Program-made: the position numbers and the translations under genes
Shown: positions 1-64,000 of the stretch, in pieces
Position numbering within the stretch: the first letter of the stretch is position 1
How the letters are laid out: the number at the start of each line of letters is the position of its first letter
The notes under the pieces: model-generated
What the model was told of the DNA's origin: nothing
The model's input: only the letters and a program-made list of their open reading frames with translations
Databases searched by the model: none
From: Sordaria brevicollis
Taxonomy: Eukaryota > Ascomycota > Sordariomycetes > Sordariales > Sordariaceae
Reading direction: 5' to 3'
NCBI GenBank assembly: GCA_033439795.1
Contig: JAUTDP010000003.1
Coordinates: 1,674,001-1,738,000, forward strand
Length of the DNA: 64,000 bases

Positions 1-3000
1 GCAGCGCTCATACTCCTGGTATGCCCCTTGCCATTTGCAGTCTCCTTGTCCAACCCGGAGGAACCAGGTCTCTTGTCACTAGAACCAGTAGGAGTTGAAG
101 AAGACTTGGCAAATCCGGGAATACCAACTTTCCAACCCATTCCCTTGAGGGGGTTCCAGAAGGATAGTCCTCCTCCTCCTCCTCCTCCACTTCCACTGCC
201 ACCACCGTTACCACCGCTGCCACTTCCACTTCCTCCCCCTCCCGCAGCACCATCTGACTGATCCTGCCCCTGGTCTTGGTTGGTAGTAGTAGCCTGACTC
301 CCCCTCCTCTCCTCCTTATCACCAGTCCCACCCCTAGCACTCCTAAAGCTAAACCCAGGCGCCGGCGGACTCGACGGCCTCGCCTCTTCCCTCTCCCTCG
401 CCTGTCTATTCCGTTCAGGCGTGATATCCATCGGCACGCTCCTAGTCGGACTCCCCAGTTCCGTGCCAGTGCCAGTAGTGCCCATGGTATTAACCCTATG
501 CATCGGCGTCAAGTTCGCCGGAGATTCGAGTAGCCCCGAGCTAGCTTCGGTGTGGGTAGCCAGGTGGGAGTGGCCGTGTGGATAACCTCCCGTGGCAACA
601 CCATTAGGGGTGGAGTAGGAGTGACCGTTCGCAGCGACGATACGGTTGTTAGGTGTGGAGGGGACAGACGCAGACCCAGACCCAGAGCCGGGAAGGGCAG
701 CGGGCATTGAAGCGCGATGATTGGCTGCGCTAGCTGCGCCGATGGGGACGGGGACAGAAGCAGACCCGCCGCGAGCGGGAGAGAGGGAGCGTTGACTATC
801 CGTTGGCGTGTGCACCCCGCTCCAGCGTTGACTTCCGTTGACGATGGCTGAGGACCTATTCCCCCGTGGTCCAGCAACGCCATTGCCGTCGGCGGAGGCA
901 CCGTTTTCGATACCCATTCTCCAACTCAAAATTCTATCACTACCCGCGTTAACAGCCTGGTTGAGCGCCGAGGCGTGGGAAACGGGTGACGTGACCATGT
1001 ACGGCGCGTTCTGGCCGCCTGACATGGAGCCACGGCGTGAATGGGCGGCGGAACCAGTCCCAGCGGAAGTGCGAGATAATACGCTGATGCTCCTTCCGAT
1101 TCGTCCGTTGTAGAGACTTCCCCCGTGGGAGGTGAGTTTGCGAGAGAATGTCGACCCGGTTTCCCAGCTGTCATGTTTCCGTTTTGCATAAGCGCAATCT
1201 TGGCGAAACACCTTGATGATTCCCGTGTCATCTGTCGTTACAATGATGTTCCCATCGTAGTGTGTCGATCTGGCGATATACGCCGGCGATGGTTCCGGTT
1301 TTTGTGTTGGCACCGACGTAGGCGCAGCCATCACCGGCTGATGATGATCCTCCGAACTCAACTCAGTCAAACTAGCCGCCGCACTCCCCGCCGCCATCTC
1401 CTCCCCGGCACTCCTCAACACCACCGGCGGCGGATTACAAAGATCATAAATCGGATCCTCGCTCCGTCCCAACAACATCCTCGTTTTCGTCGGCGCAAAC
1501 ACAGCAGTGGTGACCATCTCCCCATGCGCCTCAAAGTACTCGTACGGTGACTTCTCCTTGTCGATGTACGCCGCTCTCTGCTGTCCGCCGTTCAAACCCC
1601 AGATAAACGCCTTTTTGTCTTCGGAGCCGCAAATCACGTATTTCCCGTCGTCGGAAAAACTTGCAGCGATTTGCGACACCGAATTGTCGTGGCCCTTGAG
1701 TTTGATTTCCAACGATTTGTCGCGGAGGTTGTAGATCCTCACTCGCGAGTCGTTTGACGTTATTAGCACTTTCACCTCGCCCTTTTCTTCATGCCCTTGC
1801 TGCTGCCCACCAGCAGCTTGCTGGTCCTTCAAAGGATCCACGGGTGGTATCATCATAGTCTGGATCCCCGTAATCTTACTCCCCTTTGCATTCTTCCCCC
1901 TCGAACTCCTCACATGCACCTGCGTCTGCAATTTGAGTCCCTCCGTCTCGTAAAACAGACACAATCCATTTAACAAGCCCGCAATCGCCGTCTTCCCATC
2001 CGGAGAGAAAGCCACAGCCGTTATAAGGTCCGGACACTGCGCCGAAAACGCAATCTGCTTATCGGGAATCGACCACAGTCTCAAAATCGTATCCAAACTC
2101 CCCGCCAAGAAAAACCGGTCGTCTCGCGGGTGAAAAGCCAGCCGCGTGACGAAATCCTTGTGCTTGAAGGTGCACAAACATTCCTGTCGTGAAATATGCC
2201 ACAGCCGGACGGTCTTGTCCATCGAACTCGACAGCAAGAAATTGTTTTTGGACCAGGAAAGGTCCAACACTTCGCCGGTGTGCCCAACAAACTCGCGATG
2301 CGGTCGGTCGCGGAAGACAGGCGCGCTAAGCCTTTCCCCCGTTGACCCTCCTGCTCCTGCTCCTCCTACTCCTACCCCTACTCCGTTTGTTGTCGTCGTC
2401 GCACTCGTACTCGTCTCGGCTGCGGCTGCTGTTTCCTCTTCCTCGTGCGCTCGTCGTTCTTCAGGTGTTGAAATGACGGCCCATACCCGGACCACGTTAT
2501 CTTTCCCCGCGGCGGCAAAGTATTTACCGTCTCTGGAAAACTCGGTGGCCCAGATTGCGCCGCCGGTTTTGGCGACTTTGCGGCCCGAGGCGGAGGCAAC
2601 GGAGACTGTTACCGTGCTGCCTGTTGTCGTCCCATTGGGCTCTCCTTGTGTTGGCGCGTCTTTGCTTCCCTCCTTGTTTCCCCCTCTTGCCTCACCCCCT
2701 CTCGCAACTGCGCGTTGTACCCCGGCGGTCTTGTCCCCACCAACTCCTGCGCCAGAAACACCCTTCCAAAATCCCTTTCTTTCTTGTTGGCTGCCTTGGT
2801 TCGGATATATCGTGGCGGTTCTTTGTGGTGAGGTGTGTAGCCGACGGCTTGACTAAAAACGCGGGCGTTGAAGCCATTCATGCGGGGGTCGCCGCCGAAT
2901 TCGGAGTCGGAGTCGAAGTCGGCGTATTTGGAGGAATTCGAGGATCGGCCGCGGAGGGTTAAGGAGCGGAGGAAGAAGTTTTTGCTTTTGCTGTTGTTGT

Positions 3001-3938
3001 TGTCAAGGGGGCCGGCCAGTCAGCGTTCTGGAAGGTATGTATGTATGGGTCGGGTAGGTAGGGGACAACGGGGGGACGTACCTCTTATTAACATCAGGTG
3101 TATTCGGTTTCGCATTCGACAAGTCTGAGTCCTTTCTTCCTATTATCCCTGACCCTCCTCCACCTTCCGTACTCGACATTAGCAGGCCCGGTGACTCGGG
3201 TCTGGAATCCTTGCGCAGGTGTTTTGGTGGTTTCGAGTTGGATCCGTTATCGCCGGTTTGTCTTCGCATAAATATTTGCTAGAGTTGTTTTAGAGTTAGC
3301 TTCCATCAAGTATGGTATATCTTGGCTTGCGCAAGGGATAAGGTAAACGTGATAGACAACAATGCGGGGAAAGGAGAACTATAATTGAGGCGCAATGCTG
3401 CAAGGTGCTTTAACCTGCATGCAATATTCTAGACCCAACATATGACGAGACAGAGATGACGAGAGACCGAGAGAATGACTATGTGACTGACCTGGGACAG
3501 AGGATCAATGGCTGAGTTGGACCCTCCTCCTAATGATTGGGCTACCGAAGATGTATGGGTGTTGCTGACAGCAGTCCCCGCGGTGCTGCCAATGCCATTG
3601 CCATTGCCCGATGATGAGCCACCATTAACACCATTGGCAATATCATTTCCCAACTGCTTGCTGTTATCATCCGCGTATTGGTCGTCTCGGTCTTTTGTCG
3701 TTTCGGTGACGGTCGCGAACGAACCAGGCGTTGTCGCGGTAGTAGTAGTAGCCTGGGTATTGTACGATGACCCTCTCGCAGATATGGATAACGATCGTCG
3801 AATGGCGCCGGGGATGGGGACGGGAGTGGTAGCTGGTGATGCGCCGCCCGGGCCGTTGCTGGGAGTCGAGGAGCGGATCAAGCTGTGGGTGCCTAGTGCG
3901 ATTGTGCCGTTGTTGGCTTCGTCAATACTTTGTCGCAT
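1..3938 (-). CDS. WDR44-like WD40 repeat protein, 3' end beyond the window
   Basis: The exons I can join are 3938-3492, 3278-3082 and 2990 to the left edge. The introns are 3491-3279 and 3081-2991, with GT donors, CTAAC/CTGAC branch sites and matching phases. Exon 3 starts with the segment PPRYIRTKAANKKERDFGRV, which resembles the region ahead of the WD propeller in fungal WDR44-like proteins. WD repeats follow, with clear 'VRVWAV', 'TVRLWHI', 'ILRLWSI', 'RIYNL', 'AFIWGL' strands, then a Ser/Gly-rich tail that is still open at base 1. WDR44 relatives act in Rab11/vesicle trafficking in animals; the role here is inferred from family only. The frame breaks between FLAQELVG and the first WD repeat. 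One extra G in the run at 2735-2738 would restore a continuous frame, so a one-base loss or a sequencing error is likely. The start at 3938 is the first ATG of exon 1, but an upstream exon is possible. Confidence 0.85.
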
Positions 3939-4661
3939 TTTCCGTCTTCCGTCAAGAGATATACGCGTATAGGTACAGTGGGTAGGTAGGTGGTGTATAG
4001 GTGCGGGTAGTAGGTATGGTAGGTAAAAAGAACGACGACGACGACGTAAGGGAGAATAACAAAAAAGGTGGGATACGCGTATAGACGACAATTAATTGAA
4101 TAGGAGAGAGAAATGAATTGACTTGTCGTCTCTCTCTCCCAACAAGGAAATGGAACAAGACAAGACAGGCCCAACGAAACACGGAAGAAGGAAAGACCAA
4201 CTACGTCAAGGATCGATCGCCAATGCAACCCTTTTCCCCCCAATTGTTCGAGAATTGAAGGTTCGCTAGAGGTAGGTTGCAGGCAGGAAACATCCAATCC
4301 TCGAACGGGTCTCGGACAACAACAGTCTTTCCTAGCCGCAGCTTGCTTGCATATGGCACGTCCTTCAACCGTGGTCCGTGTTCCTTCCTTCCTTGTGTCT
4401 CGGGGATCTTTGCGCGTATCTGCACCTCGTCTTCGTTCTTTCCCTCTTCTTCAACGAACATCCAGGAAACAAAACGAGGGGGGAAGGAACGATGAAAAGG
4501 GAGCAGAAAAGGGACATGCAAGAATAAAAATGGACAAGCCTGACAAGCCTAACCGGCGGCTTGGCGAAACCCACCACATCACAACCAACAGAAAAAGGGC
4601 GGTGATCATCGATTGGTCGATCGCCATGAATTTGACAGACTCAACTCAAAAAAAAACTTAC

Positions 4662-5097
4662 CTCGGCGTTCTTGGTTCTTTCCACTTCCGTTAACACTTC
4701 CGTTCGTTTTCAGCTCTCCATCTCCATGTCCGGGGTCCGGTCCGGGGCCGGGGCCGGGACTGTAAAAGCCGGAGCTGGGACTGGGGATGGGACTGAGCGA
4801 TCTGCTGCTACTCTCCCGGGACCTTCCATGTCCGTTGTTATGCCCGGCATGATGATGATGATGGCCGTGTCCGTGTAAATGGTTCTTTAGGTGGTGATTA
4901 TTCGGATGGACTGGGTGGGCTGGTACATGGTGGTGATGGGTATCGGAATGGTATGAATACGGTCGGTTTGTTGTTGATGTCCGTGCCGGCGCATGATACT
5001 CGGGCGAGAGATATCCGTTTTTGGTTGTTGATATTCCGGTTGAGTCGTCTCCGGGTTGCCATGATGAGCGCTTCATCTTTTTCGTCGTGGTCGACAT
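4662..5097 (-). other. Possible 5' exon of the WDR44-like gene, His-rich
   Basis: This open frame starts at ATG 5097 and ends at a strong GTAAGT donor in phase 1. It encodes a low-complexity stretch rich in His, Pro, Ser and Gly, with HHHH runs. An AG at 3918-3917 opens the WDR44-like exon in the matching phase, which would give a 745-bp intron, long for a fungus. The alternative is that this is 5' untranslated sequence and translation starts at 3938. The sequence alone does not settle which. Confidence 0.4.
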
Positions 5098-5149
5098 TCT
5101 TCCCTTGTTCGATTGGATCTTCGAGCTGGTGAAGAAAAGATGTCGCAAC

Positions 5150-6733
5150 GCTAGCAGCTACGACGGACGGCGCGGCGACGGCAGCGAGTGCCACGTTTTT
5201 CGCTTCCTTGTTTAGTTTCGCTTGTCTTTTTCGTCCCTCGTCTGTTGTCGTTGGTGTATCTCCCTTGTTTGATTGGTCTACTCGTCCCGGTTGAAATGGT
5301 TGTTTCCTATTGCCCTTCTTTCGCTTGTCTTCGAACCCGTCCTTGTCGCAAAGCCTTCAAATCTTCAAATTGAACCCCTGACCGGAAAGAGTTCAAAGTC
5401 AGGAGTTTGTCGGTCGGCGACGGCGAGGTTGGAGACACCCAGGCACACCCCACAAACTGGAGCCCGCTGGAGTCCGCTGGAGTCGCGCTGAGAAGTCCAC
5501 TGTAAGATGGAGTTTTCAGGGGCTCTGTGGACCTTTTTCCCCCCAGCGGATTTTCAGCGCCCGCGGAGTTCGACTTTCAGCTGTCCGTCAGGGTTCTACC
5601 TTCAACCTTTTTTTCGGGAGAATCGATGCCGGGGGAGGGAAAAAAAAGATGATGTCGTTGCCAAGACTTTTCCCTTTGCAGGAAATGTCAATGTCGGACT
5701 TGTCGAGATGCCGGGGTGCCGACTTGGCTCCACTTGATGAATGTCAGTTCCGACGGGTTGTTGAATTCGTGATTTGTTTCAATGGTTTGCGATTCTCGAA
5801 TGCTAATGTTTCACGAACACCGACAGGCTGAGGAGGGGACTCGATGTTGATGTTGGAATTGATTGATGACGACAAAAACGGTGCGACACCTCTTGGTTCA
5901 AACTTTCCGGGAACACAAAACACACACAATTGTGGTGAGACAATACCGCGGTTCCTGTGATGATGGAGGGGAAGTCAAGCGTGAGAAGTACAAAAGGGGG
6001 ATTATGTCAAGTTGTGCAACGGCCGGGGGGAACGAGGCACGAAATGCTTGAAAGGCAATACATGGCACGGAAAAGGCACAAGGTCAAAGTCGGATGTGCC
6101 GGACAGAAGGACATCACATGATGCACGCCATATTGCGGAGTGACAAGAAAAAAAGGATGGAACTTTTTACTCTTTTCGTCCCATCTAGTTTTCAAAAGCT
6201 ACCTTATTCGGTTCAGCAACAACAAAGAGCTTGATGGTACCGCGAGCTTGAGGTAAAAGTTCTTGATTCACAACCCGTTATGTTGACTCTTTGGGTGGTT
6301 CAGAACCCATCATCGCATCACAGGATCCCATTTACGAACCAATCTGAACCCTTATCAAATCGCATCGGCACATGTCGAGTAATAAAGCTTATGTCAAATA
6401 AACATTATGGCGAAATTACTATTTCCGTTTTGGTCGACTTTACAATGAAGGCATCTCGACATCGAAGCAATGCGCTCCAATCAGAGCTCTCAGAATTGGA
6501 CCTGCTCATTTGCCCCACTTTGCTCTTGCAAAAAAGCACATGCCAATTGTTTGGAAATGACGTCGGTTTTGACTTGGGGAAAAAAAATTGGAGGTCAAGG
6601 TCAACGCAGAAAAACACCAAGGCTTGGATCACGACATCTGTGACAACACAATAGCAGAACCAAATCCCTCGTAGGCGCGCTGGAATAAAAATATGAAATC
6701 CTCGCTGTACAAAGAACACCATGTAGACATCTT
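5150..6733. other. Intergenic region between the WDR44-like and Pelota genes
   Basis: I see only short, frame-shadowing ORFs and no domain, tRNA or repeat signal. The part next to 5150 should hold the promoter of the WDR44-like gene. The part next to 6733 is 3' flank of the Pelota gene. Confidence 0.5.
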
Positions 6734-7956
6734 TCATATAATCATCGCCCCCTCCTCCCTCGGCTCGTCCCCTTCCTCCCCTTCCTCAACATGCTCTTCC
6801 TCGTCCTCGTCGAGGTCAAAGATTGGATATGTAAGAATAGCCGCGATTCCACCCAATGCATCCAGCCTCTGGCCACTCTCATGATCACTACTCAACACCC
6901 TCGCCTCGCCTCCATCCTCCTTGACCTTATCCACCAGCGCCACATATTTCTTCCGCGTCTTGATATCCAAACTCCTAAAAAACTTGTTATTAATCAACAA
7001 CACCCCGCCCCCCTCCCCACCGCACCCTCCTTAACCGCCCTCTCAACAGGTTTGGCACCGTACCACGCCCTCCCATCGTCTTTTCGCAAGCGATCGTAGA
7101 GTTGGTCCATCAGCCCCGTCTCGCCCGTAAACCGCTTGTCGCGCATCGTAGCTTGTACCTCTGGCGACTTGAGAATCTCGTTCAAAGAGTGGACGTATCC
7201 CGTGCTGGAATGCACGACGACGGCGTCCTTGGCTATGCGCTGCAGTTTCTTGTCGGTCCGTTTCTGGCCTTCGGATTGCATGTACGCTCTGAAATCTTGG
7301 GCTACGAATCCCGGGCTGGCAAGCAAGAGGGGACGGGGTGTGGAGAAGTCGACTGTCCTGAGGAGGGTTGCCAAAGTCTTTTCGTAAAAGCTGGTCATGC
7401 CGCCTTGGGACGCTGACCCGCCTGCTCGTTTCTTGGGGATGTTGGATTCGACGCGCTGCTTGATTACGGTCTGGAAGTCGGTAATGAGACAAATGTTGGC
7501 GAGGCCTTCTTGCATTACTACGGCGCACATGGCTTCGCCTGTGTCTTCGGCTACTGCCTCCTCTAGCATCTTGAGCGCTACGCTGTCCCAGCCGGAGCGC
7601 TTCCATAGTTGGAAAGGACGGTTGAGTTCGAGATCCAAAGTGTGGTGCTGTCCCAAGGAGACGTATTGGTTTTCTTGGCAGACTGTTCCCGAGACGTGGA
7701 GTGACGAAGCGGCAGGGTCGAAGAAGACGGATTGCACCCGGATGGTCAGGTCGGTGTGGACGCGGTCCGAGGTGGTGCTCCCTGTAGAGCCGGTGGTGAC
7801 GACTTTGCGGATTGCGTGCGCTCGGAGGAGGTCGGAGGGGGCGATGAGGTTGTGGGCGTGCCACATGTCTTCGGGCGTCGTGGGGAGGAGGGAGACGGGC
7901 GATTCGCCTGAGGGGTCGAGGTTCGAGAGAGAGTGTTTGGGGTTTGTGAAGCGCAT
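6734..7956 (-). CDS. dom34: Pelota/Dom34 ribosome-rescue factor, with one-base frameshift
   Basis: The protein starts at ATG 7956 and shows the Dom34/Pelota layout. An N-terminal Sm-like part carries TPEDMWHAHNLI. The central eRF1-2-like part includes RPLLLASPGFVAQDF. The C-terminal eRF1-3-like part includes AWYGAKPVERAVKEGAVG, then LLINNKFFRSLDIKTRKKYV and an acidic tail. It has no GGQ motif, as expected for Pelota. With Hbs1 it releases stalled ribosomes in no-go and non-stop decay. The frame breaks between GAVGRG and LLINNK at the C run 7008-7013. Adding one C to that run restores about 407 residues, a normal length. The downstream part stays conserved, so this is more likely a homopolymer error or a very recent lesion than an old pseudogene. 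Confidence 0.9.
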
Positions 7957-9513
7957 TTTGGGCGGTTGCTTATGGGATCGGGATTAATGGTCGAGAGGTA
8001 GGTTGTAGGGAAGATTCGAGGAGATGGTTATGTTTCGGTACGTCGAGTTTGTCGCTGGGGAAGAGGCCGCGAATGAATGGTGTCTCTTCTCGTAATTGAG
8101 GCGACTGTGTGAATTGGCGGTTGTCGCGCTCGGAGCGTCGATTTCGTGATTATTCGCGATGCCGCTTTCGCAGTGGTGGTGATGGAAATGGTCAAAGGTC
8201 GTCGATTGGAAAGATGACGAAGTGGAAAATGATTTGGCTGGCTGTTTGGCTCTGGCAGGGAAGTGCAATGGGTCGAGTGTGGGGTCAAAGCGAGCACCAG
8301 TGTTTTATAGCGGGGTAATCCCGTGCTTCATCTTCCATTTTCCTTTGCTTGTCTCTCCAGTTCAGTCCTGTTAGCATCCTCCGTGGCCTTGTGTGAAAAT
8401 ACTAACAGATCCCACCGCAGGTACACAATTTCGACGGCAATCATGTCTGCAATTTCAAACTGAACTGCTCCTTCCTCGCTCTCAACCTTCACAACGAGAG
8501 CGTTTCTACGGTCGCTCCTTCTTCAATTCTGCATTTCATAGAGAATGAACGAGAGCACAAGGCACAAGAATAATTGGTCATTCGGGCCCGACCAAAGTCT
8601 TGATCATTTGTTGGTGCTTAATCTTTTCCCTCTCTTCACGTTCTCGACAAACCAAACTTTTTTTCCCTTCTTTCATCCCCAATTCAACCTCTCTTGTCGC
8701 CCTCTCTGCCCAAGACTCTTTCAAACCCGTCGTTTTCTCGGTATTGACCTCTTGATCTGAGAATTACCATGTGTGATTCATTTTCCATTATTACACTCTC
8801 TCTCAGGCCACCTCTACACGACCGCTGATTGGGCCAGTCGACCTCTGCCTATCTTGCTCAATGTTACCGTCGTCAGCAACTTCATTCTCGACACATGGTG
8901 ATGCACTGTCCTCGCTGCCGCCAACGGAGTTGAATCCCTCCCATTCGCCTTGCTAAGTTTCAGTGTCAATTGCCCGTCGCGAACCCAAGCTGAGCTGACA
9001 AGTGGATAGAACTGAAAAGATGTGATCACAACAGAGTACCTCTGGTGCCGCTTTTGTCATGGAATTACGCCCACCAACTTCGAGTGCATTGGACGACTGG
9101 TATGCCCCTTCATAGAGAACTCACCCCTTAGGATGCCCGCTGACCAAGAGTAGAAGCATGTTTGGCCTCGATTCCCCAAGGAGGGCTTGACTTATCTTTC
9201 CGACTCGGCTCCAGACATGGGTACATACAACCTCGCCATGGCTGCTCCTCGCGAAAATGACTGGTGGGATTGGACTGCCAGTCTCGATTTACGACCAGCC
9301 GCCATGTATCATCCCGCCATGCGTTTCCACGACATCAACAGCTCGGATTGGACACCATGCCCTAGTCTACTCGTCTTGTCGCCTCACGTTACCCCGCCAT
9401 CGGTTTCCCCCCCTTGATTGACCTGTCGATGTTATTTCTCACTCGAAACATGGCTCTTCCTGTTTCAACCTTGACATCGGCAAAACCTCACTGCCTTCTG
9501 TTGCAGAACGGCC
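7957..9513. other. Divergent intergenic region
   Basis: This lies between two genes that point away from each other (Pelota minus, NACHT-ankyrin plus), so it should hold both promoters and 5' leaders. A 76-codon ORF at 9187-9417 (plus) sits in the presumed leader of the NACHT gene and could be an upstream ORF or chance. I recognise no other feature. Confidence 0.5.
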
Positions 9514-12500
9514 ATGTCGTCTTTCCTCCGCAAATTGCGCCCTTCACGGCAATCCAAGCAACCTCTCCACCCGCCAGAGTCTCCGGACTTCGATAAAGCC
9601 TCGCAATTTACCGTCACAAGCGGGTCCACCAACGAGTCTTTGCTTTCACCAGTTTCACGGTCCTCTTCCCCTTTCATCTCGTCTTCTGACAGCTTCAGAC
9701 ATGCTATAAAGGGGAGCAAGTCTCTGGGTCCTCCAAAGTTTCCAGATGGGATTGAGGTGTGGCATGACTGTGAGGACGCCGAGGTTGATATCTGCTTCAT
9801 TCATGGTCTTACTGGCGACCGGAACCGCACTTGGAAAGCTGACGATCAACCAGAACCATGGCCCAAGGTGCTCCTCCCGCCCAAGATTCCCAAGGCGCGC
9901 ATCTTGACCTATGGTTACGACGCATATGTAATAGCGAGAGATGGATCGGGTGCTTCGTCGAATCGTTTGAGCGATCATGCACATAATCTGATCAACGACC
10001 TCGCCGGTGATAGAGCCAGGAGCAACGCCACACCCACCGGACGCCCCATCATCTTTGTCACGCATAGCCTGGGTGGTCTGGTATGCAAGAAAGGCCTTCT
10101 CATCTCGCGCAACAGCTCCCGGCCACGCCACCGCGAAATCTTTGAGAGCACACGTGGAGTCATCTTCCTGGGCACTCCCCACCGGGGATCATGGTTCGCA
10201 GATCGGGCGCAAAAACCAGTGTCATTGCTGGGAATCTTCAAGTCTAGCAACAGGGCGCTATTGGACGTCCTTGGAACGAACAGCGAGCTTTTGGAGGACA
10301 TCAACAGCGGGTTCTTCGAGATGGTGCGCGTTGAGCCCCAGATCCGAGTCCAGTGCTTCTTCGAGGAGCTGTACACGGTCGGGGACATGAAGGTTGTTAC
10401 AAAGTCTTCTGCGACTTTTGATGGAGATAGTGGCATCTCGATTCACGCCAATCACCGCGAAATGGTCAGGTTTTCGTCCGACGCCGACACTGGGTTTACC
10501 AGAGTTTTGGATGTCCTTCTTGGCTGGATGCGAGAGCCACTAATGGATACAAATGTTATCCAAGCTGGAAATTTCCAAGGTGAGTGGCCAGTTTCAGTGG
10601 ACAGCCACGTCGTATCCGCGATAGACTGACCGTCAAACTAGCTCAAAACTCAGTTTCAAGCCCCATGGCAGCAGCCCATTCAAAATCCACCAAAGAGAGG
10701 CTTCCAGCCTCCGTTGAAGAGGTACCTCTAGCTTTTGTGGAAGACGCTGTCCCAGCCTCTATGGAAGAAATACCTCCAACTTCGAAGGCATTGCCTCCCG
10801 CAGAGACATTGGAGGCCTGCCTACATTCACTCGCCTTCCCTTCCATGCAGGCTCGATACAAGGACATCGAGCCGGCAGTAAGTGGCACTTGCACGTGGTT
10901 CTCTGAACACCCAACGTACAAGAGGTGGATTAAGTCTCCTCAAGGACTGCTATGGATTATGGGAAACCCTGGTGTCGGCAAATCGACACTGACAAAGTTT
11001 GCTTTCGAACATGGCAGAAGCAAAGCTGCCTCTGGAGACGACGATCCTCTAGTCCTCTCATTTTTTATTCATGCTCGGGGTGACGAACTCCAAAAAACAC
11101 CAGAGGGACTCTTCCGGGCTCTTCTCCACCAGATTTATGCCCAAGAGCCATCCTCATTGCCGCAGCTGACCGCCACTTTCGAGGAGAACTGCAAAAGGTA
11201 TGGCAGAGCCGGCGACGCGTGGAGATGGCATCAGAGAGACCTGCTAGAGAACCTCGAGTCCTGCCTTCTACGCCTAGTAGCCCGACGTCCGGTATGGATC
11301 TACATCGATGCCTTGGACGAGCTTGGCAAGGATCAGGCGGTCGACACTGTGCAGATATTCAAGAATCTGCTGCGTAGTCTTGGATCAAATTGTGATATTA
11401 ATAACCCAAGCATTGGAGACGCTAGCATCCCGAATCTTCAGTTTCGACTTTGTTTCTCCTGTCGATACTTTCCGATTATCAACACTGACCAATCGGTAAT
11501 GGAAATCAACGTGGCGAAGGAGAACGCTCATGATATCGGCACTTTCGTCGACGAAAAACTTGTTTCGGCTACATCGCCGCAATTGTTGTCTTCTTCGATA
11601 CCCACACTCATCAAGGAAGGAGCTAACGGCGTGTTTCTTTGGGCTTCATTGGTTGTTGCTCAAGTGTCACAGCTCCACCGCGAGGGTGCAGGGCTGAAAA
11701 GAATTGAGGCCAAAATCCACGCCATCCCGGAAACACTCGAGAGGTTATACCAAGACATGTTGGGAGTAATGGGCGCGGAATCTCTGTGGTTGATGCAATG
11801 GGTTTGCTTTGCAACCCGGCCTCTGAGGCTCGACGAATTACAATGGGCTTTGACCTTTGACCCTGACTCTCCTCAACACTCTTTACATGAATGCCGGGAG
11901 TCCAAAAGCTACGTTGAAAGCCTTGAAGGTGTCAGGCGGCAAATCTTAAACCTCAGTTGTGGCTTGGTCGAGGTGGTATCGTCAGACTGGGGCAGTTATC
12001 CGTTCACTATCCCGCCTCTGACATGGAGTGGCAATGACTACATCCCCAAAGTTGGAAAATGCTACACCGTCCAGTTTATTCATCAGTCACTCAAAGACTT
12101 TTTTCTCGATCATGGTCTCCAAGCGCTGGACCCAACGTCGACAACCTCCCAACAAGCAACTGCGGTGGCAAACCTCCGATTGACAAAGGCGTGCTTGTAC
12201 TTGATGACAATGAAAGAGGTGGTCGAATACTATGCTACTGACAGTACCAAACGCGTAGCCTGGCAAGAAGTTACGGACCCAGATCTGGCTGAATCCATTC
12301 CACGTGAAGAATTCAACGACAAACTGGATGGCCTGCGTTTTCCACTGTTCACCTCTTTCCCCATGCTCCACTATGCATCGGCGCATTGGCATGAGCATGC
12401 CAAGTGGGCTTGTTCTTACGGACGTTCCGTTGTTGAAAGAAGCTGGCCCTTTAACTTGTGGACATCTCCGGTCTTCATTGAGATGGCAAATAGACTCAAT

Positions 12501-14357
12501 CAGCTCCTCGGGGCTGAGGCTCCTTACAACTCCAGCTTGCGCCAGTTCGTACAGACTCAGTCATCTCGTGCACCCGCACCTACCGTTCTTCATTTTGCTG
12601 CAAGGCATGGATTGACCGCCGTCCTCGATATCCTCCGGGACAGAGCTGCTTCGGCCACCACTACAACTGGCTCGCCTTTCACGGTGCCATTCTTTGGTGC
12701 CATTACGAGCACGCTGATTGAAGAAGCGGCCCGGGGAGACCATGAAGAGATTCTTCGGATGTTGATGGACGGCTCAGACGAGATACTCGCGGGCTTAACT
12801 CTATTCCCTTCGCAGAAGGATCTCCCCTTACCTTTTGCATCCCCTTACCTTATCCACAACCCCATGCCTCAGAGCGCTATCTCATGGGCTGCTTGGCACG
12901 GTAATCTGACCATTGCCAAACTGCTTTGTGAGCGAGGGTTTATTGATTACCCCAGTCATTTGTCAAATGCCCTTTGCTTTGCCTCAGAGCGAGGTGATAT
13001 GGCCGTGATTCGGTTTTTGGTTGATAAGGGAGCTACATTTGGTGTCGAGACCTTCAAGGGGGCGTTCATGCGTTCTAAGGAAGATGTTTATAGGTACCCT
13101 GACCGATCACTCTTGGAATTATTCAGTGCCGACATACTTCATCATAAAAGAGTCGACTCACTGTCGGATATCGCTGCGTACTTTTCCACGAACAACTTGC
13201 TGCGGATCAGACTGGAGGCTTTTCTCGCGTATTCGGATCAAGATTGGAGAGGACGACTCTTGCATGATCTAGCAGGCCACTGGTATAACGAGACAATCAG
13301 CAGCCTTGATGCAGCAGCGGCCGCGCAAATAATCACTCAAGCAGGCCCCGTTGATGTGAACTGGTCTGGCGATCGAGGATATAGACGATTTGCACGTATT
13401 ACACCACTGGAACTGGCTGCCGAGTATCGAGATGTACCATTTTTACAGGTGCTGGTTGAAGCCGGTGCTGACCTTGGAAGAACCTGTTCCGGGTCGACAG
13501 CTTTGATTCAAGCCGTGGCATATAGACAAGGAAACGAAGACGTGAAATGTCGGAGAGATGACAATGTTGGCTTTTTGTTAAGGATGGGTGCTCATCCCAA
13601 CCAAGCTGATGAGCATGGCTGGACACCTCTCCTACACGCAAAAGGTGCGGATATCTACAAACTTCTACTCGACGCTGGTGCGGATATCGAGTGGGAAACC
13701 CCATCGGGCAAGACGGCGCTTGTGGCAGCAGTCGAGACAGCACTCACGATCTTCGGTGGGTCCCGCTTATACTTGGATGGCATTCGGTACTTGGTCAGTA
13801 GAGGGGCAAACATACACAGAAAGCCTCTTATAGCTGAGGGCGTGAAAGTTGTGACAAACCCAAGTTCAAAACCCAGTTCAAGAACTCCAGACTCCTGGAG
13901 CCCGGCCATTGAGCAGTGTTTAGAGGTCCTACTCGACTTGGGGGCAGATATAGACATGGCGAACAAGGAAGGAGAGACGCCGCTTCTGATCGCCGTTAAG
14001 GGCAGCCCTGAGACTAGGGATATGCCCCGTATGGCTAATTGGCCATGTATTCGGTTTCTGGCCCGCAAAGGAGCCAACATGTGCAGTGTACCCATAATCG
14101 GTATTACTATCGATATTTACGAAAGGAACTCCCGTCATATAGTGGAGCTACTTTTGGAGTTGGGTGCGGATGTCAACGCGCCTTACAACGGACAAACGCC
14201 CCTACAACTTGCAATTCCACGGCGGGACATATCACGGTCACGGTGGGATTACAGAGATATAGGTATGCTATTGAAGTGGGGTGCAAGTTTAGAAGGCACA
14301 TATTTAAGAGCACGAAATGAGTTACTGGATATTGAACGAGGGTTACCTGAATTTTGA
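9514..14357 (+). CDS. NLR-like protein: alpha/beta hydrolase - NACHT - ankyrin repeats
   Basis: Two exons (9514-10579 and 10642-14357) are joined by a 62-bp phase-1 intron with a CTGAC branch site, giving 1593 residues. Residues about 75-340 form a SesB/DUF676-type alpha/beta hydrolase with FVTHSLGG (Ser185) and a candidate catalytic His in HANHREM (about 314). A NACHT-type NTPase follows with Walker A GNPGVGKST (about 463-471) and Walker B VWIYIDALDEL (about 572-583). The C-terminal third has ankyrin repeats ('LLLDAGADIEWETPSGKTAL', 'LLELGADVNAPYNGQTPLQL'). This three-part layout is that of fungal NOD-like receptors tied to non-self recognition and heterokaryon incompatibility. The ligand and target are unknown. 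A short self-similar Glu/Pro stretch (about residues 376-402) links the first two domains. Reading frames are intact. Confidence 0.9.
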
Positions 14358-16678
14358 AGGCATTCTGACGGCAGCCGCACGGGAAGCTCCGCGGAGATAG
14401 CGGCGCAGGCCGAACCGGGTGGTGGCCGGTAGCACGGACAGTCGGGCATGCTGGAGACTGGGAAAAAGCGGCCGCTAAACCGCTTTCGGAGTTTCTGTTA
14501 GCAAATCTGACGCCCGTGAGACGGCCGGAGGAACAAGGCTTCCACTGGGGGCGGGCGGTCTCGTTGCTCACACCGTTTGTTCGGTTGGTCGCTTGCAAGA
14601 CACACACACAAGGAGAGAGCGAAGACAACCACACACACACACGGCATCTTCATTAGGATTGAAGCCGCATCTTTCTTCGCGGTTGGTTCAGGATCTTCCA
14701 TGGGTTTGGGAAATGTTTTAGTCACAGCGTCACTTTTCATATGTCGGTTGTTTATTTTCTGTCATTGTCATTGTCGCCTGTCGAATGAAGAAGAGGGAAG
14801 GGATCGGACACACACTGTGGGTCATGCTTTGGATCTTGGATGTTTGGGTGTGTTGTGTTGTTTAATGTATTTGCAGTTTTCTTGGCTTTTCATATGAGTT
14901 ACGAAGGGGTAGTCGAAGACGCCATTTCTTGACAAAGTTTGCTGCTTTTTTCTGTTACTGTTTTTCTTTGAGATCGTCCAGGGTTAGACATATGAGATTT
15001 ATAAGACAGCTAGTCTCCATGTTTCTTTTCTTGCCCGTTTTTTTTTTCCTTGACTACTTTATTTTACTCTCCGAATACTCCGAGATCCCGACCCCGACGA
15101 TCCTGACTCTGATCCCGATCCAGATTTTCATCAAAGCCGTCACCGTCACCGTCACCGTTGCCTCGGTTCGGTTATCTTGTTGACGGGACTTTACTGAAAA
15201 GGGATCAACATTTTTGCCTCTCTTCATCTTTTTTGCTTGACTTTGCTCTTTCACCTTCCTCACCTGGACTGGTTATTGGCTTCTGTTGGCTTCTTATACC
15301 AGCCAGCCAGCCAGCGCCAGGCCTGCCTTCAGGTGCCATTCCGGTGGCTCGTGCACCCCCATCCCCGGCCTTCCCAACTTGCCTAACAGCCGACCCCAAC
15401 GCCTCGTGTCAACCATTCCAGTGCCTGGAATTCCGATTTCAGCGGACACTTTTCCGCTGTTGACACCTACATTTCCAGTGGATCCAACCTGCCATCGCTT
15501 CCCATCCGATCCGATCCCAAGCCCACAAACTGGATCCAGGTGTGGACGAAAAAGGACCCATCGGATGAAGTCATGAGGACCACAAGACCAACGCCGAACA
15601 CATACCTTATTTTGACCACACACATCTTTTCGCATAGTTCGGCATCTTCCCCCCCCCCCCCCCCCCCCCCCCCCCAGAGGGTTTTTGGCAAGACAGGGGG
15701 GGAATTGTGACAGTGGTCGTCATTGATTTTTGTTACGGAAGTGTGACTAAGAAGGGAAGAAAAGTTTTTTTTGGGGGGGCTATTGATCGGTTTGTTGGAA
15801 AGCCGGTTTTAGGTCTAGGGGTGGGCGGCGGTCAACGGGGATATCTTTTACGCCTTTCACCCTTTCTTTGGTTTTTGGGATTTGAACTTGAGCTGGTTTT
15901 GTTTTCTTTTCGGGTTTGGGACTTGGAACTTGAGAGTTTTCGACGTTCGACTTTTTGACAAGCGACATTGCAGGTTTTTGGTGGCAGCGACTTGCAGAGC
16001 GACTTGCATAGCGGCATCGACAGCGACGACAGCGAAATAACAGCGACAAACATACCGGTGATATCAGTGGCAACGGCAACAGCAACGTAAAGCGACATAA
16101 CCGACTGCACATATCGGCACATCTAACGGTGGTACCTTACATAACGGCACATATCAGCACATATAACGGCGGCACATATCAGCATACAGCATACCAGCGC
16201 ATGCCATAGCGATCTTTCACTTTGGTACACATTGCGTACCAACATTACACCGCCCATACCTCTACCAGCCGATTCCTAGGTATCCAGAGTTCCGGATCGA
16301 TTCACCCACTCTTAAAACTGGGCAACGTGCCACTCGCGACTAAGTACCCCGTTCCACGATCCGGAAGTATACCGAGACGGAAGTTCCACCCTTCGGAAAA
16401 AAAGAGTTCCACATTGGACTACTTCCGAGTCAACTTCCGACTCCGAGTCTCACCTTGAACACCCGATCCGACCGAATCTCACCCCCGAATTCCCGTCCCG
16501 ATATCCGAAAGTCACACCAAAAACTTCCGCTTGGTCCCACGCCTGGCGCCGAATACTATCAAGCCCTCACTCAACCCAAGCGCTCATCAAGGAAGTTCCA
16601 CAACCCGGTCCCCTTCCTAAAATCTCACCACCTCACCAATCTCCCACACACACACACCCCTACCGGGAGAAGGACAAG
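14358..16678. other. Intergenic region with simple repeats
   Basis: No convincing gene. It contains small (CA)n patches near 14600-14640, a 27-base C tract, and short degenerate repeats of a 'CGGCACATATCAGCACAT'-like unit at about 16090-16190. The right part should hold the promoter of the HPP gene. Confidence 0.5.
15649..15675 (+). repeat. Poly-C tract, 27 bases
   Basis: An uninterrupted run of 27 C lies in intergenic DNA. It could form G-quadruplex or i-motif structures, and its true length may differ from the assembly. Confidence 0.9.
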
Positions 16679-18343
16679 ATGCCAAAACCATGGTACCACC
16701 ACCGCCCCACAACATGGCACTTCAACATCGACACTTACCTAAACCCCCTAATCCCCGCCTCCATTCTCCCCCATTTTCCCTACCCCATCGCCTACTTCTT
16801 AGGGTACCGAGATCCGAAACAGCAACAGAAAAGGCCGCCGCCGGGGAACGTGGCGGTGATCTTCTTTGCGTTTGTGGGGATTTTTGTGACTTTAACGGTT
16901 ATTGGCGCGGTGGGGAGGTATTATGAGAGCTTTGTTAGTAGGGGAGTACCGGTGGTGGTGGGGAGTTTTGTAAGTTTTGCACGTTTCTTTCTCGTCTACA
17001 CAGTATGGAGGAGGGGGATGGGGATGAGGTTTGGGGATTCTGAACACTGGGGTGGGCGTGGATATGGGAAACAGAAGAGTTGGGTTGGTGATAGTTGGGG
17101 CGTGGTGGTGATGCGGCGTGGCGATGGGGATGGAAGCTGGCCATGGATGGTTGATGATGGGTGCTATGGTGCTAAGGACGATGAGCGACGGGATGGGGTG
17201 GTGATGGCGATGGGGGTGACACTGCAACCAACACCTGCGATGCCAGGCGTACAATGGTGGCGTCACATCCCGCCTTATCCCGCTCCCCGGATTTACACTA
17301 CGTCAACCATCGCGTCCGCCAAGCCATCCCCGGATTTTCGCCGTTGCCAATGCACGCACCCCATCGGACACCATCGGACACCATCGGACATCATCTACTT
17401 TCTTCCACTTCCACGTTTCACAACGACTTCCATCTTCACATCCACCTTCCCGTTCACCCTCACATCTACCCTCACTTTCACTCCCAACCCAGCCACCCCC
17501 AAATTTCACCACCCCCTTTCTGAAGATACGTACTAACAACCCCCCCAGGGCGCAGCAGCAGTCCTAGACTTCTACGCCATCGAATCCCCCCTCTCCCAAC
17601 CACGCAACGCCATCCTCGGCCAACTCCTCTCCTGCATAGTCGGCATCTCCATCGCCAAACTTTTCTCCTTTTCCCCTCACTTCGAATCCATCCGCTTCGT
17701 CGGCGCATCCCTAGCCTGCGCCTCCGCCACCGCCGTCATGGCCCTCACGGGAACCGTCCACCCGCCGGCGGGGGCGACGGCGCTGATGGCCGTGTTGGAT
17801 GATAAGGTGATGGCGCTGGGATGGTACCTGATTGCGGTTGTCATGCTGGGGTGCGGCGTGATGCTGGGGTGTGCTTTGGTGGTTAATAATTTGAGGAGGA
17901 GGTTTCCTTTTTATTGGTGGAGTCCGGAGCCGACTGGACAGTTTTGGGCGGGTAAGCCGAAGCGAGGGGATGGGGAGGTGGTGGGTAAGAAGGGGGGAAG
18001 TGGAAGTGGGAGTGAGGAGACTGTTAAGGGGAGTGGAAATGAGGAGGATAAAAGGTTAGGTGGGACGAGTGGTGAGCGACTACGACAGGAAGACGGGGAT
18101 GTGGATATCGAAGCCCAAAGTGGCAGGTCAGGGAGCGGGACGTTGACTGATTCTAGCAGCGAGGAAGAAGAGGAGGAGGAGACTGAGGGACGGAGGATAA
18201 CCAGGAAACAGAAGGAGGAGGATGTGGATGTGGATGAAGGGCCAAGGGTGGTGATAACGAGGAGAGGAGTAGAGATTCCGGAGGGAGTGAATCTTAGGCC
18301 GGAAGAGGTGAGGTTTCTGGAGACATTGGCTGAGCGGTTGTGA
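16679..18343 (+). CDS. HPP family integral membrane protein
   Basis: Exons 16679-16969 and 17549-18343 join in phase 0 (GTAAGT donor, CTAAC branch, CCCCCCAG acceptor) to give 361 residues. The join recreates the family motif GSFGAAAVLDFYAIESPLSQ, followed by PRNAILGQ and GTVHPPAGATAL. Four hydrophobic segments are visible: VAVIFFAFVGIFVTLTVIGA, the stretch around VVVGSF, LLSCIVGISIAKLF, and the ALGWYLIAVVMLGC stretch. The C-terminal 130 residues are a charged, Glu/Ser/Gly-rich cytosolic tail. HPP proteins of bacteria and plants have been linked to nitrite transport; the fungal role is not settled. The 579-bp intron is unusually long, a multiple of three, and open in frame until the branch-site TAA. 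Confidence 0.88.
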
Positions 18344-18598
18344 GCTTTCATGTTGTCACCGGGGATTGTTCCCGCGAGCGAGTTTAACGATGAGCGTGAG
18401 CGTTTAAGCAATCGTGTTTGTGTGTGTCTAGAATTTCCCTTGAATAATACCCCTCTGTCGCGATCCAAAAAGTTCCACTATCCATGTTTCCTGGTCCATA
18501 TCCTAACTCAACCCAAACAAACCGAAAGAATAACATATCTTTGTATCCCTCACACGCCTGGCAATATCCACGGCCCCAACACTCCCTTAACCCCTCCT

Positions 18599-20103
18599 CT
18601 AGCCAATCTCACTTCCCTTACTACCTCCATCCATACCATACACACTCCCCCCCTGACTCCCAGGTACCTCAAAAGGCCTGTGCACATCAAGAAAACAACA
18701 CGTCCCCCTCCCCCCCGACCCATCCGCACTTGGGTGTATTTCCTCCACAGGCATCCTGCAGCAACTCCACAACCACAGACTAACTCCATGTCTTCCCTCG
18801 CTCGACTTGAACCTCTGCCCGGGATGGTACCGACACTCCCCCCACACGCGTCTCTTGCTCGGATCAAACGCCCTGTTACATCCCTTGCACCGCAGCAAGA
18901 CTTCCCCTGTTTTTCCAATTCCTTTTTCACTGCGGGAGTTCTGGTAGTGGCTAAGCGCAGCACTAGAGGTAGAGGTACTATGCGCAATGGAACCTTCATG
19001 TTGTGACCCACCACCGCTCGAGGACATATTCCGCCTTTTGGCCGAAGGTGGTTGTTCTTGAGCTTGTTGTTGTGCTCTGGCGGCTTCTTGTTGCGGAAGG
19101 GGGTGCATGTCGTCGTGATAGCCGAGGGGCTGCGGTTGTTGTTCTTGAACCTGTTGTTGTTGTTGTTGTTGTTCTTCGGCGGCGTGTTCGGCGATTCGTT
19201 TTTGCGGAATGAGATATTGATGGTGTTGGTGGTCGACGACGACCTGTTGCTCTTCCGAGGCGGTTTTATTGCTGGGAGGTTTGGCTACCGGTAGACCGGA
19301 GCCTACGGTTTGGCTCCCATGTCCTGGCGTTATCGTTGCTGAGATGCCACTATTGCTCGCCCCCGCCGGGGTTGTGGTGGAGTAACTTGTGATGTTGTTG
19401 GCATCGTACATGGGAGCGACTGGTACACCGGAGCCCACGGTTTGGCTCCCATGTCCTGACGTTACCATGCCTGAAAGGGCATTGTTTGCCGCTGGGGTGG
19501 TGTCATAACTTGTGAGGTTGTCGGTATCATCTTGATAGACTTGAGCTGCAAGCAGACCGAAGCCCACGTTTTCGCTTCCACTTTCTGGTGTTATCGTTGC
19601 TGACAAGTTGCTTCTCGCCGCTGGGGTAGCGGCGTAGGTTGTGCTGTGGTTGGCATCAAGGTGGTCCTGCGGAAAAGGATACTCGAGGGGCTGTTGATCC
19701 TGACCCGATTGTTGCTGAACCGATTGTTGCTGAACCGATTGTTGCTGACTCGGTTGATCCTGACCCGGTTGTTCGGCTTCTTGTTCCGGAAAATGTGTGC
19801 GCAAGTACTGGAGCATCTCTTCTCCACCAAGCTCTTGTTCGGCGGCTTCAGCTGACAGAAGATCGTTCTGCGAAAAATCGTACTCGAAGGGCTCGGGATC
19901 TTGGGCGGCTCTGCTTTCCTCGGGGTAGGGGACATGGCTGGCAATCTGGCTGCTCGCGTCCACGGCGGTTTCATTGCCATTACCACTATTTGCCGCTAGG
20001 GGAGGGTTGCAACTTGTGCAGTTGTTGGCATCATTGCTGTTGGCGTGGGCTGCCCAGGCTGCCATGGCTGCTCGGATTGCTTGGGCTGCTTCTGGGGTCA
20101 TTC

Positions 20104-20134
<31 letters not shown>

Positions 20135-20335
20135 GGTGGTGGTGGTGGTGGTGTTAGTACCACTGGAAGGTGGAACTTGTAATAGTGCGAGTGATCGCTT
20201 AATAAATGACCTAACGTCGTGCCCACCTCGCAGATGGAGGAAGAATACCATATCGCGGATCATGGATTCGGGAGCGGTGTATATGCCGACAAGTTGTTCT
20301 GGTGAAACGGGATCAGGAGGTGGTGGTTCCGACAT
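18599..20335 (-). CDS. CHORD-like paralogue 1, intronless, Gln/Thr-rich
   Basis: A single frame of 578 residues, taking the ATG at 20335 (MSEPPPPDP) as start; an in-frame ATG lies 51 codons upstream. The N-terminal module reads TAPESMIRDMVFFLHLRG, like the other copies. Then come a 16-residue poly-Thr run, about three imperfect 50-residue repeats containing 'GSQTVGSG', and Gln-rich runs. The C-terminus has CKGCNRAFDP, then CRYHPG, WLWSCC and CCFLDVHRP in that order, giving C-x2-C, C-x2-H, CC and C-x4-H. That is close to canonical CHORD order and is not interrupted by the intron found in the other copies. Function unknown. The Gln/Thr/Asn-rich middle may be disordered or aggregation-prone. Confidence 0.75.
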
Positions 20336-21130
20336 GTTGGATGAGAGCTTTGGCAACTGAAATACTTGGGAAAGAAGTGATGTGTTTATGGGATAACCAA
20401 AAAGAAGCAAATGCAAAAAATGTAACGCCGCGACGAGTGGGTTGTTTGGAAGAGAAATTGAGACATTGAAGCAGACTAATGGGAGCAACGAAAGTTATAT
20501 GGCGGTGGAGGTCCATGACGTGTCCGCCCCAGAGGCACCTTCCTCGGACCTTCTCTACCTCTATGTGATGATGCAAGGGCGGGCAGACTCTCTTACCCAT
20601 TTAACAGTGGTGAACCTCTGCCCCTTCCCTTTTCTCTCAGGTTTCAACCCACCACGTCCCGTCCTCTATCACCAATCCACCATCGCTCCATCCACATGAA
20701 CCTCTCAAGCTGTCCCCAAGTGCAACCCCCCGAGCAACCGAAGTATGAACTGTTAAGGAGATCGGCCGGGAAGCCTTCTTCGTCCTGAGGGGCGCACATT
20801 CTGCTTCCGAGGGAACTCGCGATCGCTCGAACCGCGGAGCACGGAAGGCCAAACCCTAGTGAATGATAACAAACAGTCAGCATCAATCCTCATCCAACCG
20901 AATAATCTCATCAAACAGATGCGAGTAGTTGAAGCAACGGTCATCACCGTGTTTCCCCATCGCAGATGTTCGAGGGATTCACGAGGGCATGTTCTCGCCG
21001 AGCATAAATGACGACCCGAGGCAGGGCCGAGAGGAGCTGGAAGTCAATGCGGGTAACATACCATGGGAGGTGATCAAACGCAGACCTCACGATCTCAGGG
21101 CGTCTCCTTTGCCTGGGCCTGAGCCTAAGC

Positions 21131-21508
21131 CTAAGCCTGACCCTTTCCCTGACCCCGACCCTGGGCCGCCTGAGCCTGGGCCTGGGCCTGGGCCTCCTCC
21201 TTCCTGGCCTCCTCACGCTCGTACTCGTGGTGTTCCATAGGAACACCGCAAGCGCAAATTTCGCCTTTGGCCTCCGAGTTCAACCAATTGATCGATTCGG
21301 TGTATTCCCTGGTCAGGGTTTCGATCTTCGTTTTGAGGGTGTCGTCGCCCTTGATGTAAAGCTCGGCCAGGACGGAGCGGATCGCCAGGAAGGGCGCGCG
21401 TTGCATGGCTTCGATGCCTTGGCCGACGCGATCCTGCGGTTGATGAGTCTCCTGTTGACGGTTCTGTCCCTCTGATGGGCGCACGGGGGTGCTGTGTGTG
21501 GCGGGCAT
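21131..21508 (-). CDS. CHORD-like paralogue 2, N-terminal module only
   Basis: The ORF begins MPATHSTPVRPSEG and carries the family N-terminal module (APFLAIRSVLAELYIKGDD). It then reaches ICACG, which resembles a shortened form of the first Cys pair of the family, and ends in Gln/Ala/Gly-rich low complexity. No His-Pro-Gly half is in frame. A GTATGT donor-like site at about 21064 and a GCSGGCTWG segment at about 20725-20750 could be remnants of the missing half. It may be a decaying copy or a truncated gene. Confidence 0.5.
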   Translation of the reverse strand: MPATHSTPVRPSEGQNRQQETHQPQDRVGQGIEAMQRAPFLAIRSVLAELYIKGDDTLKTKIETLTREYTESINWLNSEAKGEICACGVPMEHHEYEREEARKEEAQAQAQAQAAQGRGQGKGQA

Positions 21509-21970
21509 GTTGGGTTGTTATCTGGCAAAGATGCTGGTGGCGAGCAGAAGAGAAATGACAAGATGGATTGGAGGACGAATTTTGTATTGTTCACGTCAGC
21601 AAAATTGAGTGTGTGGAGGGGTGAAAAGATGTCTTTTATCTTGTTTGTGACTTTGTGTGTGGACCGTGCCCTACGCTACCTCTGCCATTCACTTCCCTTT
21701 CAGACTTCACATTCACTGTCAAACCATTCCAGTACTGCCCGTCCTAGCCGCCTTGTTTCTCTTCGCTTCTCTTCAAGCCGCTTCTCCCGCTAAAAGTATT
21801 GTCCAATTAATGCTTCGCTGTCTCCCGTTCGCTCGCTCGCCTAGGTTCGCCCAGGTTCACTTGGATGGTTCGACCTGGCCACTCTTGTCCACATCAGTCT
21901 CGTCCTTCTTGTCACTGCCGCTCATCTAGCCACTTCCCTTCCTCTAGGCACTCTCGTCCCTCTTATTCAT

Positions 21971-23456
21971 TTATTCCCCGTTATACCTCTCGTCGTTCTC
22001 TTCCACCTTATTAATTTTATCCTTCCCGTTGCTCTTGTCTTTCCCGTTCCCCTCGTCCTTTCCATTCCTCTTATCCTTCCCCTTCCCCCCTCTCTTCCCC
22101 CTCCTCCTATTCTTCCCATTGCTTTTATCCTTCCCGTTCCCCTCGTTCTTCCCGTTTCTCTCGTCTTTCCCGTTCACCTCGTCCTTCCCCTTCCTCTCGC
22201 CCTTCCCGTTTCTCTTGTCTTTCCCGTTCCCCTCGTCCTTTCCATTCCTCTTGTCCTTCCCCTTCCCCCCTCTCTTCCCCCTCCTCCTGTTCTTCCCATT
22301 GCTTTTTTCCTTCCCGTTGCTCTCGTCCTTCCCGTTCCTCTCGTTCTTCCCGTTTCTCTCGTCTTTCCCGTTCACCTCGTCCTTCCCCATCCTCTCGCCC
22401 TTCCCGTTTCTCTCGTCTTTCCCGTTCACCTCGTCTTTCCCCTTGCTCTCGTCCTTTCCATTCCTCTTGTCCTTCCCCTTCCCCCCTCTCTTCCATTTCC
22501 CCCCTCTCTTCCCCCTCCTCCTATTCTTCCCCTTCCTCTCGCTCTTCCCGTTCCTCTCGTCCTTCCCCTTCCCCCCATCCTTCTCTCCCCCCTCCTCGTT
22601 CTCGCCCCTTTTGTCCTCACCTTTCCCTTTCTGTTTATCACCAAGACCGCAAACATCTTCTTCCTTCCAATCATGACGCAGCCATCGACAACCCAAACTA
22701 TCCCCAATCTTCCCACAACACCTCCACGTAAACCCGCTGAGGTACGTCGTGCCCAAGTCGGTATCCGAAAAGTCGTCAGGTTGGATTATGATGGCGGAGC
22801 TCCATAGGGGGGCGAAGCGGTTGAGGTCTAGGATGCCTGGTTCATTATGCCTGAGGTCAGTTACCTGGCTGTCAAGGAGTTTGGTAGTTGAATAGGTAGT
22901 GTAGTGTAGAGCAATGGTAGGACTCGGTTGCAATGTGTACCTAAGGAAGGTAAGGACACTCACCAGGATGAAACCAATAACGATCCATCCCATCCTTGGG
23001 ATCATATAGTTCCTTGCATTGAGTGCAATTCTTGAACCCCTTGAAAGCACTTTTCAGCGGGTCCAGGATCTCTTTATGTGTTTCGTCCTTTCCGGATTCA
23101 TCGCCACTGGTGGCCATCTCCTTTTCGCCGCAGTCATTATTGGTAGTGGTGGTCGTCTCTTTTTCGCCGGAGTCCTTGCTGAGGTTGAGGATCGCCTTGC
23201 CGCTTGGTGGAAGTAGTGGCTTCGGGAGTTGTTCTGGACGGCTGCCGTGATAGGTAAATCTGTTGAGTCGATCTTCGACCAGCGCCTTCACATCGCCGGT
23301 GGCCTTGGGGTAAATTGACAATAGAATGGCACGGATGGTCAGGGCTGGGGCTTCGAGGATTGCCTGGATTGTCTTGGAGTTTTGCGCGTAGGAGTTGTGT
23401 GGAGGGCGCGGATGGCTTGGTGGACACGGATCGTTTGCCTGGTCTGAGTCTGGCAT
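21971..23456 (-). CDS. CHORD-like paralogue 3 with long Lys/Gly/Asp repeat tail
   Basis: Exon 1 is 23456-22964 and exon 2 is 22836-21971, joined in phase 1 across a 127-bp intron; 452 residues. The start is ATG 23456 (MPDSDQAND). The N-terminal module is APALTIRAILLSIYPKATGD. The zinc-binding half-sites are CTQCKELYDP and FHPG; the third Cys is replaced here (DRYWFHPG). After the intron come SGFTWRCCGKIGDSLGC and a His in LRHDW. The last 230 residues are an 18-bp minisatellite read as variants of KDERNG, strongly basic and acidic in alternation. The missing Cys makes intact zinc binding doubtful. Confidence 0.75.
22020..22590 (-). repeat. 18-bp coding minisatellite
   Basis: Tandem 18-base units encode K-D-E-R-N-G variants inside the C-terminus of paralogue 3. 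A larger block of several units plus KNRRRGKRGGKGK is itself repeated about three times, showing higher-order duplication. The frame is open throughout. Confidence 0.85.
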
Positions 23457-23887
23457 TGTAAAAGATTGTATAATCTGGAACGTAGACAAACGATGCGGAA
23501 TAACGATGGGTCGTAAAGTTGAAGCGGGTAAAGAGCTGGTGATGGCTTCGTCCTGATGTGTTGGGGAAAAGAGTGATCATGTATGTTTGCCCGTGGGTTG
23601 AATATGAAGCTGTTTTTTTGGCCAAGTGCCGAAACAGAATGCATTCATTCTAGAGGTAATTGTAATTAGTGAATGTTAGGGGCTCGGGTACTACCTGTAC
23701 GGCACTTCCTTCTTCGAAACCTTTCTCTTTCCCGTTCGAATTTGAACTGTTCGCTTGTGCCCAACTGAAGGAAGTCACAAATGAGGTATTTCGTACACGG
23801 CATCGCGACTTCTTCGATGGCCATCGCCTCGTTCGTACTATGCTGTTCTCCCTTCACCAGCCTGGACGCATCCATCTGTCAATCCAA

Positions 23888-24809
23888 TCACTCGTCATCC
23901 TCGTCGCTTTCCTCCGCCTCGTGCCACTCGCGTTGCTCACAACCCCTCGAGTCGCCACTCTCTCCGCAGCAGTCCCAGGTAAATCCTCCGGGACAATCAA
24001 TACGCCAGTCCTCGGTATCCAAATCGTACTCAGACCCCGAGCCTGACTCCCAAGGATCGATGCACGCGTCTTCACGCCAGGCGCGAGATAGGCGGTTGAA
24101 CTCCATGTCGCCTAGTATAAGAGAACCGTAGTTATCGTCAGCATGTATCAACGACTGGGTTGAGGAGGGCTGTCCGTGAGCCTTGGATAATTGACTTACC
24201 GAGATGCCACTCCTCACAGGGACTGTAATCACTGTATCTGTCATCATCTTCGGCATCAGGATCGAACTCTTCCCCGCAATGGATGCAAAGCTTCCACTTC
24301 TTCTGCGGTTTTTCCTGCACCCCCTCGCTGGCTTTTGACTTCAGCGGGTTATCTCCTGATCCCTTTGCGCGGGAGGTGCTGTCGCGAGTTGTAACTGCGG
24401 GGTGCAGGTTGTGTTGGGCTTGAAGGTTCTCGATAATGGTGAAGTCAGAAGCGCGATCCTCAATCAGGGAGTTGAGATCCTCATTTGCCACTGGCTCGTG
24501 GTTCTCCTCCGAAGTCTTCAACTTCTTGTGGTCGTTGTCTGGAGTCTCATCACGCTTGCGCTTCCCCATGTTGGCCGGTTGGTTAGTGGCTTGGGACGCT
24601 GTGGCTGGGAGAGTGGCCCGGTGTCCGATGGGCATGTTCGGCTTGCTCTCATTCTTGGGATCGGCGGAGCGTTTCCTGCTCTCGTTGGGACGGTTTAAGG
24701 AAACCTTCGGAGCAGTGGCGGTAGTTGTATCGGCAATCTGCTTGTTCTTCGGTGTCGATACGTGAGGAGGCCGGACGCCCTGCGATGTGGGCTTCGTGGG
24801 TTTTGGCAT
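23888..24809 (-). CDS. CHORD-like paralogue 4
   Basis: Exon 1 is 24809-24200 and exon 2 is 24111-23888, with a phase-1 GTAAGT..CTAG intron; 277 residues. The N-terminal part is a Lys/Arg/Pro/Ser-rich linker with possible nuclear localisation patches (MGKRKRDE). The half-domains are CIHCGEEFDPDAEDDD and CEEWHLG, then after the intron DMEFNRL, CPGGFTWDCCGESGDSRGC and EREWHEA-like residues, with an acidic end. The usual His-Pro-Gly has become His-Leu-Gly. An in-frame ATG 46 codons upstream would add a hydrophobic segment; I prefer 24809 by analogy with paralogues 6-8. Confidence 0.78.
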
Positions 24810-25274
24810 GTTGACTGGATTCAATGGAAGATTCGAACCGTGAAGTGCCAACGACAATCTTTGCGGGAAATGTCCTTGGACGAAACGGATCACGATCAAG
24901 TTCAGTGCAAGCAAAAGGACGAGAATTAGGGGAGAAAGTGTGTGCATTGCTGTAGGGCAAGCTACCCTGGAGGATAAAGGGAGAAAAACGGGAAAGAGCG
25001 ATGACCAGTGGAGATGCCATTTGATGACGGGTGCACTTGCCGTTTTGCTCCTTCCGTTTGATGGCGCTCCTTCCCTTTCACTATATACAATAGTGGTATC
25101 CCTTCCTCGTCTACGTCATCCACATCAGCATCGCCGTGAGCCCCTCCCGGAACGTTTACGATAAAGGTCGCTTTTGTGCACTCCCTGTCTTGCTCAGGAC
25201 CTCCTGGAATCTAACCCAGTTTCGTGAAGCCAGTCCTGGGTGTAGTTGACGTACAACTTCATCCTCCCGTCGAA

Positions 25275-26046
25275 TCACTCGTTGGCTTCTAGCGTGGCCT
25301 CGTGATAATAACGGCTCTCACATCCCTCAGACGGCCCTATCTGAAGGCAGCAATCCCATTTGAATCCGTCGGGTAAGTTCATTCGCCACTCTGCAGTGTC
25401 CAAAGTTGAGCTCATCGAAAATAAGTTCAAAGGGACGGGAAAGCCGGCTCCGCGCCAGGCGCTGGAGTTGGAGTTAATCTTCAAGACACCTATATGACAA
25501 TCGGGGTTTGTGTTAATTCCCGGTAAGGATTCGAGGCTCAGGTTGCATAGGAAAGTTCCCCAGGGAAATGGGTTGAATTATGTAGAGGTAGGTAGGCTTA
25601 CCGGGATGAGATTTGCAGTGGATGAAACCACCTCTGCGTTTGGCCTCGGGGTCGAACTCCTTCTTGCAGTGACGGCACACCTTCAGCTTCTCCTCAGGCT
25701 GCTTCGACTTATTCTTCGGCTCCTCGTCCAGCTTCTCCGTCGCTTTTCTCTTGGAGGGCGGGTTATCTCCGGATGTCTCTTTGCTGGAGTCAGTATTGGT
25801 AGTCTTGGGAGTCGTGGTAGCCGTGGTAGTTGAAACGCTGCGGGTCTGATTGGATTGGAAGCTCGCGACAGCGCTGAAGTAGGAGACGGATTTGTCGATG
25901 AACGATTTCAGTTCAACGTTGCCGTTATCATAGACCGACAGCAAGGCGGCGAGGATGCTTTGGGAGGGAGCTGCGACAATGGCATCGCGAGGATTGTCGT
26001 TGCGCTCACTCTCCTGTGAAGCCAGAGAGCTCTGTGCGTTCGTCAT
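25275..26046 (-). CDS. CHORD-like paralogue 5
   Basis: Exons 26046-25602 and 25489-25275 join in phase 1; 219 residues. The N-terminal module is APSQSILAALLSVYDNGN. A Ser/Thr then Lys/Glu-rich linker follows. The first half-domain is CRHCKKEFDPEAKRRG and CKSHPG; the second is LPDGFKWDCCLQIGPSEGC with YYHEA. All expected Cys/His positions are present. No other domain is visible, and the cellular role is unknown. Confidence 0.8.
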
Positions 26047-27559
26047 TTTGAATGATGCGGAGAGAATGACGAGAATGACGAAAAGCAGATGGAAGTTGGG
26101 GAAGTTGAATGCCAGATTCTGGCGAGCGACTCATGCGTTGCGACTTTTCGTGGCGGAGTGAGGAATTCAGTCGGATTTGGATCGAGGGTAGAGGTCTGGT
26201 CAGATAGAATTGGAGGGGTGATTCCAGATAAGCAACGGGACCACAGAACGCGAAAGAAGAACATGGGGGTTGCCTGCTCAACTGATAGCGCGTACCTTCC
26301 AGCGTGTCAAGGTTGTGCTGCTAAACCTCCATCCGAAAGTCTGCGCGCTACCGAACAGCGAGGCAAGGCTGGCAAACGACATGGCCAGATCCTCTGATGC
26401 CACTGTTATGTTCTCCACCGCATGGCTTTGATCCAATCGCTCTCGTGTTGTCCAATCCCGCACCCTCCCAACCACGCGTTTCCGCCGCAAACAACCATGT
26501 CCGATTGCTCCCGGAGAAGTGCCCTCTGGAAGTTGACGGTCATTACAAGGTGCAAAATGTTTGGGATCGGCACGACTACGAGCCGATGTGTTGTACCGGA
26601 CGTAGTCTTCGCGGGTGACCCCGAATACATATAGTCCTGTGTTGACAATGGTATCAGCGCTGCTCAGCGGCTCTTACACGGGAGAGAGTTGATTAAACGG
26701 GTGGTGTTCGTCTGCGTGCCTAAATGGGCAAAACACTTGAGTTCCGTATCGCTTGGATCAACATCTCTGCCGCATGGAACTCTAAACCTGCTTGCTCCTC
26801 AGTGCCGTATGCGGGATTTGACTCTCGTCCTGGTGTTTGCTTCCGGGGTCATTCCTTTTTCGACTTATCATCCAGAGCTGCAGACACGAATTTGGTCTTC
26901 TTCGAGTCCTCTCCGTTCGACTGATCTTGCTTCCGTTTCCCATGTCTTGGTCGGTAGTTCAATCTTCAATGTATTCAGGCTCAGGGTCTGAACTCTGAAA
27001 AGGCAGATTTGGTGCTTTTGCTGAGTGGCTTCGGTCTGTCAAGTCTATCGGTGGCAACTAACACGGGCAAATGAGGGAGGGAGATACTGCTGTGATTCTA
27101 GGGGACAGTCCGTTCGTATATGAGGGCTGGGACTGGCGGTGAAGTGCGTATGGATCCGTTGTTTTCCATTTGGCTTTTCATCGTAAAGGCACACAAGTAG
27201 TCAAGGAGCATACGGGAAAGAGAACCGATGGTTCAAAGAGGCGCCAATGACTTAAAGCTATTTTCTCGTTTGCAAGTTGTCCTTTGACGAAAAGATTTTC
27301 TTTTCCCTGTCCAGGAATTGTGCACAAATCCTTGTGTGGGCTATGAGGGTACAACTCTGCCCTTCCCGCGTGTTGGAAGGTGTCATGAAGGGAAGGGGCA
27401 ATGCAGGATTTCCCTTGGTGACTGTCGTTCCTTCCTTTGTTCTGCTACCTAACTACACACGGCAGCTCATCTTGGAGTCAGGAAAGCGGGATCCCATGAC
27501 ATTAAGTTGCACCAAAACTAGAAAGTCGATTGGAGTTGCTTAGATGACCAACATTAGTG
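26047..27559. other. Intergenic region between paralogues 5 and 6
   Basis: No ORF here shows the family motifs or another recognisable domain. The sequence is of ordinary GC content with no RIP signature. It includes the promoter side of paralogue 5 (26047 upward) and the 3' flank of paralogue 6. Confidence 0.45.
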
Positions 27560-28238
27560 TCAACGGCGGAACTCCCTCTCCTTGCAGCCCTGCACGATCT
27601 GGATCTTTCCGCAACAATCCCAGATATATCCGTCCACCTGGCAGTCCGCATGGTGTTCCATCAGGTCGAAATGATCAAGGCCGCGCGTGTCAACCTTCCA
27701 GCAGGGAGCTGAAGGGTCCTTGACGGCTTTTCCTACAGACGTCACAACAAACGGCGTTAGTATAAGGAACCTGAACCGAGAAACAATTGACTCCGATCTT
27801 TCTCTTCGAACAAGTGTCGGACGGATATAGCGTACCAGGATGATAGTACCGACAGTCAAAGCACATGCGTCGATCTTCTTCATGTACTTCCAACTCTCCA
27901 TCGCACCTCCGACATCTCTTTGGGCCATCACAGTCCTCCTCGTCGTCGTCGTCATCATAGTCTTGGCACGGGTCCGGAGTATCCTCTCTGGCTTTGACTT
28001 TCTTCGGCTTCTTGTCGGGTGTCTCGTCGTTCTTGCGCTTCAAAGTGGAGGTGCGCTGGTCAGAGGCGCCGGGGTCTGGCTTCTTCACGTCCACGTTGCT
28101 GTTGTCACGGCGAGTCGCGGCTTTGGGTGTAGCGACAGGGGCAGGCATGGCTTCATCTGCAGTGGATTTGCGGTTTTGTTTCTGAGGGCGTGAAGAAACG
28201 CCGCTGTCGCGGATGCGTTTCTTGGATGCTTTCTCCAT
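27560..28238 (-). CDS. CHORD-like paralogue 6
   Basis: Exons 28238-27836 and 27732-27560 join in phase 1 (GTACGC donor, TGTAG acceptor); 191 residues. It begins MEKASKKRIRDSG, sharing its start with paralogue 7. A basic linker and an Asp/Glu run precede CRRCDGELEV, CFDCRYYHPG, then VDGYIWDCCGKIQIVQGC and EREFRR at the stop. The final His seen in other copies is absent, the chain ending two residues after Phe. It lacks the 'AP..R.VL' module. Confidence 0.78.
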
Positions 28239-28813
28239 GTTGGGAACGGTTTGGTGCAAGGATGAGTGTCGAAAGCTTTGGCGATTCCTTCTTTGCGGTT
28301 GCGTTTCAGGAAGTTGTGGTGGAGGTTGAACGGCGACGATAGAAAGGTGGTGTTTGCTGGAAGTCAGGAATTGAGAGGAAACGTACACCTGGGGGGGCTT
28401 AAATATCCCGGAACAAAAGGTGTGCTGGTGAATGGCAACGTCTGTGAAGGAAGTGTAAGGGCACGGCCGTCCAAAAGGTTGGTGTTCCAGAGGCATGTCG
28501 GCAACAAAATGTGCGGAAAATTAACTTGCTTCTTCCGTGAAACCGGGTTACTACCTTTTGAGAGAACGCACAGTGAAAGGAAAGAAAGTGAAAAAAGCAG
28601 GGGCCATGACATCAGTGAATATTGGGCCTTTTTGGTACTCGAACGATTCTTCCGCCTCCCTTCACTCTCGTACAGCCAGTGACTACCTTAGCTCTACGAC
28701 CGAAACAAAAAGACCTCCACAGAAAGGAACAGTTTTGGAAAGATAGAAATGTTGAATATCGTAACCTTGCCACGCACTATCGTCCTCAAATTAGTTTTCT
28801 GTGTATTCCAATT

Positions 28814-28864
28814 GGGTAAAACTGCCGACACATCCTATAGAATTTACTGGCACATCCCCCCCCA
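28814..28864 (+). repeat. Left terminal inverted repeat
   Basis: The first 22 bases match the right end perfectly and the rest imperfectly. It holds two related sub-motifs, CGACACATCC and TGGCACATCCCC. Confidence 0.85.
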
Positions 28865-31800
28865 TATAAAACCCCAACCCTTATTACCTTTGGCACCCTA
28901 TGGTACCTATATATTAAAATCCCCGTTTTACCCGCTAAAACCCTATACTTTGTATAAACGTTACATTTTACGAAAAAAAATAGAGCCCCAATAATTTTTA
29001 GAGTACCAAACTCGTAAAACCGCGTATATAGTTATATTGTTCGAGACTACCCTAGTATATTACGCTTTATTATGACGTACCTTAATTGAATAATATTGTA
29101 AAGTACGTCGCATTATTAAATTTCGTTAGTATTATTGTTAATTATTTTTAAATGCCTTTATATAATCGTATTCGTATTAGTATTTTTCGCCGGCGTCGGC
29201 GTCCGTTAAATAAATCTATTGTGACCTTTATATCGAGCGCCTCCTTTAATGGGCGCTTATAGACCGTTGAGATTATATTTCCGCTACTTAAGGAGGATTT
29301 CGATAATTTATTACGCGAATTCGTTTACTTCTATTAGTTCCGTCGATTTAGTATCGTTATTATATAATCGCTTACGTATAAAATTAAGAATCCAAATTAC
29401 CCGATATACGGTAAGATTTTTAAATATTAATATTAGTGCGATTATACCGTTTATAAGAAATAGGAATTTTAAAATCCCTATAGTAAACGCTATTATATTA
29501 TTAGTAAAGTCGTTAAAAGGTATCCGTTTCGTATTATTATTTTCGCGATTATTATTAAAGGTTGGAGATAGATAATTAGAGTGGTTAATAATATTTACGA
29601 GGATTACCCGCTATCGAAGTACTTCGATTATTATTTTTTTTTACGGGAAAGGGTATTATAGTTGGATTTAGAGGCGTTCGAATAGGTAGTAACCCTATTC
29701 GATAAGAGGGAGATAATTATACGTACTATCCGCTCCGTTATTAAGGAAAAGTACTCTTAATACCCTTTAAAGTAATCCGACTTCGTTAATATACGTAGTC
29801 GTATACACCGCGCTTCCCGCTAGGGTTATTAAAATACTTAAGTTTTCGTACGGTCTTTGGAAATTAATAAAGATACTGTTTATTATAATATCGATTAGGA
29901 CAACGCCGATTAAATTATCCTTTCGAATACCTTTTAGGTATTAGACTATTAACGTAAAATATAGGTTTGAAACCTATTTACGATATTAATCGATACGACG
30001 TATAAAATAAATTAGTATTATTTTATTATAATATAAAGTATTGTAATAATTTATAAAAAGATTTTTATATTAATTTTTTAAGTAGTTTTAAATAACGAAG
30101 GAATTACGGGGTTTACGTACCTTATTAAGTAAATTAAACGCGCCGCGTTAGTTATAAGTATTAATTTCCTTAATATTATTATTATTAATAGAGACGAACG
30201 GTTAATCGAAGTATTGTAGACTTATTTACTTAATATTATATTTTAACGTTATATTTAATATATTAATTATAATATTATTAAGAATATTAAGAAGTATTAG
30301 AAGCGATTAGGCGATACCCTCCTACCCGACGATAGCGACGATAGCGACGACGACGATAATGATAGTAATAATAACGACGATTTATCCGATAATTTTATTT
30401 TTAAGGATATATAATAAGAGGTCGATAATATTTTATTATTAAAAAATTAAGCGGATATTATAGAATTAATTGAGCGTTATCGACGTATATATATTAGAAT
30501 AAGGATTAACGCTAACTTCGAAGACCTTTAATTAAATAGCCTTATTAATATACGAATAGCGTTATTTTTTATATAGTAATATATAATTTATTCAATAACG
30601 ACCGAAGAATTCGAATAGGTATACTAGATTTTCGTTAATAAGTTTAGTAAGTCGTAAGCGCGTATTATTAAGTATATCGACGCGTAATTAATACTTATTA
30701 AAGAGATTTAAATTAATTATTATATTAGCGATATTTTCAATTGTAGTTAAAAAATTACGTTATTTAACGAATTTAATAATAATTAATTTAAATCGTTCAA
30801 CGTTTCCTCCCGCGGTAGTTTTATTAACTTTTACGATATTATAACCTAATATATTAACGTTTAATACAATTACTATAACGGCGAATTTAGTAAAGTAGAA
30901 TTACGAACTAGAATTAATTAGGGAGCTATTAAATAGCTTAATTAATGCCGTAACGAATTCTCTTCTTAGGCACTCGATTTGCTAGAGCGCTAATATAATT
31001 AATTAATCGTTGCGCTACTTATTATATACAATAGGGTAACCGTTTACGAAGGTAACCTTCTCCTACTTTATATTAGGCGGTTTATTAAGTAGTATAGTTT
31101 GCTTTACGTTTACGATATAGAGGAGGCGGTTAAAATTAAATAAACGGTCTTTATCGAGAGGGACGATTATTATTTATTTTGGTATTTTAATTAAATTAGG
31201 GTAGGTTTCCCTTTATTTATATATCTTTATTCTCGATTAGTCCTTATATTAATTGCCTATAAAGGATTCGGTTAATAAGTATTTACGATTTAAACCGGTT
31301 AAGAAGGGTATACCCAAAGGAAGGCTACGTAATAAGGGATTATTTAGTAGGAAGGAGGCTATTTTCGTAGTTAAATTACCTAACGTTAAGTAACGCGTTA
31401 TACGTGCGCGCGTTAGAGCCGCCGCTTCCTAAATTTAGTAAACCTAGTAGACTTAGTAGACTTAGTAGACCTAATAGACTTAATAGACCTAGCCCTAGAG
31501 TTAACGTCGTTAAGTATCCGCCCCGCGGGGTCGTTCGAATAATATTGCCCTTATATAGGCGTTAGCGCGCCGTAATTATTCTTAATACGAATTTAGCGAT
31601 AATATTGAGACTTTCGATGTTAAGGATGCCGTTTAATTGTAGTTATAGTTTAGGGTAGTTAAGAAGGCGACTAAGGGTGGGATTAAGAAAGCGATTAAGG
31701 GTAGGATTAAAAGGGTAACCTATATACTTAAAGCGACCCGACTTAGCGAATCCACTAATTAGTTTGGGTATAGAGAATTTATTTTAAATATTACCTCTTA

Positions 31801-32897
31801 TATTATTATTAGTAATAATATTGAAGATAGTTTAAATAGTTTAAATAGTTTAAATAGGGGTATTGCGTTTAATATTGCTTATTCCTCCTTTTTTATTGAT
31901 ATTAATTAATTCGAAATATTACCCGATTATATCGACTTTATTGTATTACGCTTTTTAAAATAATTCGAATAACGAAAGTTAATTCCTTTTATCCTATTAA
32001 TTATTTCCTACGACGACGCTACTTATTTCGATAGTATATTTATCGGTTATAATTCTTAGGAGTTGGATGTAGACGAGCGGCTAGTTAATAAGGAGGATAA
32101 AGAGGTAATAAAATACGCTATAGAGAAGGAAAGATAAAAGGAGGAGGAAAGGATAAGGAAGTATATAATTATAATAGAGGAGTAATAGTAAGCCTACTTC
32201 GCTAAAGAGGTAAAGTTATAAAGGAAGGCCGCCGCTTATACCCTACCCGGTCCGTTATATTACTTTTAGAGAACGTTACTTAGGGAATTGGAGCCCCCTT
32301 ATAACGTTACTTTTAAAAAGGATAGGGAATGGGTAGAGTAGCGTAAGGGTAAACGTTTTGGTTATTTAAAATTATAGCCTATAATAAAGAAGGAGTTTGG
32401 TCCTAATAAGCCAGTAGTCTAGCGCTAGTGGGGTAGATTTGCTGCCCCGTTTTATAATACCCCTTTTATTTCTAGGCGGATAGAAGTATTACGCTATTTA
32501 TATAACGCTTAATAAGTTTAAGAATATAAGAAAATTAAATATAGGGCTAATTAGGCTAAGGGTAGAAGTTGGGAATTTTACCGCGCGGTTAACTTTGAAT
32601 TAGAAGGGTATAAGGAGGAGGAGGATTACGACCCTAATTTGTACGTTATATAGTATAGGAGAGAAGGTAGTAAATAAAACCCTATTGAAATTGAATAGAA
32701 TAGAATAGAGTAGAGTAAATAGATAGGTTGGTTGTATTGAGATTTTTATTCTGGGATTGCTATGTTCAATACTATGAAATTATTACGACTTTGGCGGTTA
32801 CGGCGCGTTTATTAGATTGCTAAAGAAATGCCAAATAATATAAGAAAACGGCATTTTACTATACAAAACAGGGAAACTTTGATGTCAGTTGTTAGAG

Positions 32898-32948
32898 TGG
32901 GGGGGGATGTGCCAGTAAATTTGAGGGGATGTGTCGGCAGTTTTACCC
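32898..32948 (-). repeat. Right terminal inverted repeat
   Basis: Inverted copy of the left end, adjoining the right TTCCAATT duplication. Paralogue 7's shifted frame reads into it. Confidence 0.85.
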
Positions 32949-32961
32949 TTCCAATTTACTA

Positions 32962-33778
32962 TCATTCGGTGAAGTTCCTCTCCGTGCACCCCATCGAAGT
33001 CCTCAAATCGCCGCAACAATCCCAGACATCCAGCCAGCGAGAGCTCCATGTAGTGGTTGACTACTTCGTTTCCGGAAAGACCGCTCACGTCACGAGTCCA
33101 GCAGCCTGCTTCTTCGTTCTTGACTTTCGTTCCTACAGCACCACGTATGGGTATTAGCCTAGGAAACCGAGAAGTGTTTGTGCTTGGATGTTTGCTTCGT
33201 ATCGGGCTCAAGGCTTTCAACGTACCGGGATGATAGTAGTGGCAATCGTCGCAAATACCGTCATCGAATTTGCCCGAGCAGCACAACCTTGCGCCGCACT
33301 TCTTGCAGATTTCTGTCCTTCTGTGGCAATGGTATTCCTCCTCATCGTCCTCTACGTCGTCCTCTTCGTTGTCATCTTTATTGTCATCCCCGTCGTCGTC
33401 GTCTTCGTTGTCTGCGTTATCCTCTCTGTCTTCTTCACTGGAGCGCGGCTCAAGGGTCTTCTCTTCAACCTTAGCCTTCTTCGCCTTCTTCTCCAACGTC
33501 TCCTCGTTCTTGCGCTTCAAATCCTTCAATGTTGTAGTTTGCACGTCAACAGCTGCGACAGTTGGTTTCTTTGAGGGAAGTGGCCTCCTCGCTGTTGCCT
33601 TCGGCTTGCTGTTCCCCTCGGGTTTGGAGGCATGTTTCACGGTGTTCTCGCTGTTGCTAACGGTGGGTTTCGACCTAGCGGAAGGCTTTACACCATTGGT
33701 AATCCGCTTGCCTTGCTTGGCCGGAGGGAGGGGAGGTATGGCGCTTCTAGGGGCGGGCTTCTTGGGTGCTTTCTCCAT
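32962..33778 (-). pseudogene. CHORD-like paralogue 7, frameshifted in exon 2
   Basis: Exon 1 is 33778-33226 and exon 2 begins at 33132, phase 1. It starts MEKAPKKPAPRS, has a basic linker, an acidic run, CKKCGARLCC and CDDCHYYHPG. Exon 2 opens in frame (GTKVKNEEAGC) up to MELSLAG. The conserved WLDVWDCCGDLRTSMGC lies in the +1 frame and ends at a TGA at 32962-32964. As read, the protein instead misses the CC/GC half and runs on into the neighbouring transposon end, stopping about 27 codons after the ancestral stop. A single-base change near 33040 explains this; it could be real or an error. Confidence 0.7.
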
Positions 33779-34292
33779 CTTGAAAGAGGGTGGAGGAAGG
33801 GTAAAAATTTAAAGTCCGCAATGGATGCCTTGGTTCCTTTTGGTCGTGGGACAAAAGGTTGAGTTCAATGCGGGCAGAAAGATGTATGCATGTGTGGTGA
33901 ATTGCGGGCAAGGTACCTCTAGGGCACTGCGGGATGACGGGTACCGGAACGGAGTAACGCCGAGTGAATTGCCTGGAGGGAACGCCACAGGTGTGACTCT
34001 TGGGAATTGGTGTCGGTTGAAGTGGCTAGTGGAATGTTGCCGTCGTTTCCCGTCCCTTCACTGTCTGAACTTTGGCCACCACGGCTCGAAGCCACAAGCA
34101 ACGGTCGCGGAAACACATCGTTTTGGCATTGAAGGAAACATAATATATCTGGATTATGCGTTGTGTCGATTAAGCATCATGGACAGAAAAACAACCGGAC
34201 TCCGGCCATCATTTCCCTGGTTGATTACACCGCTTTTGGACCAGGCAACCTCTCACGGAACCTCTTGTTGTTGACCTACAATTAGCAACCCA

Positions 34293-35322
34293 CTACTCAT
34301 CCTCATCCTCATCCTCATCCTCATCCTCATCCTCATCCTCATCCTCATCCTCATCCTCATCCTCATCCTCGTCCTCATCCTCGTCCCTATACTTCCCATA
34401 ATATGCCTCGTCCTCGGTCTCATCCTCATAAAAGGCCTCCCCAGGCCTATGAGTCTGAGCTCTACAGCCTCTATTAGAAGAAGCACGTCCGCAGCACTTC
34501 CATACGTACCCCTCCCCATAATGCTCGCCAGTGTACCACTCCATATTGTCCATGATCCGCTTGAGTTCTTCCGGGGATTTGTGCTGCAATCCCATGCGTA
34601 CGACAAAGGGAGGAGCGTCTTTGCGGAGTTTCAAACTTCCTGGTGGCGCATGCAAGATACAGAGTCAGTATCAGGTGGAATGAATCTCCAGATGTGGAAG
34701 CATTTGATGGATTGGTTGCCTAGCTAAGGCTTGGGCGTGTAAGATTTTGTAGGGGTTAACACCTACCGGGATGATAGTTGCATTTTCCGGACTCTGTCTT
34801 GATGTTGTACGCCTCACCACAATCCTCGCAAACAAAAATGTCTTTGTGCTGCTCGGGGGGGAAGTCGCGAAAGTCGCCGCCTCTGGGCATTCGCCCCTCT
34901 TGCGTCACTCTGGCGGGCGTCTCTGGTGTGTTGTCGTCATTCGTGGCCTGGAGGGATATGGAGCCGGCTGTGCCCTGGCCAGGCACCTGGGTCTTCACGG
35001 AGGCTTCTGCACTTCCAGATGAGGTGCGATCTGGATGTGGTGGTCTTGAAGCGGAGGTGTTGGCAGCGGTAGTCCTGGGAGCGGTAACCTTTGGGGCTCC
35101 AGACTTTGGGGCCTTCTTGGAACCGGTGGCCTTCTTGTCAATGGGAGGGTTTGAGGCGAAGGACTTGGGAGCTGAAGAGGTCGCCTTGGTTTTCTTGGAA
35201 GCGCTAGTATTTGCTTTGGCTTTCGGGGCGACGGCCTTGGGAGCCCTGCTGGTCGACTTGCCACGGCGTTTGCGCTTGGCGACGGGTGAGCGCGCAGGGG
35301 AGGCAGCTCTCTTTTTAGGCAT
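34293..35322 (-). CDS. CHORD-like paralogue 8 with Asp-Glu tail
   Basis: Exons 35322-34767 and 34639-34293 join in phase 1; 300 residues. It starts MPKKRAASPARSP and has a long Lys/Ala/Pro/Ser/Thr linker like a histone H1-type tail. The half-domains are CEDCGEAYNI and CNYHPG, then GEGYVWKCCGRASSNRGC and AQTH. The C-terminus is a run of alternating Asp-Glu coded by a hexanucleotide repeat. Strong basic and acidic ends suggest nuclear or chromatin association, by composition only. Confidence 0.78.
34297..34374 (-). repeat. Hexanucleotide microsatellite coding Asp-Glu
   Basis: Tandem TCCTCA units (plus-strand reading) give (DE)n at the end of paralogue 8. Because the unit is six bases, length changes stay in frame. 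Confidence 0.9.
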
Positions 35323-36569
35323 CTTGAGGTATTGCGGCGTGGACGAACAAAAGTGGTGGTAAAGACTTGATGGGTTCAAAATGTCCAAGTTGACTGCGTG
35401 GGCTGATTGATGTTCACTGCAAAGTGGGAAGAAACGAGGGGCACGAGAACAATGGATGTCACGAAGGAGAAAGAAATCCGTTGGCGTCACATTACCTAGG
35501 GCACACTGCCCTATGAGAACAGGAGTGACGGAAGGAAGGTACGGTATTGAGAACTTCATTCTACTGTTAGGAAGGTCGTGCCTTCCCAAAGTAATTGGCA
35601 GCCCCGCCGCAGTTTCCCAAGTGTGGCTTTAACGCCGTCGCCGAGTTGGAAGACCAGGGCAACGAACACCCAGTCTTGATACAACCTCCACCTTGCTCGG
35701 ACTTTCCCAACTCTACAAGTACTTCACAAAACCAACAACATCCACCATCCTCGAACACATCCTACAAATCCCAACCAAGCGCAAAAGCCACGAGTCAGGA
35801 CATCACTCAAATCCCGCGTCCCAACCCCCGCAGCGTTGAAAACAAGTCAAATCCAGTAAAGTTAGCATATTCGATTTAATTATAAGTGCTCTTCTACCCT
35901 CCCACCCTATGCCTCTATTCCTGATATTGAAGCCATTCCCATATCTTGCCACTAGTAAATACGATCCACACATGTTTGCCCTTCCCCCTCCCTCGTCTAT
36001 ACAGCTTCTTCTTCTCCTTCCTCCTCTCTTCTCTGTCTCTTCCATCAATCAAGCTTTCACCTCCACGACATTGTCTCCCTCCCGTGATCCTCTTCCGTAT
36101 GGTTCAACACGAACACGGTGGTCGGCACTGGGGCCACGGCCTTGTTGGTTCCGGAAGCGGCACCGGAAGCCGGATTCCTTCTTGTCGGCCTTGGTGTTGG
36201 CCTTGTGAGGGTCCATGTCCGACATGGTGTTGGAAGATCCTGCCATCACCTTCTGAGTCCTCTGGAACGGGGCGCCATAGAGGGTGAGAGCCCCGTACTA
36301 TAGTCGGATGCCGATCCAATGTAAAGCTCCTTCGACGAGTCACTGGCCTTGCCTTCACTGGCCTTCGCCATTCCCAGGCATGCCCTTCGTGGGTATTTAG
36401 TCTGGCCCTCACTGGCTTCCGTTTTCCCTCTTTCCCTAACCTAGGAATTGCTCCACCTTTTTCCTGTCGCCGTTCAGCCTCCAACAGCTTCCCTTGAGTA
36501 TACAGCTTCTTCTTCTCCCTCCTCCTCCTCCCCGTGTATACAGCTTCTTCTTCTCCCGCCTCCCAAAAC
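35323..36569. other. Spacer with short dispersed repeats
   Basis: No supported gene. The 20-mer TATACAGCTTCTTCTTCTCC occurs at about 35998, 36499 and 36537. At 36191-36233 there is one copy of the GTCCATGTCCGACAT-type repeat found again near 37 kb. The left part is the promoter side of paralogue 8. Confidence 0.45.
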
Positions 36570-36740
36570 TACTAGCACATCCCCCCCAAATCTACTGGCA
36601 CATCCCCCCCATACAAAAGTAACAAAACCCCAACCCTCACACCATTTGACAGCCCATGGCACCTGCATGTAAAAATCCCCGTTTTACCCGCCAAAACCCC
36701 ATACTTTGCATGCACGTCACATTTTTCGAAAAAATAAAAG
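36570..36740 (+). mobile_element. Unmutated relic of the left end of the 28.8-kb TIR element
   Basis: The sequence from CTACTGGCACATCCCCCC to the CGAAAAAAT stretch aligns with about 28840-28980 of the RIP-degraded element. Where the relic has CpA or TpG, the element usually has TpA (for example GCATGCACG here against TATAAACG there). It is about 170 bp, with no other end nearby, and too short to be a RIP target itself. Confidence 0.75.
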
Positions 36741-36891
36741 TGGTCGGGCCCTTGTTGGTGGTCCCGGATGCGTGGCGGCGCCGGATAGATGCCTTGTCAA
36801 CCTTGGTGTTGACTAAATATGCGTAGGTGGTTCGATAGGTGCGTTGAGTATGCGGAAGTGGTTCAATGGGTTTGGCCTTGTTCGGAAGTTC

Positions 36892-37052
36892 GGATCCATG
36901 TCAGACATCGTGTTGGCCTTGTTCGGAAGTTCGGGTCCATGTCAGACATCGTGCTGGGCCTTGGTCGGGTCCATGTCAGACATCGTGCTGGGCCTTGGTC
37001 GGATCCATGTCAGACATCATGTTGGCCTTGTTCGGATCCATGTCAGATTGAC
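36892..37052 (+). repeat. 34-bp tandem repeat, five copies
   Basis: Units of the form GGATCCATGTCAGACATC plus GTGTTGGCCTTGTTC start at about 36892, 36933, 36967, 37001 and 37034, with period 33-41. Single copies lie at about 36208, 37446 and 37777. On the minus strand they read MSDMDPNKANT-like peptides, but no long frame supports a gene. Confidence 0.8.
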
Positions 37053-37862
37053 GACAATAGCGACCTCCTTCCATCTTTTCCCCTTCCTCCCTTGGGAACT
37101 GCGTGCGAGAGTCTGGGAACTTTCCGCCGATCCTCGAACCGTCCAGGTCACTACGGTAGAATACTACCTCCCCCCTAACGGCAACCCACCTCGACAACAC
37201 GAGGTACAAGCGGGTATTCTCACCCACGCCCATCCCAGCCGTAGTACAAGCGTGCCGCGAGTCACGCAACCTCAGCGTGTACCGCAAATGCTTTTCCGAG
37301 GTCGAGCGCGTGCCGGAGCGCTTCCTCGAAGTTGTTAAAGGGGAGGGTTACGTCTTGGTCAACGGAATGAGACGTTACGTCTAGGTCAACCTCGAGCTTG
37401 ATACTATCGACGTCGGCGGGCAGATCGTGTTGGCCTTGCTCGGAGGGTCCATGTCAGATATCTCTCTGCGTGCTATTACAGCAGTAGTAACCTTAGCCCG
37501 AGCTGCACTTGCAAGTGCTTCGTATTCTGCATTGGTTGTAATGGCTCCGGCTCCGGCTCCGGCTCCCGACAATAGTCTCTGTCCATATCGAGCGTGCTGG
37601 TTCGGACATGGCTTATGGAGGCCAGGCTGATCTTTGGCATGGCAGGGGGGTTGCCACCCACTGGTAGTAGTCATCGCAGAGACACTCCTGTTTTGCGAGG
37701 TTTCTTTCGTACTTGAAAGTAGGTGTTGGCTTTGGTATAGTCCTTTCGCTGCCTCTCGTGTTGGCCTTGTTCGGATCCATGTCCGACATTGTGTTGTTTT
37801 TCTCGTTGACGTCCAGGATGGTACTTGACCCGAGAGACAAATACTAAAGTGACGAAACTGAA

Positions 37863-38460
37863 GAGGAAACCTATATACACCCACCTAAAACCTACCTACA
37901 CCCAGAAAACCTATATACACCCAGTTTTTTCAAAGTGACAGCTGTTATGTGAATTTCGCTATTTTAGCGGTAAATTTAATTATTCTATATAGTTACGAAT
38001 ATAGTCAACTAAATTGACCAATTATACTATTCTGACCAATTATACCATTTTGACCAACTCCCCTATTATCCAAATTTCGTAATAATTTTATAGTATTTAG
38101 TATAAATTATATTAAATCGAAGAGGATTAATATAGGGAAATATAATATAAGGAAGTATAATATAGGGAAGTATAGTATAAGGAAATATAATATAAGGAAG
38201 TATAATATAAGGAGGTATACCCGTACTACGCCCCTATTAAAGTAATATTGGAAGGTCCTAATATAACGTATTAAATTTGACCTTCGAAATTTTTGAAAAA
38301 AAATTGACTAAGCTAGTATAATATTTCAATATATTAGAATCCTAAAATTTAACGGGTAAAAACGGGGTTTTCAATATCAAATATTATACAATTGGCCCGG
38401 TAAACCCCTGCTAAGAACTGGGTGTATATAGGTTTTGGGTGGGTGTATATAAGCTTCCCC
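37863..38460. mobile_element. MITE-like RIP-degraded element, about 600 bp
   Basis: The left end (37863-37926) and right end (38416-38460) are inverted repeats built from CCTATATACACCCAG-type units; the left end has one extra unit of about 21 bases. The interior is very AT-rich and TpA-rich, with no ORF. Size, inverted ends and lack of coding capacity fit a miniature inverted-repeat element. I could not fix a target-site duplication. Confidence 0.7.
38135..38220 (+). repeat. 15-16-bp tandem repeat inside the MITE-like element
   Basis: About six units of the form GGAAGTATAATATAA lie in tandem with small variations. Confidence 0.8.
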
Positions 38461-38604
38461 AAACTAAATTACAAAAGTTCTGGGGAATTCAGGAGGGAAA
38501 AGCAGAGATGCGTGTCTCGAGGCAAGAACGGCCCTGCCACTGCCGATCGAGCTTCGGACCGCCTACCTGGGTACGTTTCGATAGGTGCGTTGCATATACG
38601 TAAG

Positions 38605-38952
38605 TGGTTTGGTAGGTAGGTGCGTTACTCGGGACGACTTCGCACCCCTTTATGTTGGCAATAGGAGCGATATACTCCGAGGAATCCTCGTTCACAAGGT
38701 GGGTGTTGATTTTTGTTGTTTTATGTTTCCACCCCTGCAACTCCTCCTCGGTGCGCCATGGTGGATGACTGGATGGCGTGGTTTGGTAGGTGCGTTATAT
38801 ATACTCGGGACGACGCCGCACCCCTTTATGTTGGCAACAGAAGCGACGCACTCCGAGGGATCCTCGTTCACAGGGTGGGTGTTGATTTTTGTTGATCATG
38901 TTTCCACCGCTGCAACTCCTCCTCGGTGCGCCATGGCATGGTGGATGGCAGG
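38605..38952 (+). repeat. 174-bp tandem duplication
   Basis: Two diverged copies start with TGGTTTGGTAGG at 38605 and 38779. Both contain CGCACCCCTTTATGTTGGCA, TCCTCGTTCACA, GGTGGGTGTTGATTTTTGTTG and CTCCTCCTCGGTGCGCCATG. A piece of the left flank (CGATAGGTGCGTTG) is also found at 36833. No gene is supported. Confidence 0.85.
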
Positions 38953-39100
38953 CTTGTCTTGGATCTCCGACTCCGAAGAGGGGCGGAACCGGTGGCGGAA
39001 ACGGTGGTGGACTAACTGGTGGTGGAGCCCCTTCTCGATTGACGTTTAACCAGCGGGCCAACGTTGCCCCGTGTAACTGAATCCGACTTGCCAACCTCCC

Positions 39101-39174
39101 AGGCCCGGAAAAGCTACCCAAACTCGGTCATTTAGAGGAAGTAAAAGTCGTAACAAGGTCTCCGTTGGTGAACC
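39101..39174 (+). rRNA. Fragment of the 3' end of 18S rRNA
   Basis: From about 39118 the sequence matches the universal fungal 18S 3' terminus, including GGAAGTAAAAGTCGTAACAA and CTCCGTTGGTGAACC. It is lost just before the expected AGCGGAGGGATC end and ITS1. The 15-20 bases upstream match only partly. No other rRNA sequence is nearby, so this is a displaced scrap and not a functional gene. Confidence 0.85.
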
Positions 39175-39612
39175 GGGGGTCTGCTTGCGTGCCCGATCGC
39201 ATCGTTATGTGTATGATCAGAGGACTCAGAGTCAGTAGGTAGCGTCCGCATCGAAAATATCGGAATCGTCGTCAATGTCTTGGGAATCGGGGTCGGTAGG
39301 TAGGTACCTTATGATGGGAAGACAGCTGGGGTTTTGATAGAGGTACCCATAGGCAGGGGCCTGGTAAATACCCAGAAAGGTCCAAACGCGATGTGGTAAA
39401 ACCGTGAAAATGGAAAGCAACACTGGAACCGTTGGACGTCGTAAAGGTCCCGTACGGTCCAGTTCTGCCCCATTGAACGACACTGGATCTGGAACATCCA
39501 GTACATTCCAGTCCTCCTCGCCGGCCGGGCATTCTCATAGTCGTTACCGGCACTGTTCCCCTTTCCCTTCTTCCATCGCGGGATTCGCGGCGCCTCATCC
39601 TCACATCACGCC

Positions 39613-40150
39613 CTAATACAAAAGCGACATCCCAGCCAGTGTTGTACGGTCCGAGGATGAAGGGCTCGAAGTCTCGAACCGAACCCAGCACACACAAAGC
39701 AGAGCCAGGACCGCAGGACCGGGGGAACAACCGACGTCCGACGATGAGAAGAACGAGAGAGGAACGAAGACGAAGACGACATCAATGGAGGTCCCAATGA
39801 CTGGAAGGAACACAACCGTTGGAGACTGGAAAAGACCAGGCCATGAACGACTCCAGTCTGTCGGCCAACTTGAGGACTAGAACTAGGTATTTGGGTGAGA
39901 GTTAGTATTGCTGCCCGTCCTGCCCCTGCTCGCCTTATTCTTTCAGCACTGAAGAGCATGGACTTACCTTACGAAGTTGATTCCAGTACGAGCTAGGAAG
40001 CAGGAACCATCTCCAGGAGCGCGAGGCGGGGCCCCAAAGGAAAAGCTCCACGGGACCACGAGGATGTTCGGCGAGAGTACACGGCTGTCCTGAGGAGCGT
40101 GCTCTCGATCGGTCAATCCGTCGATTCACCTGGCTGGCTCCCTCCACCAT
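39613..40150 (-). CDS. Possible small spliced gene, unrecognised
   Basis: An ATG at 40150 opens 61 codons ending at a GTAAGT donor (39967). A CTAAC branch and TCTAG acceptor lead to exon 39876-39613, in phase 0, giving 148 residues. Exon 2 has a hydrophobic stretch (about VVFLPVIGTSIDVVFVFVPL). No family is recognised. The region is next to repeats and the open frames may be chance. Confidence 0.22.
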
Positions 40151-40861
40151 TGCACCGACCCTCACCTCGCCTTTTTGTTGCCCGCATCCTCAGGCTCTGT
40201 CCACAGGAAGTTAGGTAGGAGGAGGCTCGCTCATACCCCGCTACGGGCTAACGCAGCACCCCACTCCCTGCCCGGGTCAAACGGCCTCTAGTGCAGATCT
40301 TGGTGGTATGTATTGGCAAATACTTCAAAGAGAAGAACTTGAAGGACCGAAGTGGGGAAAGGTTCTGTGTGAACAGCGCCTTACATCACTGCCTGCACTT
40401 CCTGCGGCAACATTGAAGTTCAGCGATACCCGCTTCAGAGGGTAGGACCAGAACCGGTGGAAGTCAGAGTTCAGATAGGTACTCCTCCGGCGGCCGGCCT
40501 TCCCTGTTTTATATATACGGCGGCGATAGAATCGAGGATTGTCGTAGAGCTGGATCGGGTCGGGGTGTGGTCTGGTGGTTTGGTTTGGCACGAGAGTTGG
40601 ATCCTGTGTTTGTGTTGGATGGATGGTTAGCTTTTTTTGGCTGTCTTGTTCTTGTGCTGTCCGGGGATGGGATGGGATGGGTCCATGTCATACGTAGTTG
40701 GGGCCTTTGGCCGACCGAGGATAGATTAGAGAAGGGTGAGGGTGGGGTGAGTGTGCAAATTGGGGGCACGACGAGGAATCAGAGGGAGGGAGGGTGTTGA
40801 CTGTTGCGTTTGACGGCGTGAACGGACAGTGAAGCGACACGACACGACACGACACGACTTA

Positions 40862-41227
40862 CCAGAATGATATCAACTCGCATGGGTGCTAGCTCTTGAG
40901 ATGGTCTGGTATGGCGTTCTAGGACACCTGGTTTGTGCCGCATCGGTGGCACAGGCACTTGGAGGGCAGATCTGGAGGCGGGCCGCTGGGCTGTTGAACG
41001 GCGCTTCGCGGTTGGGGACGTGGAGGAGGAGCCGAGCCCTGGGTCTGGGTCTGGGTCTGAAGGGCTTGAGGGTTCCGCTTCGTGACGAGATCTTCGTCGC
41101 TTGGTCCAAGAACGGTCGCCCAGTACGCGGACCGGTACCGCAGGTCGCGATGAGCGGGAGCGGGAACAGGAGCAGGAGCTTGGGTAGGCGGGCCCTGGGG
41201 GCCTTGGTTGGGGCCGTTTTGGCTCAT
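40862..41227 (-). pseudogene. CHORD-like paralogue 9, decayed
   Basis: An ATG at 41227 (MSQNGPNQGP) leads through Pro/Gln-rich sequence and a diverged module (LRYRSAYWATVLGPSDEDL) to CLCHRCGT, then a stop. About 40 bases further, in another frame, is Ser-stop-Tyr-His-Ser-Gly directly before a GTAAGT donor. This matches the family's C-x-YHPG/intron junction with Cys to Ser, a new stop, and Pro to Ser. A possible second-half remnant with CC lies near 40400. I read this as a dead copy. Confidence 0.5.
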
Positions 41228-43044
41228 GTTGAGGTTCTTGTGCGATGAGGAGTGGTTATCGAGAGGGCGGATTGTTATTGTTTGCAACTTTGACGGGTTT
41301 CGTTTGTTATGAGAAACAGAACTGGATGTTTTAGTTTGGTACGAGAGAGAAGGTGGGATTGCTATTGACCAAAAACTGAGAACTGGAAAGGGGAGAGGAA
41401 GGAACTAAATATGGTGGATGGGATCGCTCTTTCTGAGATAAAACCATAATATTCTGTTGCTGAAGATGGAAAAACTCAACTTAGCGACATGGAAAGTGGG
41501 GACGATATGCTGCAAATGCAAAAAGTTTCATTATTTCCTCTAGCATCTGCTGCAACAAACGTCACCCATTTCGGCATGTACATCGCAGCCCGTCTACTGA
41601 TGGTGCACGTTTCATCTGATAGTGCAAATCTCATCACATACAAACAGGTTAGAATGCGCTAATTGGGTTCACGGCCGAGGTCCCAACCATGCCCCTAATC
41701 TCCTGTGTTGGAACATACCTCTACATTTCGATTTTGGAGTCGCAACTCACTAGAACGGTTCATAGCAATGATTCCGCCAGCCAAATTCTTTCCCCAAACC
41801 CGGATTTTAGGGGCATGGAGTTCTTACCGCCAAAGGCAGCTCGCCAAATTATCTTGAGAACTCCCGTCTACTTTCCACAGGAAGCCCACAAACACTATGC
41901 ATGCATGCAAATGTAAATGTACTGCCATGTCCACGTGGCTTAGCACCAAGTGGTCAAAGATAAAGAGAGTCCCAAAGAAAGGCAATGTAGTAAGCCAATG
42001 GAGTGTTGGCGTGTTGAATCCAAGATAAAAACCGTATCACCTTAGGAACGGAACTTTTAGAACGACAATTCAACAAACTAAAGCTTCATGTGCCTTGTTG
42101 CAACGTCGTCAAATTTAACTATTGTGGCGCCGTTCCTCAACAGGGCTGATCCTTGTCGTTGTTTCTTGTGTGTCTGCCACCTTGGTCAGTGGAAGTGACC
42201 AACACCAGCGGGATGCAAAAGTTTGCGTGGGATATGTAACGGTTTTGCATTTTGTCGCGGAGAATGCAAGATTTATTCATTTCATTTTGCGTTGTGCGGT
42301 TAAACTTCACGTGGTCTTCAATGCCATTATAGTCTCGGTCACTAACAATTTCCGGTTTCCCGTCTGTGGGCACTGTGGCACATTTGGTGGGGTGACCCAG
42401 CTCACCAGTTACAGGCTTAGTGCATGCGGCCGCGCGGCGGGCTCAAAAGCTCTAGACCCTAACCCTTGGTCGGTCATCCCGTTTCGATTTCGCACTGCGT
42501 GCTGCATTCTATTTGCATCCCGATGTGGGCTTTTGTTTGACCATGGAGAGGATGAAGCCAACAAATCAAAACCTAAGAGATTGAATTCCAGAGCATTAGG
42601 TACCGCTATAACTAAAGGAGAAGATAAACAAACACAAAATGGGCAGCGTGAAACCAACAAGTTGCACCGGTCTAGGGCCAGGGACCAGAGTTCACCCCCC
42701 GGGATTTGCACCATCACGGTCGGTAAGCAGGTGATTCGAAGGCATCATGTGTTTTGTTTGTTTTTCCAGCGCGTAGGTAACATAGCAGGAGGTCACGATT
42801 GCGTTGATTCCCATTTCAATTAGCGCATAGAGTTACAGTGCGACTTATCCAACAGTGACCATAAACACGTCGATGACGATTCGTCATCCATTTCCAACCA
42901 TCTCCCGCCGAAACCAAATACAATCTTGTTAACCACCGCTATCAGTCAGTTCAGTGCCCATCACCGACTTGTCCCCCCTCCCCTCTACTTCCCACCCCCA
43001 ACCTTCTGCCTCTTACCCTTCCCACCCTCCCCATTTCCTCCAGC
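41228..43044. other. Spacer without supported genes
   Basis: The longest ORF (42122-42823, plus, 233 codons) starts with a signal-peptide-like segment but has no recognisable domain and odd composition. The last 60 bases (about 42985-43044) appear to be the displaced end of paralogue 10, cut off by the transposon insertion. Confidence 0.4.
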
Positions 43045-43673
43045 GCTAGAAACAAGTCAAGTAAGAGGTCATACTTACTTGAACTTGAAAAAATAGGTCA
43101 AATAGGCGCCTATACTTACTTATATTTACTTATATTTATTTATTTAACTATATTTGCTAATTAAAACCTTCGAAATATTATATTTTTAATATTTTTGGAC
43201 TGAAAAATGCTCTAATTCTTACGATTTCTACCTTCCTAAAACGCTATCAAACTATATAATACTCCCCAAAATAGTAACGAACCCCCTTACTTCATTTACC
43301 CTCCTTTACAAATCCCCAACTAGCCTAAAATGTAACTAAAACTTCAAAATTTCGATAATATTAATAAATTTAAACGAAAGGCTATATTTCTAAGTATTAA
43401 ATATTAATTTAATACTATTAAAAGAGTATTTAGAATTATTTATTATCGATAATATAGAATAGAAATTAAATACTATATATAATAATCGAGAATATATATT
43501 TTAATTAGCCTTCTATTACCTTAATATATTATTAATAATGTAAATTTTATTATTAAAATACCTATAAAGTGTATCCTCCTTCTTTAATTATAATAAGAGG
43601 GTATTATAGAAATTATAATTAATAAATTAATTATTATTAATTATCTTTATTTATTAATTATTAATATTAATTA

Positions 43674-43980
43674 TATCACAGGGACAGTTAATACAAGGGT
43701 AGATAATAGATGTAGATATATGTAATTGCACAAAAGAAGAAAGAGGAAAAGGAAGAAAGTATGCGTAGGAGGCCCGCCCTTTATAGGGCGCGACGAGAAC
43801 GCGCTAATTATACGCAGTTAAATAACCCTAACCGTATAGGCGGTAAATAGTAACGCAATATCCCGTACGGGCGGGATTATCCCGAGTATAATAATACGTT
43901 TTAAGAAGCGACTACTATACGAGTATAAATACGTAATAATAATATACTAATTACATATAATTACAGTTAGGCCTATAATA
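43674..43980 (-). repeat. LTR (3' LTR of the element)
   Basis: 307 bp, about as long as its partner at 50618. The original ends TGTCACAGGG and GGCTTGTGACA are partly mutated to TATCACAGGG and GGCCTATAATA. Confidence 0.9.
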
Positions 43981-46900
43981 TTACCTCCCTTTAAAAGAAA
44001 TTATATAATTAATTATTATTATATAAAATAATCGAAATCTTTATTAGAAAAGTCTTTATAGCCGCTATTTTTAAACGCGGTAACTTCTTCTTCCTATTAT
44101 ATTCTTCTTATTATATTTCTATCTTTAGGGCTTTTTCCGGCGCTATAATTATATCCTCCCGTATTCTTCCCACCTCCTAAGCTTCCTATACCTCTTACTT
44201 CCTCCGTTTCCTCTCTTTTTCGAACTATTATAATAGTATTAGGGCATTTGGGTTTTCTTTATAGAATTGGCGCATATATTCCGGATATATCGAAACGTTA
44301 CTCCTTAATTACTAATTGGGGGCGTAAAGGGGTATTTATATAATATAATATTCCTAAAAGCAGCCCTCCTTTTTATAACCGTTAATTTTAATAAATTCCC
44401 ACTCAATTTATTCTTTACTATCGTTAATACGCCTTAAAATTTAACCGTAATTCGCTCATATATTTTTATTTAATTATAATTATTTTAATAATCCATTATT
44501 TAATTAATATTTAATTTTATTAATATAAAAGGTAAGGTTATATTTTATATTATTAGGGAATTCGAATGTAATAATATAGGTACTGGTATTAGTAATTGTA
44601 AAAGGTCCTTCGAAAAACGGTATTAATTTAATATAGGGGCGGCTAGAATCGAAATTAATAATATCGAATAAGACCTAATCTCCCGGTTTATATATTAAGG
44701 CGTCCGACCGTTAAATATTAACATTATTTTTATAATATTATTAAACTTTTCGGGCGTTTATTATAACGTAATCGAATATTTCTTTAAAATAATTAACGAT
44801 TTTATAGGTTTTAAAATACTCTTTCTATTATATTACCGAAATTTCGGGGGGATAAAATACTATTAATTCGACGCCTATATAAGGGTTAAAATTATAATTA
44901 ATAAAGAAAGGAGAAACGTTAATTATTTTAGAAATTTAATTATTATTAATAAATTCCGCAAATAATAATTAATCGACTTAATTATTTTATACCTAAGTAA
45001 TATATATTTTTAAATACCGTTCTATCTTTATATTAATATATTCGGTTTAACCGTTCGTTACTAAATAAAAAGCGGAAGATAATTTTAATATAACTTCTAA
45101 TCGTATTAATAAAACGTACTAAAATATTAAAATAAATTAAATACTACGGTAGGAAATAATAAAATCGGGGAGGCTATATAAATTATATACCCATTCGATA
45201 AAACGTTCGGCTAATTCTTCGGTAATAAAAATTTTATAAAAGATATAATAATGCATTTTAATAAAACGGTTAACTATTATAACAATATATTTAAATTCTT
45301 AGCCGCGGCGTAAATACGGAGTAAAAAGGGTAATATAATTAATAGAAATCTCCTTCTAAGCGGTAAAAAGGACGCCTAAAAATTTTAATAATTTATAGGG
45401 GGAATAGTATAACGGCTTAATCTTAACGTATTAGAAATATATTTTATAATAAATACGAATTAATTAATATATCCTTAATTAAAAATATAAACGAAATAAT
45501 AAATAAAAAGTTTTTTCGCGACTTAAATAACCAATAGAAGGGGCGTTATAAATATAGTAAATTAATTAGAATTATAATTCTATATTTTTTAAATTAATAA
45601 TAATGGCGCTATAATAATAAATTCGCCCTTATACCGCTCGGTATTTTATAAACGCGATTTTTATTATTTATTTTCGTATATCCTTAAATTAGGCGTAGCG
45701 CTCGGGGTCCTAAAAGTAGGCTAGAAGGTTTACAAAGAAAACGGATTTTTTATAAAATTCAATAATAAAATTATTTACAAACTTCTTATTAAAGACCTCC
45801 AAATTATAAAAATAATACGTATTTATATTAACTTCGGAATCCGTTTCCGCTTCTACGTCGTTTAATACTTAAATTCTATTAACGAATATATTTTAATCGA
45901 AAAGTATTTTATTACGGGCGAATAAACATTCGTCTCCTTCGTAAAGAATATCCTTTAATTTACAATTAAGGGCGTTAAATCGGATTTAGAAGGAACCCAA
46001 TCGATATTTAATTATAAAATTGAATTATAATAAAAATTAAAACTATTATATATACCGAAGAGAAAATTACTTATTAATAATAAACGTTTTTAACGTTTTA
46101 TAATCCGTTAATATTTCGAAAGGCTATTACACGCCTTCGAATTCTAACCTCCATTCCTCTAATATTTTAATAATAGCGAATAATTCTTTATTATAAATAT
46201 TATAATTATTTTCGGCCGCTATATATCGTTAATTAAAGTAAATAATTAAGCGTAAAATACCTTCGTCGTTATATTATAAAAAAATATTACCGTATATTTA
46301 ATTAAAAGCGTCGGTTTCGACGATTATTTATTTAAACTAATTATAAATTCGTAAAACGGGGCCTATAATAAATACTTTTTTAAAGGCATTAAACAACTTC
46401 TAATATTATTCGGTCTATATCTATATTATTTTATTTATATCTTTCTTCGTAAATTCGTATAATAATCCTATAATAATAAAAAAATATTTAATAAATCGTC
46501 AATAAAAGTTTATAAAATTTAAAAAACGTTAGAAGGAGCGTTTAAAGTCCAGAACCTCTTAAATAATAACCGTAGCAACCTTTTCGGGGTCCATTTCGAA
46601 ACTACTAAAAATAATAATTAAACCCAAATATTTCGTACGGGTAATATAAAATTTATACTTATTAATATCGAACTAAAAACTTACTTTAATTATATAATTT
46701 AAAATTTCTATAATATAACGGACGTAATCTTCTTTATTATCAAAATATATTAAAATATCGTCTAAATAAATAATAATATAAACGTTTAAAATATCGTAAA
46801 ATATATTATTAATATAATTTTAAAACGTCTTTAATACGCCCTATAAACCGAACGGGCAAATTATTAATTCGAAAAGATTAAAACGGGTAATAAACGCCGT

Positions 46901-49900
46901 AAACTATTCGTATCCTTCCTTAACCCGAATACGATTAAACGTAATAATAATGTCGAATTTAATAAAAATTTTCGCCTTACAAATAACATCGAATATTTCC
47001 TTAATTAATAACAACGGGTAACGGGATTTTATAATAACGTTATTAATACCGCGGTAATCGACGTAAATATAGACTCCGCCGCTAAATTTTTTAACAAAAA
47101 AAATAGGGACTATAATAGCGGATTAAAAAAACCGGATAAATTTCTTTTAAAAATTAATATTAATCCATTTCTTAATTATAACTACTTTAATAAGCGTAAT
47201 ATATCGGGGCTTTATATTAAATAATTACTATTTTAATAATAATTCGATTTTATAATTATAAACGCAATACGGCGGGACTTCTTTTATTAAACGGAGAAGG
47301 AAAACTTTAATATTTTTATAATATTTAATTAAGATTTTAATTTTAATTTCGTCGTTAAATTTAATAAACTTATTACTCTTTTCTAAAAAGATTTTTACAT
47401 CCTCCTTAATAATTTTAATAATATAAACTTATTTAAAAATTTCTTTATATATAAGAATATCCCGGCTAAAATCCCCTATTAAGTTTAATACTCTTATTAA
47501 AGTAGCGGCTTCCTTATCTTTATTGGAATTAATATTATTAACTATTATATTAACGAATAAATAAATAAATAGCGGTAAAAAGTATTTATATTACTCCCCT
47601 TTACTATTTATAATATTATTTATTATATCCTTTATTAATTCCTCGACGTCCATTAATTCCGAAATCGCAAATAACCGTTCTAACGTAGCGTAATTAATAA
47701 TTAAGGATTTAAAATTCTATTTTTCATATATATAATTAAACGTAATAGCGTTAAATTCTTTAATATCGGCCGTATTAAACGTATTATTAATACATATAAA
47801 ACATTATAATTATATTAAACGTACCGTTCTAATAAAAATACGGCGGCTATTTAAACGAATATATAATTTATAAACCGCAGAGCTCTTAATTTTAACGAAG
47901 AGGGTAACCGTACCGGAAATTCTTTATATTTTAATCCCAATTCAATTAACGATTAAAGCCTTTATAGGGTTATTAATACGGCGCGGAGAATTATTATATT
48001 ATTTAACTTTAAAGATTAGGGAGGGAATTAAGGTAAATTTATTCTTAAGGGTTAAAGAAGAGGGTAATAATTTAAAGATTAACGTTATTCGTAGGGTAGT
48101 TCGAAAAGCGGGCTCCGGTCGTAAAGCTATTTTAAAAGATTTAAGGAACGGAAACGGCAATAGGGTTAAAATCGGGGTATTTAATCGTAATAGTAAATAA
48201 ATAATTACTATTATAATACAATTAATAAAGCTTTTAAATATAATAATTTATTTATTAGAAAAATTTGAGGGGAAGTAACGGCCGCGGTATTAGGTAAAGC
48301 GGACGGTATAATTATTATAATTAATTTTAAATCGATAATATTATATTTATAAGAAGCCGAAAATAATAGAATAATTTTTAAAAATATTATAAACGAAAAA
48401 AGTAATAATCTCTATATAAAAACTAATATAGAATCGGGCGTAGACTCCTTTAAAAATAATACCTTTAATAATTCTATTAATAAAAATTAATTTCTTTAAT
48501 TATAAAAATTTAAAACGCGGGAAATTATTCTTTTTTATAAACGAAAAATTTAAAAAGGCGTAAATAAAATAACTACTATTTATTAAAATAATATAATAAT
48601 TTTTACACGATCTAGTATATACGTAAAATAATAAGAATATTAAATTTAAAGATACGGAACTATTTAAAAATTGAATTTATATTTCTTCTAAATCCTTTAA
48701 TTTATAATTTGAAATTTACTTCTTTAATAATATTAATTTAGGCTTCTATACGTAATTATATATAGAAATTAAATATTTCCCTAATTATTATAATATTCGC
48801 CGCTAATAATTTATTTAGTAGGCTAAACGGGAGCCGGATAAATAACCGGGGCGGGAACCGGGTTAATAACGGGGGTATTAGCGCTACGAACGTTAATAAT
48901 ATTATTATTACTACTATTATTATTTCTACCGCGATTATAATTATTATTACGACGGTTATTCTTATTAATAAGGTTTTAAGGACCGTAATTAACGGAACGA
49001 AAGTAATCTTTAATTAAATAGTTAAATTGGCTATAATAACGATAAAGGCTATTATATATATATTAATCCAATATATTAAAGTAAATAATACTAATAAGGC
49101 TAATAACGTCGAAATCCATTTTATTATTGCCTTAATTAATAATACGGTTATTAAAGTTAAAAATAGAATTAAAATTACTAATAACGGAATTAAAATTACT
49201 ATTAGAATTAATATTAATATTATTATTAAGGGCGCTACTAAAAATATTACAAGCTATATAGGCGCGATAATCGGCATTATCCTAAACGTAGGCAATTTTA
49301 CGGTATATTTTTAACCATTTATCCTAAACGTTATTAATGGGGGGTTTATAATAAACGCCGGCGTTATAAATATATTTAGAAATTTTATTCTTTAAGTATT
49401 CAACCTTCTAAATTTTAATTAGGCTATAAATAATTATTAAAAACGTTAATTCTATTTCGAAATCGGTAAAATTCTTATTAAACTAATAATATTCGGTTAA
49501 ATAACGTTAAATATCCTATTTAATATTAATTATTTCGAAACGTTTAATTAAATATTATATAAATTCGGCGCCCGTTTTTTACTCCTAAACGTCTTTATTA
49601 TTCTTAATTATAATAATTTCGATAAAATCGTTAATACCGGATTTAAAATCGGGGCCGAATAATATAATTATACGTAGAATCTTCTAATATTCGTCCTAAA
49701 ATAATATCAGGTCGTAAATTTATTAAATTTAAATAATTATATATTAAGAATAAAAAATATAAATATATTTAACGGAGTCCTTTTTAAAACCGGTAAAAAC
49801 GGGGGGGTTAACGACCATTTATTTATAAATATTATTAATACCCGGAACGGCGGGGTTAAAGTTACTAAAATTAGAAAATATAATAACGGTTTAAATATTA

Positions 49901-50617
49901 AATTTATTATATTAAATTTTAAAATTAGAATATTCCTTTTAAAAAATAACGTACAACGCTTAAAAGTTTCTAAAATCGATAAAAATTATATCGAATTAAT
50001 TAATAAAATTATTATTCTAATCGCGAATAAATATATAATCGTTACGAAGGTATTAATAAATACGGTTAAATAATTAAATAATAAATGCGAAGGCGGTTTC
50101 TCTAGTAATTAAAAAGGCGCGGTCGAAATATTCGTAAAAGACGAAGCGGGGCTTTTTATTATCGCCAAAGTCTACGAAAATCTCCTTAATATCTTCGTCG
50201 GAAGCAAATTTATAAAAAGCGGCGTAGGCGATATTAACGTCGGGAATTAGGCTATTACTATTATTAGTAATATCGTATAAAGCTTCTAAAATAATAGCGT
50301 TATTAAGATTAATAAAATTAATATTAAAAACCGGAGTATTAAAGAGAATATTCAACGTATTATTAAGGGAGAAAATTATAAGGTCGCTATCGCTATCGTA
50401 AAATATAGAGAATAGTACAATTAAAATTACTTAATCGTCGTAAATCTTCTTATTTATTAAATATAGAAACCTTCCCTTATTTAATTAAATAAAGGGATTT
50501 AATAATAAAAGAAATACGTTAATTCGACAGCTCGTATATAGCGAGCGGGAAATAAGCGATTTATTTTAAATAAAATAAAATTACGTATAAACGTATTATT
50601 TTAAAAGTATAATTAAT

Positions 50618-50924
50618 TATTATAAGGATAATTAATATAAGGGTAGGTAATAGATATAAATATATATAATTATATAGAAGAAAAAAGAGGAAAAGGAAGA
50701 AAGTATACATAGGAGGCCCGCCCTTTATAGGGCGCGACGGGAACGCGCTGGTCACGCGCGGTTAAGTGACCCTAACCGTATAGGCGGTAAGCAGTGACGT
50801 AATATCCTATACGGGCGGGACTATCCCGAATATAATAGTACGTTTTAGGAAATAACTACTATACGAGTACAAATACGTAATAGCAATATACTAATCACGT
50901 GCAGTCACGGCTAGGCTTGTGACA
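50618..50924 (-). repeat. LTR (5' LTR of the element)
   Basis: 307 bp. Its GC-rich core (GGAGGCCCGCCCTTTATAGG) is shared with the other LTR. This copy keeps the CTAGGCTTGTGACA end and more CpA/TpG in its inner half, so it was mutated less at that end. Confidence 0.9.
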
Positions 50925-53761
50925 AATTAATAGTTCTTCAATTAGCTAATTAATATAATTAATTTTATAGATATTAATAAAGTCCGCTTTAATATTTTCG
51001 TATTTAAAGTTAATTAATTCCCTCTCTATTTATCGAAGCCGATAATTAAAGTAGAAAACTAATATAATCTAATAAGCGGGATAATTCTCTATTTTATCTT
51101 TATACTATTTTAATTTTATTATTACTTAATCGATAATATATTCAATAGCCTCTATACTTTTATTAATTAAATCGTTAGCGTAGTCGACGGGTAAGCCATC
51201 CCCTAATATAATTAAAGGTTAAGAGAAAGCGATTATAATAATCGCTTAAGAAATTCGTATTAGTCGAAATAAAAATATTCGAAAGGGAGGAAGTAAGTTA
51301 GGTTAAGAATTAATAATTTTAATAAATAGCTTTTAAAAGTTTAAAATTAAGGAAGAGGGAATAGGAGGGGGGGGTACGCGCCTACGGGTAGTATAATTAT
51401 ATTAAAGTAATTTTTAAATAAAAGGTAATTATTAAATAGAGGTAGGAATCGAAGTAATTATATTAATATTAAAATTTAATATTTCTAATCCCTTAAACGG
51501 TTTAAATATAATATTTCCCCTAAATTTAACCCTTATTATCTATAACTGCTAAATAAATCGATAGAGATTAAATATAACGATCGAAAAGAAGGGAATTTAC
51601 GCTTTAAACTTCTTAGTAAAATCTTTAAACGGTCCTATTACCTCTATAATAGCGGTAAAAATACCCTAATTATTATTATTAAAATTATTCTTCTTTAATA
51701 ATTATTTTAAAGTATTAAAATAATTAACCGTTTTAATAACGTAATAAACGATATATTTACGTAATTTCTAAGCGCGGCGAATTATACAATAATTAAAATT
51801 CTAATACATTATATTATTAAAAATAACGTTAATATTATAAAAAATAGGGTTGTCGTCGTTAATAATAGTAAAGCCCAATTAAGGAAAGACTTTATTATTA
51901 TAAATATTATTACGGCTAAATTAAATAATTTATTTAAAATAAGTACGTTATTAAATACTTCGTCGAATAAATTAAATAATATTATAAAATCGATTAATTA
52001 ATTGAATTTTACGCTATTCTTATAATAAAGCATTTTCGTTTTTAATCAATAAGCGGGTAAATAAATTATTAAATTCGGGGTCGATTGCTTAGAGAAGTTT
52101 ACCCTTTATAGTAACCTTCGTATTAAAATTCAAAATATAATTAAAATAACGAAGGCGACGTATAAAAATTTCGTTTTCGAAGTTAACGGTAGTAAAGGAG
52201 GGGTAGAAACCTTTTATTATATAATAAATATAGCGGTTATTTATATTAACGTTATTGTATTAGAAATACGAAATATTATTAATAAAATTTTTAAATTATT
52301 TAATAATTTTAAGGATAATAATCGAAATATTCTCTTTACTATAATTACTATAAACTTCGTACAACCTTATTAAATCGTTTTTAAAAATACGCCGATTATT
52401 GATATAATAAATAAAAATCGAAAGGATAGTTAAACCGTTTAATAAAGTTTGGAAATCGAAGGAGAAATATTTTTTAAAATAAAAATCGGCTGAACGTTAT
52501 TTAAATCGATCGAAATAAATAATATATTTTTCTTAAATTTAATTAATTATAGTATAATAAAATTTAAGGAGTAACTAAGTAATTAAATTACTATTTATTA
52601 ATTTTAATAATACTTTAAATGTTCGGATTTTTAATAGTAATAAAAGGGAGCCTCGTATTAACGATTATCTCTATTACTAATTTGTAGAATTTATTACTAA
52701 TAAGTTTAATAATAAGGAAATTAGATTGTTTAAATATATTAATTACCGATTTAACCTTCTTAAAACCGCTAATATTATCCTAATTATTCGTATTATTATT
52801 ACTATCGGGCTCTTTAATATTATAAATACGTCGAGAATAAATAATATAAAATATTATAATACGAAAATTATAAAGGTTATAATAAATACCGTAATATTAA
52901 AATTTTCCTTTTATAATATTACTATCGAGTTAAATTAATATAATACTATAAACGCTAATAAAAAAAGTATATTTATAATGGCGGTCTATTTAATTCTCTA
53001 ATATATATTACTCTCCCTTAATTATAAAGTATAATTAAATAAGAATATCCGTAGGTAATTCTTCGATTAAAACTGCCTTTAAAAGTTTAAATTAAACGGA
53101 GAATTAAAAACGATTCGTTTATTTAAATTCCTCGATAATAACGTTATACGTAATAAAAGTATTAAGAGAAATAAAGGGCGTATTATTTATAATCGATAAA
53201 ATATCGTTAACGATTAATAGAGGATTAGGATCGGGGATAGTAAATATCGTAAAAAATAATATTAATAGCGGTAAATAACGGTTAATAATAATCCGCGGCG
53301 TAAAGGGGAATAAAGGAAGGGAGATTAATAAATCGAAAAATTAATTAAGAAATTACGTAATATTATAATTTAATTAAAGTACGTTAGCGATATAATTCTA
53401 AGGAAATATTAAATTTTATTATTATTATTGCGTATAAAACTCTAAGATTTTTTTTAATAATATAGGGTAATTTAGGAATTTATACGTTTTACGAATTGGG
53501 TATTACTAGGCACTAGCAATTAAGATATATATAGTCTTTTCGGGTGCCGGGTGGATTAATTTTTAAGGGTTGAAAAATATATATTTTACTAGCTATAACT
53601 TTAACCTAAGGATGGTCGAAACCGGCTAAGAAAAGGTTAAGTAAAGTCAAGTAAGTAATAAGTTTTACTTACTTATCAAGTATAAGTATGGACCTCTACT
53701 TATTTATTTATTTACTTATACTTACTTATACTTGAGGCCTATATTTGACTTGTTTCTAGCG

Positions 53762-54643
53762 TTGATTTCCTCCCCCTCCCCCTCCCCCTCACCCCCCTCC
53801 CCCTCCTCATTAGGGCTATCCCCCGGAAACTTACCATCCCCCCCATCCGCCGCCCTATGCCTCCCCATCACAAACCTATTATTAACACCATTGGGGCCTT
53901 AACTCCCTTCCTCCTGCAGCAGGCCGAGTACACAAACCCGCCTCCTGGGTTTTCGGTCCGGCAGAACTGGTTTGTCTTGGATCTCGTAGGGGTAGACCGG
54001 TAGAGGGGCATTTCTTGCTGGGAGGGGTGGTGGTTGTTTAGTTGCTTGTCGTCTGTTGTCGATGGGAAGTGGGTCAGTTTTTGGGTTTTGTATTGGGATA
54101 GATGGATGGGTGTGTTGGGTGTGTTGGGTGTGTTGGGTGTGGTGGGGGTGGTGGGGGTGTTGGGGGTGTTGGGGGTGTTGGGGGGGCTGGAAATGCGGAA
54201 AGGATAGGGATGGGAGGACGGGAGTCATTACGGGTTGAGATGGCGGGATGAATGGTTGTGGATGGGATGATTGGATCATGGAAAGGTGGGGAAATGGGCG
54301 GGATAGAGAACGGAGACTTACGAGGATGATACCTACACGTCTTCGAGTTATCGCCCAACTCAAACGGCTGGTTACACTGGACGCAGATTTCCGTGCGAGT
54401 AGCCTTTCTCTTGTTGTTAATGGATCCAGACCCCTGAGTCCCGTCGGCGGAGGCATCAGCGGTTTCAAGCTTGAGCGGAAACTTCTTGTCCAGCATCAGG
54501 GTCCTGATTCGGGCTTTGTATGTCTCGTCACCACAGAGAGCTCGAAGGACGGTGCGGACGGTGGTGTCGGGCGCCGTTTGGATGGCTTCCATTAGCTGAA
54601 GGTTCTTGAGCTCCTCGGGGTTGGGTTGGCGAGCGGGAGGCAT
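53762..54643 (-). pseudogene. CHORD-like paralogue 10, frameshifted and cut by a transposon
   Basis: Exon 1 (54643-54322) is intact: MPPARQPNPEELKN, module APDTTVRTVLRALCGDETYK, CVQCNQPFELGDNS and CRYHPR, then a GTAAGT phase-1 donor. In exon 2 the conserved pieces lie in different frames: DKP, then FCRTENPGGGFVYSACC, then VMGRHRAADG, implying at least two indels and loss of the G-C pair. The Gly/Glu-rich tail runs into the TIR element at 53760. The 3' remainder appears at about 43044-42985. The intron carries a GTGTTGGG-type minisatellite (54105-54185). Confidence 0.65.
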
Positions 54644-55237
54644 TTTGGGGGTGTGATGGCAAGTTGGTTGGTGGAATGGATGTATGGAATGGTTGCTCAG
54701 ATTATTGGATGGAAGCTGTTGATTGAGGATGCTTGGCAATGAGTTGTTGCAGTGGAGTTGCAGTATGAAGTGGAAGTTGGAGCGAAGGACTATGGGATCT
54801 GTGGTGTTGACTTTTGAGTTCCCAGGACATGCAAGGAAGGAGCTCAGGTGCAGACGTTAGGGCTCGTCCGAGGACAATACCAACGTAGAGCTATGCAGGT
54901 AGGAGCAAACCTCTCGTGACTTTTTGAGCTGACCCATTTGAGTAGGTGCAATGAGGAATCATGGTGGATAAAATCGGTCAAGGCTTTGAAACGATACGGC
55001 TCAAGCAAAACTTATTGAAACGCTTCAATATTTAAAAAGACATTGTTGGGGTTGAAGATGCCGCAGTCCTAAATTTTAAAGTATGCGGGCCGGAGCACGG
55101 ACCGGACCGGAACCGGCTACGGCCGGGGTCCCGATCTTGGTGGGACCCACCCGATTTGGGGATATTTGACCAAATATTTTATTTCCTTGTCCATATAAAT
55201 CTAGAAAGATATTTAACCCACGCAAATAAATCTAAGT

Positions 55238-56095
55238 CTATATTTGAGTTGATCTGGTTTGGATACAGCGCTGGGCTGTTTGTAAGTGGGTGGGAACGCC
55301 TAGCTCCCGATTGCGGGCCACCGCCAGTTGTGTCTCCTTGAACTGTCGGATATTTTCTTTCTGAGCCTCGGAGGCGTCCTTATCGTCGTACTTTCCACGC
55401 TTTCCATCTGCAGCCCAGTGCTTTCCCTTCGTGCATCCAGGTGGTATGGATTCTTTCCCAAGGAACCCGCAGCAAGGGTATGTGAATCCAGCAGGATTTA
55501 GGTCACGCCAATAAGGCGTATTTTCGAACTTTCTGCCGTAACCGTAATGGCGCCACGAGCGGGCCGTCAAGTCGAGTTCCATGTCGTCTAAGCAAAGCAG
55601 GATTGCCCAAGGTTAGCACTCAACTCCCGTATCTCCCGTTGCACGCGGCGGCAGGCAGGTGTTGCGACAAGAACGTAACTCACATGGATGATACAGGCAA
55701 GTCAAGGACTTGACTCCCTCTTCGTCTTCGAGCTCCATTCCGCACCGAACGCATACTTGTTTCTCGACGGCCTTTCGCTTCTGAGACTGCCTGGAGCTTT
55801 CCCCATTCGCGCGAGTCGGTTCTTCTTCCATCGTGGCGCTGATAGTCGAGGAGTCGCTCTCTTCTCCGTCACTGATATTGATGATTGACAAGGCCTCATC
55901 CTCCACTGCCGGATCATATTCGTACTCTGTTTCGCAGCTCTCGCTCTCGACGTTCGGTGGAAGCTTGTCAAAGGCGCCCGCAATGCGACCCATCAGCGCG
56001 TCGTCTTCGGCGCATAGTGCTCGTAAGACTGCCCTGACGGCGGACTCGGGAGCGGTGTCGATAGCCGTGTTGACGACCACTCTTAGTCTGGCCAT
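55238..56095 (-). CDS. CHORD-like paralogue 11
   Basis: Exons 56095-55684 and 55587-55238 join in phase 1; 253 residues. Start ATG 56095 (MARLRVVVNTAI). The module is APESAVRAVLRALCAEDD. After an acidic linker come CVRCGMELEDEE and CLYHP. Exon 2 opens YDMELDLTARSW and carries NPAGFTYPCCG, GCTKGKHWAADGKRGKYD, then a charged tail. All eight Cys/His positions are present. The downstream flank near 55080-55140 has a GGACCGG/CCGGTCC-rich patch. Confidence 0.85.
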
Positions 56096-56824
56096 GGCGA
56101 GTAATTTGGGTCTTTCAGTTTTCGCGGCGAAGTTGGTGTGTTGCGGGTGATTGATGTTTTCGTTCTTCTGTGTGTTTGTTGTCAGGTTGGAGACTGCTGC
56201 GATTTCGTTTGCTGATGATAGACAACGGGCGGATTGATTCCATTGGTGGTTGGTGGAATGGTGGAATGGTGGAATGGTGGTGAAAGAGTTGGGGCTCACG
56301 GAATTCACAAGTTGCCATACAAAATAGGTGGGAAGTTGTGAACTTTGTGAGCCCCATTTCTATCACCACTCTGGGTGGCTTGCTGGCGCCAGTTGAGCCC
56401 CTAGCTGCAGCGTTGCCAAGACGCGAACGGCTCCAGAAGGAAAACGTCCCTTTTCAACATCCTACGATGTTGCGTTTGGACGGCCAAAGAGGCACCAAGG
56501 CTTTCTTGAGAACTGAATCCCCGAGGTTTAATCCTCGTCGACAAATCACTGCCTGCTGCCGCGAGTTTTGCACTGACGGGCAGGGACTTTGCCGTGTAAG
56601 TGCTGTGATGTGGTCAATGCGTTTTCCCACAGTCAACCCTCGGACTCCGTGGATGGGATTGACCTGCGATGTGTCTCCAATATATAACCCTCGCCAAGAC
56701 CTAACGACGACGCGACACCGCACTTGCACCCGCCATCTTCGGCGCTTCGTCCATCTTCGTCTTCTGTTGAGCTCCAACTCCGGCCTTCCCCTCAACATCT
56801 TCTTCCGATCTGATTCTACACCGG

Positions 56825-57677
56825 CTAGTCATACCTCCCCCGCTTTCCATCTGCAGCCCGGTGCATACCCATTGTGCATCCCTCGTTGATACTGGAACCC
56901 GTCTCGCCGCAACAAGGGAACGTGAATCCGTCGGGATTCTGCTCGCGCCAGAATGGAGTATCGTCGTACTCATCGCCGCAGTCGGCCCAAAAGTCGGAGG
57001 CAAAGTCGATCTCCATGTCCTCTATACCCGCCGGTTAAGGTCAGCAACAAACTTTGCCTCGATGTTCCTATTCGGACGAGGAACCCACCTGGATGATACC
57101 GACAAGTCAAAGAGTCGTCTCCTTCCTCGAACGACTCCTCGCATTGGATACAAATTTCCATCCGGGGGGCCTTGCGCTTCTTATTCCTGAAGCTTTGTCC
57201 GTATGAGCGCCCCCACTCTTCGTGTGCCGAAGTGTAGACTGTGGAGTAGCCAGTTTCTTCAGCGGATTGATCTTCTTCTTCTTCTTCTTCCTCGTCCTCG
57301 TCCTCTCCCTCGTCCTCCCTGTCCTCCCTGTCCTCCCCGTCCTCCCTGTCCTCCCCGTCCTCCCCGTCCTCCCCGTCCTCCCCGTCCTCATCGCCCTCCT
57401 CTTCCTCCTCTTCCTCCTCTTCCTCCTCTTCCTCCTCTTCCTCCTCTTCCTCCTCTTCCTCCTCTTCCTCCTCTTCCTCCTCTTCCTCCTCTTCCCCCTC
57501 TTCCCCCTCTTCCCCCTCTGCTTCTTCTTCGCTATCGTTATCCAGAGGGAGCTTGGAAAGCATGTTTGCAATGCGCACCATCAACTCATATTCAGCGCAT
57601 AACGCTCGCAGAACTGCCCTGACGGTCGAGTGCGGGGCAGTGTCAATGACCGCAATGACGGATTCTCCTAGGGCCAT
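56825..57677 (-). CDS. CHORD-like paralogue 12 with poly-Glu
   Basis: Exons 57677-57089 and 57021-56825 join in phase 1; 261 residues. It starts MALGESVIAVID with module APHSTVRAVLRALCAEYE. The middle is a long Glu run followed by GED/RED repeats. Then come CIQCEESFEEGDDS and CRYHP; exon 2 has EDMEIDF, NPDGFTFPCCG, GCTMGMHRAADGKRGRYD and stops there. This is the cleanest full signature in the array. Close to paralogues 11 and 13 in sequence, consistent with local tandem duplication. Confidence 0.85.
57390..57520 (-). repeat. 9-bp coding repeat (poly-Glu)
   Basis: Tandem TCCTCTTCC units (plus-strand reading) encode Glu within paralogue 12. All length changes of whole units keep the frame. Confidence 0.9.
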
Positions 57678-58004
57678 GGCGGGCTAAATCTCCCGGTTAC
57701 GCAAATTTTCCTGTGTTGTCGGTTGGTGTTTCGTTCTGGCTCCGTGGTCCGGTTCCAATCGCGGGAACTTTTGCTTGGTGACGAGGAGGGCAAAAAAAAT
57801 AGCCGGTGGATTAATCGCGCCGACTCTCAGCCCTGGACCCACCTGCAAACACCACGACCGCGTTACATCGCCAAGGCGCAAATGGGTTGCTTCCGAAGAA
57901 ACGAGAGCAAGCCAACATTCCTGTCTCGGATTGTGCTGCATCGCCGTTTCATTCTCGACAGTCGCGACAATTCCTTTCCCTCTTCGATTCAGCCCCTACA
58001 ACAC

Positions 58005-58668
58005 TCATTCCTCCCGGCCCATGCTGGTGAAGTACCGATGCAACGAATGATTCCCACTTCCAGGGCCACCACGCCTTTGCCTCCCCGTCCTCTTCTCCTC
58101 AAAACCCCCCAGCATCCCACTCTTGATTTCCAAAGGCTTATATCTCCCGTTCTTCCCATCTGCCACTTCATGTCTCCCCACCATGCACCCCTTGTGAGCC
58201 CTCGACCCTGGATCTCCGCAGCAGGGGAAGCTAAATCCGTCAGGATTTAGTTGACGATGGTCAGGCGTGTCTCTTATTCCCATGTGAGTTGGCCAGTCGA
58301 TCCATTTATCTGGGGATATGTTGAGGTGCATGTCATCTACACCAACACCGGAGTTTGTTAGGTCCTTAATACTGTGAGCCAGCCACGTGTATAAGGGATT
58401 TACGTGGGTGATGGCGGCAGCTGAAGGATTCATCGCCTTGATCGAAGGTAGAACCGCATTGGATGCAGATTTCTTGGTGAGCTGCTTCTTGCTTGGTGGT
58501 GTTGGCTTGCTCCAGATCCTCGTCCTTGAGCGGGAGTTGTGAAAGCATCTGTCCTATCCGCCGCTTGGTGATGTGGTCGGCGCAAAGGGCGCGTAGGACA
58601 CTGCGGAGTGTGGAAGGCGGCGCGGTGGTGATTGCCGTGATGATTTCTTCATCACTGAGGGCAGCCAT
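58005..58668 (-). CDS. CHORD-like paralogue 13
   Basis: Exons 58668-58404 and 58336-58005 join in phase 1 (GTAAAT donor); 198 residues. It starts MAALSDEEIITAI with module APPSTLRSVLRALCADH. The first half-domain is CIQCGSTFDQGDES and CRHHP; the second is HDMHLNI, NPDGFSFPCCGDPG, GCMVGRHEVADGKNGRY, then a basic Gly-rich tail. All Cys/His positions are kept. The far upstream flank (about 59083) shares CCAAGACC-type sequence with that of paralogue 11 (about 56690). Confidence 0.85.
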
Positions 58669-60220
58669 TGTAAAGAATCGCCAATTTCCTGGATGGATGA
58701 AACTTTGAGATATTCGTGTTGGTTGTGGTTTGGCTAAGAATAGTTCGTCGACGTTGAACGAAAAACTCATCGTTTTTGGTTTTGTTAGCAGGGTGCACGG
58801 ACCATAGGGAGGATTCCCAGTGCACTCCCAGCTGAACGACAATGGCGAAGACGAAAGCATCGCGGCACAGGATCCGGAATTCGATAATGTGATCATGATT
58901 TGGCAACACCAACTGTTTGCCCGAGTTATCGATTGCTTCCATTCTTGCTCCATTTTGGAAAATCCAGTCCGTCGATGATGGGATCTCGGGTTCCAAGTCC
59001 AGCTGGCGGTGATGTGGTCCATGCATTCTTGCACGCACAACCCTAGAACTGTTGACCAAAAACGACTTCCTCATAGATAACCCTTGCCAAGACCCGACGA
59101 CTTACACCTGTCGGACTTTCCGTTTCTGGTCGTTCAATTTGTCTTTTCAGGAAGGCACGTACGATGGTACGACAGACGCTCACAGAAATTGGACCCAGGT
59201 GCTCCCACTACCAGAGCTTTTCCTCTCGACAACAACTCGGCACAAAGTTCTTGTTTCACAACCATCCTCATTCTTTGTCGACGGGTAACATCAAGGTACG
59301 CGCTTCTATCTTGAACCCAACATTGTTGCGAATCAATGCTGACTTCAACTGCTGGTTTCTTCCAGATGTGAAATTCTCGTTTTCTTGCTCCGTTGGTTCC
59401 ATCGTCCCGACCAGCCACGAATTGGTCTCCGCCATCCGTTGTCACATACATTCGCACGCACCGCTACGCGTTCCTGCCACGACGATCATCGCTCGTCAAG
59501 CTTTCGATGGTAAAAGAAATGGTACATATGGAGGCTCATGTTTCTGGAACTTTCATCGCTGTCTCCGGACTAGAAAAGTCACCGACACAGCCATGAGATA
59601 GATGTCGTGATTCACTGGCGGAAGTTCGGCAGTTGTCCATTATTATCACCCCCCACAAGCCATGCCAGGAGTATCCCGTCATATCGTTTTTCTGTGCCTG
59701 CGTCAGGTACTCAAGGCCATCGTTCACAAAGGGAAGTTCGCAATGTCGGCTTGCCCCGAAGAGGCATGTTGTCGTTCTCGTCCATCACATCATGATCTCT
59801 AGGCGTTGGACAACTAACAAACTTCCATGTCAATAGCACGTACCCTGCCAAACATTCTTCTTCCATTCCATCACTGGCTTCGAGTTCTAGATCGAAGATG
59901 TCCGTTCGAATAGCCATCTCGCGCAGACATCGAGTCCTTTTGCGGCCTGAACTCAATCTGGAAGATGGAATGGTACGTCCAGATACTTCCCGATTGACAT
60001 TCTCCGGTTTCGGATATCCATACAAATACTTCCATCATCATCAGAACGATTCGAAACTAGTGCCGACGAAGCGAACCAACCATCTATGATCAATTTCTTG
60101 CGCCACCGTCGTGTATCTCTATGTCTACGTCGAAAAACAACATCCGTCTAGAACTGAAACCGAGCCTTCTTTCATCCTTCTCCTCGTCATCCAAACATCA
60201 TACAATTCTAAAGCCACCCT
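58669..60220. other. Spacer with unassigned open frames
   Basis: On the minus strand an exon-like segment (59920 down to 59836, MAIRTDIFDLELEASDG) ends at a GTACGT donor. Further in-frame pieces (DGLEYLTQAQKNDMTG near 59720; TTDGGDQFVAGRDDGT near 59450) could belong to an orphan spliced gene, but I cannot join them without stops. Nothing else is seen. Confidence 0.3.
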
Positions 60221-61259
60221 CTACACCTCTGGCCTAGGCTCCCTTCCGCCCAATCCGCTCGTCCCATCAACATCCTTTCCTGCCTGTCTGGCCTTCTTGA
60301 TTTCTTCCCGCTTCCAAGACTGCTGCAACTTCTTTCTGTATTGTCAACTGCGTTAGCACTGCTTCTTGCCCCGGTACGGTATTTCATCCATATGACTTAC
60401 CTCTCCAAGTCAGCCTCCGAGGCCTCCAAACTGACCTCACCTGTGGCCCTTCTGTGCCTGTCCCCACTAACCTCCCTATTGCTCGCGCTTCCGATCCTCT
60501 CCCTCCCGTGGTGGTCAGTCTCCCCTTCACCCATCTGCGCCAGATTCAAGTTCGGCCTCCTTCCCTCCCCTGGCGCCGTCGACTCGCGCCTATTCCTCCC
60601 CTCGTTTCTCTTCCTCGCCTGGCCCTCGACAGCATCAGCTACCTCTCCCTCTCCGTACGTGGCCATCTGTTCCCCTTCCGTTCGCGCCTCGCTTTGCATG
60701 TTCTCTCTCAGTGGGTGACCCCGTCCGTTATACGTTTGCCCTCCCATGCCATTGAGGCCAGTACTACTGTTGTTCCTCGACACAGAAACATACTGCGTCT
60801 CTCTCGCTTCTCGGGGGTTGGCAGGCCCTGAGGCACCGATGATGCCGCGCGAGGATCCCCAAGCTCCGGCACCAGCAGCCCCCATTGCGCCACCGGCTGC
60901 ACGAGCAGCGTTGAGATTGTTCCTCAGCTCGGCGGTCGGAAGCTGTGATTGGGCGTTGGTCGGGCGGCGGTAGGACATGTAATCTTGGGCGCCTCCTCCC
61001 GCGGGAGTAGCGTAGGGATCGGACGTGAGCGGCGTGTCGGAGACGGCGTTCTCGGAGGGCATGCGGATCGGACCGCCGGGGGCTTGGTAGTACCCGGAGA
61101 TGGAACCGGGAGTGGGAGGGGCTGAGTTTAGAGGACTTCCGTTCTTGGAAGTAGGTTGAGAGTGCGCGGGAGTGGTGGGCTTGGAGGCTGGGTTTTGGCC
61201 TTGGCGGTAGCCCTCATCTTTGGGGGTTGAGGGCGCTCTGTTGGTTGTTGGGCTGACAT
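60221..61259 (-). CDS. Unrecognised Ser/Pro/Gly-rich protein, likely one-base frameshift near the start
   Basis: A long frame rich in Ser, Pro, Gly, Thr and Arg ends at a GTAAGT donor (60400). The phase-2 join to exon 60335-60221 gives the charged end KKLQQSWKREEIKKARQAGK. No domain is recognised; it looks mostly disordered, with several S/TP sites. The frame has no ATG before residue MPSENAV (61062). The ATG at 61259 has a good context (CAAAATGTC) but is in another frame. One extra base in the C/G runs at 61222-61233 would join MSAQQPTERP to the long frame, so I take 61259 as the start. Confidence 0.55.
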
Positions 61260-62566
61260 TTTGAATTCTGGTACGTTTCCTTTTTTCTCGAAGTGTTGAT
61301 TTCGTTGAAATTTCTGGAATGGGCAACTTTGCTTGTTGCTACTGATGCTCTAGGTTGTGTTGTGTGGATCGCGGAGGTGGATGGATTACGATTCCAGGCT
61401 GTTTTCTCGGGATAGGTAAGAAAGATGGTTCAATTTGGGACAAAACCTCGTAGGATTCGGAATTGCTAATATTTATCTGACAGCCAGACCAAACGACGAG
61501 GACACGCCCAGCGAATGTTGATGTAAACTTTTTGTTGATCAACGTTAACAGGGTCCGGAGGATGGGCAGAGAGGTGGCAGAGGACCCTACAGCTATGATG
61601 TATGTCAATGACGTAACCGGGCCCGGCGTGAGACGCTGGATGACGGAGCTTGCGAACGGTGCGTTATGGTTTGTTGCGATAACCAACGGCTCGCTATCGG
61701 GACGTGATTGCGGACAGCAAACACACTAACAACAGTGCCAGCTAGCCCGAGCGACATCTGTTAGCGAATTGAAAACCGCCTAACAGACCCGACAACATTC
61801 CCGCCCGCGCAGCGATCAAAGCGACGAACGCATTGAAGTTTCAGCGCACCCTGCCACGCCTACCGTGCACACACAGAGCCCTGCGTGCATTTTGATCACA
61901 AAGTACGAACCCTTGGAACCCCAGCCCGGTTAAAGCGCAAAAACGTACGACGGTCGTACAAAGAGCTCTCCACTGCTCGTTTCGTTATTGGAGTTTGGCG
62001 AGATGATCGTCCTTTCGCCAACATCATTGTCTGAACCGTTGGCACGCGGCGGACGAGCCACTGGCGCGCTGGCGAGTCACTGATGAAAGACAACTGACGC
62101 TTGTGATTGTCACAGGCTCGACAGGCGTTGGCGTTGGGCGTTTGAGTGGCTCGTTGGCTCGGCTGTGGTGCTGTGGTGTTGCTGTCGGGCGGGTAGAGCG
62201 GCTGAGCGGCAACTTTGGGGGTCCGTTGGCACACCTTGGCGCCACGGGTGCCACGGAATGGAGTCAACCCGTCGGTTGGTGCATCGCGATCGCGATGTCA
62301 TTCAGTCATTGATGGGAAGTATCACGAGTGTTGATCTTCATTGTTGATTGATTGGTGCTGATTGAATCAATTGCTACCAACTTCTACGCCTACGAGCTAC
62401 TACAACACCATGCAAGGGCATATCCAAGCCACGATCGCAGGCAAACACCAAGTGGTAATAGCCAAATCGCCTTCTATTTGTCTACCTAACATGACCTAGC
62501 CCAGTATATGCAATCCTGACATTCCATCTATGATCGTTCGTTTGTCACTACTTTCTCCGTCACCAC
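61260..62566. other. Intergenic region
   Basis: This holds the promoter side of the 61.2-kb gene and the 3' flank of the GH17 gene. ORFs at 61896-62350 overlap in many frames and show no domain. I see no RNA gene or repeat. Confidence 0.5.
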
Positions 62567-63802
62567 TTAGAGCATGGCGAAAACACCAACGAGAAGGGTC
62601 ATGCCAGCCACAGCAGCGGCAGACACGCCCTTGACGGAGGTAGCAGAGCCAGTAGCAATGGAGCTCTCAGCAGGGGCGGTGGCAGAGCCAGACTCGGAGC
62701 CAGTGCTGGAACCAGAGCCGGACTCATCATCATCAGAGCCAGCAGAGCCGGAAGCAGAAGAGCTAGGAGCAGAGACGCCGGTGCCGGTAGCAGTAGAAGT
62801 AGCAGAAGCACCAGAGTCGGAAGCCTTGGGGGTGGTCTTGAAGGTAGAAGGGCAGGTGAGGTCGAAGCGGGGAGTGGTCGAGAGGTTCTCGGTGATAGCG
62901 AACTTCATCTCGTTGTCCGGGTTCGAGTCACGGAGGTTGTACCAGAAAGTGGGGACCTTGCCGAACAGCTTGCGGCAGCCGACCTCCTGCCAGAAGAACT
63001 GGGCGTTCTTGACGGTAGCCTCGGCCTTGTCCCAGGTCTGGCCGATATAAGGCCATCCGGTCTCGGTAACCCAGACGGGCTTGCCGCCGACGGCAGCCTC
63101 AACCTTGTCAAAGGCGGAATCGAACAGGTAGCCAGAGTTCTCAATGTTGTTGCCCTTGCCGTCCTCGTAGTAGGGGTACTCGTCAACACCAACCCAGTCG
63201 ACGGCGTCAATGACGGGCTTGTTGGTGCCGTTTACCCACACGTCCCAAGTGTCGACGTGGCCGATGGGCACGTTCTCAAGGGCAGTGCCCTTGAACGCCT
63301 TCTTCCAGTCGCCAATAAACTTGACGAGCTCGTTGGGACCGGCACCAACGCCGGACTTGTTCTTGATGCCGGTAACCGAAACACGGTACAAGTCCTCGGA
63401 ACCAATGGAAGCACCGATGATCAAGTCAGTCAACTTCTTGCCATGCTTGCTAATGGCCGTCTTCAAAGCCTTGATCTCGGGCTCAATGGTGTCGGTACCC
63501 GAAGCCCACACACCAAGAAGGATCTTGGTGTCGGTCTCGATGGCCGCCTCGAACGCCTCAATGGGTTCGGAGATTTGCGAGTAGGCTTGGATGTTGGTGT
63601 AGAGACGCACGGCGTTGAAGGTGCCGGGGGCGTTCTTGAGGTTCTGAGCCGTCGTGAATTCTTGCACCCAGTCCTTCTTGAACTTGGCGGAGCGGTCGGC
63701 GAGGGTGTTGCCGGAGTTGAAACCGAGGTAGGCTTCGGCGGAGACGGAGGCGGCGGAGGAGAGGAGGGCGGCGGCGCCGGCGAGGAATTCGGTGGCGCGC
63801 AT
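62567..63802 (-). CDS. GPI-anchored GH17 beta-1,3-glucanase (eglC-type)
   Basis: Intronless, 411 residues. It has a signal peptide (about 1-21, cleaved near SVSA/EAYLGF) and a GH17 domain to about residue 315, with the acid/base region ASIGSEDLYR (Glu135) and the nucleophile region VTETGWPYIG (Glu246). A Ser/Thr/Gly-rich, probably O-glycosylated stretch follows, then a hydrophobic C-terminus (AAAVAGMTLLVGVFAML) preceded by small residues, a GPI-anchor signal. It should hydrolyse or remodel beta-1,3-glucan at the cell wall, like Aspergillus EglC. The frame is intact. Confidence 0.93.
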   Translation of the reverse strand: MRATEFLAGAAALLSSAASVSAEAYLGFNSGNTLADRSAKFKKDWVQEFTTAQNLKNAPGTFNAVRLYTNIQAYSQISEPIEAFEAAIETDTKILLGVWASGTDTIEPEIKALKTAISKHGKKLTDLIIGASIGSEDLYRVSVTGIKNKSGVGAGPNELVKFIGDWKKAFKGTALENVPIGHVDTWDVWVNGTNKPVIDAVDWVGVDEYPYYEDGKGNNIENSGYLFDSAFDKVEAAVGGKPVWVTETGWPYIGQTWDKAEATVKNAQFFWQEVGCRKLFGKVPTFWYNLRDSNPDNEMKFAITENLSTTPRFDLTCPSTFKTTPKASDSGASATSTATGTGVSAPSSSASGSAGSDDDESGSGSSTGSESGSATAPAESSIATGSATSVKGVSAAAVAGMTLLVGVFAML

Positions 63803-64000
63803 TTTTGGTCTGGGGGTTTCGAAATGTGCTCGAGGGGCTTGTTGTGTTGTTTGTTTTCCTTGGAGTTGGAGGGAGAAAGAGTGTTGTTTTAAATGGTGGT
63901 TGTTTGGATCCAGTCAATTAACGAATGTCTGTCTCACTACTGGCGTGGACGGGTTTTGGCTGGATTGAAGGAAGGGATGGATGGATGGATGACGAAGGAA
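63803..64000 (-). promoter_or_regulatory. Upstream region of the GH17 gene, partial
   Basis: This is the start of the 5' flank of the glucanase gene. It includes a short ATGG repeat (63973-63990). I see no clear TATA box, and the window ends here. Confidence 0.4.

Follow-up and report, generated by a model that had tools for sequence, protein, structure and literature searches.

The array on contig JAUTDP010000003.1 of Sordaria brevicollis is a real and hitherto undescribed family, and its domain is, judging from sequence, probably a remote and altered relative of CHORD. We analyzed a stretch of 64,000 nucleotides from this contig (the window), in which eleven motif-bearing copies (p1-p11) all lie on the minus strand between 18.6 and 58.7 kb (Table 1). 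This confirms the motifs, single strand and 40-kb extent given in a preliminary description. Our literature search, including CHORD domain with Neurospora, found no paper on the family; subscription journals were mostly outside its coverage.

Table 1. Family copies, a possible remnant and AT-rich blocks, in window coordinates
Feature	Position	Strand	Structure and remarks
p1	18599..20494	-	631-aa open frame; first half-domain 18818-18907; found by profile and leave-one-out
p2	21971..23456	-	exon 1 23456-22964, exon 2 22836-21971; third Cys ligand missing
p3	23888..24809	-	exon 1 24809-24200, exon 2 24111-23888; eight ligands complete
p4	25275..26046	-	exon 1 26046-25602, exon 2 25489-25275; eight ligands complete
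Possible decayed remnant	26400..27060	-	tblastn E 0.35 and by eye; weak
p5	27560..28238	-	exon 1 28238-27836, exon 2 27732-27560; without last His
AT-rich block, strong RIP signature	28900..33000	.	between p5 and p6
p6	32885..33778	-	exon 1 33778-33226, exon 2 begins at 33132 and runs into a frame break; second half (33060-32965) lies in a different frame, last His missing
p7	34293..35322	-	exon 1 35322-34767, exon 2 34639-34293; eight ligands complete
AT-rich block, strong RIP signature	43000..53900	.	between p7 and p8
p8	53868..54643	-	exon 1 54643-54322, 269-bp intron, exon 2 54052-53868; stops after Cys-Cys, last Cys and His gone
p9	55238..56095	-	exon 1 56095-55684, exon 2 55587-55238; eight ligands complete
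p10	56825..57677	-	exon 1 57677-57089, exon 2 57021-56825; eight ligands complete
p11	58005..58668	-	exon 1 58668-58404, exon 2 58336-58005; eight ligands complete

Two half-domain profiles, built from the window copies themselves, detected eleven first halves in the window and second halves in p2-p11. The second half of p6, which was absent from its profile's input, still scored E 7.5e-6. When each copy was left out in turn and the window rescanned, the best background was exceeded in 16 of 20 half-domain tests, the exceptions being three first halves (p2, p5, p6) and one second half (p8). At least one half recovered each of p1-p5 and p7-p11, and p6 was recovered only in the first scan, with the profiles of all copies. 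By profiles, leave-one-out scans and tblastn, the thirteen paralogues of the preliminary description are reduced to eleven copies and one weak remnant, in which a first-half-like stretch (26780-26679) and a second-half-like stretch (about 26500-26440) were read by eye. Within the window, profiles, tblastn and reading by eye gave no confirmation of a thirteenth copy. A C2H2-finger-like stretch lies near 40.85 kb and may be the extra one counted.

At the DNA level, the pattern G-F/Y-x-x-x-C-C-G has 12 exact matches in 53 Mb, seven of them inside the window; the reversed control pattern has 13 in 53 Mb, a figure for the genome total only. Two of the five matches outside the window scored with the second-half profile (C22, E 4.3e-4; C1, E 0.045). 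Both were left out of the copy count, as their similarity extends little beyond the motif, and no first half was seen by eye alongside the C22 match. A genome search with p7 alone retrieved only p7.

Ten copies (p2-p11) fit a phase-1 intron at the same codon, right after the His-Pro of the first half. Splice sites were picked by hand, and three of the ten models match database proteins letter for letter: p3 is P0014 (B0T20DRAFT_476907), p4 is P0001 (B0T20DRAFT_494884) and p5 is P0002 (B0T20DRAFT_494886). There is no intron at that place in p1, where the first half is followed by ...LWSCC without G-C or His; p1 is a remnant or an altered copy.

Each window copy carries one domain, with eight Cys/His positions that run C,C,C,H,C,C,C,H in the family alignment; six of the 11 copies have all eight. 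Pairwise identity is 94.5% at the ligands, a value that partly reflects ascertainment because the copies were first located by motif, and 22.6% elsewhere. Outside the ligands the family is therefore fast-diverging, as first described, and dN/dS is below 1 in all pairs with computable dS. Across 26 aligned rows, partial proteins included, just two of the ligand columns are invariant, and another two reach 90%. Ahead of the domain lies a segment predicted to form three helices; p3-p5 and p8-p10 also have a basic, NLS-like stretch of the KRK type there. Some copies have acidic stretches before or after the domain, among them a long acidic tract N-terminal of it in p10. C-terminal to the domain are only short or low-complexity tails, built from an 18-bp tandem repeat in p2 and an Asp-Glu repeat in p7. 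Among eight window copies scanned with our own pattern, a SIM-like stretch was found only in p2 and p9, the latter carrying IINISDGEESDSS.

The ligand order is that of CHORD (RAR1/CHORDC1; PF04968; PDB 2xcm, 2yrt; RAR1 zinc ligands from the accessible text of PMC2935968). The C-x2-H-P, C-C and C-x4-H spacings are also alike in many copies, with exceptions at C-x3-H (p3, p5, p6) and C-x5-H (p3, p4). In contrast, the first knuckle is C-x2-C in the array and C-x4-C in CHORD, His to Cys-Cys spans 37-49 residues rather than 14, and Cys-Cys to Cys spans 8-11 rather than 15. The array domain is single, whereas RAR1 and CHORDC1 have paired CHORDs in tandem.

An unrelated zinc finger could have converged on the same ligand order, and the differing first spacing, the long insert and uniformly marginal scores are consistent with this. 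Single window copies match CHORD poorly: in a Pfam scan of p4, p5, p7, p9 and p11, only p7 returned CHORD, at 8 bits and in third place after ADK_lid and Zn_ribbon_recom. CHORD reached 16.5 bits in p1 (E 0.013, its sole family at E<=0.1) and 18.1 bits in P0003, and all three scores are below the curated Pfam cut-off of 24.6 bits. A domain-profile search placed RAR1 third (E 0.55), behind a C2H2 finger. However, CHORD ranked first in Pfam, PDB-sequence and Foldseek searches with family profiles or with q1 (contig C23), and direct profile-profile comparison of the family with CHORD gave 93%. Moreover, relative P0028 combines the insert of the array family with a precomputed CHORD label and a C-x4-C first knuckle, which is C-x2-C in all others. 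These data make convergence unlikely. The preliminary label "CHORD-like" thus survives as a remote relation, seen with family profiles and q1 and weak in single copies. The two checks proposed with that label gave divided answers: comparison with Pfam CHORD yielded the 93% between profiles but bit scores under the cut-off for single proteins, and structure prediction placed CHORD first, marginally, for the q1 model (the other 31 Foldseek matches had E 2.5 or more) but found no PDB match at E<=10 for the p4 model (mean pLDDT 69.5).

A fungal class with a single CHORD, Rex3, has been known since 2025 (PMC12129344, accessible text). Compared by description with Rex3/REXO1 in that text, the array proteins are alike in having one CHORD each with a predicted three-helix segment ahead, and the structural score to RAR1 is similar. 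The DEDDh exonuclease domain that follows CHORD in Rex3/REXO1 is missing in the array copies; Pfam matches of the array proteins scanned included no exonuclease. A search with the EloA-BP1 profile gave one weak match, below cut-off, in which neither CHORD nor exonuclease was seen by eye. Nor did the p4 model give a PDB match at E<=10 that would mark the three-helix segment as a KIX domain.

Homologues were found in Neurospora, Copromyces, Pseudoneurospora and basidiomycetes. In the tree, array subgroups join Copromyces, Pseudoneurospora and Neurospora proteins (p8 groups with Neurospora hispaniola P0012), and the placement of p5 and p7 is unsure. The family was first described as lineage-specific, but it also occurs in basidiomycetes, and the pairing of subgroups with other genera indicates that the array is old. 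Proteins P0022-P0027 and P0029, with Lenzites, Peniophora and Cristinia among their sources, have the same domain and a DWDEDxHGxxDTPENRR-type insert as in q1; VIDLT or IIDLT stands near the N-terminus in six of these seven and a KRK stretch in two. Blastn pieces among nine copies share 67-72% DNA identity (p5 and p6, 72% over 79 bp), apart from one 41-bp piece at 78%. A recent burst was rejected on this low DNA identity and on the subgroups joined to proteins of other genera.

Alternatively, the array might be a decaying family of little function, the relics of an old duplication beyond the reach of RIP. Five of 11 copies (p1, p2, p5, p6 and p8) lack a ligand or have a frame break, there is the weak remnant besides, and database proteins were retrieved for only p3, p4 and p5 of the 11 in a word- and length-limited search. 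Nevertheless, dN/dS is below 1 where computable, six copies keep all eight ligands, and several subgroups have relatives retained in other genera. We consider general decay quite unlikely.

The reading we favor, with modest confidence, is a birth-and-death family of Sordariaceae in which each protein has one CHORD-type domain and acts as an adaptor without a RAR1-type Hsp90 co-chaperone role. Each protein would fold into a CHORD-type module holding two zinc ions. In RAR1 numbering, the ligands of site 1 would be both cysteines of Cys-x2-Cys, Cys 3 and the final His; those of site 2 would be the His-Pro His, both residues of Cys-Cys and the final Cys. In the array copies, the RAR1 Hsp90-contact segments (A185, F187, H188, W194, F204, F207, M208) are replaced or shortened: 37-49 other residues stand in for the contact loop, and there is less sequence following Cys-Cys; because these two segments hold Hsp90 in RAR1, no RAR1-type co-chaperone is expected. 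The proteins may instead be small, probably nuclear protein-protein adaptors whose variable insert sets the partner. The SUMO-interacting-like VIDLT that starts the basidiomycete-type relatives points to putative SUMO-linked partners. Both the function we infer and the predicted zinc-binding are probable on sequence grounds. The array would have grown long ago by same-strand tandem duplication through unequal crossing-over, after which the copies may have drifted under RIP-acting identity and some decayed. If this is correct, a further CHORD class spans asco- and basidiomycetes without an Hsp90 interface, and the zinc module of CHORD serves more widely as an adaptor.

A more specific proposal, that Sordariaceae use a diversifying array of CHORD-derived adaptors to tell self from non-self or to defend the genome, with the insert picking a partner per copy in step with regional NLR and HET genes, strikes us as improbable. 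If true, the array would be a counterpart in fungi, despite RIP, to the clusters in which plants diversify components of immunity. Fungal RAR1-type CHORD matches occur in 111 of 122 NLR-bearing strains (accessible text of PMC4986451). It is very improbable that the array proteins act together with Hsp90 and Sgt1 in stabilizing NLR or HET immune-type receptors. The CHORD relation would suit such a role, as would two genes of the region: an NLR gene (alpha/beta-hydrolase-like, NACHT-like, ankyrin; 9475-14357) at a distance of about 4 kb from the array, and a HET gene located about 17.8 kb past the window's right end. But the Hsp90-contact segments are altered, an ordinary two-CHORD gene is present elsewhere in the genome (C25), and the three frames scanned beside the C23 pair (PBD-kinase, haspin-like kinase, eRF1-like) include no NLR.

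The array copies have no RIP signature, and the AT-rich blocks between them have a strong one. Positions 29300-32300 are part of a dispersed repeat with at least 85 matching pieces genome-wide, itself included, and across ten frames within the array or next to it, the only Pfam family at E<=0.1 was CHORD, in p1. In these tested parts, the sequence agrees with the description of mostly repeats and hardly any other genes between copies. RIP acts from roughly 80% identity over some hundred bases. We considered and rejected a RIP paradox because DNA identity among the copies does not exceed about 72%, apart from the one 41-bp piece, and none of them bears a RIP signature. What had been called unusual for a genome with RIP is thus the size of the array, not the survival of copies that lie under RIP-acting identity. 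Across 37 Sordariales genomes, NLR clusters comprise two to five genes, and only 16 of 272 are made up of paralogous copies (accessible text of PMC12258605). The array is large for a RIP genome and is a case of a tandem family outliving RIP through divergence.

The window spans bases 1674001-1738000 of contig C21. A six-frame motif scan combined with frame reading located eleven first half-domains, one in each array copy (p1-p11), and second half-domains in p2-p11, all on the minus strand. The spliced p3, p4 and p5 are identical, letter for letter, to database proteins P0014, P0001 and P0002 of Sordaria brevicollis, respectively. For p2-p11, the best-fitting splice sites, which we picked ourselves, in p2 from several possible acceptors, follow the first base of the codon after His-Pro (phase 1). 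An identical GT-AG junction occurs in q1, one of two family members on contig C23, and the intron position of its partner q2 reads like that of q1. Leave-one-out profiles succeeded in 16 of 20 half-domain tests, missing the first half in p2, p5 and p6 and, in p8, the second; the second half of p6 was recovered at E 7.5e-6 by a profile built without it. When single copies were used to search the 53-Mb host genome, p3 found p4 (3.6e-13), p2 (3.9e-4) and p10 (7.5e-4) and, weakly, p5, p7 and p9, while p11 found p10, p8, p9 and the C23 pair. The same search with p7 returned no match besides p7.

The complete set of eight ligands is present in 6 of 11 copies (p3, p4, p7, p9, p10 and p11). The third Cys is missing from p2, the last His from p5 and p6, and both the last Cys and last His from p8; p1 is without the G-C/His end, and the reading frame of p6 is broken. 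Among the nine copies aligned (p1 and p6 excluded), pairwise agreement is 257/272 in ligand columns, a figure partly built in because the copies were located by these motifs, and 563/2489 in the other columns.

The preliminary description placed all copies on one strand, which holds for the array; a frame-broken copy outside the window, r1, lies on the plus strand. No other copies were accepted within 30 kb to either side. A second-half-like match on contig C22 (E 4.3e-4) was not counted, as its similarity barely exceeds the motif. The thirteenth copy of that description is perhaps a C2H2-finger-like stretch.

Features in and around the array
Feature	Location	Strand	Remarks
r1, frame-broken family copy	about C21:1658571-1659049	+	15 kb left of window; halves E 0.0036 and 0.0017
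C2H2-finger-like stretch	window about 40800-41250	-	internal stops; frame reading
18-bp tandem repeat, x31	window 22020-22583		within frame of long C-terminal tail of p2
NLR-type gene	window 9475-14357	+	left of array; alpha/beta-hydrolase-like frame (below cut-off), then NPHP3_N/NACHT-like and ankyrin repeats
HPP transmembrane protein	window 17537-18340	+
Frame matching glycosyl hydrolase family 17	window 62570-63913	-
HET-domain gene	L044:7795-9903	+	about 17.8 kb right of window
Kynureninase-like and indoleamine 2,3-dioxygenase frames, neighbours	L041:7882-9504; L042:1458-2828	-; +	left of window

The homologue search, which detects only proteins sharing five-residue words so that species without a match may still have the family, returned 30 proteins at E<=10 among 7986 scored candidates. 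Named sources are Sordaria, Neurospora, Pseudoneurospora, Copromyces and the basidiomycetes Lenzites, Peniophora and Cristinia. In a tree of 33 rows (excluding p1, p6 and r1, the database counterparts of p3, p4 and p5, and five sequences that were fragments or near-duplicates), the array does not form a single group (7 changes; 114 of 500 shuffles were equally low). Copy p8 groups with Neurospora hispaniola P0012 (99/90), p9 and p10 with Copromyces P0011 and Pseudoneurospora P0017 and P0013 (96/90), and p2-p4 with Copromyces P0019 and Pseudoneurospora P0016 and P0030 (95/99). The long branches p5 and p7 are uncertain in position, p7 falling weakly next to Cristinia (86/38). Both P0011 and P0019 are assigned to a contig of length 144707; given these equal sizes, the array is probably present in Copromyces too.

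The S. brevicollis genome has an ordinary two-domain CHORD gene (contig C25). From His to Cys-Cys, nine measured copies have 37-49 residues, whereas RAR1-type CHORDs have 14; after Cys-Cys, copies keeping that segment have 8-11 residues, compared with 15 in CHORD. PMC2935968 lists A185, F187, H188, D189, R190, R192 and W194 in the first RAR1 segment, and F204, F207 and M208 in the second, as contacting Hsp90 or its nucleotide. Because both contact-bearing segments are altered in length, the array proteins would be expected, judging from sequence, to lack a RAR1-type Hsp90 interface. Homologue P0028, which has a precomputed CHORD label, contains a second half-domain and, after it, a complete domain that has C-x4-C spacing; it is a possible link between the array family and classical CHORD.

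Predicted parts of the proteins are three helices and the zinc domain, to which some copies add acidic stretches and a basic stretch of KRK type. Close to the N-terminus, 6 of 7 basidiomycete-type homologues (P0022-P0027, P0029) carry VIDLT or IIDLT, presumably a SUMO-interacting motif. The array proteins may act as non-catalytic, probably nuclear adaptors; we lean slightly towards this whole chain, and consider the nuclear/SUMO step taken alone rather doubtful.

The composite RIP index is near +1 in the AT blocks spanning 29-33 kb and 43-54 kb of the window and -0.23 to -1.18 in the 11 copies. Bases 29300-32300 are part of a dispersed repeat with at least 85 matching pieces genome-wide, itself included. 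PMC10684091 describes HET genes and lineage-specific genes of N. crassa as clustering together; here, the NLR-type and HET neighbours are context for the array, not evidence of joint action.
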